From Pseudonocardia sp. EC080619-01 (GTDB lineage Bacteria > Actinomycetota > Actinomycetes > Mycobacteriales > Pseudonocardiaceae): 64,000 nt of DNA. A program made the position numbers and the translations under genes. A model generated the notes under the pieces. The model did not search any database, was not told the DNA's origin, and was given only the letters and a program-made list of their open reading frames with translations. The DNA is taken from the NCBI RefSeq assembly GCF_001420995.1, contig NZ_CP012185.1:124001-188000 (forward strand), in the 5' to 3' direction. Shown in pieces: positions 1 to 64,000 of this stretch (position 1 is the first letter of the stretch; each line of letters opens with the position of its first letter).

Positions 1-1580
1 CCGATCACCGCGCACTCGGCGACGTCGGGGTGCGAGGCGAGGACCTCCTCCATCCCGCCGGTGGACAGGCGGTGCCCGGCGACGTTGATGACGTCGTCGG
101 TGCGGCCCATGACGAACACGTAGCCGTCGGAGTCGAGGTGGCCGCCGTCGCCGGTGAGGTAGTAGCCCTCGAACGCGGCCATGTAGGAGTTCACGTAGCG
201 CTCGTCGTCGTTCCACAGGGTCGGGAACGCGCCCGGCGGCAGGGGCAGCTTCGCGACGATCGCGCCGTCGACACCGGGCTCGGCCGGCTTCCCGGTCTCG
301 TCGAGGACCTGCACGTCCCAGCCCGGCATCGGGCGGGTCGGGGAGCCGGGCTTGATGTCGAGCAGCTCGATCCCGGCCGGGTTCGCCGCGATCGGCCAGC
401 CCGTCTCGGTCTGCCACCAGTGGTCGATCACCGGGATGCCGAGCAGGTCGGCGGCCCACCGGTAGGTCTCCGGGTCGAGGCGCTCGCCGGCCAGGAACAG
501 GTACTGCAGCGACGAGACGTCGTACTGCGCCACGAAGGCGCCCTCCGGGTCCTCCTTCTTGATCGCCCGGAACGCGGTCGGCGCGGTGAACACCGACTTC
601 ACCTTGTTCTCCTGCACGACCCGCCAGAACTGCCCGGCGTCGGGGGTACCGACCGGCTTGCCCTCGTAGAGCACGGTCGTGGCCCCGGCCAGCAGCGGCG
701 CGTAGACGATGTAGGAGTGGCCGACGACCCAGCCCACGTCGGACGCGGTGAAGATCGTCTCGCCGGCGCCGACGTCGTAGATGTTGGGCATCGACCAGGC
801 CAGGGCCGTCGCGTAGCCGCCGGAGTCGCGCACCACGCCCTTCGGCTTGCCGGTGGTGCCGGAGGTGTAGAGCACGTAGAGCGGGTCGGTGCTGCGCACC
901 GGCACCGGATCCGCCGGGGTGGCCGTCGCCGCGGCCGCGGCCCAGTCGACGTCGATCGGGCCCATCGCCGCCACGGCCTGCTCGCGCTGCAGGATCACCG
1001 TCGCGTCGGGCTTGCGCTCGGCGAGCTCGATGGCCTTGTCGAGCAGCGGCTTGTACTCGATGACACGGCTGCCCTCGATGCCGCAGGACGCCGAGACGAC
1101 GACCTTCGGCCCGGCGTCGTCGATCCGGACCGCGAGCTCCTTCGCGGCGAACCCGCCGAAGACGACCGAGTGGATCGCACCGAGCCGCGCGCAGGCCAGC
1201 ATCGCGACCGCGGCCTCGGGCACCATCGGCATGTAGATCACGACCCGGTCGCCGCGCCCGACGCCCTGGTCGCGCAGCACACCGGCGAACGTGGCGACCT
1301 CGTCGCGCAGGTCGGAGTAGGTGTAGGACCGCTTCGTGCCGGTGACCGGCGAGTCGTGGACCAGCGCGGTCCGGTCGCCGTTGCCGGCCTCGACATGCCG
1401 GTCCAGGGCGTTGTGACAGACGTTGAGCTCCCCGTCGGGGAACCAGCGGTAGAACGGCGGGTCCGACTCGTCGAGCGCGGTCGTGGGGGCCACGTCCCAG
1501 TCGAGCACCGACGCCGCGCGGAGCCAGAAGCCCTCACGGTCCTCGACGCTGGATCGGAAGATCTCCTCGTAACCGGCCAC
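1..1580 (-). CDS. prpE: Propionyl-CoA synthetase (acyl-CoA synthetase), C-terminus outside the window
   Basis: ATP-dependent ligase of the acetyl-CoA synthetase family that activates propionate (possibly acetate or a similar short acid) to its CoA ester in the cytoplasm. About 526 codons are visible and the gene runs off the left edge. Reading leftwards, the protein begins VAGYEEIFRSSVEDREGFW and contains the AMP-binding core YTSGTTGKPKG and the motif DHWWQTETGWP, followed by YYLTGDGG. The opening residues are closer to PrpE than to Acs. The start is a GTG at 1580 with GGGATGGAG just upstream; an ATG ten bases further up is out of frame. It is divergent from the reductase gene at 1720, with an operator-like palindrome between them. 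Exact acid preference is inferred. Confidence 0.88.
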   Translation of the reverse strand, partial: MAGYEEIFRSSVEDREGFWLRAASVLDWDVAPTTALDESDPPFYRWFPDGELNVCHNALDRHVEAGNGDRTALVHDSPVTGTKRSYTYSDLRDEVATFAGVLRDQGVGRGDRVVIYMPMVPEAAVAMLACARLGAIHSVVFGGFAAKELAVRIDDAGPKVVVSASCGIEGSRVIEYKPLLDKAIELAERKPDATVILQREQAVAAMGPIDVDWAAAAATATPADPVPVRSTDPLYVLYTSGTTGKPKGVVRDSGGYATALAWSMPNIYDVGAGETIFTASDVGWVVGHSYIVYAPLLAGATTVLYEGKPVGTPDAGQFWRVVQENKVKSVFTAPTAFRAIKKEDPEGAFVAQYDVSSLQYLFLAGERLDPETYRWAADLLGIPVIDHWWQTETGWPIAANPAGIELLDIKPGSPTRPMPGWDVQVLDETGKPAEPGVDGAIVAKLPLPPGAFPTLWNDDERYVNSYMAAFEGYYLTGDGGHLDSDGYVFVMGRTDDVINVAGHRLSTGGMEEVLASHPDVAECAVI

Positions 1581-1627
1581 TGCACTCCATCCCGGGCCCC
1601 AGGGGACTCCGCCACACTTCATCAATT

Positions 1628-1637
1628 TTGGCTCCAA
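1628..1637. promoter_or_regulatory. Operator-like palindrome TTGGCTCCAA, site 1
   Basis: The perfect-arm palindrome TTGGCTCCAA sits in an AT-rich patch inside the divergent gap between prpE (start 1580) and the reductase gene (start 1720). The same or closely related decamers recur near 9339, 9363, 12696, 16639, 16651 and 18624, always close to gene starts of this catabolic island. The likely reader is the GntR-type regulator at 9422-10081; that link is inferred. Confidence 0.55.
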
Positions 1638-1719
1638 TTATTGATACAACATCTCCTGAAGTGGTGTACGGCGTCAAGGCCCGCCCAACCACCACCCCCG
1701 ATGACGCAAGGAGAAGATC

Positions 1720-2484
1720 GTGGACGTCCTACAGCAGTTCCGCCTCGACGGGCGCGTGGCGGTGGCGACCGGCGCGAGCTCAGGACTCGGCGCCCGCTTC
1801 GCCACAGTGCTTGCCGCCGCAGGCGCCAATCTCGTACTGGCGGCACGCCGGACCGACCGCCTGGACGAGACCGCAGCCCACATCGAACGGCTCGGACGGC
1901 GGGTGTTCACCGTCACCGCAGACGTATCGAACCCACAGGACTGCGAGACGGTCGCCCGAACAGCACGGGAGCAACTCGGCCGACTCGACGTTCTGATCAA
2001 CAACGCCGGGATCGGCTCCGCACGGCCTGCACTGCGCGAGTCACCGGAGCAATTCCGCGCGGTTCTCGACGTCAACCTCGAGGGGGCGTACTGGATGGCC
2101 CAGGAGTCCGCGCGCCGGATGGAAAGCGGTTCCAGCATCGTCAACATCGCGAGCACACTGGGCTTCATCGCCTCCTACGCCCCGCAAGCCGCCTACGCTG
2201 CATCGAAAGCAGGCCTCATCGGGTTGACCCGCGATCTTTCGCAACAGTAGGCAGGACGGCGAGGCATCCGCGTCAATGCGGTCGCACCCGGCTACTTCCG
2301 CACCGAGATGACCGAGGTCGTCCCGGCCGAGGACCTGAACCAGTTCGTCACCAGCCGTAGTCCGCTAGGGCGCCTGGGTGAACACCACGAGCTGGACGGA
2401 GCCGTGCTCTTCCTGGCTTCGAACGCCTCGACCTATGTCACCGGCAGCACGCTGTCCGTCGACGGGGGAATGGCCGGACATTGA
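1720..2484 (+). pseudogene. Short-chain dehydrogenase/reductase interrupted by an in-frame stop
   Basis: NAD(P)-dependent short-chain dehydrogenase of 254 residues when read through. It starts at GTG 1720 behind AAGGAG. The cofactor loop GASSGLGA, the NNAG motif and the catalytic Tyr and Lys (YAASK) are present, and the C-terminal part ends near GSTLSVDGGMAGH. Codon 177 (2248-2250) is TAG where the family normally has Trp (context LSQQ-stop-AGRRGIRVNAVAPG). The frame continues unbroken to a proper stop at 2482-2484, so the defect is one base (TGG to TAG). The catalytic residues lie before the stop, but the substrate-binding C-terminal third would be lost. It may be a real nonsense mutation, a sequencing error, or readthrough. 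Confidence 0.8.
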
Positions 2485-2701
2485 TCGGGCCGCCGCATCC
2501 TCCCCACCCGCCGTTCCTCCAGCCGCACGGCCCACCCGACGGCACATTCCCGTGACGGGCACCGCCGAGCCGATACGAGGTCGTCCTGCGCGGCCCTCCC
2601 GGAATCGTGCGGGATCCGCACCACGGCACGCCTGGGAACGCCGGCGAGCTCGTGACCGATGCGCGCCCCCGACAGCACGGTCGCTGCCCACAACAACAGC
2701 A

Positions 2702-3442
2702 TCAGTCGGTACCGCTGTAGAGCCCTCCGTCGACGAAGAACTCCCGCCCCGTGACCATCTCGAGGTCGGAAGCCGAGAGATGGTGCACCATCGCCCCGAC
2801 GTCTTCCGGCTCGATGTTGCGTCCGCTGGGATTCTTCGCCGCCATGCGCACGAAACGCTCCTCGGCGTCCGGACGGACCCGGCGGACCGCATCGGTGAGA
2901 ACACCGCTGCACGACACGGTGTTCACCCGGATACCGTCCGGCGCCAGGGCCACGGCGAGATACCGCACAAGCGATTCGGCCAGAGCCTTCGGTGCGCCGA
3001 TCGCGACATAGTTCGGCACGGCCAGCTTCGAGCCGCGGCTGGAGACGTGAAACACCGCCGATCCTCGCGTCAGCAGGGGCCGAAGCTCCTGGACCAACGC
3101 GAGCAGGGACGACCCGTTGAGCCACAGAGCCTTGTCGAAGTCGGCGACCGAGACCTCCATCGTCGCGACCGCGTGGGGCCACACCGCTCCGTGAACGACC
3201 TGGTCCAGACCATCGGTCTGCTCCCTCACCAGCCGTCCCAACTGCGCGATCCCGTCCACGGTTGCGAGATCGCACCGGAGCAGGGTGGCGCGACCCCCCT
3301 TGGCCTCGACCGCCGTCGCAGTCTCCAGTGCCGCGGCCTCGTCACTCACGTAGTTGACCAGGACATGGGCGCCGTCCGCACCGAACCGCTCGGCGATTCC
3401 CCGGCCGATGCCCTTCGAACCACCGGTGATCAGGATTGTCAT
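2702..3442 (-). CDS. Short-chain dehydrogenase/reductase of the enoyl-reductase-like type
   Basis: A 246-residue NAD(P)-dependent oxidoreductase with a Rossmann fold. The cofactor loop is GGSKGIGRGIA near residue 7. The catalytic pair is spaced Tyr-x6-Lys (NYVAIGAPKALAES, about residue 168) instead of the classical Tyr-x3-Lys, and the usual NNAG segment is replaced by VVHGAV. Both features resemble FabI/FabL-type enoyl reductases rather than classical reductases. The C-terminus FFVDGGLYSG is typical of the family. Starts at ATG 3442. It is convergent with the broken reductase gene at 1720-2484. It may reduce an enoyl-CoA intermediate of the neighbouring pathway, which is inference. Confidence 0.75.
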   Translation of the reverse strand: MTILITGGSKGIGRGIAERFGADGAHVLVNYVSDEAAALETATAVEAKGGRATLLRCDLATVDGIAQLGRLVREQTDGLDQVVHGAVWPHAVATMEVSVADFDKALWLNGSSLLALVQELRPLLTRGSAVFHVSSRGSKLAVPNYVAIGAPKALAESLVRYLAVALAPDGIRVNTVSCSGVLTDAVRRVRPDAEERFVRMAAKNPSGRNIEPEDVGAMVHHLSASDLEMVTGREFFVDGGLYSGTD

Positions 3443-3750
3443 GGTTTCCCCTCCTGCTGGCTCAGATACCGAGCCGGCACCGCGAGTCCCTCGCGATGCC
3501 AGCAGAAAACGCCGAACGGTCCGTCGCCGCCTCGACTTCGTCTACGTAGCGCTAGTCGTCGGACTACCAGACGATCTCTTTCGCCGAAGACCTTTAGGAC
3601 AGCCGGCCCGGCGCGATCGTTGCGCACTAGCCGCGCGGGCCCGAGTCCCGACACCGGCGCCGAGCCGACGTCACAACCACCTGGTGGCCGCCGCCCGGTC
3701 CACTAACCGAACACCCTGGAGAGGGCGCACCGTCTCCCAGCCCTCGGTGC
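3443..3750. promoter_or_regulatory. Gap with a small inverted repeat upstream of the 2702-3442 reductase
   Basis: No gene is visible in these 308 bases. An inverted repeat TAGTC-GTCG-GACTA lies at 3553-3566, about 110 bases upstream of the reductase start at 3442, and could be an operator. No TTGGnnCCAA site is seen here, so this gene may be controlled differently from its neighbours. Confidence 0.25.
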
Positions 3751-6072
3751 CTATGCCCCGTCGTGACCCAACTCGATCACCTTCCGGTCGCGCAGACCAG
3801 CGATCGTGTCCGGAGCAAGCCCCAGAAGCTCGTCCAGGACCGCCCCGGTGTCAGCACCGAGCAACGGCGCAGGTCCGGCCGCCGGGAAGCTCGAGCCGTC
3901 GAGCTTCCAGGGAACGGTGACGATCGACTGCTCCCCCAAGTACGGATGGGACACGACGTTGCCCACCCCGCGGGCGAACGCACGCTTGCCACCGATCGCG
4001 GCCTCGAATCCCGCGACCTCCGAGGCCGGCACGCCCACCGCACGCAACACCTCAGCGGTGTCTCCGGCATTACGCGTGGCGATCCACGCCGACAACGTCT
4101 CAACGTGGTCGTGGCCGTTGCCGCCACCCGTCAGCGACTCGAGCGTGGCGCGTTCCCGAGGTGTGCGCGCTGCGACAGCGACCCAGGTGTCGGACTCCTT
4201 GCCAGCGAAGATGCCGTGCGGTGACCAACGCGGATGTTCGTTGGCCGGCACCGGGACCGCTCCACGGTCCTGCTGCAGAAGAACCGGGACCCGCAGGATG
4301 CTGAGCAATGCTTCGACCTGCGCGAGATCGACGTGGCAGCCATACCCTGTGCGACGGCGACCGACGAGGCCGGCGAGAAGCGCCACGAGCGCGTGTCCGG
4401 CACCGTTGGGGTCACCCAGCGCCGGGTTGAAAGTCCCGATGAGAGTGTCGGTGTCGTATCCCACCAGCGAGTCGAGTCCTGCCAGACCCGACATGACGGG
4501 CGCATAGCCACGGATCCCGCTCAACGGACCCGACTGCCCCAACATCGACATCGACACCATCACGAGCCCAGGGTTGTCGATCGACAGATCGGCATATCCC
4601 AGTCCGCGGCGGGCGAGTGCGCCCGGTCGCATGTTCTCGACCACCACGTCCGATTCCGCCGCGAGCCGGCGGATCAGCTCCACGCCCTCCTCGGTACCCA
4701 TATCGATCGCCACACTGCGCTTCGCGTGGTTCATCTGATTGAAGTAGGGCGTGACCTCCAGCTCAGGACCATCGACCGGCAGTCCACCTCGGACGGCACG
4801 GCCACGGAGCCTGGCCGGGTCTGCCCGCCCACGGTGCTCAACCTTGATGACCTCGGCGCCGAGATCTCGCAGTGCCGCGGTCACCATAGGCCCGGACCAG
4901 ACCCACGACAGGTCCAGAACCCGCAGACCCGCCAGAGTCGCCGAACTGTCGATCTCGGCCGCCGGCCAGGCGGACCGGCGAGCGGAGACCGTAGCTGAGC
5001 GGGTCAGGTGGTAGGGGCTGCCGGGGATCGTGCGACCTGCCTCATCGGTCACGAAGAATCCGCGGTGGGCGAACTGCTCCTGAGCCATCGCCTCGGCGAC
5101 CGTCGATACCGGAGCGACCGGGAATCCGTGTTTCTGACCGGCGGCGAAGACCTCGTCGCGGGATCGGACACTGGTCCAGCCGATCAAGTACGGATCCACC
5201 TCGTCGGCGTGCAGACGCGCGACCACTCGCGGATCGTCGAAACCGGGGCGTGTACTCCACTCCGGCTCGCCCATCGCCGCGACCAGACCCTGGTACTCAC
5301 GGGGGGTACGGCACATGATCGAGATCCAGCCGTCCCTGCACGGGAACATCGCAGCCGGGTAGGAACCTCCCGACATCGTCGCGCGTGGTCCGTCACGCCG
5401 CCATGGACGCTCGTAGGGCAGGAAGTTCGCACCGATCTGACCGACGTAGTAGGACAGCACGTCCGTGGTCGTCACATCCCAGCGCCGACCGCAGAATCCC
5501 GCGGTCGCTAAGAGCACTGCGAGCGCGCCCGCCGCGGCTGCCTCGGTGCCCGCGAGATACTCGGGGACGTCGAACGGAAGAGTCAACGGCTCACGTTCGG
5601 GCAGGCCCAGACACCACGCCATTCCCGACGCGGCGGCCGCCGTCAATCCGGTCGCCGGGACCCGCGGGCCGCCCACCACGAGCGCGTCACGATGATCAGC
5701 AATGTCGACCACTGACACCTCGGGGCCCGCGACACCGAGCCATCGCTCGGTCATCGCGCTGATCTCACCGTCCGAGGCGTCGTCGTCCCGCGAGTCGACG
5801 ATCAGCAACGCCGCTCGACCGACGGCCTCGGTGACGGCACGCTCGTCCCGCGGGTCGACTGAGACCTTGCCGTCGTGCAGAGAACTCTCGTACGCCGCAG
5901 TGAGCTCCACAGGACAGTCGACCGACGGCGGCAGGGCGATCCTGGTGACCGATGCCCCCAGGACTGCGAGCAGTCTCCCGCAGTAGCCACCTGCGGGTCG
6001 CGTGGCGATCTCCACCACCACCGTTCCGGCGAGCATGGCCGGCCCCGACGAAGAAGGCGACGTCATGACCAT
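3751..6072 (-). CDS. Tandem (two-domain) CaiB/BaiF family III CoA-transferase
   Basis: A 773-residue protein made of two successive class III CoA-transferase domains, roughly residues 10-365 and 380-770. The second domain shows the family features clearly: VLDLSWVWSGPM, LGAEVIKVEHRG, NHAKRSVAIDM, VVENMRPGALARRGLGYADL, and ALGDPNG, whose Asp is a candidate catalytic residue. The first half keeps GRLLAVLGASVTRI and the typical C-terminal PCRDGWISIM, but I see no matching Asp motif, so it may be structural. These enzymes move CoA from an acyl-CoA donor to an acid. The start ATG at 6072 lies two bases after the stop of the acyl-CoA dehydrogenase, so translation is probably coupled. The substrate is unknown. 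Confidence 0.87.
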   Translation of the reverse strand: MVMTSPSSSGPAMLAGTVVVEIATRPAGGYCGRLLAVLGASVTRIALPPSVDCPVELTAAYESSLHDGKVSVDPRDERAVTEAVGRAALLIVDSRDDDASDGEISAMTERWLGVAGPEVSVVDIADHRDALVVGGPRVPATGLTAAAASGMAWCLGLPEREPLTLPFDVPEYLAGTEAAAAGALAVLLATAGFCGRRWDVTTTDVLSYYVGQIGANFLPYERPWRRDGPRATMSGGSYPAAMFPCRDGWISIMCRTPREYQGLVAAMGEPEWSTRPGFDDPRVVARLHADEVDPYLIGWTSVRSRDEVFAAGQKHGFPVAPVSTVAEAMAQEQFAHRGFFVTDEAGRTIPGSPYHLTRSATVSARRSAWPAAEIDSSATLAGLRVLDLSWVWSGPMVTAALRDLGAEVIKVEHRGRADPARLRGRAVRGGLPVDGPELEVTPYFNQMNHAKRSVAIDMGTEEGVELIRRLAAESDVVVENMRPGALARRGLGYADLSIDNPGLVMVSMSMLGQSGPLSGIRGYAPVMSGLAGLDSLVGYDTDTLIGTFNPALGDPNGAGHALVALLAGLVGRRRTGYGCHVDLAQVEALLSILRVPVLLQQDRGAVPVPANEHPRWSPHGIFAGKESDTWVAVAARTPRERATLESLTGGGNGHDHVETLSAWIATRNAGDTAEVLRAVGVPASEVAGFEAAIGGKRAFARGVGNVVSHPYLGEQSIVTVPWKLDGSSFPAAGPAPLLGADTGAVLDELLGLAPDTIAGLRDRKVIELGHDGA

Positions 6073-6074
6073 CC

Positions 6075-7256
6075 CTAGTAGCTACGCGGCAGCCCGAGGC
6101 TCCGCTCCGCGATGAAGTTGAGGATCATCTGGTTGTTCACCGGCGCGATCCGCTGGAGGCGAGACTCGATCCAGTACCGCCCGATGTGGTATTCGCGGGC
6201 GTAGGCGTACCCGCCGAAGACCTGCATGGCATTGTCGGCTGCGGAGAAGGCCGCCTCGCTCGACAGATACTTGGCCGCGTTGGCCAGCGTCCCGACCGCG
6301 GCGCCGCCCTTCTCCTCGTACTCCTGGACTGCCCGGTAAACAACCTCGCCCGCAGCGAGCAACGCGAGGTAGCTCGCCGCGAGTGGGTGCTGAACCCCCT
6401 GGTTCATACCGATCTGCCGGTCGAACACAACCCTTTCGTTCGCATACCGGGCCCCCGCCTCGACCGCCCAACGCCCGAGACCGAGAGCCTCCGCCGAGAT
6501 CAGCAGCCGCTCCCCGTTCAAACTGTGAAGCAGGTGGTAGAAGCCCTTGCCGACGTCACCCACCACGTCGGCGGTGGACACCGGATGATCGCGGAAGAAG
6601 ACCTCGGTGGAGGACACGGCATTGCGGCCGATCTTGGGGATCGCCCGGATGTCGACGGTGTCGGCCTGCAGGTCCGCGAGGAACAGCGTAAGACCATGAC
6701 CGCGCTTGTCCCCCGGTCCCGGGTCTGACGTCCGCGCGAGTAGAAGGATCTTGTCGCCGCGCTGGGCCCCGGAGTTCCAGACCTTGGCGCCGTTGACGAC
6801 CCATCCGTCATCGGTCGGGGTGGCCCGCGTGGTGATGCGGGTGGTGTCTGTTCCCGCGTCGGGTTCGGTCACACCGAATGTCACGAAGAGCTCGCCGGAG
6901 GCGACACGTGGCAGGATGGCTCGTCGCTGCTTCTCGGTTCCGAACGCGAGCACCGTGGGGACGCAGAGCATCGGGATGTGTACCGAGCTGCAGGCGTTGA
7001 TCGCGCCGCCACCGGCCGCCAGCTCCTCCATGACGGCCACCTGATCAGACATCGTGCCGCCCCCGCCGCCGTACTCCTCCGGGATCAGGATCCCCAGGAA
7101 CCCTGCCGCGGCGAAATCCGAGAAGAACTCCTCCGGGTAGCGGTGTTCGCGGTCGGCGAGCTCCCAGTACTCCTCGTCGTACTTCGCGCAGAGTGCACGT
7201 ACTGCCGCGCGCAGATCCTTGTTCGTCTCTTGATGCGGAAACGGGACGACGCTCAT
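6075..7256 (-). CDS. Acyl-CoA dehydrogenase
   Basis: FAD flavoprotein of 393 residues expected to introduce the alpha,beta double bond in an acyl-CoA. Visible family blocks are FGVTEPDAGTDTTRI (substrate/FAD region, about residue 125), VWNSGAQRGD, the helical C-terminal domain with VFDRQIGMNQGVQHPLA, and AMQVFGGYAYAREY. The C-terminal motif where medium-chain enzymes carry the catalytic Glu (IYEGT) reads RIAPVNN, so the base must come from elsewhere or the chemistry differs. The reading frame extends upstream to 7445, but MSVVPFPHQETNKD at 7256 follows CAGGAGTGACC and is the better start. Second-last gene of the operon 9248 to 3751. Confidence 0.87.
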   Translation of the reverse strand: MSVVPFPHQETNKDLRAAVRALCAKYDEEYWELADREHRYPEEFFSDFAAAGFLGILIPEEYGGGGGTMSDQVAVMEELAAGGGAINACSSVHIPMLCVPTVLAFGTEKQRRAILPRVASGELFVTFGVTEPDAGTDTTRITTRATPTDDGWVVNGAKVWNSGAQRGDKILLLARTSDPGPGDKRGHGLTLFLADLQADTVDIRAIPKIGRNAVSSTEVFFRDHPVSTADVVGDVGKGFYHLLHSLNGERLLISAEALGLGRWAVEAGARYANERVVFDRQIGMNQGVQHPLAASYLALLAAGEVVYRAVQEYEEKGGAAVGTLANAAKYLSSEAAFSAADNAMQVFGGYAYAREYHIGRYWIESRLQRIAPVNNQMILNFIAERSLGLPRSY

Positions 7257-7284
7257 GGTCACTCCTGGGTTGACGTCCGCGGTG

Positions 7285-8088
7285 TCAGCGTCCGGTCCAG
7301 ACCGGATCCCGCTTCTCGGCGAAGGCGCGGGGCCCCTCGAGGGCGTCATCGCTGGTGTACACACGCTCGTAGAGCCAGTCCGCCGAGCGGACCGCCTGGG
7401 AACGGCCGATCTCGGTGCTGAGCTCGACGGTCTGCTTCGCCGCACGCACGCTCAGCGGTGCGTTCGCGGCGATCGTCTCGGCCATGCGGATCGCGGTGTC
7501 GACCAGTTCGTCCTGCGGCACGACCGCATTGATCAAACCGACCTCGTAGGCGCGGCCTGCCGTGATCGGCTCACCGCTCAACAACAGCTCTGCCATGACC
7601 CGCTTGGGCACCATCGAGATGAGCGGCGCCGCCCACGGCGCGCCGCGACCGCGCTTGACCTCGGTGATGCCGAAGACCGCAGTATCGGCCGCGACACACA
7701 GGTCGCAATCCTGGGCCAAGCGGAAACCGCCGGCCAGCGCGAATCCGTTCACCGCTGCGATGACGGGCTTGTCGACCGCGCCGCGGCTGCCGAGCAACAG
7801 GCCCCACTCCTCGGCCGGCAGCTGCAGGGCGGCGGCCGCCATCTCCTTGAGATCACCACCGGCGCAGAACGCCGGGCCGTTCCCGGTCAGTACCGCGCAC
7901 CGCAGTTCCGGGTCGGTCTCGAACGCGTCGAACGCGTCCCGCAGCGCCTGCCGCAGCGCGAAATCGAGGGCGTTGCGCTGGCGGGGCCGGTTCAGGGTGA
8001 CCACGAGTACCCCTCCTCGTCGCTCCGTCAGCAGGACCGGCTCGACCGCCTCCTGTCCGGCCGGTGGAGCACTCGTCGTTCCCGTCAC
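7285..8088 (-). CDS. Enoyl-CoA hydratase/isomerase (crotonase family)
   Basis: A 267-residue crotonase that would hydrate or isomerise the enoyl-CoA made by the adjacent dehydrogenase. The two oxyanion-hole segments are visible: FCAGGDLKEM near residue 75 and ALAGGFRLAQDCD near residue 117. The catalytic region reads FGITEVKRGRGAPWA, which keeps one acidic residue. The C-terminal AKQTVELSTE and FAEKRDPVW follow the family pattern. The start ATG overlaps the stop of the upstream monooxygenase (ATGA, 8085-8088), so the two are translationally coupled. Confidence 0.87.
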   Translation of the reverse strand: MTGTTSAPPAGQEAVEPVLLTERRGGVLVVTLNRPRQRNALDFALRQALRDAFDAFETDPELRCAVLTGNGPAFCAGGDLKEMAAAALQLPAEEWGLLLGSRGAVDKPVIAAVNGFALAGGFRLAQDCDLCVAADTAVFGITEVKRGRGAPWAAPLISMVPKRVMAELLLSGEPITAGRAYEVGLINAVVPQDELVDTAIRMAETIAANAPLSVRAAKQTVELSTEIGRSQAVRSADWLYERVYTSDDALEGPRAFAEKRDPVWTGR

Positions 8089-9248
8089 GCGTGCTTCTCC
8101 CGCCCGGCCTCGTAGCGGGCCGTGGCCTCGGCCTGAGAGCGCGCGGTCGTGTCGGCACCGAGCGTGCCGGTGGCCAGAACCCGATCGACGCTGCGCTTCA
8201 CGGGCTCGAGCTGCCCGTTCATCCTCGGCACGACCTCCTCTGCGAACAGCTGGTAGCTGCGCAGCATGTTGGGCCAGCGGGCATAGTCCGAGCCCTGGAA
8301 CAGATACGTCCCGAATCCGCCCGACTTCTCCTGCAGGCGGGTGAGCTGCTCGACGGCCATGTCCGGGGTACCCACCACGCCGCGGCCCGAGGCGTTGAGG
8401 GCGTCACACAGCTCGTCGACGGTGTCGAAGCTACCCAGCGCGGTCGGGGTGATGTGCGCCAGATAGTCCAGCAGCCAGGGCATCCCGTACGCGACGTCCT
8501 TCTTCGCCTGCTCCACGGTCTCCGCGATGTACATGGGTCCGAGCAGTCGCCAGTCGGACCGGTCCGGGGTGTGTCCGTGCTGGGCCGACTCGTGCTCGAC
8601 GATGTCCCAGTGTCCGGCCAGTCGCTCGATCCCGGTCGGATCGGTGGCTGCGAGCGACAGCAGGCTGGCGCCGTATCGGCCGGCCAACGCCGGTCCGGAC
8701 GACGAGACCGAGCCGGTGACCGCGACCTCGAAGTCGGAGTAGCGCGCCAGTTGCAGCACCGCGTCCTGCAGCGTGAACCACTCGGTCTTGGCGGTGACGG
8801 TTTCACCGTCGAACAGTCGCAGCATCACCTCCAGCGCCTCTTCCATGCGTGCGCGCTGGGTGGAGGGCTCGATCCCGATCATGGTCGCGTCCTCGAGCAG
8901 CTGCCCGGGCCCGGCACCGAACATCATGCGTCCCCGGGTCAGGTGATCCAGCTGCAGGACACGGTCAGCGAGGATGAACGGCTGGTGATAGGGCAGCGAC
9001 AGGACGCCGGTTCCCAACTTGATGTGGGTCGTGTGCTGGGCGGCGGCCGCGATCATGACCTCGGGAGACGCGATGGTCTCAACACCGCCGGAGTGGTGCT
9101 CACCGAACCAGATCTCGTCGAACCCGAGAGCGTCGAGATGCGCCGCGAGCTCGATGTCGCGTCGCATGGCGAGGTTCGGGTTGATCCCGTAACGGTGATA
9201 CGGCCCGAGAAACACTCCGAAGCGCATCGTGCGGGGCTCGGCGGCCAT
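8085..9248 (-). CDS. Luciferase-like (LLM class) flavin-dependent monooxygenase
   Basis: A 387-residue bacterial-luciferase-like protein using reduced flavin. The N-terminus MRFGVFLGPYHRYG and the segment GFDEIWFGEHHSGGVETIASP are characteristic of the group that includes limonene 1,2-monooxygenase-type proteins. LGTGVLSLPYHQPF and GRMMFGAGPGQLLEDATMIG form further barrel motifs. The start ATG at 9248 follows AGGAGGACACAGCA, a strong ribosome site. It is the first gene of an operon with enoyl-CoA hydratase, acyl-CoA dehydrogenase and the tandem CoA-transferase, and two operator-like palindromes lie 90-125 bases upstream. It probably oxygenates the growth substrate; a terpenoid is a reasonable but unproved guess. 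Confidence 0.83.
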   Translation of the reverse strand: MAAEPRTMRFGVFLGPYHRYGINPNLAMRRDIELAAHLDALGFDEIWFGEHHSGGVETIASPEVMIAAAAQHTTHIKLGTGVLSLPYHQPFILADRVLQLDHLTRGRMMFGAGPGQLLEDATMIGIEPSTQRARMEEALEVMLRLFDGETVTAKTEWFTLQDAVLQLARYSDFEVAVTGSVSSSGPALAGRYGASLLSLAATDPTGIERLAGHWDIVEHESAQHGHTPDRSDWRLLGPMYIAETVEQAKKDVAYGMPWLLDYLAHITPTALGSFDTVDELCDALNASGRGVVGTPDMAVEQLTRLQEKSGGFGTYLFQGSDYARWPNMLRSYQLFAEEVVPRMNGQLEPVKRSVDRVLATGTLGADTTARSQAEATARYEAGREKHA

Positions 9249-9338
9249 TGCTGTGTCCTCCTGAGATGAGACGAGCGGTCGGCGTCCGGTACAGCGCCCG
9301 CGTATCGGACGACCGTCCCGACCTTCTCAGTGGAACAT

Positions 9339-9372
9339 TTGGCTCCAATATTGTCAATCAGATCGGCGCCAA
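9339..9372. promoter_or_regulatory. Two operator-like palindromes upstream of the monooxygenase operon
   Basis: TTGGCTCCAA at 9339-9348 is identical to the site at 1628, and TCGGCGCCAA at 9363-9372 is a weaker second copy. They sit between the monooxygenase start (9248) and the 3' end of the GntR-type regulator gene, in an AT-rich patch. The paired arrangement recurs at 16639/16651. Confidence 0.55.
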
Positions 9373-9421
9373 TACTCACGCAGTCGTCCCGGCACCTCCG
9401 AGCCTGCGGACCGCGCCCGGG

Positions 9422-10081
9422 TCAGCGCAAGATCGGGAGTAGTCGGTTGAGGGAGACCTGGCGATGCGATCGCCACAGATCGGCCAGCGTCGCGCCATCG
9501 CCGTCGCGCAGCGCCTCGAGCATGCCGTCATGCTCCTCCGCGACCACCGCCGAGTCGTTGAGAACGCTGACCGAGAGGGCGCGGTAGGCGACCGACATCC
9601 GCCACACCCTGTCGATCTCGGCGACGAGCAGCCGCTGCGGGGACAGGTCCAGGATGCGTGCGTGGAACAGGTCGTTGCCGCGCATCATCTGATCGAAATC
9701 CGGTCCCGCCGCCCTGATCTCCTCGTTAATGGCGACAAGAGCCGCCAGCTCCTCCTCGCCGGGCCGCCCCAACTCGGTCAGAACAGCGGTCTCGAGCAGG
9801 TCTCGCGCAAGATAGAGCTGGCGCATCTCGTCCGCGCTGAACTGCGTCACGAAGTAACCGCGGTTCCGCTCGTAGGCGACGACCCCGTCTGCCTGCAGGA
9901 TCTGGAGCGCCTCCCGGATCGGGCCTCGGCTGATGCCGATCTGATGCGACAGATCCTCCTGGCGGACCTGCTGCCCGGGAAGCAGCCGACGCTGCATGAC
10001 GAGCTCGCGGATCGACGCGGCCGCGCGCTGGACCGCACCCGCCCCCTCATCGACCCCGATAGGACTCCCGATGGCGCTCAT
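9422..10081 (-). CDS. GntR/FadR-family transcriptional regulator
   Basis: A 219-residue repressor-type protein. The N-terminal winged helix includes LPGQQVRQEDLSHQIGISRGPIREALQILQADG (residues about 34-66, shown here only as a landmark), with the GntR signature SRGPIREAL. The C-terminal all-helical FCD ligand domain includes ARDLLETAVL, MMRGNDLFHARILDL with its conserved His, and the final EEHDGMLEALRDGD with a second His. These domains usually bind an acid through a metal. Start ATG 10081. It follows the AtuA-like and reductase genes in the same direction. It is the obvious candidate reader of the TTGGnnCCAA palindromes; ligand unknown. Confidence 0.88.
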   Translation of the reverse strand: MSAIGSPIGVDEGAGAVQRAAASIRELVMQRRLLPGQQVRQEDLSHQIGISRGPIREALQILQADGVVAYERNRGYFVTQFSADEMRQLYLARDLLETAVLTELGRPGEEELAALVAINEEIRAAGPDFDQMMRGNDLFHARILDLSPQRLLVAEIDRVWRMSVAYRALSVSVLNDSAVVAEEHDGMLEALRDGDGATLADLWRSHRQVSLNRLLPILR

Positions 10082-10142
10082 GGACGCAATCGTATCGCCG
10101 AAGTGGCTACGATTCCGGAGCCACCTGCCCCCGGCCGCGCCG

Positions 10143-10919
10143 TCACAGCTCGGCTGCGACCTGGGTGAAGTAGCCGGCCGTGACCCCTCCGTCGACCGGC
10201 AGCATCACTCCGTTGACGTAGGAGGCCGCATCCGAAATCAGGAACAGGGCCGCTGACGCCTGGTCCTCCGGCGAGGCGAGCCTACCCATCGGGATGCGTG
10301 ACAGCATGGTGTCCTTGATCTGCTCGGCGCTCTGCGCACCGCGCAGCAGTGGTGTGTCGACCGGTCCCGGCGCGATCCCGTTTACCCGGATGCCTCGCTG
10401 CCCCCACTCGATGGCAAGCGTCTTCACCAGGCCCACCACGCCGAACTTCGACGACGTGTAGTGCGCCCGGTGGACGTGCCCACCGAACGAGTTGACCGAT
10501 CCCACGGCCACGAGTGAGCCGCCCTGCCCGCGGGCCACCAGACGACGTCCAACCTCGGTGAGCGTCAAGAAGGTCCCGGTCAGGTTGACGGCGATCACCT
10601 GCGACCAGCGTGCCGGATCCAGATCCTCACTCGGCGCGGGCAGCGAGATCCCGGCGCCGGTGACCGCGGCCTGGACCGGACCGAGGTCCCGCTCGATCTC
10701 GTCGACCACCGAGGCGGTCGCCTCCGGGTCGCACACGTCCAGCCCGTAGGCATAGGCCCCGGGGAGCTCCGCGGCCACCTCCCCCGCCGTCGCGGCATCC
10801 CGGTCGACGACCGCGACCGCCATCCCCTGCGCGGCCGCCAGCCGGCCGACGGCCCGTCCGATGCCGGACGCGCCGCCGGTCACCACCAACACTCGTCCCC
10901 GCACACCGAAATCGATCAC
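10143..10919 (-). CDS. Short-chain dehydrogenase/reductase
   Basis: Classical 258-residue short-chain dehydrogenase. It shows the glycine loop GGASGIGRAVG near residue 15, a Ser in VGSVNSFGG, and the catalytic Tyr-x3-Lys in HYTSSKFG. The C-terminus PVDGGVTAGYFTQ is typical. The usual NNAG segment is TGAG. A longer in-frame reading exists to 11018, but GTG 10919 overlaps the stop of the AtuA-like gene (GTGA at 10916-10919) and gives a normal N-terminus VIDFGVRGRVLVV. It likely oxidises a hydroxy intermediate in the pathway. Confidence 0.83.
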   Translation of the reverse strand: MIDFGVRGRVLVVTGGASGIGRAVGRLAAAQGMAVAVVDRDAATAGEVAAELPGAYAYGLDVCDPEATASVVDEIERDLGPVQAAVTGAGISLPAPSEDLDPARWSQVIAVNLTGTFLTLTEVGRRLVARGQGGSLVAVGSVNSFGGHVHRAHYTSSKFGVVGLVKTLAIEWGQRGIRVNGIAPGPVDTPLLRGAQSAEQIKDTMLSRIPMGRLASPEDQASAALFLISDAASYVNGVMLPVDGGVTAGYFTQVAAEL

Positions 10920-12706
10920 GTCCGTTCCCCTCCATCGACCAGCGACACCGGAATCTCGAGAACTCGTGAAGCGAGGTACTCCCCCAGCCCCTTGGCCTGC
11001 GGATCGATCCGCAAACACGACGAGACACCCTGTTCGAGATATCCGACCAGCAAGAAGTTCACCGCGTTCAGCGACGCCAGCTCATGCCGCTCGATTCTCA
11101 AGCCGGCAGCCTCCGGCAGGAGCTCGCGCAACCGGTCCACCGTCAGGGTCTCGAGCAGCCACGCATAGGCCGCCCCTGACCGTGTCCACACCCCGAGGTT
11201 GGCGATGCCCCCCTTGTCCCCCGAACGCGTCCCCACGAGAGTCCCGAGCGGACGCGCGACAGTGGGACCAGTGGGTACGGGCGGCAGATCGAGCACCGGG
11301 CGCTCGGCGGGCGTACCGTCCTCGCACCACTGCGGCCAGCCGACCTCCACAGCCGTCGCATCATCGTGATGCACGACCGGCTGGACGTGCTTCTTCTCCA
11401 CAAGGCACGGCCACTGGACACCGAACAAGCGCTCCCGCTGCGGCGGCGTCGTGAGGTAGAAACCTGGCACGTTGTTGGTCCCCAGCTGCACAATCCGATC
11501 AGCAAAGGCCACCCGCCCCACCTTGGCCTGGTCGGGATCGCGAACGCTGATGACGGCCCAGGCCGTCTCCTGATCCTGATCACCGTCGCTCTCACGAGCA
11601 GGGCCGACCACGGTCCAGCGAAACGCCTCGAAACTCTCGGGCGGACCAACGGCGCGCTCCACGGCCCGCCTGAGCCAGGCGAGCTTCTCCCGCAGGTGGA
11701 GCCCCGTGAGCCCCACCGTCATGGTGTTGCGATAACCACCTTCGAACGTCAGCGACAGCTTGGTCCGCCCGTTCGGCGCCCGTCCACGCGCACCAGCGAC
11801 CCGCACCCGATCCGGACCGTCCTGCTCGGGGACGACCGCCCCGAGGTCGACGATCACATCCGGGTTCTGATACTCCGGTCCACCGATCTCGTAGAGCAGC
11901 TGGGCCGACACCGTGTCGGTGCTGACCAGTCCACCCGAGCCGTCCGGCTTCGTGATCACACAGCTGGCGTCCGGATGGATCTCGGCGATCGGCATCCCGG
12001 GCAGCCCGAGGTCCCCGTGCTCGTGGAACAACGCGAAGTTCCCACCTGTGACCTGCCCACAGCACTCGATCAGATGCCCCGCGACGACCCCACCTGCCAG
12101 TGCGTTCCAGTCGTCCCTGGCCCAACCGAAGTGCCATGCCGCCGGACCGACGACCAGCGATGCGTCGGTCATCCGAGGGCAGATCACGATGTCGGCGCCG
12201 GCGTCGAGCGCGTCGACGATCGGCCAGGCACCCAGATAGGCATTGGCCGTGAGGATCTCGTGATCCGCCACTACGAGATCCTCACCGGTGTCGACGTTGC
12301 GCAGGACGGCATCCGCACCGAGGACCTCGGACAGGTCATTCCGCAGATCGTCGCCGGTCACGGCCGCAACCCGCAGATCGACCCCCTGACGGATGCACGC
12401 CTCACGGACGGCTTCCGCGCACGCGCGCGGATCGAGTCCTCCGGCATTGGTCACGACCTTGACACCCCGCTCGGCGATGCGCGGCAGGTAGCGCTCCAGC
12501 TGTTCGACGAAGGAGGCCGCGTAGCCGACGCCGCCACGCATCTGGTTCTTGCGCAGGACCAACATCGTCAGCTCGGCGAGGTAGTCACCGGTGAGCACAT
12601 CGACACCGCTGGCCAGCAGCTCGTCCATCCCGTCCGGACGGTCACCGTGGTAGGCGGAGAACTGCCCCACCCTCAACGGACTGCTGGATACAAGATTGGC
12701 GCCCAT
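10916..12706 (-). CDS. AtuA-like (DUF1446) protein with fused C-terminal AtuA-like domain
   Basis: About 596 residues. The first ~430 residues match the acyclic-terpene-utilisation AtuA/DUF1446 type: AYHGDRPDGMDELL, GVKVVTNAGGLDP, YLGAWPIVDALDAGADIVICPRMTDAS, GHLIECCGQVTGG. The last ~105 residues (TLVGTRSGDKGGIANLGVWTR onward) form the small partner domain that is a separate gene in many genomes, here fused. Function of the family is known only in outline (acyclic terpene and branched acyl-CoA use). ATG 12706 is preferred; GTG at 12757 and TTG at 12676 are alternatives. The operator-like palindrome at 12696 overlaps the start region. Confidence 0.8.
   Translation of the reverse strand: MGANLVSSSPLRVGQFSAYHGDRPDGMDELLASGVDVLTGDYLAELTMLVLRKNQMRGGVGYAASFVEQLERYLPRIAERGVKVVTNAGGLDPRACAEAVREACIRQGVDLRVAAVTGDDLRNDLSEVLGADAVLRNVDTGEDLVVADHEILTANAYLGAWPIVDALDAGADIVICPRMTDASLVVGPAAWHFGWARDDWNALAGGVVAGHLIECCGQVTGGNFALFHEHGDLGLPGMPIAEIHPDASCVITKPDGSGGLVSTDTVSAQLLYEIGGPEYQNPDVIVDLGAVVPEQDGPDRVRVAGARGRAPNGRTKLSLTFEGGYRNTMTVGLTGLHLREKLAWLRRAVERAVGPPESFEAFRWTVVGPARESDGDQDQETAWAVISVRDPDQAKVGRVAFADRIVQLGTNNVPGFYLTTPPQRERLFGVQWPCLVEKKHVQPVVHHDDATAVEVGWPQWCEDGTPAERPVLDLPPVPTGPTVARPLGTLVGTRSGDKGGIANLGVWTRSGAAYAWLLETLTVDRLRELLPEAAGLRIERHELASLNAVNFLLVGYLEQGVSSCLRIDPQAKGLGEYLASRVLEIPVSLVDGGERT
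12696..12705. promoter_or_regulatory. Operator-like palindrome TTGGCGCCCA overlapping the AtuA-like start
   Basis: One base away from the perfect palindrome TTGGCGCCAA. It overlaps the proposed ATG of the AtuA-like gene, whose transcript would also carry the reductase and the GntR-type regulator. A bound regulator there would block its own operon, consistent with autoregulation (inferred). Confidence 0.45.
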
Positions 12707-13180
12707 TCTCTGAGCGTTGCACCCGATCCGACTCGCGTCAACAGTCGCGGCCCGCACGCCGAGAACATCTCAGCGCCCCCACGGCGCGTCGGCCAGCTCG
12801 CTGCGCGGCCCGAACTCCGCGACCCCGGCCTCTCGTATCCGGGCATACAGCGCTCGCGTCGCGACAGCCACCGGCCGCCCCGGGCGGGGACGCCACCACG
12901 ACCGCGCGCAGCCAGAGGCCGGCGGAACCATGACGAGCACGCGGCGCGGCGCACAGCGGCCCCCGCCACGACGCCGACCACTCCGCGATGCCGCTCCGAC
13001 AGCGTGTCTCCCCCGCCTCCACCGACCACGCCGGCAGACCTCACGAGGACCAGCGGCGAGGTCACGGATCGCCGCGACCCCTTCCACTGCTGCCCGTCGG
13101 TCCGTCCCCGGCGCAGATGCGCTCGTGGCGACCGGCAGCTGCGACGACCGCATCCTGCGGCGCCCCGACGGGACCTCGAA
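12707..13180. other. Gap without a convincing gene
   Basis: Several overlapping open frames exist on both strands because of the GC content, but none has a recognisable domain or a balanced residue composition. I see no hairpin or repeat of note. Confidence 0.4.
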
Positions 13181-13288
13181 TCATGCGTCAGGAGACGGCG
13201 CGATCCTGCGCATCGACGCCGGGAAGTAGCGGTCGTAGAGCTGCTCGACCTCGCGCTGACGTTCGTTGCACGGACATCCGTCGTGCAT
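13181..13288 (-). CDS. Possible small protein downstream of the TRAP transporter
   Basis: A 35-codon frame from ATG 13288 to TGA 13181, same strand as the TRAP transporter genes and 55 bases after them. The peptide begins MHDGCPCNERQREVEQLYD and is hydrophilic with a Cys-Pro-Cys near the start and a helical middle. I do not recognise a family. A GTG in frame further upstream would lengthen it by about ten residues. The composition looks more natural than the surrounding spurious frames, but expression is unproved. Confidence 0.28.
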   Translation of the reverse strand: MHDGCPCNERQREVEQLYDRYFPASMRRIAPSPDA

Positions 13289-13343
13289 GTCGCCGCGCCT
13301 CGGCGCTGTCGTCGTCACCCCGCACGAAGCTGTAGGGGCCTGG

Positions 13344-14771
13344 TCACTCGACTGCGAGCGACGGGAGCCAGAGCGCGATCTGCGGAAAGGTCACCACGAG
13401 CGCGACGAGCGCGATCGCCGGGACCAGGAAGGGCAGAATTCCGCGGAACACGGTCTCAACCGGCACTCCGGCACTGGACGAGACGACGAAGACGTTCATG
13501 CCCACCGGGGGCGTGATGAGACCGATCTCGACCATCATCACGAACAGGATGCCGAACCAGACTCCGTCGTAACCGAGTTCGATGACGATCGGGTACACGA
13601 GTGGCACCGCCACCAGGATCAGCGACAGTGTCTCCAGCACGGTCCCCAGCACGAGCAGCGCCAGCAAGATCACGCAGAGCACGATCAGAGGGGGCACCGC
13701 GAGTCCACCGATGGCTTGGGCCAGACGGTCGGGAACCCGTGACAGCACGAGGAAAGTAGAGAAGATGGTCGCCCCGACCAGCAGCATGAACGCCATCGAG
13801 GCGACCGAAGCACTCTCCTGGACGGCCGAGACGAACCGCCGCCATACCCCTCGTATCCCGCCGTGACGGTTCTCGACCGCGAGCATGACCACCGCCACCA
13901 ACGCCCCGACCGCCGCGGACTCGATCACGGTGAGCAGCCCGGTGAAGATTCCGAGGAAGATCGCCAGGAAGATGATCCCGAGCCAGAGGGCCGGCCGGAC
14001 CCGCGCGAACACCGACGGCGCATCCCGATCCCCGGTACCAGCGGAGCCCGACAGATCGGTACCCGTTGTGTCTGCGCCGGAAACAGGATCGATCACGGTG
14101 CCCGTGGGGGAACCGCCGCCCACACGACTCAGTTCGGCGCTCAGCTCGACTCCGGGGTGAACCACGTAGCGGCGGCTGGCCAGCGCGATGAACAGACAGT
14201 AGACCACCGCGGACAACACTCCGGGGACGACGCCGGCCGCGAGGAGCTGCCCGATCGACTCACCGGACACGACGCCGTACATCACCAGCGCCACACTCGG
14301 CGGGATCAAGATTCCCAGCGTTCCGCCCACAGCCACGATGCCTGCAGCGAAGCTGACACGGTATCCGTGACGCCGCATCTCGGTGACCGAGATCTTGCCG
14401 ATGCTGGCCGCTGTGGCGACGCTCGAGCCCGACACGGCGGCGAATCCACTGCAGGCCGCGACCGTCGCGATCCCCATCCCACCCGGGATCCACCGAAGTG
14501 CTCGCGACGCCAGAGCGTAGGTCTTCTCAGCGAGTCCGCCGTAGAGCGCCAACATGCCGAGCAGAATGTAGAGGGGGATGACGGCGAGGTTGTAGGACGA
14601 CACCGCAGAGAACGGCGTCGAACCGAGCCAGGACGTACCCCGTGACGCGCCGTCCAGCAGAGCGATGCCGAGCAAGCCGGAACCGGCGAGGGCGAACGCC
14701 ACTGGAGTCTCGAGCACCAGTAGGGCGAGGAATGCGACGACGACGATGCCGACGACGAGTTCAGGTGTCAC
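13344..14771 (-). CDS. dctM: TRAP transporter large permease subunit
   Basis: A 475-residue, very hydrophobic membrane protein of the DctM family that forms the transport channel of a sodium-driven tripartite (TRAP) uptake system for organic acids. About twelve membrane segments are visible. Family landmarks include AACSGFAAVSGSSVATAASIGKI near residue 110, GILIPPSVALVMYGVVSGESIGQLLAAG, and the C-terminal MMVEIGLITPPVGMNVFVV. A Gly/Ser/Thr-rich hydrophilic insert of about 50 residues (around 200-250) makes it longer than usual. Start is GTG 14771 behind GGGAG. It lies 15 bases downstream of dctQ. Confidence 0.9.
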   Translation of the reverse strand: MTPELVVGIVVVAFLALLVLETPVAFALAGSGLLGIALLDGASRGTSWLGSTPFSAVSSYNLAVIPLYILLGMLALYGGLAEKTYALASRALRWIPGGMGIATVAACSGFAAVSGSSVATAASIGKISVTEMRRHGYRVSFAAGIVAVGGTLGILIPPSVALVMYGVVSGESIGQLLAAGVVPGVLSAVVYCLFIALASRRYVVHPGVELSAELSRVGGGSPTGTVIDPVSGADTTGTDLSGSAGTGDRDAPSVFARVRPALWLGIIFLAIFLGIFTGLLTVIESAAVGALVAVVMLAVENRHGGIRGVWRRFVSAVQESASVASMAFMLLVGATIFSTFLVLSRVPDRLAQAIGGLAVPPLIVLCVILLALLVLGTVLETLSLILVAVPLVYPIVIELGYDGVWFGILFVMMVEIGLITPPVGMNVFVVSSSAGVPVETVFRGILPFLVPAIALVALVVTFPQIALWLPSLAVE

Positions 14772-14786
14772 TGTGAGCTCCCGTAG

Positions 14787-15326
14787 TCACAGATGGCGCA
14801 GCGCCGACGCTGGATCGGCTGCAGGGGCGAGGTCACCAGCAGATGCGAGGTCCCGAACGCGGACGACGAGATCCGCGGCAACCTGCATGGTCAGTGCGGT
14901 GAAGCCGAACGCGATGATCAGTTTTGCGGGCCAGGTCGGGTAGGCGACCAGACCTTGCGTGAACTCACCGCGAGCGGTCGAGGCCGCAGCGGTGGTCCAG
15001 GTACCAACGGTGAACCACGCCGCCACGACAAGCGTCACGACCGCACCGGTCAACCGCGCGATCGCCACGATCCGTGCCGGCATCCGGTCGGTCACGAACG
15101 TGATCCGCACATTGGTCCTCGACCGTTCCGCGTGCATGATCCCCAGAAAAGCGATCATCACCACGATCGTCTCCACCAGTTCGAAAGCCCCGGCGACCGA
15201 GCGCCCGCTGACGTTCCGGTGCACAACGTCGAACACCAGGATCAGTGCCACGACGATCAGACTGATAGCGCTCAGCGCGGCGAGTGACCTCGACAGCCGG
15301 TCGAGCAGACGGTCTACGACAGCCAT
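14787..15326 (-). CDS. dctQ: TRAP transporter small permease subunit
   Basis: A 179-residue membrane protein with four predicted hydrophobic segments (about residues 17-33, 50-64, 92-110 and 130-150), the normal layout of the DctQ component that pairs with DctM. It carries the family-like sequence VVHRNVSGRSVAGAFELVETIVV. Located between the substrate-binding protein and DctM genes with short gaps, so the three form one transport operon. Confidence 0.85.
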   Translation of the reverse strand: MAVVDRLLDRLSRSLAALSAISLIVVALILVFDVVHRNVSGRSVAGAFELVETIVVMIAFLGIMHAERSRTNVRITFVTDRMPARIVAIARLTGAVVTLVVAAWFTVGTWTTAAASTARGEFTQGLVAYPTWPAKLIIAFGFTALTMQVAADLVVRVRDLASAGDLAPAADPASALRHL

Positions 15327-15350
15327 GGCGGTACCCCTCGGATCTCGGCG

Positions 15351-16448
15351 TCAGACCGACGCGCAGTAGTCGGCGAGAGTGCGTTCATCGTCCGGGCGGA
15401 GCTCGGCGATCAGCTCGAGGTATCGGTCGAGCAGACCCTGCGGGTCGGCGACCGACCCGGAATTGGCGCGGACCCAGGCCGCGCTCTGGTTGGCCGAGCC
15501 CTCGCTCGCCCAACGTGTGCCGGCCTCATCCCTGCCCAGTGGGACGATCCCGATGCCGGCATCGCGCAGGACCCCGCAGTTCTCCATGATCGCGTCGACC
15601 TGGTGACCCGTCATCCCACCTCCGACCGCCTCCGCGCTCGCGACGTCCATCGCCGCACGCACCTCGGGTGTGAGGCTCTCCCAGACGTCAAGGTTCACGC
15701 TGAAATTGACCGAGTTGTAGATGCCCATGTCACTGATGTCGAACAGCTGGGGCGCCACTTCATGCAGACCAGTGTCGGTGAAGGTATCGAAACCGTATCC
15801 GGTACCACTCACGACGCCTCGCTCGATCGACTCGTAGATCTGGGTCGCCTCGATCGCCGCAGTGCTCATGCCCAGCAACTGCAGGCCGGTCGCCATCCCA
15901 CCGGTAGCCCGGACACTGAGCCCGTCCAGGTCCCCGAGCGAGGTAACCGATGCTGCACGCGACAACGCGAGAACCGGAGGCGTACCGCTGCCGAGGAACA
16001 GCAGACGCTGATTCCGGTCCCGATACTCCTCGGCCAGCTCGTCGGACTCACTATGCAGCTCGTTGAGTGCGCGGGTCACGGTGTCGAAGTCGGGCGTCTG
16101 GAACCCGATCGACCCGATGTTCGCCACAGACAGGACGGGGTTGAACGGCGGAGCGTCGAAGGCGATATCGACGCGTCCGTCCTCGACGCAGCTCAAGGCC
16201 TCGTCCGAGGGACACAGGGAACCGTCATAGAACGACTGGAACCGGACGGCACCGCCGGTCCGGGCGCTCACCGTCGCCATCCAATCTTCGAACGTGCGCG
16301 AAAAGGGATGATCCCGCGACAGGTAGGTGCTGTAGGTGAGAGTCCGCTGCTCGCCGACGGCCTCGGCGACCGGTGTCGCGCACGAGGTGACGGCCAGACA
16401 AACCGCGAGAAACGGCACCAAGGCTCGGATCGCTGCTGGCAGATTCAT
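15351..16448 (-). CDS. dctP: TRAP transporter substrate-binding lipoprotein
   Basis: A 365-residue extracytoplasmic solute receptor. It begins MNLPAAIRALVPFLAVCLA followed by VTSCA, a lipoprotein signal with the lipid-anchored Cys near residue 22. The mature part shows DctP-type motifs: YLSRDHPFSRTFEDWMATV, SDEALSCVEDGRVDIAF, LDGLSVRATGG and a VVSGTGYGFDTF segment. The open frame extends to 16748, but the lipoprotein signal fixes the start at ATG 16448, which has GGAAGG upstream. First gene of the transport operon; operator-like palindromes lie about 200 bases upstream. Ligand unknown, probably an organic acid used by the surrounding enzymes. Confidence 0.88.
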   Translation of the reverse strand: MNLPAAIRALVPFLAVCLAVTSCATPVAEAVGEQRTLTYSTYLSRDHPFSRTFEDWMATVSARTGGAVRFQSFYDGSLCPSDEALSCVEDGRVDIAFDAPPFNPVLSVANIGSIGFQTPDFDTVTRALNELHSESDELAEEYRDRNQRLLFLGSGTPPVLALSRAASVTSLGDLDGLSVRATGGMATGLQLLGMSTAAIEATQIYESIERGVVSGTGYGFDTFTDTGLHEVAPQLFDISDMGIYNSVNFSVNLDVWESLTPEVRAAMDVASAEAVGGGMTGHQVDAIMENCGVLRDAGIGIVPLGRDEAGTRWASEGSANQSAAWVRANSGSVADPQGLLDRYLELIAELRPDDERTLADYCASV

Positions 16449-16638
16449 AGGAGACCTTCCGGGTCCGCCCGAGGCCCGTGGCGACACAACCACCACCGGC
16501 CGAGCCGATGTGCTCAGAACGTGATGGGGCGATCGAGGCGAGCGATTCGAAGGACGTGTCCACGCTCGGACATCGGGCCGCGCCGGCACACGAGCGGACA
16601 GCGAGAAAGCAATGGTCCTCCTCATCGAGGTGCTCCGC

Positions 16639-16660
16639 TCGGAGCCAACATTGGATCCAA
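16639..16660. promoter_or_regulatory. Tandem operator-like palindromes upstream of the TRAP operon
   Basis: TCGGAGCCAA (16639-16648) followed two bases later by the perfect palindrome TTGGATCCAA (16651-16660). They lie about 200 bases upstream of the DctP start, which implies a long leader or a promoter near this point. Same motif family as at 1628, 9339, 12696 and 18624. Confidence 0.55.
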
Positions 16661-17164
16661 ACATGTCACGGTGGTGACCGAGTGTCAACACATCGCCCCG
16701 AAGGCTCGGCGCCCGACCGGCGACCACCTCCGACAGGTCGTGCAACAACCTGACCGGCGTCGGGACCAGCGTGGCCGCAGTGGCGAACGACCGGCCTGTC
16801 TAGCCAGCCGACGAAGCTCGCGCCTGCAGGATGGATGATCATCCTGAGACACAGGATCAGACGGCCAACCACGCACAGCCAAGGTCAAGAGCACTCGACG
16901 ATGTCACATGCCAGACCAGTCATCGAGCAGGGCAGCGCCGCCAACCGGCTGTCAACCGGTCGACTGGCCGGCGATAGCACCGACCGATCGCGTCTCGGCG
17001 AATCATCACACGCCCGAGCGCCCGACTCCCCAACCGTCCATGTCGGGCCGGATGCCGACGCCCTACCCGACGGCATCACCACCACGACCACGAGCGGAGG
17101 CCTTGGCCATCAGAGCCGACTGAGCAGCCGACTCGCCCCCGTCGCACCGGCCGCCCCGGAGCCA
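16661..17164. other. Gap with a 12-bp perfect palindrome, no gene
   Basis: No coding region is supported. A perfect palindrome GGATGATCATCC is at 16833-16844, within the longer near-palindrome AGGATGGATGATCATCCT. It is about 385 bases upstream of dctP and beyond the 3' end of the cupin gene, so its target is unclear. Confidence 0.35.
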
Positions 17165-17740
17165 TCACGACTGTTCGACGCGTGTCGCCCCGAGCAGTAC
17201 GTACACGACGAGTGCGGGTTCGTCGGAGCGATTGATCCACGCGTGCCTCGTCCCCCGCTGCATCACGAAGCTGCCAGCAGGAAGCACCTGCTCATCCTCG
17301 TCGTCGAGCTGAAGGCAGATCTCACCCTCGACGACGAAGCCGTAGTCGATCGTATCGGTGGTGTGGAATGCAGCATCCTCACGATCAGCCGCGTGCTTCG
17401 CAAACAGGCCGGGAAACTTCTCCTCGGCGTCACGATGCATCTCTTCGAGCTCCTCCGGCGTGCTGTCGCCACCCGCGCCGGCCCCTTGGCCGGCCGCCTT
17501 GTTGGGGGCGAACCGCACTGCGATCACGCGAGATCCTCCTGGCCCAGGGAAGAACGGCTTCTGCACCGGAGCATCGTTGCGACCGACGGTCATCTGACCG
17601 TCTTCAGTGCCCCAGACGAGCCAGTAGGTGGCACCCGGGTAGAGGTCGGCAGTCACCGGCGGCACGGTTCCAACGTCGACGAAGGTGGACTTGCCTTCCG
17701 GAGTGTGTCCGGCGATGGCACGTCGAATCTCCTGGATCAT
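17165..17740 (-). CDS. Cupin-domain protein
   Basis: A 191-residue protein with a single C-terminal cupin barrel (about residues 115-190). The motif region reads HTTDTIDYGFVVEGEICLQL and GSFVMQRGTRHAW, supplying His and Glu residues for a metal site. The N-terminal part (VPPVTADLYPGATYWLVWG) is also beta-rich and may be a degenerate second domain. Similar proteins sit beside aromatic and terpenoid pathway genes as dioxygenases or as binding proteins. ATG 17740; it follows the reductase gene by 37 bases in the same operon. Function not assigned. Confidence 0.7.
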   Translation of the reverse strand: MIQEIRRAIAGHTPEGKSTFVDVGTVPPVTADLYPGATYWLVWGTEDGQMTVGRNDAPVQKPFFPGPGGSRVIAVRFAPNKAAGQGAGAGGDSTPEELEEMHRDAEEKFPGLFAKHAADREDAAFHTTDTIDYGFVVEGEICLQLDDEDEQVLPAGSFVMQRGTRHAWINRSDEPALVVYVLLGATRVEQS

Positions 17741-17777
17741 GGCGTCCCTTCACAGAATCGGTTCGAGGCTGAGCTGG

Positions 17778-18587
17778 TCAGACCGACGTCCGCCCAGCGT
17801 CGACAGCGTCGGCATAGAAAGGCTGGTGCGAGAGCATTCCACCGTCGACGGTGATGGTCTGCGCGGTGATGTATCGCGACGCGGCTGAGCCGAGGAAGGC
17901 GACCAGCTGAGCGATGTCGTCGGGCCGCCCCGCATAAGGCAGCAGAACGTGCCGCAGAAGCTTCGCTGCGCCATCGTCGTCCCCGTGCAGGGCTACGGAC
18001 TGCGGCGTCTGAATCAGGCCCGGCCGGATCGCATTGCAGCGCACACCCTGCTTACCGTATGCGGTCGCGACGTAACGGGTCAGCGACTCCACCCCTGCCT
18101 TCGAAGCACCGTAGGCGGCGAGATCCAGCGCGCCCGCCAGCGCGCGCGTCGACGACATGTTGACGATCGACCCTCCACCGCACCGAACCATGTGCGGAAC
18201 CGCATACTTGCAGCCGAGCATGACGCCACGCAGGTTGAGCTGGATAATACTATCCCAATGGAACGGATCGATCTCGACGACCGCCGTATCGCCGTCGTAG
18301 AGATGCGTGCCTGCCGCATTGTTGTGCAGGATGTCGAGTCCACCGTACCGAGCGACGGTTGTGTCGAACAACGCACCGATCGATTCCGGATCTCTGGCGT
18401 CAAATTCTTGGAAGAACGCCTCTCCGCCTGAGGTGACGATACGGTCCACGACCGCTTGCCCGGCGCCTTCTGAGATGTCGGCGACTGCCACGCGGACACC
18501 CCGGGATGCGAGCAGCTCCGCGGTACAGGACCCGATGCCACCACCGGCGCCAGTCACGACCGCGATGAGGCCATCCATGCCGTCCAC
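17778..18587 (-). CDS. Short-chain dehydrogenase/reductase
   Basis: A 269-residue classical short-chain dehydrogenase. The loop TGAGGGIGSCTAELL (near residue 12), the NNAAG motif, Ser in NMSSTRALAG, and the catalytic pair in AAYGASKAGVESL are all present. The C-terminus TITVDGGMLSHQPFY is typical. Two possible ATGs lie four codons apart; the family alignment does not decide between them. First gene of a two-gene unit with the cupin protein, with an operator-like palindrome about 40 bases upstream. Confidence 0.83.
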   Translation of the reverse strand: MDGMDGLIAVVTGAGGGIGSCTAELLASRGVRVAVADISEGAGQAVVDRIVTSGGEAFFQEFDARDPESIGALFDTTVARYGGLDILHNNAAGTHLYDGDTAVVEIDPFHWDSIIQLNLRGVMLGCKYAVPHMVRCGGGSIVNMSSTRALAGALDLAAYGASKAGVESLTRYVATAYGKQGVRCNAIRPGLIQTPQSVALHGDDDGAAKLLRHVLLPYAGRPDDIAQLVAFLGSAASRYITAQTITVDGGMLSHQPFYADAVDAGRTSV

Positions 18588-18623
18588 ATCGACCTCCTCG
18601 CTGAGGCATTATTGTAGCCGAAA

Positions 18624-18633
18624 CTGGATCCAG
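18624..18633. promoter_or_regulatory. Operator-like palindrome CTGGATCCAG
   Basis: A perfect decamer palindrome with the same GGATCC centre as the site at 16651, inside the larger imperfect repeat GAAACTGGATCCAGTAGTTTC (written 21 bases long overall, arms GAAAC and GTTTC). It lies about 40 bases upstream of the reductase start at 18587. The first and last bases differ from the TTGG...CCAA consensus. Confidence 0.42.
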
Positions 18634-18706
18634 TAGTTTCGAGGGTGGTGAGCTCGTTGTCAAGCGCGCCGAGCGAGATCCCGCAGCCCGCGTCGCCGCT
18701 GAACCC

Positions 18707-19621
18707 TCAGAAGCCCTCTCGATGCACCATGAGCGCCTCCAGCTGCGCCGTCGGATCACCACCGGCGAACCGAAGCACGACGTGCTGCGCGCCTGCGTCC
18801 ACATAGGCCCGTATGTGCGCCGCAACCGTCGGTGCAGTCCCAGCACAGTGATCCTCGAGCTCTCGGATCGCCTCCCACGGCGCGCGGTAGTAACCCTCCT
18901 GGGTAGCACGAAGACGTACCTCGGCACGCTCGGCGTCGGCATCCACAGCGACAGTGAGGTACACCGCGGCCTCGACCGAGCCGGCACCGACCGAACGGAC
19001 GACCTGTAAGTCGCGGGCGTAGTCGTCCGGCCCACGACCAGTCGGCAACCAGCCATCACCCCGTCGACCTGCCACCCGCAGTCCCCGCGGGCCGCTGACT
19101 CCCCACCAGACCGGCGGGCCGGACACAGGCTTGGGGTGGACATCGACGTTCCGAAAGCTCCAGCGCTGCCCCGCCACATCGACAGCTCCCCTACTCCACA
19201 CGACCTGACAGACGTCCATCACCTCCAGCAACCTGCTGAACCGATCGGCGTGCGGAACGCCGAGAGCGGCGAACTCCTTGCGGGCCGGCCCATACGCAGG
19301 CCCCGGCCCAACTCCCAACACGAGCCTGCCTCCCGACAACACGTCGACCGTCGCCGCAGCTCTCGCGAGCAACAGCGGATTCCATAGCGGCGCGAGCAGT
19401 ACCCCCGTCCCCAAGGTGACCCTGTCGGTCGCCGTCGCGATCCCAGCCAGAAGGGTCAGCGGATCGAAACGGGGCCGCGCGAAGACGGAGTCACCCACCC
19501 AGACCGAGTCGGCGCCTGCGGATTCCGCGGCGACGGCCACGGCCACGACGTCGCGGGCCCGACCGGACTCGACACACTCACGGGTGGGAAGGACCACCCC
19601 GATCCGAACGCTCGTCCGCAT
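18707..19621 (-). CDS. Luciferase-like oxidoreductase, probably F420- or flavin-dependent
   Basis: A 304-residue LLM-class protein starting MRTSVRIGVVLPTRE at 19621; the frame stays open to 19675 but GGGAG lies upstream of the shorter start. Motifs include AAESAGADSVWVGDSVFARPRFDP, VTLGTGVLLAPLWNPLLLA, LSGGRLVLGVGPGPAYGP and RGDGWLPTG, matching actinobacterial F420-dependent oxidoreductases. The C-terminus holds YVDAGAQHVVLRFAGGD. It is transcribed alone and lacks a TTGGnnCCAA site at its start. The substrate is unknown. Confidence 0.77.
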   Translation of the reverse strand: MRTSVRIGVVLPTRECVESGRARDVVAVAVAAESAGADSVWVGDSVFARPRFDPLTLLAGIATATDRVTLGTGVLLAPLWNPLLLARAAATVDVLSGGRLVLGVGPGPAYGPARKEFAALGVPHADRFSRLLEVMDVCQVVWSRGAVDVAGQRWSFRNVDVHPKPVSGPPVWWGVSGPRGLRVAGRRGDGWLPTGRGPDDYARDLQVVRSVGAGSVEAAVYLTVAVDADAERAEVRLRATQEGYYRAPWEAIRELEDHCAGTAPTVAAHIRAYVDAGAQHVVLRFAGGDPTAQLEALMVHREGF

Positions 19622-19997
19622 TGCTCGCCACTCCCGTCCATCCGCCGCGACGAACGCATCGATCGCGGTTGCCACCTATTCGGCACACTGTTGTTCGCAG
19701 CAGACGACGGCCCGCCTGTAGGTACGACGCCACGCCGACCGTCGACCCGGTAAGCGATGCCCGGACTCACTCGACGGCGAGCCGGGCGCACGCCCGGCCA
19801 ACACGTCTTCACGAGCCCGGTCAGTGCCGAGTCATCGGAGAAACCGGCGAAGCCACCCGGACCACTGCACCCCATGGCAGATCACCGGTCCTCCTGCCGC
19901 ACTCAGGCTGTACTCCGCCGACACAAGGATGGCGACCGACGTCGCTGGCCAATCGGTCGGATCAACCGTCGGCGCGTTGCCGAGCATGCCGACTCGA

Positions 19998-20019
19998 TTG
20001 GCTATCATATCGTAGCCAA
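19998..20019. promoter_or_regulatory. Inverted repeat TTGGCTA-N8-TAGCCAA
   Basis: Seven-base perfect arms with an eight-base AT-rich spacer (TCATATCG). It lies in the 590-base gap between the 18707-19621 gene and the FAD oxidoreductase gene, about 195 bases upstream of the latter. It may be an operator or part of a promoter. The outer bases resemble the TTGGnnCCAA family but the spacing differs. The rest of the gap has no gene that I can support. Confidence 0.35.
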
Positions 20020-20134
20020 CGAAGCACTGCGACGCCTCCGAAGCCAGCCCCACCAAACGCCCACCGCGCACTAGTGCGGCGCGAAGCCCTCCGCGCGCGC
20101 CGAGCTGCGCCTATCGCCCACCTTCCAGGACGGA

Positions 20135-20151
20135 CGACATCTGTCGCACCG
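20135..20151 (+). promoter_or_regulatory. Candidate PucR-type operator, site 1
   Basis: CGACATCTGTCGCACCG, with core GACA-TC-TGTC at 20136-20145. It lies 64 bases upstream of the FAD oxidoreductase start. Two related copies lie at 22796 and 29327 in front of the other genes of this module. Confidence 0.55.
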
Positions 20152-20214
20152 ATCGACCCCGGTGTTCGGCGTCGGACGAATGTACGCAGCTCGCGAGCTG
20201 GTCAGACTGGGCGC

Positions 20215-21510
20215 ATGGACGTGGATGTCGTCGTCGGAGCCGGTGTGATCGGAGCGTCGGTCGCGCTCGAACTCGCCCGTTGCGGCCGGGACGTGGTCGT
20301 CGTCGACAAGGCGGGCGGTGTGGGGCACGGCTCGACGAGCTCGTCGAGTGCGGTGGTGCGATTCAACTTCTCCACCCGGGCCGGTGTCGCGACGGCCTGG
20401 GAGTCCCAGCACTGCTGGCAGCACTGGGGCGAGCACCTCGGCTGTGACGTCGGTGAACTGGTTCGCTTCGAGCGCTGCGGGCTCGCCATGCTCGACGTAG
20501 AGCTGGCCCCCCGCGCGGCATACGTCAACCTGTTCGACGAGATCGGCGTGGCCTACGAAGAGTGGGACAGCACCACCCTGCGCAGCCGGATCCCGGGCAT
20601 CGACGCCGGCCGCCACTGGCCACCCAAGCCCATCAACGACGAACGATTCTGGGACGACCCCACCGACCAGCTGGGCGCGGTCTACACACCGGATGCCGGA
20701 TACATCGCCGACCCCCAGCTCGCCACCCAGAACCTGGCCACCGCCGCGACCCACCACGGCGCGCAGTTCCGCCTGCGCACCGCCGTGGTCGGCATCGACA
20801 CCGCCGACCGACGCGTCACCGGCGTCCGACTCGACGACGGCAGCACCATCGCGTGCCGCACCGTGGTCAACGCCGCCGGACCGTGGTCGGGCGCGCTCAA
20901 CCGGCTGGCCGGGGTCGGCTCGGACTTCACGATCGGCCTCCGCCCGTTGCGTCAGGAGGTCGCCTACGCGACCGCACCGGCCGGCTTCTCCCCACCCGGC
21001 TCACCCGGCATCAGCATCGCCGACATGGATCTCGGCACCTACCTGCGCGGCGAGCTCGGAGGTGGACTGCTGATCGGGGGTACCGAACCCGAATGTGACC
21101 CCCTGCACTGGCTCGACGATCCCGACCAGGCACACCCCCACCCCACAGCGGCGGTGTTCGACGCGCAGGTGACCCGGGCCGCCAGACGGCTCACCGAGCT
21201 GGCTGTCCCGAGCCGGCCCCGCGGCGTGGTGGGCGTCTACGACGTCACCGACGACTGGACCCCGATCTACGACCGCACCGAGCTGGACGGGTTCTACGTC
21301 GCGATCGGCACCAGCGGCAACCAGTTCAAGAACGCCCCACTGGCCGGGAAGTTCCTCACCACCATCATCGAGCACGTCGAGGACGGACACGACCACGACG
21401 CACGCCCCGTGCAGTTCGTGGGCCGGCACACCGGACACACCATCGACCTGGGCGCCTTCTCCCGGCGCCGCAAGCTCAACACCGGGACCTCCGGAACCGT
21501 CATGGGCTAA
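20215..21510 (+). CDS. FAD-dependent oxidoreductase (DAO family, amine/amino-acid type)
   Basis: A 431-residue flavoprotein. The N-terminal dinucleotide fold VVVGAGVIGASVALELARCG (residues about 5-24) and the second motif TVVNAAGPWSG place it in the D-amino-acid/sarcosine/glycine oxidase family. The C-terminal YDVTDDWTPIYDRTELDGFYVAIGTSGNQFKNAP is the usual FAD-closing segment. It should oxidise a primary or secondary amine or amino acid to an imine. ATG 20215 is chosen because the FAD loop follows at once. Its operator is shared with the PucR regulator and the GGT-like gene, so it belongs to the amine or peptide catabolic module. Confidence 0.85.
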   Translation: MDVDVVVGAGVIGASVALELARCGRDVVVVDKAGGVGHGSTSSSSAVVRFNFSTRAGVATAWESQHCWQHWGEHLGCDVGELVRFERCGLAMLDVELAPRAAYVNLFDEIGVAYEEWDSTTLRSRIPGIDAGRHWPPKPINDERFWDDPTDQLGAVYTPDAGYIADPQLATQNLATAATHHGAQFRLRTAVVGIDTADRRVTGVRLDDGSTIACRTVVNAAGPWSGALNRLAGVGSDFTIGLRPLRQEVAYATAPAGFSPPGSPGISIADMDLGTYLRGELGGGLLIGGTEPECDPLHWLDDPDQAHPHPTAAVFDAQVTRAARRLTELAVPSRPRGVVGVYDVTDDWTPIYDRTELDGFYVAIGTSGNQFKNAPLAGKFLTTIIEHVEDGHDHDARPVQFVGRHTGHTIDLGAFSRRRKLNTGTSGTVMG

Positions 21511-21536
21511 AGCCGGGCGGGCCGGATCGGGCACCC

Positions 21537-22739
21537 TCAGCTCTGGCGCCGGTATGCCGCGGCCAGAGCGCGCAGCTTCACCCCCAGGTGCAGGGTCAGC
21601 CAGTCGTCCCCGCGACCCAGCCGGTAGCCGGTGTGGGTCTCGATGCGCTTGAGGCGGTGATACAGCGTCGCGCGGTGCACGCACAGCAGCTCGGCGGTGC
21701 GCCGGACGTCGCCCGCGTGGTCGACGTACGCCTCGAGCGTCTCCATCAGCACGCCGTGCGGGTCGTGGCGTTCCAGCGCGGCCAGGGCGGGGACTTGAGA
21801 GGCGAGCAGAAGATCGTCGACCGGGAGCCTGAGCAGGACCTCGTAGGGGCCCAGCTCACCCCATCGGGCCACCGTGCCGACCGAGGGCACGAGCAGGGCG
21901 GCGCGGGCAGCCAGGAACGCGTGGCGATGCGACTCCACCACAGACCCGAGGTCCTCGACCGTGGAGCCGACACCGAGCACCACCCGTGCCCCGTCACCGG
22001 CCAAGGACCGGAACCGGGCCAGCACCCGGTTGCTCAGAGCGCTGACCGGCACATCGCCCCGGCGTGCGGCGTAGAGGATCCAGGCCCGCGAACGATTCGC
22101 CACCGTGAGGGCGACATCATCGCCGGCGCGAACGCCCTCCTCGACGGCGGACTCGAGCGCCACGGCCGACGCGTCGTCGCCGCCCTCGACCTGGACACCC
22201 AGGACGAGGAACGACGTATGGCGATCAGGGAACAGGTTCTCGGCACGCAGGTCCTCGGCGGCCTGGACCCGCGCCGCCCGGTCGGAGGAGACCAGCTCAC
22301 GCAGGATCGCCTCATGGCGGGCCCGGGAGCGCTCGTGCAGGATCAGCCGCCGGTAGAGCACTACCCCCGCCCTGGCCGCGGCGTCCTCGGTCAGCGTGAT
22401 CTCGTCCGGTGCGAGCGTGCCGGCGGTGTCGATCAGCCACAGATAGCCCAGCAACAAGCCGTTGCAGCGCACCGGAGCGCACAGCCTGGGAAGCGTGTCC
22501 TCGGCCGGGATGACCACCTGCCCCGGCCGCGTCCAGGTCGCGATGCCGTGGCCGAGCACCTCCTCGGTGAGATCAGGGCTCACCGACCGGTTGAGCACCG
22601 AAGTCACCCGCACCGCGTCCTCGTCCCCGAAGTGCCGGCTCGCCGCCAGCAGGCGGATCGCCGGATCGTCGATCGCGACCGAGCGCTGCAGCCGCTGGGC
22701 GAGCTCGTCGACGATCTCCTGCAGGCCGTCGTCCGCCAT
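21537..22739 (-). CDS. PucR/CdaR-type transcriptional regulator
   Basis: A 400-residue regulator. The C-terminal PucR helix-turn-helix is clear: LETLEAYVDHAGDVRRTAELL and CVHRATLYHRLKRIETHTG (about residues 340-378). The middle GGDEF-like region and an N-terminal GAF-like sensory part (VRCNGLLLGYLWLIDTAGTL) complete the usual layout. Such proteins activate purine, allantoin or amine catabolism genes. ATG 22739 is preferred to the longer open frame. It is convergent with the FAD oxidoreductase and divergent from the transporter, with an operator candidate between. Confidence 0.85.
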   Translation of the reverse strand: MADDGLQEIVDELAQRLQRSVAIDDPAIRLLAASRHFGDEDAVRVTSVLNRSVSPDLTEEVLGHGIATWTRPGQVVIPAEDTLPRLCAPVRCNGLLLGYLWLIDTAGTLAPDEITLTEDAAARAGVVLYRRLILHERSRARHEAILRELVSSDRAARVQAAEDLRAENLFPDRHTSFLVLGVQVEGGDDASAVALESAVEEGVRAGDDVALTVANRSRAWILYAARRGDVPVSALSNRVLARFRSLAGDGARVVLGVGSTVEDLGSVVESHRHAFLAARAALLVPSVGTVARWGELGPYEVLLRLPVDDLLLASQVPALAALERHDPHGVLMETLEAYVDHAGDVRRTAELLCVHRATLYHRLKRIETHTGYRLGRGDDWLTLHLGVKLRALAAAYRRQS

Positions 22740-22795
22740 CGCCACGATCCCCCGTCCGCGCCGGCACACCCCTCGCACCTGCCCACCTCCGAGTT

Positions 22796-22812
22796 TGACA
22801 GATGTCGCACCG
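22796..22812 (+). promoter_or_regulatory. Candidate PucR-type operator, site 2
   Basis: TGACAGATGTCGCACCG with core GACA-GA-TGTC at 22797-22806. It sits 57 bases upstream of the regulator start on one side and about 105 bases upstream of the transporter start on the other, so it can serve both divergent genes. Confidence 0.55.
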
Positions 22813-22915
22813 CCGGCTCGGTCTCGGCGACATCGGGCTCTCTTCCCGCGCCGTCCGGGCAGCGATGCTGTCTGCACCGGACGCACTGTGGCGTGCGAAC
22901 CAAGGAGGGTCTGCG

Positions 22916-24241
22916 ATGGCGGAGACGGTGTCCGATCACGGTGACCAGGTGCGTGCGAGGCGACGACAGTCGCCGGCGAGGATCATGCTCGCCGGGGCGT
23001 CGGGGAACTTCGTGGAGTGGTTCGACTTCACGTTGTACGGGTTCTCCGCCGTGGTGATCGCCGCGACGTTCTTCCCCGCCGACAGCGGCTCGTCGGGGCT
23101 GCTCGCCACGTTCGCGATCTACGGCGTCGCGTTCGTGGCCCGCCCGGCCGGCGCCGTCGTGTTCGGCCGGATCGGCGACCGGATGGGGCGGCGCACCGCG
23201 TTGAGCGCGTCGGTGCTGCTGATGGGTGCGGCGACCGCGGCCATCGGGCTGCTGCCCAGCTGGTCGGCCATCGGCATCGCGGCGCCGATCCTGCTCATGG
23301 TCTGCAGGCTGGCACAAGGGTTCTCCGCAGGCGGCGAGTACACCGGGGCGCTGACCTTCGGGCTCGAGCACGCCCCGCCCCGGCGCCGCATGCTCTGGAT
23401 GTCGGTGGTCGGCAGCTCGACGATGCTCGGCGTCACCGGGGCGACGCTGACCATCGTGGTCTTCCAGGCCGTGGCGGGCGACGCCTTCGCCGCCGGCGCG
23501 TGGCGGTGGACGTTCGTCTTCGGCGGGTTGCTGTCGCTGGTCGGGCTGCTGCTGCGCCTCGGGGTGGACGAGACCCCGGTGTTCACCGAGCTGACCGCAG
23601 ACCGTGGGTCACGCGGCCCGGGGCTGGGCCGGATGCTGCGCGAGCGCTGGCGGATGATGCTGGTACTGCTGTGCTTCTACGGCGTGCTCGGCGTGGTCAC
23701 GCACATGTTCCTGGGCTACATGCCCACCTACCTCTCGCAGGTGGGCGGCATCAGCTCGAGCACCGCGTTGACGATCATCACCGGCCTGACGTTGTTCGCG
23801 GCGTTCCTGGGGCCGGTGTTCGGGTCGGTGGCCGACCGCATCGGCCGGCGCCCGCTCGTGCGGACCGGGGCCCTCGGTGCGGTCGTCGTGCTCGTCCCCG
23901 CCTACCTGCTGATCGGGACCGGGAGTCTGCCGGCGATCGTGGTCGCGATGCTCGGGCTGCTCGTCGTCGTGTCACTGCTCGGCGCCGGCGGCATGGCGGT
24001 GCTGGAGATGCTGCCCGCCGACGTGCGCTACACCGGGATGGCGTTGCCCTACAACGTCGCCTACGCCGCGTTCGCCGGCACTGCACCACTGGTGAGCCAG
24101 GCACTCGTCGACGCCAGCGGCAGCCTGCTCGCCCCCGCCTACTACGCCTCGGCACTGGCGCTGATCGCGCTGCCGGTGATCTTCCGGTCCATCCCGGAGA
24201 CCCGTGGAAGCGACCTGCGCACCGGGGCCCTCACCTCATAG
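22916..24241 (+). CDS. MFS transporter, metabolite:H+ symporter type
   Basis: A 441-residue twelve-segment permease. Family motifs: NFVEWFDFTLYGF in segment 1, RPAGAVVFGRIGDRMGRR between segments 2 and 3, RLAQGFSAGGEYTGA in segment 4-5, and ADRIGRRPLVRTG at the half-way repeat. These match the MHS branch (proline/betaine, shikimate, dicarboxylate). ATG 22916 follows AAGGAGG. It probably imports the substrate of the FAD oxidoreductase or the peptide products of this module. A bidirectional terminator follows. Confidence 0.88.
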   Translation: MAETVSDHGDQVRARRRQSPARIMLAGASGNFVEWFDFTLYGFSAVVIAATFFPADSGSSGLLATFAIYGVAFVARPAGAVVFGRIGDRMGRRTALSASVLLMGAATAAIGLLPSWSAIGIAAPILLMVCRLAQGFSAGGEYTGALTFGLEHAPPRRRMLWMSVVGSSTMLGVTGATLTIVVFQAVAGDAFAAGAWRWTFVFGGLLSLVGLLLRLGVDETPVFTELTADRGSRGPGLGRMLRERWRMMLVLLCFYGVLGVVTHMFLGYMPTYLSQVGGISSSTALTIITGLTLFAAFLGPVFGSVADRIGRRPLVRTGALGAVVVLVPAYLLIGTGSLPAIVVAMLGLLVVVSLLGAGGMAVLEMLPADVRYTGMALPYNVAYAAFAGTAPLVSQALVDASGSLLAPAYYASALALIALPVIFRSIPETRGSDLRTGALTS

Positions 24242-24260
24242 CAACAGCGCGAACCCCACA

Positions 24261-24296
24261 GGGGAGGCGCCGCCCCGGCCCGGTCGGCGCCTTCCC
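24261..24296. terminator. Bidirectional hairpin terminator
   Basis: Twelve-base stem (GGGGAGGCGCCG with CGGCGCCTTCCC, one G-T pair) around a 12-base loop, between the convergent transporter and peptidase genes. Confidence 0.65.
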
Positions 24297-24299
24297 TGC

Positions 24300-26374
24300 T
24301 CACGGCTCGAGGCCGAGCACCTTCATCGCGAAGGCCAGCCACTCGGTGTTCTCGACGATCGCCACGTCCTTGTCGGTGGCCCAGCCGTGCCCGACGTTGC
24401 GCCAGACGTGCAGCAGGACCGGTGCGCCACCGCCGTTCGCGGCCTGCATCCGGGCCGCGAACTTGCGGGCGTGCCACGGCGGGCAGCGCGGGTCGGTGTC
24501 GCCCGAGTCGATGAACACCGCCGGATAGGCCACGCCGTCGCAGATCAGGTGATACGGCGAGAACCCGGCCATCCGGCATGCCTCACCCGGATCGGTCGGG
24601 TCACCGAACTCGAGCGCGATCACCCACCGCCCGTAGCCGTCCCGGCAGGCGCCGATCACGTCGAGCAGCGGCACCCGCGGGATCACCGCCGCCCACAGGT
24701 CGGGACGCTGGGTCGCGGCCACCCCGGCCATCAGCCCGCCGTTCGAGCCCCCCGTCACCGCGAGCAGCGACGGGTCGGTGACACCGTCGCAGATCAACGT
24801 CTCGGCGATGGCGTAGAGATCGGCGTAGCCGTTCTGCTTGTTCTGCAGCCGGCCGCCCTCCCACCAGTCACGCCCGAACTCGGCTCCCCCGCGCAGATGG
24901 CCGTGCACGAACACGCCACCCGCCGCGACGAACGCGGCCATCGGCCCCGGGAACGAGGGTACCCAGGGCGCGTTGAAACCACCGTAGGCGTAGATCATCG
25001 TCGGGCGCGGCCGGTCAGGCGTGACCTCGGCCCTGCGCACGATGTGGAACGCGATCGCGGTGCCGTCGGCCGAGGTCGCCCAGTGATCCTCGACCACCGC
25101 GTCCTCGATCGACACCGCGGGTTCGTGGAGGACCTCCACGTCGTCGGCGCCGGGGTGGTGCCGGTAGGTTCCGGCCGAGGACGTCAGAGTCGAGAACGCG
25201 AACACATACACCTCGGACAGGGCTGCGCTCGCCAGGTTCATCATCGGGAACGGCAGCTCGACCAGGGCCCCGCGACCCGGCAGCGGGACCTCCCCGCGCG
25301 GATCCCCGGACCGGTCGACGATCCGGACCCGGGCGTAGGTGTCGACGAACTCGGCGAGGTAGAGCACGTCACCGACCGGCGTCACCGACCGCAGCACGGC
25401 ATCGGACTCCGCGACGACCTCCTCCCAGCCCGACGGGTCGTCCGGGGCCGGGCTGTCGAGCGGGATGCGCACCAGCCGCCCGCGGGGCGCGTCGAGGTCG
25501 GTGACCGCGAACCACGCCTCCCCGCACAGGTGCCCGGCGACGGTGGCATCGACGGCGGTGACGAACGGGCGCCACTCGAGATCGCCACCCACCTCGGCGC
25601 TGTCGAGGCGGGCCACCGCCACCGGGATCGGGTCCATCATCCGCTGCACGGCGACCGCGTACCGGCCGTCGCCGGACACCACGACCATGCGGTAGTCGTT
25701 GCCAGGCAACCAGGACACCGCGACCTCGGTCGTCGCCGCCTCGTCCTCGCCCGACCGGACCCGGTGCAGCCACACCCGGTTCGACAGGTCGACCGCCGCG
25801 CCCTCGATCGCGGCGAAGAAGAAGCCACTCGAGTCGGGCAGCCAGTGCGCGCCACCGGTCCAGTTGTCCATCAGCGTCTGCGACGGCGCCCCGGCAAGCA
25901 CGGCACCGGTCGCCACGTCGACCAGGCGGATCGTGTTCTGCTCGCTGCCATCGACGCACACCCCCACCGCAAGGACCGCCCCGTCCGGGGACGGCGAGAT
26001 CCAGGACACGAACGGCGGCCGCTCCGGATCCTCGGTGACCGGGTCGAAGACCACCCGACCGGTCCCGTACGGCTCGTCGGCCACCACGACCCGCGCCTGC
26101 GCGGCGCCCTGCCCGGTGGTGGTGCGGAACCAGTGGCCCGCGGCCTCGCGGGGCAGGGCCTCGAAGCGCGCGGTGGAGAACCGTGCCACCGACTCGCGCA
26201 GCCGTTCGAAGTGCGGCCAGTCCCGCACGAAGCCCGCGGCCGCCTCGCCCTGGCCGTCCTGCCAGCGCTGCACCTGGGCCCGTCACCCTCGAGCCAGCGA
26301 TACGGGTCCGCGAACTCGACGCCGGCCAGCACGTCGACGTCGTCGGTGACCCGCGCGTGTGCCCGCGTGCTCAT
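24300..26374 (-). pseudogene. Prolyl-oligopeptidase-like serine peptidase (S9), frameshifted near the N-terminus
   Basis: About 690 residues if repaired. From ATG 26374 the first frame reads MSTRAHARVTDDVDVLAGVE then DPYRWLEGDG, a normal S9 N-terminus. Near 26276-26284, in a GGGCCC run, the frame slips by one missing base, and the remaining ~655 residues continue as VQRWQDGQGEAAAGFV. The catalytic domain keeps GGSNGGLMAG (Ser), DSGDTDPRCPP (Asp) and NVGHGW (His), preceded by a beta-propeller. It would cut after Pro in short peptides. The start overlaps the amidohydrolase stop (ATGA). A sequencing error in the GC run is quite possible, as everything else is intact. Confidence 0.8.
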
Positions 26375-27594
26375 CGCTCGTCCCGCACGACACGCCCGCC
26401 CTGCACGACCAGCGCGACCGCGCCCGGGTCGGCGAACAGCTTCGGGTCCTCCAGCGGGTTGCCGCGGAACGCGACCAGGTCTGCGTGCTTGCCGGGCTCG
26501 ATCGTGCCGACCTCGTCGCCGATGCCGAGGATGTCGGCGTTGACACTGGTGGCCGAGACCAGCGCGGCCATCGGCGACTCGACCTGCGAGCGCAGCAGCA
26601 GCTCGCGGCCACGGTTGTCCTGCCCGGGCCCGATCAGGTCCGAGCCCGAGCCGATGCGTACCCCGGCCCGGCGGGAGGCGTGGATCGCGTCGATCTGGCC
26701 CTGCTTCGCGACGCCCACCCGGTCGGCGATGCTCGCCGGCAGGCCGGTGGCGGTCGCGTCGTCGAGCAGGGCCTCCACGACGGCGAGCGTGGGAACGTGG
26801 GCGACGTCGTGCTCGGCCATCAGCGCCGCGGTCTCGTCGTCGATCTGTGAGCCGTGCTCGACGCAGCGGACGCCGGCGGCGACGGCGTTGCGGATGCCGG
26901 CGTTGTTGTGCGCGTGCACGGTCACATACGTGCCGCGGGCACTCGCCTCGGCGACCGCGGCCGCGATCTCGGAGACGTCGAACTGGGTGTCGGTGAGCTT
27001 GTCGTGGCGGGACACGACCCCACCGGTGACGCACAGCTTCAGGAAGTCCGCACCACGGCGGAACGCCTCCCGCGCCCCCTTGCGCATCTCGTCGGGGCCG
27101 TCGCAGAGCAGCGACAGCGCGCGCAGGCCGGGGACGTGATGGTCCGGCCAGTCGGCGGTGGGCTCCCACTCGGGGGCGATGTGCCCGTGTCCACCGGACT
27201 GGCACAGCAGCGGCCCGGCGCACAGGATCCGCGGTCCGGCGACCTTGCCGGCGGCCACGACGCCGGCGAGGCCGGCGTCGATGCCCCCGGTGTCGCGCAC
27301 CGTGGTGAACCCCGAGGCGAGGGTCCGGCGACAGTTCTCGAACATGTCCGCAGCCAGCTCCGCGACCGACACGCCGTGGGTGAGGCTGGCATCGATCGGA
27401 CTGGACAGCCCGAAATGGACATGGGCATCGATCAAGCCCGGAACCAGCGTCAACCCAGCACAGTCGACGACCTCGGCCCCCGACGGCCGAGCTGCGCCGA
27501 CCTCGGCGATCCGGCCGTCCTCCGCGAGCACAGCCCGGCCGGTCTGCGGGGCACTGCCCGTGCCGTCGACGACGGTGGCACCGATCAACCACAT
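26371..27594 (-). CDS. Metal-dependent amidohydrolase (imidazolonepropionase/prolidase-like)
   Basis: A 407-residue amidohydrolase-superfamily enzyme. Metal ligands are visible: GLIDAHVHFG (HxH near residue 63), a Lys in FLKLCVTGG, VHAHN and VEHGSQID (His), and GSGSDLIG (Asp near residue 305). Members of this branch hydrolyse cyclic amides, dipeptides or aminoacyl derivatives. Starts MWLIGATVVDGTG at 27594 behind AGAAGGAG. It lies 19 bases from the GGT-like gene and overlaps the peptidase, so the three form one operon and may break down a gamma-glutamyl or proline-containing peptide stepwise. Confidence 0.84.
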   Translation of the reverse strand: MWLIGATVVDGTGSAPQTGRAVLAEDGRIAEVGAARPSGAEVVDCAGLTLVPGLIDAHVHFGLSSPIDASLTHGVSVAELAADMFENCRRTLASGFTTVRDTGGIDAGLAGVVAAGKVAGPRILCAGPLLCQSGGHGHIAPEWEPTADWPDHHVPGLRALSLLCDGPDEMRKGAREAFRRGADFLKLCVTGGVVSRHDKLTDTQFDVSEIAAAVAEASARGTYVTVHAHNNAGIRNAVAAGVRCVEHGSQIDDETAALMAEHDVAHVPTLAVVEALLDDATATGLPASIADRVGVAKQGQIDAIHASRRAGVRIGSGSDLIGPGQDNRGRELLLRSQVESPMAALVSATSVNADILGIGDEVGTIEPGKHADLVAFRGNPLEDPKLFADPGAVALVVQGGRVVRDER

Positions 27595-27613
27595 GTGCGT
27601 TCTCCTTCTTGTC

Positions 27614-29264
27614 TCAGAACCCGGCCGCCACGCCCTCGCGGCGCGGCCCGGTACAGCCGTGCAGGACACCGTCGTCGCCGCGCCAGCTCATCTGGTAGGT
27701 GCCCATGTGGTAGTCGTAGGCGGGCAACGGGTTGAGCAGCACACCCATCCGGGCCAGCCCGTCGGGCACTTCGGGCGGCACCCGGGATTCGACCGAGATC
27801 GTGTGGTCGTCGGCGTAGGGCAGGCAGCGTGGTGCGTCGTCGGCGTCGTAGGGGTCCATCCCGAAGTCCAGGATGTTCGACAGGACCTGCGGCACGGTGC
27901 AGTGCACGTTGCCGGGTGACCCGAGCGAGAACCGTGGGGTGCCCTCCACGCAGCACCATCGTGTTCGACAGGACCGACCGGACGCGTCCGCCGCCGACGT
28001 GCCAGCCCTCCATCGACGAGGAGAGGGCGTTCATCGCGTGGCTGCCCACCATCGGCACGCCCCCGATCACCTCGCCCGGGATCCCACTGCCCTGCAGCGT
28101 GTTCATCATCTGCACCCAGTTGCCGTACGGGTCCACGACCGACAGCTCGCAGCTGCCGGCGGGCTGAGTGGACGCACCCGACGCCGCCACCGCCGGCACG
28201 CCGCGGGTGAGTGCGACGTGCCGGGCCAGGTCTGTGTGCGAGCGTGCGTCGCGCAGGATCCGGGCGAACCCGGCGATCATCTCTGGGCTCGTCATCGCGG
28301 CGCCGGCGTCACCGAACAGGAGCGGGTCGTTGAGCAGGCCGGTCTCCAGGCCGGCCCGGCGCAGCGCGTGGGCCAGGTAGTACAGCGACTCCGCCGAGGT
28401 CGACCAGTGCCCGAGCGAGACGACGTCGAGCTCGGCGAGCATGCCGAGCACGATCTGGCAGAACACACCCTGACGTTCCGGCGGCGACTGCTGCACCACC
28501 GTATGGCCCTTGTGGGTCCAGGTGTAGGGATCCGACCAGCGCGGCGGGATCTCGGTCATGTGCTCGGGCGTGATCGCCCAGCCGAGCGAGTTGGCGCGGG
28601 CCACGAACTGCTGCGCCCACTCACCGGTGAGGAAATGGTCGGGGCCCTCGGCGGCGACCTTGCCCATGGTGGCGGCGAGCTCCGGCGAGGCCCAGCGGTC
28701 ACCGACCTGCGGCAGGTGCCCGTCCGGGGTGAAATGACGACGCCCCGACTCGGTGTAGAGGAAGAAATCGACAGTCTGCGCCATCACCAGATGCTCGAAC
28801 GACGTCACCTCGTGCCCCCGCTCGGCCCAGGCCACCGCCGGCTCACACAGCTGCGACCACGGCTTCGTGGCGAACCGCTCGAACAGCGCCTTCATCCCGG
28901 GCATGAACCCCGGAATCACCGCGATCGGTGTCCCGGGAGCCGGGGCGTAGAGGCCCTTGCCCATCGGCACCGGCGCGAACCGGGCCAGGCCCGGCACGAT
29001 CGTGCCGCTGCTGTTGAGCTCGTGGGTCCGGCCACTGGCCGCATCGTGGACCAGCGCGGTAACCGTCCCCGCGTGGTTGGTCATGTCCTGCTGCACGACC
29101 GCCTGGACCATGCACCCGGCGATCGCCGCGTCGACGGCGTTGCCGCCATCGCGCATCATCTGCACCATGACATCGGTGACCACGCCGTGTTGACTCGACG
29201 CGACCGCCTGCGACCCGGTGACCGGTGACTTCGGGCCCACCCGGCCCTCTGCACTGCTGACCAT
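27614..29264 (-). pseudogene. Gamma-glutamyltransferase-like protein with a C-terminal frameshift and altered catalytic motif
   Basis: About 549 residues if repaired. The first frame runs from ATG 29264 (MVSSAEGRVGPKSPVTG) to about 27945, where SNTMVLR is followed by a one-base insertion in the run GTGGAGGG; the natural sequence resumes as EGTPRFSLGSPGNVHCTVPQ and ends at 27614. Family landmarks include GGNAVDAAIAG and GEVIGGVPMVGSHAM. At the autoprocessing site, where the family has TTHxSVVD, this protein has SCELSVVD, so the nucleophilic Thr is replaced by Ser and the adjacent Thr and His are lost. It may not self-cleave. The PucR-type site at 29327 lies upstream. Confidence 0.78.
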
Positions 29265-29326
29265 GTGGCCACGATGCCCGCGAGTACGGGGCCGAGCCAG
29301 TGCCAGCCGTCGCACCGAGCCGGATG

Positions 29327-29344
29327 ACGATGCGACACCTGTCG
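29327..29344 (-). promoter_or_regulatory. Candidate PucR-type operator, site 3
   Basis: On the minus strand it reads CGACAGGTGTCGCATCG, with core GACA-GG-TGTC at 29334-29343, about 65-80 bases upstream of the GGT-like start at 29264. The orientation relative to the regulated gene is the same as for site 1 at the FAD oxidoreductase. The rest of the gap 29345-29660 shows no gene. Confidence 0.55.
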
Positions 29345-29660
29345 CCGGGTGCCGGCCGGCCACCGCAGACCGAGAGCTGCCCTCGGCACGTCCCCTCGAC
29401 CCTGCCGCAGCGGCACCGAATTGCCGGGCGGATACACGTTCCCGGTCTTCGGCAACTAGCTACGTCGGCGCCCCGGAGACCGGCTCGCCGCCGAGCAGAT
29501 CCGCCGTTCTGTGCCGGGAGATGTGCCAACCAGGCCACGACCGCGGCGCCCCGCAGGACCCGGCACCCGGAGCAGTACACGGCACCGGGGTTGCGCGAAC
29601 ACCGGATCGGCCGAGGCCGGCCAGCAGACCGCCACCCGCCGGCGGGCACACGCAGCCGGG

Positions 29661-30335
29661 TCAGCCGCCGGTGCCGGGGACCGCGACGACACCGTTCTGG
29701 TAGGCCCAGACGACCGCCTGCAGCCGGGACTGCACCCCGATCTTGGGCAGCATCCGGGCCAGGTGCGACTTCACCGTCGACACCTCGACCACGAGCGCCC
29801 CCGCGATGTCCTCGTTCGACATCCCCTGGGCGAGCAGCAGCAGGATGTCGTGCTCGCGAGGGGTGAGTAGCTCCTCGACCCGGCGCCCCGTGACCGGCTG
29901 AAGGCTGCGCCGGTGCACGAACTCGCGCAAGATGCGGCGGGTCAACGAGTGGTCGATGGTGCCCCGCCCGGCCGCGACCTGGCGTACCGCGCGCAGGATG
30001 TCGTCGGGCTCGGCGTCCTTGAGCAGGAAGCCCGACGCGCCGGCCTCGAGCGCGCCGAACACGTAGTCGTCGAGGTCGAACGTGGTCAGCACCAGCACCG
30101 GGACCTGCGGGTCGGCACCGGGCGCGCAGAGCTCGCGGGTGACCTCGATACCGGTGTGCCCAGGCATCCGGATGTCGAGGCAGGCGACATCGGGGCGGAG
30201 ATCACCCGCCATGGCCAGCGCCCGGGTCCCGTCCTCGGCCACGCCCACGACCTCGATGTCGTCCTCGGTACCCAGCAGGGCCGACAGTCCGGACCGGACC
30301 AGGTGCTGGTCGTCGGCGATCAGGACACGGATCAT
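29661..30335 (-). CDS. NarL/LuxR-family response regulator
   Basis: A 224-residue two-component response regulator. Receiver domain: IADDQHLVRSGL (acid pocket), phosphorylated Asp in DVACLDIRMPGHTG near residue 54, Lys in GFLLKDAEP. C-terminal LuxR helix-turn-helix: LTPREHDILLLLAQGMSNEDIA and VEVSTVKSHLARMLPKIGVQSR. ATG overlaps the stop of the kinase gene (ATGA), so the pair is co-translated. Targets unknown. Confidence 0.92.
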   Translation of the reverse strand: MIRVLIADDQHLVRSGLSALLGTEDDIEVVGVAEDGTRALAMAGDLRPDVACLDIRMPGHTGIEVTRELCAPGADPQVPVLVLTTFDLDDYVFGALEAGASGFLLKDAEPDDILRAVRQVAAGRGTIDHSLTRRILREFVHRRSLQPVTGRRVEELLTPREHDILLLLAQGMSNEDIAGALVVEVSTVKSHLARMLPKIGVQSRLQAVVWAYQNGVVAVPGTGG

Positions 30336-31606
30336 GCTGAGCCTCCGTACGGCGGCGCGGACGTGCCCAGCGTAGACGCGGTTGCAGACCGGGGCCGGTC
30401 GGCGACCGGGAGTGTCAGGCGTACCTGCCAGCCACCGTCCGATGTGGGCCCGTGGTCGAGCTCCCCGCCGACCAGCTGCGCCCGCTCGGCCATCCCGACC
30501 AGCCCGAAACCTCCCCCACGGTCGGGACCGGGCTCCTGCGGTGGCTCGTTGCGGACGGTGATCGTGACCCGGTCACCGTCCACGACCTCGATCGTGACAG
30601 TGCACGCCGCACCCGGCGCGTGCGCGGCGGCGTTGGCGAGTGACTCCTGTGCCATCCGGTAGGCGACGAGTTCCGCGAGGGGTCCCACCCCGGTGCGCCG
30701 GCCGGTCCCGACCGGTGGGGTTCGGAGCTCGATCCGAGCTCCGGCGGCCCGCCGGGACCCGACGAGCTCGGCGACGGCGTCGAGAGTCCGTACCGGTCGC
30801 GTACCGTCGGCGTCCTCCCGCAGAAGCCCGACCAGCCGGCGCAGGTCCTGGAGCACCGCCTGGCTCTGCTCGCGGATCTGGCGTGCCGCGTGCTTCGCCG
30901 CGGCGGGGGCGGAGTCGACCTGCCGCTCCACCGCGGTGGCCATCAGCGCGATGCCGGACATGTGGTGAGCGGCGATGTCGTGCAGCTCCCTCGACATCGA
31001 GGTGCGTTCCCGAGACACCGCGGCCTGCACCCAGGCCTCCCGCTCCCGTCGGGCGGCGTCCTCGGTGTCGCGCCGCGCGGCGATCACCAGCCCGACCAGC
31101 AGCGGCAGCCCCACGACGACGACCGCCTGCAGCACCGCGCCGACGGCCGCCTCCACGGCGCCCGACCTGCCGGTACCGATGGCGGCGAGGCCATGGCCGA
31201 TGGCCAGCAGCAGCGCGCAGACAGCCAGGGCGGCCCGCAACGTCAGACGCGGCGGGCGGGCGGCGACGGCGAGCAGTACGCCCGCCATCTGCGCGACGGC
31301 GGTCAGGCTGTACGCCACACCCGGCCCCGTCCAGGGCAACACCAGCGGCAGCGCGGTCAGAGCAGGCAGCAGGGCGGTGGGGAACCGCCCGACCCCGACG
31401 ACCGCCGACGCCTGCAGGACCAGTACGGCCGCGACCGCCCAGGTCGCGCCCGCCTGGGGCAGCGGGCCGAGTGTCGGGTCCGCGGACGCGGCGACCGGCA
31501 GCGACGCCAGCAGCCCCAGCGACACCACCCCGGACACGACGGCGGCGACCGGGTGCAGCGGGGCCCTCCGGGACGGGGTCACGACAGCGCTGACAGCGGG
31601 GTGCAC
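30332..31606 (-). CDS. Sensor histidine kinase (NarL-partner type)
   Basis: A 424-residue membrane kinase. Residues about 1-170 hold six hydrophobic segments. The HisKA_3 dimerisation segment carries the phospho-acceptor His in SMSRELHDIAAHHMSGIAL. The ATP-binding domain has the N box ESLANAAAHAPG and the glycine box GGGFGLVGMAERAQLVGG. The frame is open to 31693, but GTG 31606 with AGAGGACCACC upstream avoids a proline/arginine-rich leader. No extracellular sensor domain is visible, so it probably senses through the membrane. Confidence 0.88.
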   Translation of the reverse strand: MHPAVSAVVTPSRRAPLHPVAAVVSGVVSLGLLASLPVAASADPTLGPLPQAGATWAVAAVLVLQASAVVGVGRFPTALLPALTALPLVLPWTGPGVAYSLTAVAQMAGVLLAVAARPPRLTLRAALAVCALLLAIGHGLAAIGTGRSGAVEAAVGAVLQAVVVVGLPLLVGLVIAARRDTEDAARREREAWVQAAVSRERTSMSRELHDIAAHHMSGIALMATAVERQVDSAPAAAKHAARQIREQSQAVLQDLRRLVGLLREDADGTRPVRTLDAVAELVGSRRAAGARIELRTPPVGTGRRTGVGPLAELVAYRMAQESLANAAAHAPGAACTVTIEVVDGDRVTITVRNEPPQEPGPDRGGGFGLVGMAERAQLVGGELDHGPTSDGGWQVRLTLPVADRPRSATASTLGTSAPPYGGSA

Positions 31607-31653
31607 GGTGGTCCTCTGCGGTGCTCGACGGCCCCCGGGCGGGCGGCCCCGGC

Positions 31654-31676
31654 CGGGAGGATCTCCCATCCTCCCG
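31654..31676. terminator. Hairpin between the kinase gene and the CPBP protease gene
   Basis: Perfect nine-base stem CGGGAGGAT / ATCCTCCCG with loop CTCCC, downstream of the CPBP protease gene (minus strand) and upstream of the kinase start. Likely an intrinsic terminator for the protease gene. Confidence 0.55.
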
Positions 31677-31689
31677 CAGAACCCGCCGC

Positions 31690-32613
31690 TCACGTGCCGG
31701 GCGGGTGGTAGCCCAACCGCCCCCGAGTACCGAGCAGAACCAGCGTCGCGGCGACGACCGCTCCACCCGCCATGGCCTGCATGGCCTCATCGGTGCCGAT
31801 CGTCGGGAACATCTCCGCCCAGATGATCGAGGCGAAGTTGTTGACGCCGACGTGCATCAGCATCGACAGCGGCAGGCTCTCGCCCGTGGCGTTGAACACC
31901 CAGCTCATCACGACGTTGAACGCCAGGCAGAACACAAGGAAGGCCACCGGCCGGGTCCAGCTCGCGTCCGGCCACCCACCCCAGTCGGTCAGGAACAACG
32001 GCGCGTGCCACACCGCCCACACCGGGCCGAGGATCAGCGTCCCGTTCAGCGGGCCGAAGCGGCGTTGCAGGCGCGGCAGCGCGAAGTCACGCCAACCCGG
32101 CTCCTCGGCCAATCCGGTCGTGATCATCTGCAGGAGCAGACCCGGCACGTAGACCGCGACCGCCAACACCGACGGGGCGCTCACCCGGCCGCCGGAGTAG
32201 ACGAACCCGGTGACCAGCATCGCGGCCGGCACACCGAGCAACGTGATGGCGTACCAGTGCCACCGGACCCGCCAGCGCCACAGCCGCCCCAGCCAGCTAC
32301 GCAACCCCGCGCGGCCGTCCGCGACGACCGTGACAAACAGCGCCGAAACGATCGGGCCCAGGTACGCACCGGGCAACATCCCGAGGACCTGGCTCGTCCC
32401 CAAGATCTCAGGGAACTGGAAGTCCCACCAACCCAACCCGTTCCCGGACAGGACGTAAGGGATCCACGCCACCCAGCTCATGCCCAGGGCGAGGACGAAG
32501 AAGGCCGCCAGCGGATGCCGGCGGACCGGTCCGAGGACGCCCCCGGTGGTTCTCACATCATCTGGTGCCGCCCTGCCGGGCGCTACGGAGCGAGGACCGT
32601 TCGAGATCGTCAT
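31690..32613 (-). CDS. CPBP-family intramembrane metalloprotease
   Basis: A 307-residue integral membrane protein of the CAAX-protease/bacteriocin-processing (Abi) family. Conserved motifs: EEPGWRDFALPRLQRR (EExxxR, about residue 170), HAPLFLTDWGGWP and HVGVNNFASIIW with the metal-binding His residues. About eight hydrophobic segments. Start ATG 32613. Members process prenylated or secreted peptides or act in immunity; the role here is unknown. It stands alone upstream of the two-component system. Confidence 0.83.
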   Translation of the reverse strand: MTISNGPRSVAPGRAAPDDVRTTGGVLGPVRRHPLAAFFVLALGMSWVAWIPYVLSGNGLGWWDFQFPEILGTSQVLGMLPGAYLGPIVSALFVTVVADGRAGLRSWLGRLWRWRVRWHWYAITLLGVPAAMLVTGFVYSGGRVSAPSVLAVAVYVPGLLLQMITTGLAEEPGWRDFALPRLQRRFGPLNGTLILGPVWAVWHAPLFLTDWGGWPDASWTRPVAFLVFCLAFNVVMSWVFNATGESLPLSMLMHVGVNNFASIIWAEMFPTIGTDEAMQAMAGGAVVAATLVLLGTRGRLGYHPPGT

Positions 32614-33040
32614 GCAGGGAAGTCTGCGAAGTGGCCGGGCCTCCTTCGAGCGGTGAAGGATCGAAGACCGCCGATGCCATCGAAGGATGTAGACGTGCGC
32701 ACGGGCAGGTGCGCCCGTGACGTGTTGGTTCGCCGCACCAGCACAGGGCCCCCCGGTCGACCCTGCGAGCGCCAGCCCGGCTGGCTCGATGACCGGCTCG
32801 CCGAGGCGAGCACGGGCAACCTTGAGGTCACACAGTCCGGTCCCGATCGGACTCTGGGTTCTCGCCGAGCACGCCTCGCGTCTGGATCAAGCGCAGGACT
32901 CTGCTGCGGCGATCACCTCGTCGACTCCAGTCGCAGGTACAAGACCCCTAAGCCGCAGGGCGGTGCGCGACAGTGCCGCTCCGGATCGACGTCGTGTGGG
33001 CCCCGCAGCCGCTACCTCACTCCCACCGCACCGGGGCAAG
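32614..33040. other. Gap without a gene
   Basis: No coding region or strong hairpin is supported between the divergent CPBP protease gene and the ribbon-helix-helix-like gene. It marks the boundary between the catabolic modules and plasmid-type genes. Confidence 0.35.
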
Positions 33041-33085
33041 TTTCTGAAAGGCACACCGCGTGTCGCGCTGTCGTCGTTTCTGAAA
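33041..33085. promoter_or_regulatory. Two copies of GTTTCTGAAA-type palindrome upstream of the first RHH-like gene
   Basis: The odd palindrome TTTCTGAAA occurs at 33041-33049 and again at 33077-33085, 36 bases apart, and ends 19 bases before the RHH-like start. Spacing and position fit an autoregulatory operator. The second RHH-like gene (46442) lacks this pair. Confidence 0.45.
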
Positions 33086-33104
33086 ATCGGTGAGGATGCC
33101 CGAC

Positions 33105-33524
33105 ATGGCTAGGAGACCCACAGGACGAGGCCGCGGCCGCCCCTCGAAGGGCCCCCGCGCGGTGGTGATCCCCCGGCTCCTCCTCGCCGACGACCAACAG
33201 CTCAAAGACCTCGCCACCGCACGCGGCTGGTACCTGTCCGAGACCGCCGCCGGGCTCATCGCCATCGGACTGCGCCGCCGTGTCGAGCTGCCCGACGAAC
33301 TACCGGCGCGCCTGACCGCTGCCGAGGCCACCGACTTCACCGTTCGGATCCCGGTAGCCGACAACCAGAACGTGCGCGCGATCGCCCAGTACCGCGACCG
33401 CAGCATCTCCATCGTGGCCGGCGCCCTCATCGCACTCGGGCTACGCCACCACAGCGAACTGCCGGGCCAGATCCCCGTGCAGTACACGACCCCGCAGGAG
33501 GGCTCCCTGACCAAGGCCTCATAA
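33105..33524 (+). CDS. Tandem ribbon-helix-helix-like DNA-binding protein, copy 1
   Basis: A 139-residue basic protein. After an Arg/Gly/Pro-rich start (MARRPTGRGRGRPSKGPR) come two similar halves. Each has a short strand, a helix and a second helix ending in GLR: VVIPRLLLADDQQLKDLATARG with YLSETAAGLIAIGLRRR, then DFTVRIPVADNQNVRAIAQYR with SISIVAGALIALGLRHH. The pattern resembles two Arc/MetJ-type ribbon-helix-helix units on one chain (inference). A paralogue of identical length is at 46442-46861, about 55% identical without gaps by hand count. Start ATG 33105 is chosen by homology and by GAGGA upstream. Probably a plasmid maintenance or transcription regulator. Confidence 0.62.
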   Translation: MARRPTGRGRGRPSKGPRAVVIPRLLLADDQQLKDLATARGWYLSETAAGLIAIGLRRRVELPDELPARLTAAEATDFTVRIPVADNQNVRAIAQYRDRSISIVAGALIALGLRHHSELPGQIPVQYTTPQEGSLTKAS

Positions 33525-33531
33525 ACAGGAA

Positions 33532-33661
33532 CGAGGTGGCCCCCCGGCCAGGGGGCCACCTCGGTTCGTTCCCGCGTCGCCTCGGACCAGCACCCGAGTC
33601 GACGCCGTAGCCCCGGCGAACCGGGGCCAATCCCCAACCTGCGTAGAAGGGGCGCTTTCGC
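33532..33661 (+). ncRNA. Three-stem structured element, copy 1
   Basis: Stem I: 13-bp perfect stem (33532-33544 with 33551-33563), loop CGGCCA. Stem II: CTCGG/CCGAG (33581-33585 with 33594-33598), loop containing CCAGCAC. Then GACGCCGTAG. Stem III: CCCCGG/CCGGGG (33611-33626), loop CGAA. It closes with CTGCGTAGAAGGGGCGCTTT plus CGC (33639-33661), directly abutting the GTG start of the next gene. Copy 2 (48791-48918) keeps this layout with different but complementary stem bases, and copy 3 (62460-62590) is partial. Stem I alone could be a terminator for the preceding gene. RNA versus single-stranded DNA function is unresolved. Confidence 0.5.
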
Positions 33662-35152
33662 GTGTCCAGGGTACCTCCTGGGCCGGAAGCCGACCATGAC
33701 AGACACGGGGCGATTTCGTCGTGCCCGGATCCGGGCCGCTCGCCAGCAACGGGCACCGGATTCTGCGTGCACTGCTACGCGCACGGCGTGTTCACCTTGG
33801 CCTCCGGCCCCTCCGAGTTCTGTGTGCTCCACACCTATCCCTCAACGGAACCCGCCACCACGACCACCAGCGAGACCGTTGGCGGCATCCGCGCCGTCAC
33901 CGCGCCCCGGCGTACCCCACGCGGACGGGCCGCCCGCGCCCACGGCGCGACCGCCGGCCCCGGCAGGGCCCGGCGAGTGCTCCCTCCGAGCGCGCGGGCG
34001 CGGGCACGGGGCCGCGCCCGCGCCCGCATCCGCCACACACACGGCTTCGGCCCGCCTCCCGAGTGGAACCAGATCGTCCGGCCCGAGTGGCGGGTGCTGT
34101 CCTCGCAACGTGAGGCGCTCGAGCACGTCGCGCACCTCGTCGACGACGAGGACTGGCGACGAGACAAGCGAGGCAGCTGGTCGGCGATCCTGCACCGCCT
34201 GATCTGTCACATGGACTGGGACACCGGCCTGATCAGCGGCCTAACCGTCGACCGTCTCGCGCGCGCCGGCGCCCGCGCTCCCCGCACCGTCAGCCGGGTA
34301 CTGGCCTGGGCCCGCGAGCGAGGTCTGCTCGTGGTCATCGAACCCGGCGCCGGCGCAGATTTCCTCGGAACCGAGTCCGGCCGTGCCCCGACCTATGCCC
34401 TCGTCATCCACGAACCGATGCCTCGCCTCGCCTCGCCCGAACCGGGCCCGGCGGCCTCCGGCGACACCTCGGATGAGTCTGCTGTGGATGGAAGTGGCGA
34501 CCTCCCCTCTTCTTACGAGACATATCAACCCTTGACCGACGCACAGTGGCCTAACACAGCAACCGTCGCCCACGTCGACACCGAGACCCGGTGGCACCCC
34601 GACGACATCGCCGACACCGTCTCGACCCGTCATCAAGCGACCCTGGCGTTGGCGCAGCGCCTCGGCCTCGGCCTCGGCCTCGGAAACCGAACCGGGGTCT
34701 CGATCGAGATCTGGCGCCTACGCGCCCTGCTCAGGCCGTGGTGGGACGCCGGTGCCACGGTCGCCGGCGTCGTTCATGCGCTCGAGTACCACCCCGACCG
34801 GCCCGGCCATCGGCGTGGCCCGGTCACCAACGGTGCTCGGGATCCGCTGCGGATCCTCGGTGCCCGTCTACGCCCCTGGAGACACCGTCTCCACGAGATC
34901 CCCGCCGTGCAGGCCGGTCGGATGCGCCGCTCCGGTGTCGGAGCTCCGACACAACAACCGGCACCCCAGCCCGGCACCACCGAACATGGCCCGCCCTCTG
35001 GGGTTACTCCTCGCCCGGCTCCGGCACGCCGCGAGGTTCGCCGGGCCGCCCGGAACACGGTCGACGCGCACCTCCACGCCCTGCGTGACGCCCGCGACCA
35101 CACCCGTGCCGACACCCGACCCCTTCGACACCGACCGGATCGAAGGCGGTAG
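33662..35152 (+). CDS. Putative plasmid replication-associated winged-helix protein
   Basis: A 496-residue protein, weakly recognised. The N-terminal part has a zinc-ribbon-like pattern (FCVHCYAHG followed by FCVLH about residues 34-57). The centre has SWSAILHRLICHMDW and GLTVDRLARAGARAPRTVSR followed by VLAWARERGLLVV, a winged helix like those in actinobacterial plasmid replication proteins. A low-complexity Leu/Gly stretch (LGLGLGLG) and an Arg-rich C-terminus follow. GTG 33662 is used because the structured element ends exactly there. It could be a second replication protein beside RepA or a transfer protein. No catalytic motif is visible. Confidence 0.55.
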   Translation: MSRVPPGPEADHDRHGAISSCPDPGRSPATGTGFCVHCYAHGVFTLASGPSEFCVLHTYPSTEPATTTTSETVGGIRAVTAPRRTPRGRAARAHGATAGPGRARRVLPPSARARARGRARARIRHTHGFGPPPEWNQIVRPEWRVLSSQREALEHVAHLVDDEDWRRDKRGSWSAILHRLICHMDWDTGLISGLTVDRLARAGARAPRTVSRVLAWARERGLLVVIEPGAGADFLGTESGRAPTYALVIHEPMPRLASPEPGPAASGDTSDESAVDGSGDLPSSYETYQPLTDAQWPNTATVAHVDTETRWHPDDIADTVSTRHQATLALAQRLGLGLGLGNRTGVSIEIWRLRALLRPWWDAGATVAGVVHALEYHPDRPGHRRGPVTNGARDPLRILGARLRPWRHRLHEIPAVQAGRMRRSGVGAPTQQPAPQPGTTEHGPPSGVTPRPAPARREVRRAARNTVDAHLHALRDARDHTRADTRPLRHRPDRRR

Positions 35153-35491
35153 CCCGATCAGACATCACTCACCGCAGACGGCGTCGAGGATCATCACCGC
35201 CGCGCTCTCGCCAGATCCCCGACGGGAGCGACCGCAGTGTCGGCCCAACACGCCTCCGAACTCCGGTGCGCCGCGTCGGCGCACCCGCGACTCCGCCGGT
35301 CGAGCACGGTCGCTCGACCGGCGGTAACCGATGCGAACTCGACCTGTACACGGCGTGGTCCGGCCGGCCGAGGGTGCGTCCCAGAAACTCCCGGGCACGC
35401 CGCCGCAGACCCGCCACCTCCTGATGCGCCCGCTACCGCCCCATCATCACCGATCAGCAGGGCCAGCACGGGACCGAGCCCACCGCCACCC
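35153..35491. other. Gap without a gene
   Basis: Convergent gap between the winged-helix gene and the aspartase gene. No supported gene or clear terminator hairpin. Confidence 0.35.
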
Positions 35492-36907
35492 TCAGGTCAT
35501 CGTGCGCCGACCGGTCAGGACGTCCGGGCGAAGCAGCGCGGCGAGCTGGTCCTCGGTCAGCGAGGTCCGCTCGCGGACCAGCTCGAGCGCGGGCCGTCCG
35601 GCGCGGTGGGCCTCGGTCGCGATCGCGCAGGCCGTCTCATAGCCGAGCGCCGGGCTCAGTGCGGTCACCAGCCCGGTCGAGCCCGCGACCAGTGCGGCCA
35701 GGTGATCACGGTTCGCCCGGATCCCCGACACACAGTGCTCGACCAAGACCGTCAGCCCCGCAGTGAGATGCGCCAGGCCGGCGCTCAGCGCGCGGGCGAT
35801 GATCGGCTCGAACGGGTTGAGCTGCAGCTGGCCGCCCTCGGCGGCGAGGGTGACCGTCACGTCGTTGCCGATGATCTCGAAGGCGATCTGGTTGACCGTC
35901 TCCGGGACGACCGGGTTGACCTTGCCGGGCATGATCGACGAACCGGCCTGGCGGGCCGGCAGCTCGATCTCGCCGAGCCCGGCCTGCGGTCCCGACGACA
36001 GCAGCCTCAGGTCGTTGCAGATCTTCGAGACCTTCACCGCGGTGCGCTTGAGGACGCCGGAGAGCTGGACGAACACCCCGACATCTTGGGTGGCCTCGAC
36101 GAGGTCGGTGGCCGAGACCAGGGTGGGAATCCCGGTGAGCACGCGCAGCTCGTCGAGCGCGGCCTCCCGGTACCCCGGCCGGGTGTTCAGGCCGGTGCCG
36201 ATCGCCGTCCCGCCGAGGTTGAGCTCGTGCAGCAGCAACCGGGCCTCGGACAGCCGGGCCTCGTCCTCGCCCAGGGTCACCGCGAACGCGCCGAGCTCCT
36301 GGCCGAGGGTCATCGGGACCGCGTCCTGCAGCTGGGTCCGCCCCATCTTGAGGACTTCGGCGAACTCGACCGCCTTGTCCTGGAACGCCGTACGGAGCCG
36401 TGCGAGCGCCGCCAGCAGCTCCCGCACGTGCGCGTCGAGGGCCAGCTTGACCGTCGTCGGGTAGACGTCATTGGTGCTCTGACCCAGATTGACGTCGTCG
36501 AGCGGATGCACGGTCGCGTAGTCCCCCCGCGGCCGGCCCAGCAACTCACACGCCCGGTTCGCGATCACCTCGTTCGCGTTCATGTTCGTCGAGGTGCCCG
36601 CACCGCCCTGGATGAGGTCCACGACGAACTGGTCGTGTAGCCGTCCCGAGCGGATCTCGGCGCAGGCGCCCGCGATCGCGCGTCCGACGGAATCGTCGAG
36701 TGCACCCACACGCATGTTCGCTGTCGCCGCGGCCTGCTTGACCGCCGCCAGCGCGTCGACCAGGTGCGGCCGCAACGCCAAGGTCTCTCCGCTGATCGGG
36801 AAGTTGGCCAGCGCGCGGACCGTGTGCACGCCGTAGTAGACGTCGCCGGGGACGACGACGGTGCCGAGCATGTCGTGCTCGGTCCGTCCGGTCGTGGACG
36901 GTGTCAT
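35492..36907 (-). CDS. aspA: Aspartate ammonia-lyase (fumarase/aspartase superfamily)
   Basis: A 471-residue lyase expected to convert aspartate (or a related amino acid) to fumarate and ammonia. Visible motifs: GAGTSTNMNANEVIANRA (substrate region near residue 95), STNDVYPTTVKLAL, LGGTAIGTGLNT and the superfamily signature GSSIMPGKVNPVVPE near residue 320, whose flexible Ser loop is catalytic. ATG 36907 overlaps the upstream stop (ATGA). It is the last gene of a coupled operon, so it may remove ammonia from an aspartate-type product released by the M20 enzyme. Confidence 0.87.
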   Translation of the reverse strand: MTPSTTGRTEHDMLGTVVVPGDVYYGVHTVRALANFPISGETLALRPHLVDALAAVKQAAATANMRVGALDDSVGRAIAGACAEIRSGRLHDQFVVDLIQGGAGTSTNMNANEVIANRACELLGRPRGDYATVHPLDDVNLGQSTNDVYPTTVKLALDAHVRELLAALARLRTAFQDKAVEFAEVLKMGRTQLQDAVPMTLGQELGAFAVTLGEDEARLSEARLLLHELNLGGTAIGTGLNTRPGYREAALDELRVLTGIPTLVSATDLVEATQDVGVFVQLSGVLKRTAVKVSKICNDLRLLSSGPQAGLGEIELPARQAGSSIMPGKVNPVVPETVNQIAFEIIGNDVTVTLAAEGGQLQLNPFEPIIARALSAGLAHLTAGLTVLVEHCVSGIRANRDHLAALVAGSTGLVTALSPALGYETACAIATEAHRAGRPALELVRERTSLTEDQLAALLRPDVLTGRRTMT

Positions 36908-38043
36908 GACCACTCCCCGCCCCGTGCCCGATCCACCCCGGTCCAGGCGAGCGCGAGCGCTCCGTCGAGCAGGGCCCGTTCGGCCTCGCCGCCGACGCAG
37001 TGGGCGGCGAACTCGTGCTGGTGGTTGGTCGCCGGGAGCGATCCGATGCCGATGTAGGGGTGGATGGCCGGGACGAGCTGCGACACGTTGCCCATGTCGG
37101 TCGAAGCCCGGTTCATCCGGCCGGCGAGGCTGTCCGGGGCGAACTCGCGGCCCAGCTCCAGCGCGTTGGCCCGGTAGTGCTCCAGCGTGGCGGTGTCGGT
37201 GCGGAACTCGGCGTAGGGTCGGCTCTCCGCCTCGATTTCCAGCGTGCATCCGGTGGCCAGGGCGCCCGCGGAGAAGCAGCGGGTCACCCGGGGCTCGATC
37301 TCGGCCAGCTCGGCGAGTGTCTCGGCGCGCACGTACCAGCGGCCCGACGCGGTCTCGGGGATCGCGTTGGGCGCCGTACCCGCGGACGTCACGATGCCGT
37401 GCACACGGGAGCTCGCCGGGAGCTGCTGGCGCAGCAAGCCGATGGCGACCTGGGCGACGGTGAACGCGTCGGCGGCGTTCACACCGTCCTCGGGGTAGGC
37501 CGCGGCGTGCGCCGACCGGCCGGTGTAGGAGATCCGCGAGTGGCTGACCGCGAACGGGCGGGCCTCGGCGACGTCGACCGGTCCGGGGTGGACCATCATC
37601 GCGAGATCGACGTCGGCGAACGCGCCGCGGTCGAGCAGCTCGATCTTGCCGCCGCCGCCCTCCTCGGCCGGGGTCCCGTAGACAACGACGGTCAGGCCGA
37701 GGTCGTCAGCCACCTCCGCCAGCCCGAGTGCGGCGCCGACCGAGGACGCGGCGATCAGGTTGTGTCCGCAGGCGTGGCCGAGCCCGGGCAGAGCGTCGTA
37801 CTCGGCGCAGAGCGCGATCCGCAGCGGGCCGCAGCCGTAGGTCGCTTGGAACGCAGTCTCCAGACCGAGGTAGGCGGGGGTCACGGTGAACCCGCGCCGG
37901 TTCAACAGGCCCGGGACGGTCGCGGCCGCGTGGTGCTCCTCCCAGGCGGTCTCCGGCCGGGCGTGCAGCGTGCGAGAGAGGTCGACCAGCTCGTCGGCGG
38001 CCCGTTCGACGGCGGCGCGGACCGCGGTCTTCTCACCCGTCAC
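36904..38043 (-). CDS. M20-family amidohydrolase/peptidase
   Basis: A 379-residue zinc amidohydrolase. Metal and catalytic motifs: CAEYDALPGLGHACGHN (Asp/His region about residue 78), PAEEGGGGK (catalytic Glu pair near residue 125), MMVHPG, and TNHQHEFAAHC near the C-terminus (His). A lid domain is inserted at about 170-285. Relatives cleave N-acyl amino acids, carbamoyl amino acids or peptides. Overlaps both neighbours by four bases, so its product may feed the aspartase. Confidence 0.86.
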   Translation of the reverse strand: MTGEKTAVRAAVERAADELVDLSRTLHARPETAWEEHHAAATVPGLLNRRGFTVTPAYLGLETAFQATYGCGPLRIALCAEYDALPGLGHACGHNLIAASSVGAALGLAEVADDLGLTVVVYGTPAEEGGGGKIELLDRGAFADVDLAMMVHPGPVDVAEARPFAVSHSRISYTGRSAHAAAYPEDGVNAADAFTVAQVAIGLLRQQLPASSRVHGIVTSAGTAPNAIPETASGRWYVRAETLAELAEIEPRVTRCFSAGALATGCTLEIEAESRPYAEFRTDTATLEHYRANALELGREFAPDSLAGRMNRASTDMGNVSQLVPAIHPYIGIGSLPATNHQHEFAAHCVGGEAERALLDGALALAWTGVDRARGGEWS

Positions 38044-38708
38044 CGGTCGTCACCCGGAACGCCGTAGGACGGTGCGGCTGCCGGGTCCAGCCCGCGGCGG
38101 ACGTAATCGTCGCGCTGCGGCAGCCAGATCTCGAGGGTGTCGGCGAGGTGCTCGACCGGATAGTCGGCCCAGTCGACCCGCAGGTCGGTGACCCGCCACT
38201 CAACGTCGGCGACGACGGCCAGTCCGGCCGAGTGCACGGGTCCCTCCTCGCCGCCGGCGTCGAGCCCGGCCCGCAGCGCCTCGAGCAGTCGCTGCTCGAG
38301 CTCGCCGGTCGCGGCCCCGAACGCGTCCACCATGGCCTGCGGCACGTGGGTCCCGGTCAGCATGTTCCCGGCGGCCACGCAGTCCGCGCCGACGACGGCG
38401 GCGTGCATGCCGAGCGTGTGCTTGCCGCTGAACCAGGCAGCCGTGCCGGTCGGCCCGATCGCGGTCAGCTGCCGGTAGTCCAGGTCGGTGGTCTGCGCGC
38501 CGACCTCTCTCAGCGCCCGTCCGGCGTCGCCGTGCACGGCCAGCCGGTCGAGGACGAGCCCGCCGAGGCGGGGGTCGGTGATGTTCTGCGAGCCGACGAC
38601 GCCGACGCTCGGGCGCAGATGCAGGCAACGGGCCGCGACCGCGGGGCTCGACGAGCTGACCGCCATCCCGAACCGGCCGTCGTGGCGGGCTGCGATGGAG
38701 AAGGTCAC
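38040..38708 (-). CDS. DUF1028-family protein
   Basis: A 222-residue protein of the DUF1028 family, starting VTFSIAARHDGRFGMAVSSSSPAVAARC. The conserved blocks GVVGSQNITDPRLGG, GKHTLGMHAAVVGADCVAAGNML and LDAGGEEGPVHSAGLAVV are present. The fold is thought to be Ntn-hydrolase-like; no activity is firmly established. GTG 38708 overlaps the RidA stop (GTGA), and a longer frame to 38756 is less likely. Such genes often sit beside RidA and amidohydrolases in nitrogen-compound pathways, as here. Confidence 0.82.
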   Translation of the reverse strand: MTFSIAARHDGRFGMAVSSSSPAVAARCLHLRPSVGVVGSQNITDPRLGGLVLDRLAVHGDAGRALREVGAQTTDLDYRQLTAIGPTGTAAWFSGKHTLGMHAAVVGADCVAAGNMLTGTHVPQAMVDAFGAATGELEQRLLEALRAGLDAGGEEGPVHSAGLAVVADVEWRVTDLRVDWADYPVEHLADTLEIWLPQRDDYVRRGLDPAAAPSYGVPGDDR

Positions 38709-39127
38709 TTGTCGCCCTCCGGGATGACGGCGGTCGCGTCGATCTCGCACAGCCACTCCGGGCGGGCCAGGGCCGAGACGACGACGCCGGTGGAGATCGG
38801 GTGGACACCCTTGGTCCAGCGCCCGACCGTCCGGTAGACGGTCTCGCGGTAGCGCGGGTCCACCAGGTAGATGGTCAGCTTGACCAGGTGCTCCATCCGG
38901 CTCCCGGACTCGCGCAGCAGCATGTCAATGTTCGCCATGGCCTGCTCGGCCTGCGCTCCGACGTCGCCGATCCCGACGGACTCGCTGGTGTCGAGGTCTT
39001 GGCCGATCTGGCCGCGCACGTAGACCGTGTTCCCGGCGACGACGGCCTGGCAGAGGTCGTTGTCGAGGTTCTGCTCGGGGTAGGTGTCGCGGGTGTTGAA
39101 CGGGCGGATCCGGGTGTGGGTCGGCAT
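38705..39127 (-). CDS. RidA (YjgF/YER057c/UK114) family deaminase
   Basis: A 140-residue member of the RidA family, which hydrolyses reactive enamine/imine intermediates. Family blocks: VYVRGQIGQD, GAQAEQAMANIDMLLRESGS and the C-terminal ARPEWLCEIDATAVIP with the expected Arg/Glu region. The start overlaps the monooxygenase stop (TGATG). In this operon it probably deals with an imine or aminoacrylate-like product of the upstream flavin monooxygenase. Confidence 0.85.
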   Translation of the reverse strand: MPTHTRIRPFNTRDTYPEQNLDNDLCQAVVAGNTVYVRGQIGQDLDTSESVGIGDVGAQAEQAMANIDMLLRESGSRMEHLVKLTIYLVDPRYRETVYRTVGRWTKGVHPISTGVVVSALARPEWLCEIDATAVIPEGDK

Positions 39128-40398
39128 CAGGCTGCTCCGGGCGTGGCGACGGCGGGGGCGTGCGCGAGGTAGCCGCGCTGGATGGTGATCTGGTCGGCGA
39201 GGTAGGCGGCGTCGTGCCAGACACCCCAGATGAAGCTCGACCCGCGGCGCGACTGCCAGGGCAGGCCGAGGAAGTAGACACCGGGTTCGGTGGAGACACC
39301 GCGGACGTGCGCCGGACGTCCGTTGCCGTCGAACGCGTCGACCTGAAGCCAGCCGTAATCCGAGGCGAAGCCGGTAGCCCAGACGATTGAGGTGATCCCG
39401 GCCGCGGCGAGGTCGAGCCCGGTCAGCGGGTCGCTCACGCAGGCCGGATCGGGCCCGAACTCCCGCGCCTGCGGCTCCTCGGGCAGGTCGAGGCCGTTAC
39501 GCTCGACGTGGGCGTCGGCTTCGTCGAGCATCGCCAGGTACGAGGCGTCGCCGCCGGCGATGTTGTCGCCCAGGTCCGGCGCGAACTCCAGCCGGCCGTC
39601 GGCGAACGAGCGGGTCATCCCGACCAGCGTGATGCCATCAGCGGTCAGGGACCGGAAGTCCACGGTGCGCCCACCGTGCGCGCCGCTCACCGCGATCGTG
39701 ACGTGCTCGGCGCCCTGCGGCGGCGCGGCGGCCTCCCACTTGTTCAGGACCCCCAGCCACCAGCAGAAGTCCCGTCCCCGGTAGCTGCGCGGGGGCCGGT
39801 CGTGCGGGCCGACCGACAGGTGGACCCCGCGGCCGGAGCGCCGAAGCTCGTCCGCGATCTGCACACCCGACGAGCCGGCCCCGACGACGAGGACGCCGCC
39901 GTCGGGGAGTTGACGGGGGTTGCGGTAGTCGCCGGAGTGGATCTGGACCACACCGGCGTCGGCTGGGACGACCGCCGGGACGACCGGCGTCTGGAACGGG
40001 CCGGTGGCCGCGACGACATACCGTGCGTCGATCGTCCCGTCGGAAGTCTGTACGTGAAAGCCCGGCCGCCCGGTGTGCCGCCGGACGCCGTACACCTCCA
40101 CCCCGGTGTGGACCGGGGCGTCGATCTTCTCGGCGTAGGCGACGAAGTAGTCCGCCACCTGCTCCTTCGACGCGAACCCGTCGGGGTGCACGTCGGTGAA
40201 CTCCAGCCCCGGGAAGCGGTCGTGCCAGGCCGGGCCGTTCGCGACGAGCGAGTCCCAGCGCCCGGTGCGCCAGCGCTCGGCGATCCGGTCGCGCTCCAGG
40301 ACCAGGTGCGGGATGCCGTGCGCGCCCAGGTGCTCACTCATGGCGACACCGGCCTGGCCCCCGCCGACGACGACCACCTCGGTCTCGAGATGCGACAT
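39127..40398 (-). CDS. Flavin-containing monooxygenase (class B, YUCCA-like)
   Basis: A 423-residue NADPH- and FAD-dependent monooxygenase. FAD loop VVVGGGQAGVAMSEHLG at residue 8, NADPH loop VLVVGAGSSGVQIADELRRSG at about 170, the class B fingerprint region VVQIHSGDYRNP between them, and ATGFASDYGW near 330. The HSxxYRNP form resembles YUCCA-like enzymes rather than typical Baeyer-Villiger ones. ATG 40398. First gene of the coupled operon after the transporter; it likely hydroxylates or decarboxylates the nitrogenous growth substrate. Confidence 0.85.
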   Translation of the reverse strand: MSHLETEVVVVGGGQAGVAMSEHLGAHGIPHLVLERDRIAERWRTGRWDSLVANGPAWHDRFPGLEFTDVHPDGFASKEQVADYFVAYAEKIDAPVHTGVEVYGVRRHTGRPGFHVQTSDGTIDARYVVAATGPFQTPVVPAVVPADAGVVQIHSGDYRNPRQLPDGGVLVVGAGSSGVQIADELRRSGRGVHLSVGPHDRPPRSYRGRDFCWWLGVLNKWEAAAPPQGAEHVTIAVSGAHGGRTVDFRSLTADGITLVGMTRSFADGRLEFAPDLGDNIAGGDASYLAMLDEADAHVERNGLDLPEEPQAREFGPDPACVSDPLTGLDLAAAGITSIVWATGFASDYGWLQVDAFDGNGRPAHVRGVSTEPGVYFLGLPWQSRRGSSFIWGVWHDAAYLADQITIQRGYLAHAPAVATPGAA

Positions 40399-40465
40399 GT
40401 CTTCCTCCGTTCGTTCGATGCGCCGGGGCCGTGACGGGCCGCCGCGTGACCCCCGGGCTCCGGTA

Positions 40466-41839
40466 TCAGGTGAGCTGGGGGGCGGACGCGGACCGACCGG
40501 GGGTCAGGTCCTGCGCCTGCAGCAGGGAGCTCCCCGCCGTCTCGCGCATGCTCAGGGCGGCGACCAGGCCGATCACCGCGGCGACCATCAGGTACGGGCC
40601 GGGAACCATGAGGCTGCCCGTGGCCGAGATGAGGACGGTCATGAAAAACGGCACCGTACCGGCGAACAGCGCGGCGGTGACGTTGTAGGCGATGGACAAC
40701 CCGCCCTGGCGGGTACGGGTCGGGAAGATCTCGGCGGACCAGACGGCGTGCGTACCGAGGATCGCGGCGAGCACCACCGACAGCCCGAGCGCCGCGACCA
40801 CGGTGCCGACCATGCCGGTCTGCATCAGCATGAACGCGGGCGTCGCCACCACCAGCAGCACGGCGGCCGCGGTGACCAGGACGGGCTTGCGCCCGATCCG
40901 GTCGGAGAGCCGGCCGAACGCCGGGACCAGGAACAGCCCGAGCAGCGACGCGAACGTCGAAAGCAGTGCGGCGCTCTCGGCGGAGTGGCCCAGATGATCA
41001 GTCTGGTAGTTCACCAGGTAGGTCAGCACCGCGTAGAACAGCACGTGCATCATCGTCATGATCCCGGCCGCCTGGATCATCTGCCGCCGGTTGGTGCGGA
41101 ACAGCTCGCGGACCGGGCTGCGCGACACCGAGTCGGTCGCCTCCAATGCGCGGTACTCGGGGGTGTCCTCGATCTTCGTGCGGATGACGTAGCCGATGAC
41201 ACCCATCGGGGCAGCGATCAGGAACGGGATCCGCCAGCCCCACGCGGTGATCTGCTCGGGCGTCAGCGAGACCGTGAGCAGGTAGAACGCGAAGGATCCG
41301 GCGAGGAAGCCGAGCAGCGACCCGATCTCAAGGAAGCTCACGCCGAACCCGCGCCGAGCGCGGGGCGAGTACTCGGCCAGGAAGCTGGCGGCGCTACCGA
41401 ACTCACCCCCGGCCGCGAAGCCCTGCGCGAGCCGGACCGCGACCAACAGGATCGGGGCGGCGATGCCGATCGTGGCGTAACCGGGTAGCAGGCCGATCGC
41501 CAGGGTCGCCAGCGACATCACGATGATGACGATCGAGAGCGTCCGCCGGCGCCCGATGCGGTCGCCGAGCGGCCCGAACACCACCGCACCGAGTGGGCGG
41601 ATGCCGAACGACACCGCGAAGACGGCAAACACCGACAGCACGCCTGCGACCCGGTTCTCCGCCGGAAAGAACACCGTCGCGATGGTGGTGGCCAGGTAGG
41701 CATAGACCGCCCAGTCGAACCAGTGGACGAACACGCCGATGGACCCGGCGGCCACGCTCCGGCGCAGCGAGGCAGGATCGGCCTGGACGACCGCGTCGAG
41801 CGCGGCGTCCGCTTCGGAACGTGCGAGGGGATCGGACAC
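40466..41839 (-). CDS. MFS transporter, metabolite:H+ symporter type
   Basis: A 457-residue permease with twelve segments. Motifs: [15 protein letters not shown] (segment 1), [19 protein letters not shown] (loop 2-3), [15 protein letters not shown], and [17 protein letters not shown] 41839 follows GATGGAGGTCCC and is preferred to the GTG at 41875. It lies 67 bases upstream of the flavin monooxygenase gene and probably imports the substrate of that operon. Confidence 0.87.
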
Positions 41840-41991
41840 GGGACCTCCATCGGTCGTCTGGGACGACAGGTCCACACACCCGGGCGCCCCTGCCGTGAGC
41901 AGCGCCGACGTGGTCGGCGACCGTTCCCGGAGGACGCTATGCAGCCACTAACTATCGATCAAACAGAGATAAGCGGTCCACTGCATCGGAT
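41840..41991. promoter_or_regulatory. Promoter region between the LysR gene and the transporter operon
   Basis: Contains an AT-rich stretch around 41945-41975 (CTAACTATCGATCAAACAG) in an otherwise very GC-rich context. It is a plausible promoter and LysR binding region for the minus-strand operon; no single motif can be fixed from one copy. Confidence 0.4.
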
Positions 41992-42954
41992 TCAAAGATG
42001 CTCGTCCCCGGGCGCCGCGCGGCCGGAGCCGAGCCGCCGGGCGATCTCCCGGGCGCTGTCGGTCACGGCCCGGGCCCGGGCGGTCCGCCGGGCCGACTCC
42101 ATCCACGCCACGACGACCGACAGCGACGGAACCTCGCCGGCCACCGGACGGGCCTCGACCCGCCCACCGCCGTAGGTCCCGTCGAGCACCGGCCGCTGGT
42201 TGAGCAGGGAGAACCCGAGGCCCCGGGCGACCATCCCGCGCACCGCCTCGACGCTCGACGACCGATAAGCGATCCGCGGTGGTGCGCCGGCCGCGGCCAG
42301 CAGCTCGCGGAAGTACTCCCGGCTGTGCGGGAGATCCAGCAGCACCATCGGCTCGTCGGCCAGGTCGGCCAAGCGCACATCTTCCCGCGCGGCGAGCCGG
42401 TGCCCGGGCGGCAGGACGACGTAGGGCGGCACCTCGGCGACGACCTCGCGGGCCACATCCGGCCCCAGCCCCAGCTCGTAGGTCACGGCCACCTCGACGG
42501 TGCCGCTGCGCAGCGCGGAGCTCACCGCGGCCGCCTCGAGCTCCAGCACCTCCACCTCGAGCCCCGGACAGGTCGCACCCAGGTCCGCCAGCAGCTCCGG
42601 CAGCACGAACGGGACGAGGGTCACCATGCAGGCCAGCGTGATGTGGCCGCGCACCTCCTCGCCCCGGCCGCGAGCCGCGTCGAGCACCTCCCCGACGTGG
42701 GCGAGGAGCTCCCGCACGTCCCGCAGGAGCTCCTCACCCGCTGCGGTCAGCACGAGCCCGCGAGCGTGCCGGCGCAGGAACAACGGGGTGCCGACCTGAC
42801 GCTCCAGCTGGGCGACCGCCGACGACACCGCCGACTGCGCCACCCGCAGCTCCTCGGCGGCGCGGGTCATGCTCAGCGCCGACGCGGCCTCGGCGAAGTA
42901 CCGCAGCTGGGTCAGCGTGACGTCCGGTTGGCGGCTCACGCCGCCAACCCGCAC
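41992..42954 (-). CDS. LysR-family transcriptional regulator
   Basis: A 320-residue LysR regulator. The N-terminal helix-turn-helix LRYFAEAASALSMTRAAEEL and RVAQSAVSSAVAQLERQVG (residues about 17-56) is followed by FLRRHARGLVLTAAGEELL and the two-lobed ligand domain. GTG 42954 is used; GTG 42939 (VSRQPDVTL) is equally possible. It lies upstream of and in the same direction as the transporter-aspartase operon and is its likely regulator. Confidence 0.87.
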   Translation of the reverse strand: MRVGGVSRQPDVTLTQLRYFAEAASALSMTRAAEELRVAQSAVSSAVAQLERQVGTPLFLRRHARGLVLTAAGEELLRDVRELLAHVGEVLDAARGRGEEVRGHITLACMVTLVPFVLPELLADLGATCPGLEVEVLELEAAAVSSALRSGTVEVAVTYELGLGPDVAREVVAEVPPYVVLPPGHRLAAREDVRLADLADEPMVLLDLPHSREYFRELLAAAGAPPRIAYRSSSVEAVRGMVARGLGFSLLNQRPVLDGTYGGGRVEARPVAGEVPSLSVVVAWMESARRTARARAVTDSAREIARRLGSGRAAPGDEHL

Positions 42955-43010
42955 GCCTGCTCTGCGACACCACCGACGTCGCGGATCGTGCGGGCCTTGC
43001 GACCGACCCC

Positions 43011-43026
43011 CTCGGCTACTGCCGAG
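43011..43026. terminator. Small hairpin downstream of repA
   Basis: CTCGGC-TACT-GCCGAG between repA and the LysR gene, both on the minus strand. Short but clean; a possible terminator for repA. Confidence 0.4.
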
Positions 43027-43083
43027 CCCGGAGACCTCCGAACGGCAGGGGCCCCGTCGCTGGGCATGGCGCTGGCCATGTCG

Positions 43084-44013
43084 CTACTGAGCCAGCGCCT
43101 GCCCGAACGGCGGAGACTCCAGCTCGTAGGGGCTGCGCGCGATGTCGCGAAGACCCTTGAACGGCACATGCGTCCGGCTCGGAGACAGCGTCACCCCGGC
43201 CTCGGTGGTCTCGACATTTGCGTCGCGATAGACCAGAAGCACCTCACGCAGATGCTTGGCGAAATCCCGGCGGAACTGCCCACGCCCCTGCTTGGTATCT
43301 GCCAGCTCGGAACCGAACTGGGCACGCAACGTGTCCCACGACACCGTCGAGGGCCGACGCAGATAGCTCATGCGATAGGTCAACCAGCAATAGATGTCCA
43401 ACCGCAGAGCACTACCCCGCAGCGCACGCAATGCCCCGAGATCTATCGGCACCGGATGGTTGGTGACCTCGTCGAAAAAGTCCCCCGACAGACGCACGAC
43501 GGACGGGAACAACGTGTGCGCCTCGGGATCATCGGACGGACGCGACCACAGATTATACTCACTGGCGACGTTCATCTGCCCACCGGCGACCCGGTTCTCG
43601 CCCTCCCACCGCACGGCGAGGGAAGCCTGGAACAGGCGATCGCTCTGCTTCATCAGGCGGGTGATCGTCCCGTTCTTCCCACCGGTCGGGGTCAGACCGA
43701 GCTGACGCATGAAGTCACTCAGGTTGCGCCCCAGGACCAGATCCCGACTCTTGGTCCGAAGCGCCTCGGTCGAGAGCCAGTTCAGCAGCAGCCGCGGCAT
43801 CGCACCGTAGGGATAGCCCGTCGACCCCGGCCGCACGCTCAGCGTCAGGTCACCGTTACGGCGCTCCCAGCGCGGCTTGTCGCCTGGGTCGCGGTAGGGC
43901 AGCGACGTCTGGGTGAACAGTCTGGCCAGGAAACCGATCTCCTGCTCGTCCTGATCCCACAGCTCGGCCGCCGCCCGCAGCAGCCTGAGGTCCCGACTGG
44001 GTGTGCCCGCCAT
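43084..44013 (-). CDS. repA: Plasmid replication initiator RepA (RepA_C family)
   Basis: A 309-residue initiator of the plasmid RepA_C family. Recognisable blocks: GYPYGAMPRLLLNWLSTEALRTKSR, LVLGRNLSDFMRQLGLTPTGG, NGTITRLMKQSDRLFQASL, LWSRPSDDPEAHTLF, VRLSGDFFDEVTNHPVPIDL and LRLDIYCWLTYRMSYL. These fix both identity and strand. The frame stays open to 44289, but upstream codons run through iterons, so ATG 44013 (MAGTPSRDL) is taken as the start. The protein should bind the 18-bp iterons that begin 64 bases upstream and open the origin. High confidence in family, moderate in the exact start. Confidence 0.88.
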   Translation of the reverse strand: MAGTPSRDLRLLRAAAELWDQDEQEIGFLARLFTQTSLPYRDPGDKPRWERRNGDLTLSVRPGSTGYPYGAMPRLLLNWLSTEALRTKSRDLVLGRNLSDFMRQLGLTPTGGKNGTITRLMKQSDRLFQASLAVRWEGENRVAGGQMNVASEYNLWSRPSDDPEAHTLFPSVVRLSGDFFDEVTNHPVPIDLGALRALRGSALRLDIYCWLTYRMSYLRRPSTVSWDTLRAQFGSELADTKQGRGQFRRDFAKHLREVLLVYRDANVETTEAGVTLSPSRTHVPFKGLRDIARSPYELESPPFGQALAQ

Positions 44014-44076
44014 GGGCAGAGCATGCCATGACGCCGTCAAACAGTGTCTGACCAGGCACGACTCGGAGTGTTGTCC

Positions 44077-45866
44077 ACGCATAACATGCCGACCCGCCGC
44101 AGTGATCCACGCATAACATGCCGACCCTCCCGGCCGCCGGTCGCGGCGCCCACGCGCTGAACAGCGGACACAGCACACGGCTGCCGAGACACCCCGTCCA
44201 CGCATAACGTGCCGACCCCGAAATCCTCGCCGCACCCGACACGGTCGAGACTGCGGATCGTGCCTTCGACGACGTCCGATCGTGCGCATAGATTACCGAC
44301 CGCATGCGGTCGAGCCCGGCAGTCACGCATAAGTCGCCGACCCGTGCACCCGAGTCGACAGCGCGCGAGGGTGTCTGCACGCGTACCGTCACCGACTCGC
44401 CGGTTCACCACACCCGATGCAGGCCCGACGTGCCCGGGCATCAACGAGTGAGGCCGCCGCCATTCGAGCTCCACCAAGGCCGACGCGCGGTACCAGCTAC
44501 ACGGCGACCGAGACACCGGGGCGCCACCGAGTCAACGCTGCGTCGCCCGGGACACGCATAGGACGCCGACCCTGCCCTGCGCATAAGAGGCCGACCGTGG
44601 ACCACGCATAAGAGGCCGACCACAGTCGAACAACCGATCGACGCGTCAGGACCACGCCCAGGCCAGCGCAGGTATCGGCAGGTCCGAGCACGCATAACAG
44701 GCCGACCGCGCCCGGGCCCACCCAGCGGCAGGTCAGCCCTGTGGGAGCGCCCAGGGCGACACATCCGGACCCCATGTGGAGCCGGCCCCGCCGACGATCC
44801 ACGGCGCAACTCAGCGGTTGGCGCACACGGGTCCGACTCTGCACTTCGGCCCGGGGAGTGCTCGCAGCACGGACCGACCGATCCGGCGACCACCCGAACG
44901 CCACAGAGCTCGACCACACGCTCAGCTGTATGCGCACACCCGTCGTCACCAGCACAGTCGGCCTGCGTGCCACCCGGGGGCCGACCCGTCGGCCGTTCGG
45001 CGCAGCGGCGCGGATCACCCGTCCACGCGCTCGTCGATGCCTCATCCACCGCGTACCGTTGAGCGAAGTGCTCACGTCTGAGCGCAGTGCTCACGTCGGC
45101 AAGATCCACAAGATCCAGGTGCGCAATCCCGTCGGCACCCGTTGAGCGCCTCCCGTAGGCACGCCCCGCCGAGAGCATCCACGCATAAGCTGCCGACCGG
45201 CACCGGTAGTCCACGCATCACTTGCCGACCCGCTCCCGCCCCAGGCCGCGGCTCGACGCAGCGATCCACGCATAAGCTGCCGACCAGAGGCTCCGACAGC
45301 CCGGTCACGCCCACACGACGAGGCGCCGAGGACGGGGATGGCCGAAGGTGGCGGCCACCGGCCCCGGGCACGCATAAGCTGCCGACCCTCCATCATCATC
45401 GCAGGTCACACGGCACGGACGAGCTCCGCAGCCGGTGCCGGGCCACCGACAATCACGCCATACGCCGGCAAATGCACCGCGCTCACACCGCCGGGCACGC
45501 ATATTTTGCCGACCACCGCCCGCGACGATGGACGCATAAGTTGCCGACCTCGTTCGATCCGAATCTCGGGCGCCGTCGCCGTCGACGTTGTTTGCGTGCC
45601 TCGCTCGCATCGCGTCCGGTCGAGAACAATGGTACTTCTGACCTGCACCGACTGCACCGAATGCGATCCCTCGAGCCGCACTGGGCACGAAGCGACTCCA
45701 CGTCGCCGACGCGCGACTCCACGCATAATCCGCCGACCAGTCGACGAAAGTGGCCGCACGTCGCTCGACAACGGTCGACAAGCCGCGGTCGCCACGCATA
45801 CCCTGCCGACCAGATGGAGTCGATCTACGCATGGATTGCCGACCCTCTACGCATATCCAGCCGACC
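44077..45866 (+). repeat. Iteron array of repA, 19 copies of ACGCATAAnnTGCCGACC
   Basis: Same-strand 18-bp repeats start at 44077, 44109, 44200, 44284 (weak), 44325, 44554, 44579, 44604, 44690, 45181, 45213, 45268, 45370, 45497, 45532, 45721, 45794, 45827 and 45849. CGCAT and CCGACC are nearly invariant. Two clusters (9 and 10 copies) are split by about 470 bases without copies. On the repA strand the motif reads GGTCGGCAnnTTATGCGT. A DnaA-box-like TTGTCCACG (44071) overlaps the first iteron. No gene is supported between 44014 and 45866. The array is the probable origin of replication and copy-control region. Confidence 0.85.
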
Positions 45867-45942
45867 GAATTATCACGAACCCACAGGTCAGAGCAATAAT
45901 TTTCGTTCCCCTGTAGTTCTTCCTGTAAAAGATCTCCTGTAG
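45867..45942. other. AT-rich segment with CCTGTA repeats at the end of the iteron array
   Basis: Unusually AT-rich for this molecule (for example GCAATAATTTTCG) and directly abutting the last iteron. It contains CCTGTAG (45910), CCTGTAA (45922) and CCTGTAG (45936). A plausible DNA unwinding element of the iteron origin. Confidence 0.45.
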
Positions 45943-46441
45943 TGCGAGCCGACGAGCGATGCCAGTGCCTCACCAGTCCAACTCGGGTACCACCCCGAGG
46001 CGGACCACATGCGCTCGCGCACGCGGTCCGGTCGTGACCTCACGTGCCGTCGATCTACACGCCTCCACCCGCACCGAACGACCGACTCAGCCGCTCCCAG
46101 CCCTCGCCGCCAGCCTGGACTTCGTCCGCGTCTGCTCCGCAGTGGTCGAGTCCCTCTCAGGCCACATCGAGACGACGCCACTCCTCGAGTCGACCAAGCC
46201 GATCGGATCATCTGCCCGCCAGCTGTTCAGACTCCTTCGTACCGTCGCGTCGTACTCGTGTGCTCCGCGCACCACATCGTCCCCTGCACAGCGCAGGCCC
46301 CTGGCCGCCTCGATCTGTTGCGACTCACGCCGCCGCCCCGTGCACCCTGCTCACGACCCGTCGGCCTCGCGCCCGAAGTACCGGCCGGGTGGTGAGCGTG
46401 TCGTACTGGTGTCTCAGCGCTGGTCCGCCATCATCGAAGTC
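45943..46441. other. Gap without a gene
   Basis: Open frames on both strands are uninformative. The plus-strand frame of the RHH-like protein extends upstream through this gap without recognisable sequence; homology to copy 1 sets the start at 46442. Confidence 0.35.
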
Positions 46442-46861
46442 ATGGGTCGGACATCGACAGGGCAGCGTCGTGGACGGCCGTGGAAAGGTCCCCGCGTCGT
46501 CGTTGTTCCCCGCCTGCTGCACAGCGACCACCGAACCTTCACCGAGCTCGCCACCGCCCGCGGGCTCTACCTCTCCGAGATGGCGGCAGAACTGATCGCG
46601 GTCGGCCTGCGCTGCACCGAGCGGCTTCCCACTGAGTTGCCACCCCGACTGAGCTCGACCGAAGCCGCCGACTTCACAGCCCGCATCCCTGCACCGCACG
46701 GCAAGTCGGTGCGAGCCATCGCCCGTGCACGCGACAGCCGTATCTCCATCGTCGCCGGCGCACTGATCACGATCGGTCTCCGCCACACCCACGAGCCCGA
46801 CGACGAGATCACAGCGCCGACGTCGGCTGCCGCACAACAGGACCTGACCCACGCCGGCTGA
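46442..46861 (+). CDS. Tandem ribbon-helix-helix-like DNA-binding protein, copy 2
   Basis: A 139-residue paralogue of the protein at 33105-33524, with the same length and no gaps in a hand alignment (about 77 identities). It begins MGRTSTGQRRGRPWKGPR; the halves are VVVPRLLHSDHRTFTELATARG with YLSEMAAELIAVGLR, and DFTARIPAPHGKSVRAIARAR with ISIVAGALITIGLRH. The second half is the better conserved one. It lies about 500 bases beyond the iteron array. Two copies on one plasmid, one on each side of repA, suggest a role in replication control, segregation or plasmid gene regulation (inferred). Confidence 0.62.
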   Translation: MGRTSTGQRRGRPWKGPRVVVVPRLLHSDHRTFTELATARGLYLSEMAAELIAVGLRCTERLPTELPPRLSSTEAADFTARIPAPHGKSVRAIARARDSRISIVAGALITIGLRHTHEPDDEITAPTSAAAQQDLTHAG

Positions 46862-47088
46862 GTCGGACGTCGCCGTACACGCCAGCCCGTCCGGTTCCGG
46901 TCCGTGTCAGCCATCCTTCAGTCTCTGATCGTCCACCGGCCCCTACGCCACGTCAGCCCACGATGCTGTCAACCGACATTGCTAGCTCCGGGGAACGGCG
47001 GACGTGCGGTGTCCGGGCCGGCAGGCGATGGACATCCAGGTGACCGGCCGGCCGTAATCCTGGGCGACCGAAGCCTCTTTGGGACGGC

Positions 47089-47123
47089 TTTGGCGCGACT
47101 GACAACGCGTCACTCGCGCCAAA
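47089..47123. repeat. Inverted repeat TTTGGCGCGA-N15-TCGCGCCAAA
   Basis: Ten-base perfect arms just outside the decayed istB remnant, in a gap (46862-47154) without a gene. It could be an insertion-sequence end, a terminator, or an operator. Confidence 0.4.
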
Positions 47124-47154
47124 GTGCCCTCAAAGTCGACTCAGACCGGGTAGG

Positions 47155-47460
47155 TCAGGGGATCACACCCTCGCCAGCCAAGCATCGACGAGGCCGTGCG
47201 AGGTGCCGTGAGTCTGGACCAGGTGGGCGTGGTGGAGCAGCTGATAGACCGCTGTGGCCCAGGTCTTGGGCATGGGGCGTCGAAACCAGAGGCGTAGATG
47301 TCGTTGGTGACCACCGGTGGGCGGTTCGTAGGCGCCGTCGCCGATGCGGTCGAGCGTCCTCGGCGTCCTGGTCGACGGGCAGCGTGCCGGCATCGTCGAC
47401 GACGATCAGTGTCAACGGATCTTGACCAGTGACCCCTTTGGGGACGCCACTCAGATTCAG
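47155..47460 (-). pseudogene. Decayed IS21-type IstB (transposition helper ATPase) fragment
   Basis: Minus-strand remnant. One frame carries LTLIVVDDAGTLPVDQDAEDA, matching the IstB Walker B region (LLIIDDLGYLP). A second frame continues with PMPKTWATAVYQLLHHAHLVQ, matching the C-terminal part around the last helix. The frame change and missing N-terminal Walker A show it is non-functional. Confidence 0.55.
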
Positions 47461-47486
47461 GATCCGGCCACAACCAGGAGACCACG

Positions 47487-48065
47487 GTGAGCATCGCCGA
47501 TGCCGATCTGGCACCGCCCAGCGCGAACCTGGCTGAGGTCTATGCTAGCTTCGCCGACGTGGCCGCGGACCGCGAGCAGGGGTGCGCACGTGTCAACGCT
47601 CGGGCCCCTCGGGAGACCGCGCTGCCCCGGGCGACCGGATGGCCACCGGCGGGACGTCTGCATCTGCTGCCAGTCGAGGTTCACTCGGCAGCTCTGGGCG
47701 AGGGCCGCCGCGTCGACGACGCCCAGGCGATCCGGTTCGGTGCGCTACTCGCCGCCGTCTGGTCAGTCAGGACGCGCGTGTGGTGTCGCGTGGTCGCAGA
47801 CGAGCTGGCCATCGTAGGCGCCACCGACGCCGGGCTGGCGGAGATGGCCCGCCACCGGCAGGCCATTCCGGGCGTCCGCAGATCCTCGACGCCCACTACG
47901 CGACCATCCCGACGGGCACCTCGGAGCGCAGAACCCGGCCGAGGAGGCCTTCCTCGCGGGCAGTTGGGCCGGGCACGCCCCGCTGGTTGATCGAGGCCGC
48001 CGCCGGCACGCCGCGGGTGCGACTCAATCTGGGTGACGCCGTCGCTCTCGGGGGTCGACCCGGTC
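47487..48065 (+). pseudogene. Decayed IS21-type IstA transposase fragment
   Basis: C-terminal half of an IstA-like transposase. From 47487 one frame gives CARVNARAPRETALPRATG, RRVDDAQAIRFGALLAAVW, VWCRVVADELAIVGATDAG and LAEMARHRQAIPG. Near 47880 the sequence shifts frame to ILDAHYATIPTGTSERRTR, and near 47985 to WLIEAAAGTPRVRLNLGDAVAL. The catalytic N-terminal domain is missing. It points opposite to the istB fragment, so the two either come from different elements or have been rearranged. Confidence 0.6.
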
Positions 48066-48728
48066 GATCAAGCCCAGACTTCGACCCGATCCCTTCGGGA
48101 CAGCCGTCGAGCGCTGCATGAACACCAGCACGACCCGTCGGGAGGAACCACCTCCGTCGCGACACGGCCAATCGAAGAGATCACTGCCGACCGCACACCA
48201 GAGTTCCTGTTGTCCGCCGACCGGGACCCACATCTCCGCACCCCGGAGCCTTTCAAGATCCGTCGGCAGGTGCTCCCACGTCCCTGGCCCTACAGGCGCC
48301 TCCCCGACACGACCTGCCCGGTCGGGGTCTGGCCCAGTGGGTCTACCAGCTGCCATCCACAACAGCCCGACCCCAGCTCGCTTGACACCTCGCGAGGTCC
48401 CCGGGGACGCGCACCTGCTCTGAGCAGGGGGTCGGCAGCGCTGTGGGCACTGTGGCGGTGCCGGAAACCGACATCAGACACCTTATCGACAGCCGGTGTG
48501 CAAGCCGGTCATGTCAGAGCTGCTCGCGGGCGACCTCGCCCGTGGCGATTCCGCCCGCCCCGCGCTCAGCTGGTTGCCGCTACGCCTGCATCGATCACCT
48601 CGGTCGAAGTGACGTCGACCGACGACACCCGGAGCCGGGCAACCGCGCACGGGCTCGTCCTGATCGGCGGTCAGGCGCGGCACGCAGTAGCTGCACGACT
48701 TGAGCTGACCTCTCTAATATATCAGAAA
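48066..48728. other. Gap without a recognisable gene
   Basis: Long open frames on the plus strand here have no recognisable domain. Possibly further insertion-sequence debris. The last 30 bases become sharply AT-rich (CTCTAATATATCAGAAATCG). Confidence 0.35.
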
Positions 48729-48744
48729 TCGAACAGATGTTCTT
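48729..48744. promoter_or_regulatory. LexA (SOS) box-like site, 1
   Basis: TCGAACAGATGTTCTT compared with the actinobacterial SOS consensus TCGAAC-N4-GTTCGA: the left arm is perfect and four of six right-arm bases match. It lies in an AT-rich patch just before structured element copy 2 and about 450 bases before parA. A perfect version with a nearly identical centre is at 55220. Confidence 0.4.
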
Positions 48745-48790
48745 ATATCTCAGTTATGCCAGTCAGGGCGTGGGATCCACGACACAAGAG

Positions 48791-48918
48791 TGCGGGGCGA
48801 TCCTCGGCCAAGGATCGCCCCGCAGCGATTTCGTGCACGCATCTGACCCAGCACGACCAGATGACGCCTGTCCGGGCGGACCCGGACAACAACTCCCTGC
48901 GTAGAGGAGCGCTTTCGC
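48791..48918 (+). ncRNA. Three-stem structured element, copy 2
   Basis: Stem I: 14-bp perfect stem (48791-48804 with 48811-48824), loop CGGCCA identical to copy 1. Stem II: CATCTG/CAGATG (48840-48845 with 48858-48863), loop containing CCAGCAC as in copy 1. GACGCC follows, then stem III TGTCCGGG/CCCGGACA (48869-48888), loop CGGA. It closes with CTGCGTAGAGGAGCGCTTTC plus GC (48897-48918), matching copy 1 at nearly every base. Stem bases differ from copy 1 on both sides but still pair. It ends 259 bases before parA. Confidence 0.5.
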
Positions 48919-49177
48919 AGCAGCAAGGCTACATCGCTGCGGCGCCGAGAGCGAGCGATGCGCCTGGCGACACGGCGTCGATCGGTCGCGTAGGAGTGGG
49001 TACGGTCCGCCACCGGCCCCGACAACACGGTGGCATAAACGCCGTTTACACGCTCCGCGATACCGCGCGCGGCACGCCGATAGCACACCGGAAGCACCGG
49101 CGCACGCACGTGATCTGCAAGGATGGCCCGCGATCCGAAGTACCACCCGCCGGGTGGGAAGCAGACGGGAGTTCTCC

Positions 49178-49894
49178 ATGGCGCGCGTGCACGTAATCGC
49201 CAACCAAAAGGGCGGGGTCGGCAAGACCACGGTCACCGTGAATCTCGCAGCAGTAGTCGCCGACACCCTCGGAGGGACCGCCGACTCGTCACCGGTGCTG
49301 GGGGTCTCGACCGACCCGCAGGCCTCGATGCTCGAGTGGGCTCAGCGGGTCGGCGACGAGCTGCCGTTCGACTTCGAGCAGTGCCACGACAACCCCAGAC
49401 TCCTGGGGAAGCTGCGCGAGATCCAGCAGTACTCACACATCTTCGTCGACACCCCGGGCAGTCTGGAGGACGAGTCGATTCTGCAGACCGTTCTGACCCA
49501 GGCCGACGACGTCATCGTTCCCCTGGAGCCGGAGCCGATGTCGTTCTCACCGGCCACCCGCTCCATCCAGCGCGTCATCGAACCGGCTGGGGTGCCCTGG
49601 CGGGTCCTGCTCAACAACTGGGACCCCCGCGACGGGTCCGGCGACCTCGATCAGACTCGCGAGTACGTCGCCGCCCGCCGCTGGCCGACGTTCCACACCG
49701 TGATCCGCCACTACAAGCTCCACACCCGGGCGTCGGCCGAAGGCGTCACCGTCGTCCAGTACGCCAAGAACCGGGTCGCGCTCGAAGCGCGCCAGGACTT
49801 CTTCCGGCTCGCCCTCGAAGTCCTCGGCAGCAGCGGAGAAGGCCCCCGGCACTCCACCGACGTAAACGGCGTTTACACCGAGACCGGGGAGTGA
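49178..49894 (+). CDS. parA: ParA-family partition ATPase
   Basis: A 238-residue ParA/Soj-type ATPase driving plasmid segregation. Deviant Walker A motif ANQKGGVGKTTVTVNLA at residue 7, the Asp switch in VSTDPQAS, Walker B-type HIFVDTPG near residue 90, and LLNNWDPRDG. ATG 49178 follows CGGGAG; an upstream in-frame start at 49154 would add eight residues. No N-terminal helix-turn-helix, so it is a type Ib-like small ParA that would not autorepress by itself. One parS-like site lies inside its last codons and encodes VNGVY. ParB follows after three bases. Confidence 0.9.
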   Translation: MARVHVIANQKGGVGKTTVTVNLAAVVADTLGGTADSSPVLGVSTDPQASMLEWAQRVGDELPFDFEQCHDNPRLLGKLREIQQYSHIFVDTPGSLEDESILQTVLTQADDVIVPLEPEPMSFSPATRSIQRVIEPAGVPWRVLLNNWDPRDGSGDLDQTREYVAARRWPTFHTVIRHYKLHTRASAEGVTVVQYAKNRVALEARQDFFRLALEVLGSSGEGPRHSTDVNGVYTETGE

Positions 49895-49897
49895 GCC

Positions 49898-50875
49898 GTG
49901 GGTAAGCGCGTCAACCTCGCCGAGCTCGCCAACGAAGACGTACCCGGCGACTACACCCCGCCGCCCCCACCGGAGCCCACCCCCATCCGGGGTAGTGGAC
50001 CGACCGCGGTCCCCGCCCCGGCCGCCGCCCCCACTCCGGAACCGGGGCCCGAGACCTCCATGCTCACGGTCACCGAGATCGTGGCCAACCCGCTCAACCA
50101 GCGCGCCGTCGACGACATGGACGACGCGGACTTCTACGAGCTCGTCTCCACCATCCGCGGTCATGGCGTCCTGCAGCCGATCGTGGTGTGCTCTGCGTCT
50201 GCGTTCCTGAGCCGCTACCCCGGACACGAGAGCGACCTCAAAGACGCGCGGTGGGTGGCGCTGATCGGTAACCGACGGCTGCGGGCCGCCGCCGTCGCCG
50301 GCCTGACCCAGATGCCGGCGCTGATCAATGACGACCGCGTCGCCTCGATGTACGAGGTCATGCTCGTCGAGAACAGCCACCGCAAGGCGCTCGGACCCCT
50401 GCACGAAGCTGAGGCGATGCAGCGGCTGCTCTCCGAAGCCGAGATCTCACAACGCGCACTGGCCGGTCGCATCGGCCGCACCCCGATGTACGTCAGCCAG
50501 CGAATGGCACTACTCGGCCTGATCCCCAGCCTCCGCGAGGCCCTGGAACAGGGCAGCCTCAAAGTCGAGCAAGGACGCCAGTTCGGCGGACTGCCCGAAG
50601 ACGAACAGGAAGCCATCGCCGCAGCCGGCCCGCCCTACCGCAAGCAGCCGCTCCCCGGCACCCAGACCGAGACCACCGAGATGCCACGTCGCACCCGACG
50701 CAGCATCGCGGTCTCCAGCCCCGCACGCGCGGCAGCGTCGATCCGCGAGATCTTCACCGAGACCGAACGCGCCGAGCTCATCCGATTGCTCTCCGAACTC
50801 GCCCCACCGACCCTCGCGGACCCGGAGACCGCCGGCTCCGGCAGCGCCGCGCCTCCCACCGACAGCGCCGGCTGA
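49898..50875 (+). CDS. parB: ParB-family centromere-binding protein
   Basis: A 325-residue ParB. After a Pro/Ala-rich linker (residues about 20-52) come the N-terminal CTPase-type motifs: NPLNQRAVDD, HGVLQPIVV, ALIGNRRLRAAAVAG (GxRRxRA box) and MLVENSHRKALGPLHEAEAM. The helix-turn-helix reads ISQRALAGRIGRTPMYVSQR. The C-terminal part is rich in Thr/Arg and ends with a short acidic-Ser tail. GTG 49898, preceded by the parA stop. Its target is almost certainly the GTAAACGSCGTTTAC array around it. Confidence 0.9.
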   Translation: MGKRVNLAELANEDVPGDYTPPPPPEPTPIRGSGPTAVPAPAAAPTPEPGPETSMLTVTEIVANPLNQRAVDDMDDADFYELVSTIRGHGVLQPIVVCSASAFLSRYPGHESDLKDARWVALIGNRRLRAAAVAGLTQMPALINDDRVASMYEVMLVENSHRKALGPLHEAEAMQRLLSEAEISQRALAGRIGRTPMYVSQRMALLGLIPSLREALEQGSLKVEQGRQFGGLPEDEQEAIAAAGPPYRKQPLPGTQTETTEMPRRTRRSIAVSSPARAAASIREIFTETERAELIRLLSELAPPTLADPETAGSGSAAPPTDSAG

Positions 50876-50893
50876 CCATCACCCCGACCCCTC

Positions 50894-50930
50894 GGCCCGT
50901 CGACGTAAACGCCGTTTACGTCGACGGGCC
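50894..50930. other. 37-bp perfect palindrome centred on a parS-like site
   Basis: The 15-bp site at 50905-50919 is extended by perfect arms GGCCCGTCGAC and GTCGACGGGCC to a 37-base perfect palindrome, starting 19 bases after the parB stop. It can act as a hairpin terminator for parAB and as a high-affinity ParB site at once. Confidence 0.7.
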
Positions 50931-53900
50931 GTTCTCGTCCGGTCCGCCGTCGGCGTCGACACCGCTCGACTCGAGCCGGCACCCATGGTGGGCGGTGACC
51001 ACGACTGCCCGCAGCAATCACGACCACGGCCGTAAACGCCGTTTACAAGTCAACACCGCGCAGGAGCGTCACCCGCCACACGAACCCGACGACGCCGTCG
51101 GGCGACCACCGGCAATTCGAGCCTTCAACGGGCAACACCGTAAACGGCGTTTACACCCTCAAGTGCTCCTACCGGGTCACGCAGAACCGGCAAGATCCAC
51201 CGCCTGGGCGGACCCGACAGCAGTGATGAGCTGTTCGAGATACGCCACTCACGAGCGAGTCAATCCTCTGGAGCATCGCTCCTGGTTTCGAGTCGCCAAC
51301 TCCAGACAGACGACACAGGAACCTCGACTCCAGCCTGCCTGGTCATCAGCTACCGGACAGGACACACGTCCGGTATCCCGGCGCAGGGTCGACCGGGCAC
51401 TTCGACCGATCCCGTACCGGCGCCGACCTCCAGCAACGACATGAGGACGACCAGCAACGCCGGGGCGTAAACGCCGTTTACAGTCGCGGCGCTGTCACCC
51501 CGCGGCCGGAACACGCAGGTCCGCCGCTACCGATACCGCGACACCTGAGGCCGTGCCAGGAGAAGCGGGGCCGATTAGCGGGCAGAGCCGCAGCGTCGGA
51601 AAGCGCACAGCGGACACCGGAGGTGGTCTCGCCGCCATGGGCGGCACGACACCGTCCGGGACGATTCGTCGAGCGCTCAGATCGCGCTCACCGTCCGCCA
51701 CGTCCGATTCCACCTGGCGTTGTCCGTTCGTTCGCGCCGGCGTCGTCGCTGGACCCCAAGGACCTCTGCCCGAAGCCTGGCTCGGGTGGGTGGGGTCAGC
51801 CCGGTGGGACTGTGTCCCTGGCGGCAAGTGAAGCACCGAGGCGGACACCGTATAGACCTCAGGGCTACTACTCCGTGGCCGCCTCGTCTCTCCAGCCTTG
51901 CTGGTCCGCCCCCGTGCTCACCGGTGTCTTCCGACCTGTGTATCGCGCAGCCGTAAACGGCGTTTACACACATCCTCGGACGACAGCAGATGAGGCCGAC
52001 GCAGAGGCCCGAGACCGAGCGGGTAAACGCCGTTTACACCCACGACCTCACCCCGCCCACGCGAGCGGGGGCCTCGCATACGCGGCCCGAGAGTGATACC
52101 ACCTGTCTGCGGCATCTCGAAACCTCCTGCGGGCGCTGCGTGAGCCCGACGCGGGAGAGAGCGTCCGCAGCGAGCTGGACTGCCGCCGTGTAAACGGCGT
52201 TTACAGACCTCCTCCGTGCAGCCGAGGCCCGAAGGACCGCGACGGCGGACGGGGCGGTCATAGAACAACGCGGACCGGACCACCGGCGGAGACCACCTTG
52301 TTGCCCGCTTCCCGTTCGGAGTGCGGACCACCCTGAGCCGACAGCACCATCACACCGCGCAGAGTCATCTCCTACAGCGCCCCGCACTGCCTTGTCGGCG
52401 GCCGCAGCGACGTACCGTGCGCTCACGGGTGGAGAGAAGCGTGTCCCTCCCGTCATCCATCGAGTCCGGAGCTCGTCTTATCGAAGGCGCACGGACAGAC
52501 GAAGCTCTCGTCCCGTCCCGTCCCGTCGCCGGATACGGTAAACGGCGTTTACCCCTGACCTTGGGCCGCGACGACCGTCTCCACGGCCCTGGGCATTCGA
52601 CGGGTGTAAACGGCGTTTACGGCACCTCCGGGGGCGCAGCCCGAACGCGGCACATCGCGGGCTCGGCGCCGACCCGCAGCCCGAACACCCGGTGAGGAGG
52701 AGCCCCCGATCACCGGGGGCAGGCCCAGCGGAGGGGCGGAGGCTCGGGGAGCCGGACGGAGCCCGATCACTCGGACCGCCAGCTCGGCCGGGCCAGTCGC
52801 CCGTGGTGGGGACCGGTCGCCCGTTACGGCCACAGCGCACCGAGCACACCGACCGCATGGCCATCGTGTCGGCATCCCGGATACGACGAGTACAGGGAGG
52901 CGTAAACGCCGTTTACCTCGTCGCGCTAGATCCGACACGTCGCCAGGACTCCGACGACGAGCAGCACACACGAGGACGGAAACGCCTACGAGCGGACCCA
53001 CCGCCGGGCGGACCTGCCAGTGGCCGACGAGCGCGCCTTCAGGGAGTCATCGCACCGGAGCGTCATCTGTTCGCTGACCGGAACCGGCCGCACCCCCGCG
53101 ATCACCCCCGCAGGCGGTCGCCTCCCCTCAACGCCCCACCGCCAGCCGAATCTGTCCCATCCCACGCCCACTGCTCCGCACGGATCCCACAGGCTCGCCG
53201 CCGGCGGCCCAGCGGCGCGGCCTTCGCCGGCGAGGAGCCCCGCGGACGCTGAAGCCTCGTCGTACCGCCCTCGCATCGCAGGGTGAGCCGATCCCGATCG
53301 GCGCGCGTCGGGGCACGTCGTCTGCGACCGCGGAATCGCGAGGCACCCGGCAACGATTCCCGCCCGCCCCACCGGACTCCGGCGTCGTCAGCGCGAAGTG
53401 CCGGAAGACGTGTAAACGGCGTTTACGGCTCCGGGCCGTCGCGGATCGATGGATCGGTCGGCCGGCGCACGAACTCGGGGCTCGTTGGTCACTGTGCTGA
53501 TGGGCTGCTGTCGTGGCCGTGCTGGGGAGGTTTCAGGGCGCACCCTCCACCCGGCGCCGCGTCCCCGCGCCGTAGCCAGCACGACAGCTCGAACCGGGAC
53601 GGCCCCCTCAGCGACCGGCGGCCAAGTCGACCTGGTTGACCGCGGCACACAGAAGGGCCGATCCGCCTCTCTGATGACGCGTCAGCACCGGGCGCCCGAC
53701 GCCTGGCAAGCGGCCGACACGATCTGCTGGGAGCCGCGTAGCACGGCGCAGGGCGGGCACAGCAGCGCGAACTGGGCCCGCTTCGATGGGAGGGGTAGGG
53801 GTAAACGCCGTTTACCCCCTACCCGAGGCGAGCCCACATCCTCGTAGTCACCGTCTGTCGCCCACGACCCGCTCGGTCGGCTAGACCTCGGCGCGCCGAC

Positions 53901-54291
53901 AAGCACCTACCCGCACCTCGCCAACAGCATCTGTACTCGATCCCGGGATCCTCCCGCCCGCCGAGGACACCGGCGCCTCGCCACGCAGGAGAGGTGCGCC
54001 GGAGGTGCGGTGCAGGCACCGCCATCACAGCGCGGCGCACGACCGTCCCGAGCGCCGAAGCCGCCTGCCTCGGCCGGCAGCCGTCTCGGCTCCCGGCCGA
54101 GAGATCCGGGTGCTCGACCATGGCCGAGCACCATCGACATCCGCCCCCACTCCGATCCGACAACCACTCCCGCTCCGAGCACCTCCACCGTGGCCGACCG
54201 GACTCCGCTCTCCCTGCCCGCGTCGTCTCCTCCCCACCCCGCGACCACCGCCGACTGGTGTCCGTAGACCTGTCAGTGAAATACTGCCATC
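50931..54291. other. Gene-poor centromere-like region
   Basis: About 3.4 kb with eleven exact parS-like palindromes and no supported gene. Open frames exist on both strands, but they share no recognisable domain, overlap one another, and often read through the palindromes as VNGVY or VNAVY peptides. One palindrome (53801) is extended by GGGG/CCCC arms. The DNA between palindromes shows no further repeat family. Confidence 0.55.
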
Positions 54292-55107
54292 GTGGCGACG
54301 CCTCCCCGGATCACCGATGTCGAACGCGACGCGGCGATCACCCGCATCACCGACCGGCACACGAGGATCGACGATCCGCGCAGGTCAGAGCTGGGAACTG
54401 ACCCCCGCGATGTGATCAGCTGGGTCCTCGACCGCGGAACTGCAGGCGTACCCACCGCCGTCTCCGCAGCCGACCACCAGGACGCGGTCCTGCTCAGCAC
54501 CTGGTGCTGGTGGGAGGAACGTCGACGCGAACGCCGGCTCCTGCGCCAAGGCCAGCAGCTCGGCCTGTCCGCCGCCGAACTCGGTGCCCCCCTGGGCATC
54601 CGTTCCCGCCAAGGACTCCGCGACCGGCTGGATCGTCTCGACGCCCTGCTCGCCCACGACCGGCCCGACGAACAGCTCACCCGCGACGCGCGCAGGACCC
54701 GACGCACACGAGACCCCCAACAGCTCTGGATCGACCGCCACCACGACCACGTCCGCGCGGTTCTGGCAGCGCTGATCGCACAGGCCGCCCGCTTCCTCGA
54801 GACGATCGCAACGACCGAGCCCGACGAACCGCTCGACGGCGGCGGCGTGAGGGAGAACGGCGACACCGCAGACGAGCTCGACGAAACCGCCACCGATATC
54901 GACGACTGGCTGACCGAACTCCGTGCCGACTATGAGCAGGACCATCTCACCCCCGCTACCGTGGCTGTGGCGGGTCTGCTCGTGGCCGAGATCCGTGGGC
55001 ATCCCAGTGCTCTGGCTCTGCCCCCGCGACACCGGCTCCCCATCACCCTCCGCGTGGTCGACGATCTCCGATCTGCATTCACAACGACCCGCTCCCCGCG
55101 AGGCTGA
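54292..55107 (+). CDS. Hypothetical plasmid protein with a helix-turn-helix-like segment
   Basis: A 271-residue, charged, helical protein of unknown function. GTG 54292 begins MATPPRITDVERDAAITRI. The region LRQGQQLGLSAAELGAPLG with IRSRQGLRDRLDRL (about residues 84-116) looks like a helix-turn-helix. The remainder is Arg/Asp-rich (DRHHDHVRAVLAALIAQAARFL). No strong ribosome site lies upstream, but an AAATACT-type -10 sequence ends about ten bases before the start, which would fit a leaderless transcript. Codon and residue balance support a real gene. Confidence 0.6.
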   Translation: MATPPRITDVERDAAITRITDRHTRIDDPRRSELGTDPRDVISWVLDRGTAGVPTAVSAADHQDAVLLSTWCWWEERRRERRLLRQGQQLGLSAAELGAPLGIRSRQGLRDRLDRLDALLAHDRPDEQLTRDARRTRRTRDPQQLWIDRHHDHVRAVLAALIAQAARFLETIATTEPDEPLDGGGVRENGDTADELDETATDIDDWLTELRADYEQDHLTPATVAVAGLLVAEIRGHPSALALPPRHRLPITLRVVDDLRSAFTTTRSPRG

Positions 55108-55219
55108 TGAAGACCACAGCGACGAATCGGATCTCGGCGGGCTGACAGCCGTCGCGTCACCCTCGCCGACAACCGAGCTGTATCTCGTTTACAGGTCTAT
55201 ATCTCGGATACCAACAGAG

Positions 55220-55235
55220 TCGAACAGACGTTCGA
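55220..55235. promoter_or_regulatory. LexA (SOS) box, perfect consensus
   Basis: TCGAACAGACGTTCGA matches the actinobacterial SOS box TCGAAC-N4-GTTCGA exactly and shares the centre AGAY with the site at 48729. It lies about 110 bases after the gene ending at 55107 and about 250 bases before the frame starting at 55472. The regulated gene is not clear. Confidence 0.55.
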
Positions 55236-55471
55236 TTCATCTGGAGTCGATGCCTCGCGTTCGTGCAGGGGCCGGAGGAGGCGCGCCTCCCCGGTGGCGG
55301 TGCACTGTCCTCGAGAAACGGACTGTCCGGGCGACCTCGGTAGGAATCCGCGAACCGTATCGGCGGTCGCACGACAACCCGAGGTGGAAACGCCGTTTAC
55401 CCCACCAGAGAGGCCGCGCCGCCAGCCAGGCCAACCCGGCTCAGGTTGAGTCACGATCGACGTACTGGCAC

Positions 55472-56077
55472 GTGACCGCCGCCCCGCCTCGTGGGGCATG
55501 GCAGGCAAAGGACCGGTCCGACCTCGCCACCGCGCAGCGACCACCGCGCCCGCCGTCGGCCGATTTCTGCCCCGCGTCGCCTCCGCACGACTGCCACCGG
55601 TGCCCCGGAGGTCACGCTGCTGGCGGCACGGACGCCGCGCGTGTCGCTGCGCATGTCACCGCGCTCGTCCGCGCACACCGCACCGAACAAGCTGTCTACC
55701 TCGGTGCGCTCGCCGCCGAACACCCCCACCGCAGCCAGCGCGATCTCCGTCGGATCATCGATGCTCTCCACCGCGCTGGACACTGCACACTCGCCGACGC
55801 CCTGCAGGCCGAAGTCCGAGCCGCCGTCGTCCTGATCGATCGCCGTGCTCACCTGCGACGACGACATCTCGCAGACACAGATACGAACCCCGCTGTCGGA
55901 CCAGCATCAGATCCAGCTCGTGGACACCCTGCTTTACTCGCCAGTAGCCGGGTGCAGACTCCCCAACCTGAGCCTGTCGGCTCCGGAGGTGACGACCCAG
56001 GAGCGCTCACATCCTGGATCCTGGATATGATGCGAATCGCTGCGCATGGACACCACTGCCGCCCACCACACCGATGA
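55472..56077 (+). CDS. Possible hypothetical protein
   Basis: A 201-codon frame. The first part is Pro/Arg-rich with a CHRCPGGHAAGG stretch; the middle, AARVAAHVTALVRAHRTEQAV and LRRIIDALHRAGHCTLADAL, looks like a natural helical protein. Start uncertain: GTG 55472 follows the last parS-like site, and the frame is open further upstream to the LexA box. No family recognised. It could be an SOS-controlled plasmid gene, but this is weak. Confidence 0.35.
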   Translation: MTAAPPRGAWQAKDRSDLATAQRPPRPPSADFCPASPPHDCHRCPGGHAAGGTDAARVAAHVTALVRAHRTEQAVYLGALAAEHPHRSQRDLRRIIDALHRAGHCTLADALQAEVRAAVVLIDRRAHLRRRHLADTDTNPAVGPASDPARGHPALLASSRVQTPQPEPVGSGGDDPGALTSWILDMMRIAAHGHHCRPPHR

Positions 56078-56760
56078 CGCCGAAGCGTCCCGCGGTAGCC
56101 CTGGACGGCATCCGCGGGCTGCGTCCACCACCGCCGGAGCCTGACAGATCACGTCTCGAAGGTGGCGATGGTCATCTCACTGGCAGGTCCGGTCGCAGCA
56201 TCAACCCGCGGAGAGGGTGCCCACCATTCTGGGCCGGGCGCCCAGCGATGGTTCAGCCGTGCTGTCGCACGTGAGCTCGACAGCGAATAGACACGCGGAC
56301 TCCACCACGCACCCACCGGCCGGCGCCGGACAGCGACCACACCGACGGCCAGGTCCGAGTGACGTCGCCGATAACCACGTCGCCGGTCCAGAACCGGTCC
56401 AGGCGGGAACCAGGAGCGGGGAAACGCTGGGATACAGAGGGTCCCCCTCACCGCCCAGACGGCGACGGTGTCCTCGTCCCCGGCGCGACGTGAGGAACGC
56501 GGTGACTCTGCGGCCCGCCCCGTGCCGGGAGTCGATGCCCCGCCACCCGCACCGATCAGGTGACATCACCCCCGAAGAACATCACCCCGCACCCGGCAGC
56601 CCACCCCGGTGACGTCACACCGATCGGGCGAGCGCGAGGCCCCGCCCCGACACGGACCGGACCGCCCGACGAGTCACGTCCCACCCGCCCCGGCGGGGAC
56701 GAGGACACCGCCCCGGCCGACCGGCACGAGACGGACAGATCCTTCCCTCGGAGGCCCGTG
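56078..56760. other. Gap without a gene
   Basis: Upstream region of the DUF932 gene. The frame of that gene stays open from 56560 but the residues before 56761 are Pro/Arg-rich and not protein-like. No repeat recognised. Confidence 0.35.
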
Positions 56761-57909
56761 ATGAGCGCTGACCTGATCACCACCGCCCGCAACACCTCGC
56801 TCGGCGAGCTCGCCGCCATCCTCGAAGCCCAGCAGACCCGCAAGCACGACGTCGTGGTCCCGGCCGCGGCACTGCGCTGCCACCAGGGGGCACTGCACCT
56901 GCCCGAGGGCCACACCCGCCTGTCGTACTCCGGGGTCACCCGCACCGACGCCGTCCTGGCCCCGACCCGGCTCGCCGAGAACGGAGTCGCGGCCAAGCTC
57001 GACATCCCCGTCGCCTACCTGCGCCGCCTACGCGCCCACGACCTCGACCTCTACGACGCCAACATCAACGGTTGGCTCGCCCACCAGCCCCGACGCAGGT
57101 TCCTGCTGCGCAGCCTCATCGACGACGACGGCCACGGCACCCTGCGTGCGATGCTGTCGGACTCCTACGCCCCCGTCGACAACCTCGACGTCTTGACCAG
57201 CGTCCTGGCCGGCATGACCGCCGCCGGCGCCGCCGTCGACATCGCCCAGGCCGACCTCACCGAATCCCGCATGTACGTCAAGATCCGCTCCCGCGAGATC
57301 GCCGCCATGGCCCCGCGGCTGCTCGGCAACTATGTCTCACCGTTCACCGGCGCCCGCGGCGCCGACAACCCCGTCGTCTTCGCCGGGTTCGTCGTGTCCA
57401 ACTCCGAGACCGGACACGGCAAGTTCGCGATCACCCCGCAGCTCACCGTCCAGATCTGCGACAACGGCATGACCATCCCCCACCACGCCCACACCAAGAT
57501 CCACCTCGGCGGCAAGCTTCCCGACGGCGAGATCCGCTGGTCGCACGACACCCAGCAGCACGCCATGGCACTGGTGCACAAGCGTGCCCGCGACGCGGTC
57601 GCGACCTTCCTCAGCGAGGACTTCCTCACCCAGCGACTCACCGAGATCGAGAACGAGGCCACCACCGCGATCACCGACCCGGCCCCGGTCATCGAACACG
57701 TCGGAGCGAGCCTGCAGTTCAGCGAGACGGCGCGCTCGGCGATCATGGCCCGCTTCGTGCAGGGCGCGGACCTCAGCTCCGGCGGAGTCCTGCACGCCGT
57801 GACCGCCGCCGCCCAGGACCTCGACGACGCCGACGAGTCCCACGAGCTCGAAGCAGCCGGCCTGCGCGCGATGAGCACCGCAGCCGCGTTCGTCCGCCGA
57901 CGCTGCTGA
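56761..57909 (+). CDS. DUF932-family (phage/plasmid-like) protein
   Basis: A 382-residue member of the DUF932 / phage-plasmid-like family. Landmarks: LSYSGVTRTDAVLAPTRLAENGVAAKLDIPVAYLRRL, RAMLSDSYAPVDNLDVLTSVL, GFVVSNSETGHGKFAITPQL, VQICDNGMTIPHHAHTKIHLGG (each a family block, seen in order from residue 50 to 250). Function of the family is unknown; it is common on actinobacterial plasmids and phages. ATG 56761 follows GGAGG with ideal spacing. Confidence 0.82.
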   Translation: MSADLITTARNTSLGELAAILEAQQTRKHDVVVPAAALRCHQGALHLPEGHTRLSYSGVTRTDAVLAPTRLAENGVAAKLDIPVAYLRRLRAHDLDLYDANINGWLAHQPRRRFLLRSLIDDDGHGTLRAMLSDSYAPVDNLDVLTSVLAGMTAAGAAVDIAQADLTESRMYVKIRSREIAAMAPRLLGNYVSPFTGARGADNPVVFAGFVVSNSETGHGKFAITPQLTVQICDNGMTIPHHAHTKIHLGGKLPDGEIRWSHDTQQHAMALVHKRARDAVATFLSEDFLTQRLTEIENEATTAITDPAPVIEHVGASLQFSETARSAIMARFVQGADLSSGGVLHAVTAAAQDLDDADESHELEAAGLRAMSTAAAFVRRRC

Positions 57910-58051
57910 CCACCACCTGGGCCCTGGCCCACTCCGACCTCACGAACACACCCCTACCCGGGGCCGACCAGTCGACCCGCCACGACCGCAGCGGACCCGG
58001 CACGGCGCCCACATCGCCGGCCGGGCCCGCTCCGCTACGAGGGAGACCGCC

Positions 58052-58309
58052 TTGAACCATGCGACCACCCCACCCGTCACCCGCCGACTGCTGTGCACAC
58101 GCGGAGCGTTCGAGGTGACCCTGTGCCCGCTGTGCGCCGCCCTGGTCCTCACCGACGGGCTCGAGCAACACGCCCGCGTCCACGCCGCCGAGTTCGACCG
58201 TCGCCCGCGCTCGGCAATCGACCACACGCCAGGCCACGACGACGATGCTCACGCCGGACCTCGCCACCGCCGGCACGGCGGGGCCGACGGGGCGCCGACC
58301 GATCGGTGA
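58052..58309 (+). CDS. Small C2H2 zinc-finger-like plasmid protein
   Basis: An 85-residue protein with a single Cys2His2-type motif: CPLCAALVLTDGLEQHARVH (about residues 25-44). The C-terminal half is His/Asp/Arg-rich and disordered. TTG 58052 with GAGGGAG upstream is the start; ATG 58059 is out of frame. It follows the DUF932 gene and precedes a strong terminator. Function unknown. Confidence 0.55.
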   Translation: MNHATTPPVTRRLLCTRGAFEVTLCPLCAALVLTDGLEQHARVHAAEFDRRPRSAIDHTPGHDDDAHAGPRHRRHGGADGAPTDR

Positions 58310-58358
58310 ACACACCGCGACCGCCGACCACTCGCTCTCGTCTCGCGGCCGCGATCCC

Positions 58359-58395
58359 CACCGCTGCCCCGACAAACAGTGTCGGGGCAGCGGTG
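58359..58395. terminator. Strong hairpin terminator
   Basis: Sixteen-base perfect stem (CACCGCTGCCCCGACA with its complement) around loop AACAG, fifty bases downstream of the zinc-finger gene. Confidence 0.7.
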
Positions 58396-58857
58396 CAACC
58401 CGCCCCTCACCCAGAGGCCGGCCCGACCCACCGCAACGCCGGCCATGACCCGCGGCCATGGCCGTTCGTGAATCGCCCCACCCGGGCGCCGGTCTGCGTG
58501 CTGCTCGTCGGTACCGCCGAGCCCACATCGTTGTCGTCTACCTGCCGGTAAATCGAAGACGTGCAGCGCACGCCAGGCCGCCGCCCCCTCGGGCGCTCGC
58601 ACCGACCGCAGCCCCGCTCGCCCACGCCAGGAGCTCGACACCCGCCCGCAGCCCGGGCCGTCGCTGCTCGCCCGGCCGGGCCATTCACCCCCGTACGGCA
58701 CACACGTACGTCCACACCTGACAACGAGTCCGGCGAGTTCTGACCACGACGCCGCACTCGAGCCAACCGATCAGCCCCTCCCGCGCGGCCTGCCCGCAAC
58801 TCCCGCGGGCGGCAACGCCACAGACAGGCGTAAAGACCTCGACCACGGAGAACCCGT
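58396..58857. other. Gap without a gene
   Basis: Between the terminator and the start of the next plasmid operon at 58858. No supported gene or repeat. Confidence 0.35.
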
Positions 58858-59397
58858 ATGAACCCGACCGTGCACTCCGCATCCCCGCTCGAGAACCGCT
58901 TCACCACCCCGAACACTGGGGGAGTGGCAGCACTGACCAGCCTCGTCGTCCGCGTCGCCGGACACGTCCCCACCGGACTCGATCTGCGCCATGCCGGGAC
59001 CCCCGAGCAGCAACTCGGCCTCACCCTCGGCGGAGTCCTGGTCTACCTGCGCTCACACCACACCGCGCAGCTGATTGACCGCGCCTGGGCCCACGCCGCA
59101 CCGATGACCCAGTCCCTGAACCCCCACCTGGTCGGACGTCGTCGCGGAATCATGACCACCGGCCCCTGGGCGGCAACCGCCCTGGTCCGCATCGGCGGCT
59201 CCCCGCAACTGCGCGCCGCGCTGCTGCCAGCCACCGCCGGACACCACCGTCCCGCGATTCTGCGCCTCGAGCTCGGCCCGATCGCCTGGGAACTCTGCGA
59301 CGCCGCCTCCTACACCGCGCTGCGCCGAGCCTGGAACACCGCCGCGAACCTGCTGGCCACCACCGACACGCCCGCGGCCGATACCCCCGCGGCATGA
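58858..59397 (+). CDS. Hypothetical plasmid protein, first gene of the primase-polymerase operon
   Basis: A 179-residue protein without a recognised domain. It begins MNPTVHSASPLENRF and contains LGLTLGGVLVYLRSHHTAQL and a Gly/Ala-rich middle. ATG 58858 follows GGAGAACCCGT. Its stop overlaps the next start (ATGA at 59394-59397), and the next pair overlaps in the same way, so three genes to 61087 are translationally coupled. This coupling is the main support for it being real. Confidence 0.6.
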   Translation: MNPTVHSASPLENRFTTPNTGGVAALTSLVVRVAGHVPTGLDLRHAGTPEQQLGLTLGGVLVYLRSHHTAQLIDRAWAHAAPMTQSLNPHLVGRRRGIMTTGPWAATALVRIGGSPQLRAALLPATAGHHRPAILRLELGPIAWELCDAASYTALRRAWNTAANLLATTDTPAADTPAA

Positions 59398-60191
59398 CCA
59401 CACCCGACCCCTCGGGGACCGAATCCGCCCCGCCGAGCACCGACAGCGCAGGCGTCTCCGGCAGCCCCACCACGGGCCGGGGCCTCCGCCTCCCGGGCTC
59501 GGCGACCCGGCGCGACGCCACGACCCATCGGAAGGACGAGACCGTGCACATCCGCCCCACCGCGAACAGGTACTGCCCACCGAGCCCGAGCTGCGAGCCC
59601 GTACACACCCCACAAGATGCCGACCACACCTCCCGACCCACCTCCGCCCCACAGGTCCGACACCTCCAGGAACTGCGCCGGGCCGCACTCGACGCCGCCG
59701 CAGGCGGCCGACACGTCGTCGAGGTCAGCCTCTACTCGACGATCCCCGCTCTCCACGGCGAGAGGAGCTGCCGTCCCCGCGGGGTCTGCCACGCCGCCCA
59801 TCAGCACTGCGAGCAACGCGCCACCCGCGACCCCCACCAGACCCGGCGCTTGTCGAGCAGCACCGACTGCGGCGTCGGCATCGCCTGCAGCCGCGCCGGA
59901 CTCGTCGTGATCGAGGTCGACACCACGACCGCACCGGACGAGGACGGCGCCACCACCGGCCGACAGATCCTCACCCGCGTCGCCGCCCCCGGCCACGACG
60001 TCACCGACACTCACGCCGTCACCACGTCCTCGGTCATCGACGGGACGGCACGGGACACGCCGCGCTGTCATCAACGAGCCCCCTGGGGAGCCCTCGGACT
60101 CGTCGCCTCAGCGCCCCCTACGGCGCGTCAACGACGAGCAGCTACGGCTGCGACCTCACCGAGGACGAGGCCGGCGGGCGATCCCCGATGA
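59394..60191 (+). CDS. Plasmid protein with a partial primase-polymerase-like motif
   Basis: A 265-residue protein, coupled by ATGA overlaps to both neighbours. The N-terminal ~90 residues are Ser/Thr/Pro-rich. The C-terminal half contains CGVGIACSRAGLVVIEVDTT, which parallels NVGIACGPSGLVVIDLDD of the next protein, but the second catalytic Asp becomes part of EVD and the downstream SGRHLYFQ block is absent. It looks like a degenerate or repurposed copy of the Prim-Pol core. Function unknown. Confidence 0.55.
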   Translation: MTTPDPSGTESAPPSTDSAGVSGSPTTGRGLRLPGSATRRDATTHRKDETVHIRPTANRYCPPSPSCEPVHTPQDADHTSRPTSAPQVRHLQELRRAALDAAAGGRHVVEVSLYSTIPALHGERSCRPRGVCHAAHQHCEQRATRDPHQTRRLSSSTDCGVGIACSRAGLVVIEVDTTTAPDEDGATTGRQILTRVAAPGHDVTDTHAVTTSSVIDGTARDTPRCHQRAPWGALGLVASAPPTARQRRAATAATSPRTRPAGDPR

Positions 60192-61087
60192 CCGGCCGGG
60201 ACCCGTTCCTCAACGCCGCGTTGAATGCCGCCAACCGAGGGTGGGCGGTGTTCCCGCTGGTGCCGGGGCACAAGACCCCGGCAGTACGGGGCTGGGAACA
60301 ACGGGCGACGACCGACCGGCGACGGATCTACCGGTGGTGGGCCGGTGGGGCCGGGTTCAACGTCGGGATCGCCTGCGGGCCATCGGGACTGGTAGTGATC
60401 GACCTGGATGACGGTGGCGGCGACGAGGCGCCTGAGGAGTTCGCCGGGGCCGGCGGTGGAGTGGACGTGTTCGCGATGCTCGCGGCGGCGGCCGGCGCAT
60501 CGGTACCTGCTGATACCTACACGGTCTCGACTCCGTCCGGACGCCATCTGTACTTCCAGGCTCCGAGCGATCACGAGCTGCGCAACAGCGCCGGAATGCT
60601 GGGATGGCGCGTGGACACTCGCTCGGCTGGCGGCTACGTGGTCGCAGCAGGCTCCGACCGCGAGAGCGGTGCTTATCGGATCCTGCGGCAACGACCGGTG
60701 GCCGCACTACCGGAGTGGTTAAGGTGTGCGTTGACCCCGACGCCGCGGAGTCCGGGGTCGCGGCCCGGGTCCTCACCAGAGATGTCGCCACGGCGCGCGA
60801 GCGCCTACGTCCGCGCGATCATCGATGGTGAGGCGCAGACGGTGGCCGAGGCCCAGACCGGGATACGCCACGACACGCTGCTGGCCGCAGCACGTACCCT
60901 CGGGCGCCTGGTCGGCGGCGGGGAGTTGACTGTGTACCACGCCCGTACGGCACTGCGGGAGGCCGCGGCCGGGCACGTCGGCGTCGATGGCTGCACGGCC
61001 CGAGAGGTCGAGCAAACCATCGCCGATGGACTCGCATTCGGGCAGCAGCTGCCGCGCCAGATCCGCGCCACCGCACCAACTTCGTGA
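60188..61087 (+). CDS. Bifunctional DNA primase/polymerase (Prim-Pol N-terminal domain) protein
   Basis: A 299-residue archaeo-eukaryotic-type primase-polymerase protein. Landmarks in order: NRGWAVFPLVPGHKTPAVRGW (residues about 15-35), the catalytic acids in LVVIDLDDGG, STPSGRHLYFQ with the catalytic His near 115, and the third acid in WRVDTRSAGGYVVAAGS. The C-terminal ~100 residues form a helical extension (VAEAQTGIRHDTLLAAARTLG) but no helicase domain. It can supply primers or synthesis for plasmid replication. ATG 60188 overlaps the upstream stop. Confidence 0.85.
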   Translation: MTGRDPFLNAALNAANRGWAVFPLVPGHKTPAVRGWEQRATTDRRRIYRWWAGGAGFNVGIACGPSGLVVIDLDDGGGDEAPEEFAGAGGGVDVFAMLAAAAGASVPADTYTVSTPSGRHLYFQAPSDHELRNSAGMLGWRVDTRSAGGYVVAAGSDRESGAYRILRQRPVAALPEWLRCALTPTPRSPGSRPGSSPEMSPRRASAYVRAIIDGEAQTVAEAQTGIRHDTLLAAARTLGRLVGGGELTVYHARTALREAAAGHVGVDGCTAREVEQTIADGLAFGQQLPRQIRATAPTS

Positions 61088-61366
61088 CCGACCCCATCTG
61101 ACTGAGTCCCGTCTGCCGCGCGCGGACCTCCATTCCGCTCGGCGCCATCCTGCACCAGGCGCTGAACTCCAGGTCGAGGCCGGGTACTCGCCGCTCGAGG
61201 TGCTACGCGCCGCGGTCGCGCTTCCGACGCGGTGGTTCGGACTGGCCAACCGCGGCCGGATCGCCCCGGGCTACGGGCGGACCTCGTCCTCGTCGACGCA
61301 GACCCGACGACCCACATCAGCGCCACCCGCACCCGACGTCGGGTCTTGGATCGGTGGCGAGTCGGC

Positions 61367-61686
61367 ATGACCGACGACCGCCCCGCCCCGGCGGAACCGT
61401 CCCGCTCGCCGAGCACGACATGGGCCCGCATCGGCTACGGAGCGAGCCAACTGACCCGCCTGCGCGACGACCACACCGCCGCGATCGCCCTGCTGCGCGC
61501 GCGATCGAACTCGATGTCAAGCACGTCGTCACCGCCCAACTCTACGGCGTCGGCGTGGCCAACGACATAGTGCGGCAGGCACCGCGCCCCGACGCCGCCG
61601 TGGTTCTCGACCAAAGCGGTGCCGACCACGACCCCGGTGACCGTTCCCGATGCGGCTCGCCCAGCGCCCCGAACAGCTCCGCGTGA
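61367..61686 (+). pseudogene. Possible small gene with one frameshift
   Basis: From ATG 61367 the peptide reads MTDDRPAPAEPSRSPSTTW, then IGYGASQLTRLRDDHTAAIALLRA. At a GCGCGCGCG run near 61495-61502 the natural-looking sequence changes frame and continues IELDVKHVVTAQLYGVGVANDI and AAVVLDQSG to 61686. One extra GC-type base would explain it. No family recognised. The preceding gap 61088-61366 has no gene. Confidence 0.35.
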
Positions 61687-61870
61687 GCGTCGAGGACAAC
61701 CTAGGAGCTCGATTCCGCGCTCCGCTGAGATGGTGTTCGCCGAGCCGGACAGCTGGGAGTGCTCGAGTCGGTCGATAGCACCGGTGATCGCTCCGGCGAT
61801 CAACTGACAAGATCACAGGCCGCGGTCATCCTGCGCGAGGATGTTGCGTGGGCGCGCTAGTCTCGACGCT

Positions 61871-62074
61871 ATGACGCAGCAGGACCGTCGCCTGACGAGC
61901 GCGGACGGCAGCGACGACGCTGATGCTCGTGCCGACGCCGTGGTCTCACGCACGGTCGCCCGCCACGGCGCGCCGACAGTGGAGGACTACCGGGCGGTCT
62001 ACATCTCGGCTGGGCTGCCTTGGCCAGGCGACGAGGAGATTCGCCGGATCCAGCCGGTGGCCGACGCGGCGTGA
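61871..62074 (+). CDS. Small acidic hypothetical protein
   Basis: A 67-residue protein, MTQQDRRLTSADGSDDADAR then VEDYRAVYISAGLPWPGDEE. An upstream promoter-like TTGCG and TAGTCT pair ends seven bases before the ATG, which would give a leaderless transcript; this favours 61871 over an in-frame start at 61841. No family recognised. Confidence 0.45.
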   Translation: MTQQDRRLTSADGSDDADARADAVVSRTVARHGAPTVEDYRAVYISAGLPWPGDEEIRRIQPVADAA

Positions 62075-62160
62075 TCGGAGGGAAAATCCTCGACGCCTCA
62101 GCGCTGCGTCGCGATCGGCATCAACTCTGCGCGAACGGACGAGGCAAGCAGCCAGGTCTT

Positions 62161-62175
62161 GTATACCCGGTATAC
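62161..62175. other. 15-bp odd palindrome GTATACCCGGTATAC
   Basis: Perfect arms around a single central C, 86 bases after the small acidic gene. It has the same length and same GTA...TAC ends as the parS-like palindromes but a different interior. Confidence 0.5.
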
Positions 62176-62459
62176 GCAGTCTTCTGACGAGCGGTCCACT
62201 GTGGCAATTGCAGCCTCGCGACACCACCCGATGCTGCACAGTCGGTGCCGCTGGCAGGCAGAGCGGGCCTCCGATACAGCAGCAAGGAAGAAGAGACCGC
62301 AGTAGCAAGCCTGCAGTTATGACAGTATGCGCGGACTTGGTCCAGTATCGCACGAGGGGTGGGCCACGCCTCATCGATCGGCTTGTCCATGATCATTCCA
62401 CCAGGACGACATCGGTGATGGCTCCTACACGGCAACCCGAGATCTGGCGGATGGGCAAG

Positions 62460-62590
62460 ACGCGCAAAAGCGCCCATTCTTGGCAGGTTGGAAATTGGCC
62501 CCGGTTCGCCGGGCTACGGCGTCAGCTCGGGTGTACGAACGACTGATGCGAGAGCGATTCGACACGCCCCCCGGGCTAGGGGAGTCGCCT
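62460..62590 (-). ncRNA. Three-stem structured element, copy 3 (partly decayed)
   Basis: Minus-strand copy. From 62523 leftwards it reads GACGCCGTAGCCC, loop CGAA flanked by GG/CC with CCGGGG, then GGCCAAT, CCAACCTGC and GGGCGCTTTTGCGCG. Over about 60 bases it matches copy 1 (33601-33661) closely, with one C lost from stem III and changes in the final block. A weaker stem I (CGACTCCCC with GGGG and GTCG, 62560-62587) precedes it; stem II is degenerate. No clear gene follows on this strand. Confidence 0.45.
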
Positions 62591-63243
62591 CGATCTCGTT
62601 AGTACGCCTTGGTCAGCGGCCGCTTCTGTGTCGTCATGTGCTGTACAGTGCCGAAGTCCGATCTCGATAAGGGCGCCGGGAGCGAGGCCGGCGTAGGCGG
62701 CCAGGTGTTTGGCCGCGCGAAGCCGTGTTCGGCCAGCCCAGCGAACACCGTCCAAGATCGTCCGGCGCTCGATTGAGGGACATCATGGTTCAAAGACCTT
62801 GCCGCACGGCGAGGCCTGACCTGGTCCGAGCTATCCGTGCCCGACAGGACCCAGGTGACGTCGTCGGGATGTGGACCCGGGCGCTGCCGAGAGATGGGTG
62901 CCCTGGCAGCGCGGCAGCGCGAGCGCTGAGCGGGCGAGCACCAGCAACCTGCCCTTCGGCCGCTGGGGTTCGAGCCCGCAGAAGACCGCGAACCCGCTCG
63001 GGTTGAGATCAGGACCGAGCAACGGCCGCTCCCTTCTCGTGGCGGCAGGCCGACCATGAGCACCCGCGCCGGCAGCCACGCCTGCGAGCAGACCGAGGTG
63101 CGGTCAGGTCTCTATCAGCGGTCGTTGGCGCCCTCCGGAAGCGGCGACAACACCCCCCAGATCATCGAACGACAGGGGCAACGAGTCATACCGCGACCGG
63201 CGGCCTGCAAGCCCTCACCGAGCTTGATCAAGAAGGCTCCTCT
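62591..63243. other. Region without an intact gene, possible insertion-sequence debris
   Basis: On the minus strand, 62655-62715 can be read as AKHLAAYAGLAPGALIEIGLR, which resembles the AYAGLAP block of IS110-type transposases, but the surrounding sequence does not continue the match. Nothing else supported. Confidence 0.3.
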
Positions 63244-64000
63244 CTAGTCAAGTCGATCTTGTTCTGGTGGCAGTAGAGTGGCGGCCGCGGGCCCGGGAAG
63301 TGACTTGTCCGAAGAGCCGGTGGTAGGGGTTGAGCCGGTCGCGCTGGACTCTGGAGTCGCCCCCTGGTGTCCTCCCGGGTCCGCGCCATCAACACGTGCC
63401 GCGTCGCGACACAGTGCGCGGTAGACCGTGTCGGACAGTCGTCTTTTCAGGCAGCGCATGGCTTCCTTGTGGCTCTTTCCCGCGGCGCGCTTTCGCCGGT
63501 AGTAGGTCCGGCCTGGCCCGTCGTGCCGGATCGGCTGATGGCCATGATGTGCAGGCAGCAGTTGAGCTGGCGGTCCCCGGCCCGGGACAGGCGGTGGCGA
63601 ACGCTGCCGCCGAGCGGAACCGGTGCACGTCCTCGACGCGAGCGAGGATCTTGGCGGCGGTCAGATCACCGAGGCCGCGCAGCTCGGTCAGGCTGCTGCT
63701 GCTGGCCGCAACGGCAGCGCTGATCTCGGTCGTGACGGCGGCGATCCGTCGGTCCAGGTGGCGGACTTCGCCGACGAGATCGACGGCCAGGCGGCGTAGC
63801 GTGCGCGGACCCGGGGTGCGCGGCCGCACCGTGCGCAGCGCCCGTGCTGCGGTCTCGGCATCGAGCGAGCCAGACACTCCGCCCGGGAGCAGCTTGGTGA
63901 GTAGCGCATGAAGGCGGTTCACCGTCTGGGTTCGGGTACGGACGATGTCGTCTCGATGCTCGACCAGGGGCACGCAGGGCTGTGATCGTCTCGTCGACTG
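63244..64000 (-). pseudogene. Decayed IS110-family transposase, N-terminus outside the window
   Basis: Minus strand. Recognisable parts are LVEHRDDIVRTRTQTVNRLHALL, HLDRRIAAVTTEISAAVA, LRGLGDLTAAKILARVEDVHRF and FRSAAAFAT, then after a deletion RLSRAGDRQLNCCLHIMAI, and in another frame TYYRRKRAAGKSHKEAMRCL. The usual block between AAFAT and RLSRAGDRQLN (the TGTAPVEVSSG type, with the family Ser) is missing, and at least three frame changes occur between 63460 and 64000. It ends at 63244. Non-functional. Confidence 0.7.

Follow-up and report, generated by a model that had tools for sequence, protein, structure and literature searches.

What does the structured element do that adjoins a replication-like gene in this Pseudonocardia plasmid DNA and recurs near parA, and which of its strands is the working one? 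In the window, by which we mean the whole 64,000-nucleotide stretch analyzed, three copies (E1, E2, and a decayed copy; Table 1) share the order of their parts, the loops (CGGCCA in stem I and CCAGCAC in stem II), and a 3′ block, all at the places where the sequence-only reading had put them, and the conserved stretch continues for about 50 bp past the 3′ limits drawn there. In total, 53 distinct copies were recovered from Pseudonocardia and near relatives, and 12 further elements, some of them near-identical pairs, lie beyond this set. We propose, with a probability of about 0.8 judged from sequence patterns, that the elements are copies of one gene, whose product, a small antisense RNA, holds back the replication of Pseudonocardia plasmids.

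Table 1. Features of the element copies and their surroundings, in window coordinates
Feature	Position	Strand	Basis or remark
Small upstream gene, 139 aa, possible ribbon-helix-helix repressor	33105..33524	+	stop codon just before stem I
Predicted ctRNA-1, ~140 nt, start near 33661, U-rich tail end near 33520	33520..33661	-	fold, -10, terminator; ends inferred
E1 element, predicted target when read as leader of the rep mRNA	33529..33661	+	contains rep SD AAGAAGGGG
Stem I	33532..33563	-	putative terminator on minus strand, tail TTCCTGTTTA
Stem II, CCAGCAC in loop	33574..33605		fold and covariation
Stem III, plus-strand loop CGAA, minus-strand loop UUCG	33610..33627		fold and covariation
Stem IV, pairing rep SD (CCCC/GGGG)	33632..33652		fold and covariation
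Rep-like gene, 496 aa, GTG start	33662..35152	+	winged helix at about residues 147-251 in AF2 model
Candidate -10 hexamer TACCCT (TANNNT) of ctRNA-1, within rep codons 3-4	33668..33673	-	offset scan
SOS-type box GAACAGATGTTC, upstream of E2	48731..48742		7/7 E2, 0/45 E1
Predicted sister RNA from E2	48780..48918	-	-10, terminator-like site, minus fold
E2 element, paralogue of E1, without start codon	48790..48918	+	fold, alignment, start-codon check
Candidate -10 hexamer TAGCCT of E2 sister RNA	48926-48931	-	offset scan
First parS-like palindrome TAAACGCCGTTTA, between E2 and parA	49036..49048		exact-copy counts
parA	49178..49894	+	gene assignment
parB	49898..50875	+	gene assignment
Decayed E1 copy	62462..62595	-	loop I TAGCCC; -10 absent; no rep start

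For copies 1 and 2, none of 200 dinucleotide shuffles folded as well (z = −4.2 and −4.8), and in stems I to III the two copies differ from each other on both arms with pairing retained, which bears out the compensatory changes reported earlier. The fold of copy 3 is not better than its shuffles (z = −0.6, with 54 of 200 as good), in agreement with its description as partly decayed; its loop I is that of the E1 of pBCI2-2. In a MAFFT alignment of 30 sequences, not fitted to the structure, paired cells amounted to 93.1%, and 20 of 37 pairs had changed on both sides, as against a shuffle mean of 7.7 and 0 of 500 shuffles reaching 20, a control that is inflated by relatedness among the sequences. 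The covariation score was 0.152 versus 0.041 to 0.070 with the partners slid, a comparison in which the structure model, taken from copy 1, has an advantage over its slid versions. Covariation is thus present in the larger alignment in which the sequence-only reading had proposed to look for it, and stems II and III are kept there and not stem I alone. Conserved stem-loop structure is what a gene for a countertranscribed RNA (ctRNA) should have.

Several features point to the minus strand. A minus-strand TANNNT stands just 3′ of GCGCTTTCGC at an offset of 6 to 8 in 50 of the 53 copies (45 at offset 7, four at 8, one at 6), and in one more (L076) it lies inside a tandem repeat; the next best offset in the same scan reached 3/53, and the plus strand at most 1/53. 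The copies without it are the decayed copy 3 and L085, which is still folded. The hexamer was also found in 11 of the 12 further elements, at offsets 7 to 8 counted from a hand-set start position; a second element in L159 is without a −10. Among 22 copies less than 80% identical, chosen from the 51 having the motif, the three inner positions vary widely. Furthermore, 6 of 7 noncoding E2 copies retain the hexamer, and coding constraint is therefore no explanation for it. A search of both strands in two regions (33450-33800 and 48650-49200) found no promoter of the E. coli type, nor do the aligned copies show a clear −35. The fixed hexamer suggests, by sequence only, that the element has a promoter of its own reading against rep.

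The other end of the predicted transcript is marked as well. With both strands searched, stem I, read on the minus strand, is the sole terminator-like site in 33450-33800 (0.3 expected from shuffles), and E2 has its counterpart at 48824-48791 on the minus strand, the sole one in 48650-49200 (0.2 expected). Across the copies, such sites number 40/53 on the minus versus 8/53 on the plus strand, a contrast widened by cases in which the script found no stem at all (12 copies on the plus strand, 2 on the minus strand). An intrinsic terminator would thus appear to end the antisense RNA. Parsimony over stems I to III, on an alignment fitted to the model and with one loop-closing pair omitted, gave 46 changes to A.C versus 26 to G.U on the plus strand, so that mismatches lean to G.U on the minus strand. 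The minimum free energy of 33516-33661 is −85.1 kcal/mol on the minus versus −78.6 kcal/mol on the plus strand (E2, −72.1 versus −63.9), and it is lower on the minus strand in 52 of 53 copies and 14 of 15 representatives; the flank control leans to the minus strand as well (35/53, mean −3.5 against −9.0), and the gain is therefore partly one of composition.

The position of E1 is equally constant. It spans the distance from the upstream stop codon to the start of rep, Shine-Dalgarno (SD) sequence included: an open frame of more than 60 codons ends 2 to 6 nt before the element in all 46 E1 copies (the decayed copy 3 included) and in none of the seven E2 copies, and GTG or ATG follows directly in 44 of 46 E1 copies. 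In the window, the start codon directly adjoins copy 1, which had been placed at the start of a replication-like gene. Assignment of the upstream protein to the ribbon-helix-helix family is weak: in the window it has a weak Arc-like PHROG match (E = 0.009), and one of ten upstream proteins matched CopG_antitoxin (7e-4) and RHH_1 (0.007), both below the cut-off. The Rep-like protein has no Pfam, NCBIfam, or PHROG match. Fold matches of its AF2 model are weak; initiators are among the weak Foldseek matches and absent from the best 50 matches listed by a second aligner. The same E1 with the same leading codons is joined in frame, in pBCI2-2, to an open reading frame that matches the window Rep over residues 1 to 30 only and has a weak PHROG match to "replication initiation O-like" (E = 8e-4). 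An initiator-like match at the same place would favor an initiator as the usual downstream gene, too.

In our model, the intact element is the gene of a ctRNA of about 140 nt that lies antisense to the rep leader and translation start. The candidate −10 falls inside the first rep codons, with GCGCTTTCGC at the expected transcription start; the predicted RNA begins with GCGAAAGCGC, continues through stems IV, III, and II, and ends with stem I and its U-rich tail, which adjoin the stop codon of the upstream gene. It would thus be read from rep codons 3-4 back across the rep SD to the upstream stop codon. The E1 ctRNA would pair with the folded rep mRNA leader over the SD, which would block translation of Rep and so limit the plasmid copy number, and the small upstream protein may add a second, CopG-like brake. 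Two points of the sequence-only reading find support, namely that a folded nucleic acid is under selection and that copy 1 is the leader of a replication-like gene; instead of the functions listed there (5′ leader, single-strand or transfer origin), the evidence favors an RNA from the opposite strand with the leader as its target.

E2 is without a start codon in 7/7 copies and lies 258 to 340 nt upstream of parA in 5 of 7, the distance being 258 nt in the window, where copy 2 had rightly been located upstream of this gene. The sequence GAACRNNYGTTC, the LexA/SOS operator consensus, occurs 34 to 77 bp upstream of E2 in all seven copies and near none of 45 E1 copies; the lexA gene of this genome has TTCGAACGCATGTTTG upstream, one base off the consensus. 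By this operator, E2 would qualify as a LexA/SOS-regulated locus. The parS-like palindrome has 14 exact copies in 49036-53814 and 15 genome-wide, all on this contig. With a promoter predicted in 6/7, the fold kept, and no start codon, E2 may work in trans, either as the source of a sister ctRNA or, if transcribed from the side of the SOS-type box, as a decoy. It is imaginable, although rather unlikely, that E2 regulates plasmid replication under an SOS gate. In the undamaged cell, E2 like E1 would make a ctRNA restraining Rep; upon loss of LexA, plus-sense transcription from the SOS-type box through E2 would silence the E2 ctRNA, and the plus-sense RNA, a mimic of the rep leader with the same loops and SD block and no start codon, would soak up ctRNA. 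Replication would then be released, and copy number would be tied to DNA damage and the par locus.

That E2 is a functionless relic duplicate of E1, which is compatible with E1 as a ctRNA gene, is unlikely. The SOS-type boxes and the retained −10 speak against it, and E2 loops mostly resemble those of the cognate E1: the loops of five E2 copies (one of them across contigs) rank within the top 3 of 49 for the cognate E1, and the window pair ranks 1/49 by loops versus 7/49 over the whole element. Of five same-contig sets, four agree in loop I (permutation P = 0.005), although three are from related plasmids. In L062 and L064, however, the whole element is as close to its cognate as the loops, and plain relatedness may therefore explain the match. 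L084 matches one of its two E1 copies moderately (7/49 by loops, 3/45 by duplex energy) and the other not at all, and the loops of L085, which lost the −10, match neither of the two E1 copies in the same genome (26 and 39 of 49 E1s were as close or closer). Loop I was shared by 3 of 27 pairs of co-resident plasmids, against 3.5 expected; it thus differs between them no more than by chance and gives the ctRNA reading no incompatibility signature.

A quite improbable alternative for the elements as a whole is a plus-strand cis-regulatory leader of rep (and parA) that controls translation without an antisense RNA, for example by hiding the SD in stem IV. Indeed, E1 occupies the gap from the stop codon upstream to the start of rep, and the additional short stem IV pairs the rep SD, with CCCC/GGGG in copy 1 compensated to CTCC/GGAG in copy 2. 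Changes in stem IV lean the reverse way on the plus strand (7 to G.U, 3 to A.C), and the z-score of copy 1 is −5.4 on the plus versus −3.8 on the minus strand; that of copy 2 is −4.7 on the minus versus −3.6 on the plus strand. However, a cis-acting leader leaves the fixed minus-strand TANNNT and the terminator bias unexplained, and E2 keeps an SD-like block despite its missing start codon. Structured single-stranded or origin DNA (a single-strand origin, oriV, oriT, or recombination site) is highly improbable: single elements in nine of ten plasmid records (three in the tenth) and the different gene downstream in pBCI2-2 would suit it, but not the fixed orientation to rep or parA, the abutting start and stop codons, the promoter and terminator signatures, or the mobF relaxase gene about 10 kb from the element on the 26-kb plasmid pPaSha3.

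The ctRNA of the Corynebacterium plasmid pGA1 is an actinobacterial plasmid ctRNA against rep and constitutes an Rfam family, unlike the window, in whose whole length no Rfam 15 covariance model matched at the gathering score; around E1, there were sub-threshold matches only. In layout, our model resembles copG-rnaII-repB of pMV158, where a small upstream gene and rep are co-directional and the promoter of the antisense RNA lies inside the 5′ end of rep (PMC4485353, PMC5703833); shared are the intergenic antisense RNA, the terminator hairpin, and the rep translation start as the target. RNAII, however, is described there as a 48-nt RNA with one hairpin, whose pairing site lies immediately 5′ of an atypical start region (PMC4485353, PMC5703833), whereas four or more stems in about 140 nt are predicted here, with the SD covered, and the window has a second element copy near parAB. 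In repABC plasmids such as p42d, repA-repB-ctRNA-repC form one operon (PMC3155836). Common to both would be a ctRNA over the initiator leader and large low-copy plasmids with partition genes and parS (PMC3155836); unlike in repABC, rep precedes parAB here, the element is duplicated, and there is no Rfam match. RNAI of pT181 acts mainly by attenuation, and the pairing site of pSK41 RNAI lies some 100 nt ahead of the start, both RNAs being directed against a rep leader like the RNA proposed here, and the pSK41 initiator is a winged-helix protein (PMC5703833), whose counterpart in the window matches initiator structures weakly.

A literature search found no copy-number control system for these Pseudonocardia plasmids, several of which are from ant-associated strains; a ctRNA would supply one for this family. 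The fixed −10 position makes the antisense reading checkable by 5′-end mapping, and with a sister copy next to parAB, downstream of an SOS-type box, a connection of replication control to partition and DNA damage becomes open to testing. PLSDB typing named a replicon cluster for three of the ten plasmid records.

We propose that E1, the type of element that lies between a small upstream gene and rep, is the gene of a countertranscribed RNA (ctRNA), which would span the rep Shine-Dalgarno sequence and block translation of Rep. All three elements that the sequence-only reading had described in the window do exist. Copies 1 and 2 each fold better than every one of 200 shuffles; copy 3, described there as partly decayed, is not better than all of them. 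The compensatory stem changes were also borne out: in a 30-sequence alignment that was not fitted to the structure, 20 of 37 pairs are altered on both sides, and the covariation of 0.152 drops to 0.041-0.070 when the partners are slid, a control that favors the structure because this was derived from copy 1. Stem IV of the window E1 is formed by CCCC and the rep Shine-Dalgarno GGGG; its counterpart in copy 2 has CTCC and GGAG.

Coordinates of elements and associated features
Feature	Locus	Position	Strand	Remark
Copy 1 (E1)	window	33529-33661	+	rep leader
Copy 2 (E2)	window	48790-48918		upstream of parA
Copy 3 (decayed, E1 type)	window	62462-62595	-	
C-terminal end of small upstream protein	window	33498-33524		reads QEGSLTKAS
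rep to E2-parAB	window	33.6-50.9 kb		~13.6 kb in between, containing a RepA gene plus metabolic genes
TAAACGNCGTTTA palindromes	window	49036-53814		fourteen exact copies surrounding parAB
TAAACGNCGTTTA	C2 (the window's contig)	550335		fifteenth exact copy
Element	L076	5014-5147		3' block tandemly repeated ahead of GTG
Two E1-like elements	L159	2343-2930		in series; second without -10
E1 unit and ORF	L011	6134-7930		about 22 leading codons and E1 unit fused in frame; ORF unrelated to the usual Rep
E1 unit and ORF	L049	5091-6881		same fusion; ORF barely related to the usual Rep

A covariance model run on the fetched loci yielded 61 full-length matches scoring 41 bits or more, 53 of them distinct (46 E1, including decayed copy 3, and 7 of the paralogous type, E2). 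On the minus strand, antisense to rep, the -10 hexamer TANNNT follows 3' of GCGCTTTCGC at offset 7 in 45/53 copies, offset 8 in 4/53, and offset 6 in 1/53; L076 has it within its repeat, and copy 3 and L085 lack it. Any other minus-strand offset has it in at most 3/53 copies, and every plus-strand offset in at most 1/53. The hexamer recurs at offset 7 or 8 in 11 of 12 further elements (11 loci found via Rep relatives, near-identical pairs among them, start positions set by hand). Its NNN is highly variable in 22 copies less than 80% identical, drawn from the 51 that have the motif. Coding does not account for TANNNT, since it is retained in L079 and L013, where offset 8 shifts it relative to the codons, as well as in 6/7 noncoding E2 copies. 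The minus-strand RNA is predicted to start on GCGAAAGCGC.

Stem I with its tail, read on the minus strand, is the sole terminator-like site in both window regions. Such a site is present on the minus strand in 40/53 copies and on the plus strand in 8/53, the script having detected no stem in 2 copies on the minus strand and in 12 on the plus strand; the tails are richer in T on the minus strand in 35/53, equal in 14/53, and poorer in 4/53. Changes in stems I to III favor G.U on the minus strand (46 versus 26, model-fitted alignment, one loop-closing pair omitted), and the minimum free energy is lower there in 52/53 copies, but the flank control leans likewise (35/53), and strand composition can contribute to both biases. 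Stem IV changes lean the opposite way from those in stems I to III, and by z-score copy 1 is better on the plus strand and copy 2 on the minus strand.

Upstream of E1, an open frame of more than 60 codons stops 2-6 nt short of the element in 46/46 copies, and GTG or ATG directly follows the final CGC in 44/46, the exceptions being copy 3 and L076. These small proteins vary in their DNA-binding regions, but most of them finish in ...ELPLTKAS or a form of it, a tail that may resemble a beta-clamp-binding motif. With the window Rep-like protein as the tblastn query, 41/42 E1 regions, the window's own included, gave a match (weak or partial in L011, L049, and L082), and the copy 3 region gave none. 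On pBCI2-2 (L011), this E1 with its first codons continues in frame into an ORF whose match to the window Rep is confined to residues 1-30 and which hits the PHROG "replication initiation O-like" (E 8e-4); the ORF of L049 is of similar size and matches with just 42 bits. Apparently, Rep bodies have been swapped naturally beneath one control region.

The window Rep-like protein matches no family. Its structural model has a winged helix at residues ~147-251 (mean pLDDT 70), and Foldseek returned "MDR initiator" (E 0.06), "Rep-DNA complex" (E 0.10), and "initiator" (E 0.13) amid MarR regulators; plasmid initiators were absent from the best 50 matches of a second structure aligner. We infer that Rep is an initiator.

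E2 has no start codon after it (0/7). parA starts 258-340 nt 3' of it in 5/7 copies (window copy 2, L062, L063, L064, and L085); L078 and L084 have no parA match within 3.5 kb. Upstream of all seven, at 34-77 bp, lies GAACRNNYGTTC (located by script, R and Y judged by eye), whose consensus we take to be an SOS box. GAACNNNNGTTC was found in 0/45 E1 copies, searched within up to 900 bp, and the motif density across all loci is 0.03 per kb, E2 boxes counted in. The host genome has a single LexA match, with a near-match to the consensus upstream.

Loops I and IV of the window E2 are nearest to those of the window E1 among 49 E1s; over the whole element, 7/49, the window E1 included, are at least as near. 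The cognate E1 ranks first by loops for L063 and L078 and within three for L062 and L064, where relatedness may explain the likeness because the whole element is equally close. The L085 loops fail to match, and L084 matches moderately just one of its two E1s. Duplex energies agree: among 45, the cognate ranks 2 for the window, 1 for L063, L064, and L078 (with ties for L064 and for L078), 4 for L062, 3 and 34 for L084, and 29 and 33 for L085, with cognacy assumed for L078 and L085, whose E1 partners are on other contigs. Loop likeness and duplex ranks together suggest that an E2 RNA would meet the same partner as the E1 RNA, as either a sister ctRNA or a decoy.

Plasmid ctRNAs as a kind are already known; repABC plasmids, for instance, have one between repB and repC (PMC3155836). 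No Rfam family matches the window. Open-access searches found nothing on antisense RNA, or on small RNA and incompatibility, in Pseudonocardia, and the titles and abstract openings retrieved for actinobacterial ctRNA and for Pseudonocardia replication origins hold nothing on this system. As far as the open-access literature searched goes, this element family, its size, and its par-linked and SOS-box-linked duplicate are new.

The window covers positions 124001-188000 of C2, and its E1 is identical (140/140 bases) to a copy on pBCI2-1, a linear plasmid from Pseudonocardia sp. EC080610-09. When plasmid records were searched with blastn, copies turned up in 10, every one from Pseudonocardia and 8 mobilizable by typing, and 27/62 Pseudonocardia genomes gave matches at E ≤ 0.01, the weakest being short and partial. 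The contigs of the 40 fetched regions are at most 463,583 bp long; a weaker copy found later (L155, 49 bits) is on a 1.05-Mb contig. The TAAACGNCGTTTA palindromes, without exact copies on the genome's other contigs, are likely to be a parS array. In L062 to L064 the gene order is small gene, E1, rep, E2, parA, with E1 and E2 within ~2.4 kb. Replicon fusion is a possible origin of the linear plasmid. Loop I of decayed copy 3 is identical to that of the pBCI2-2 E1.
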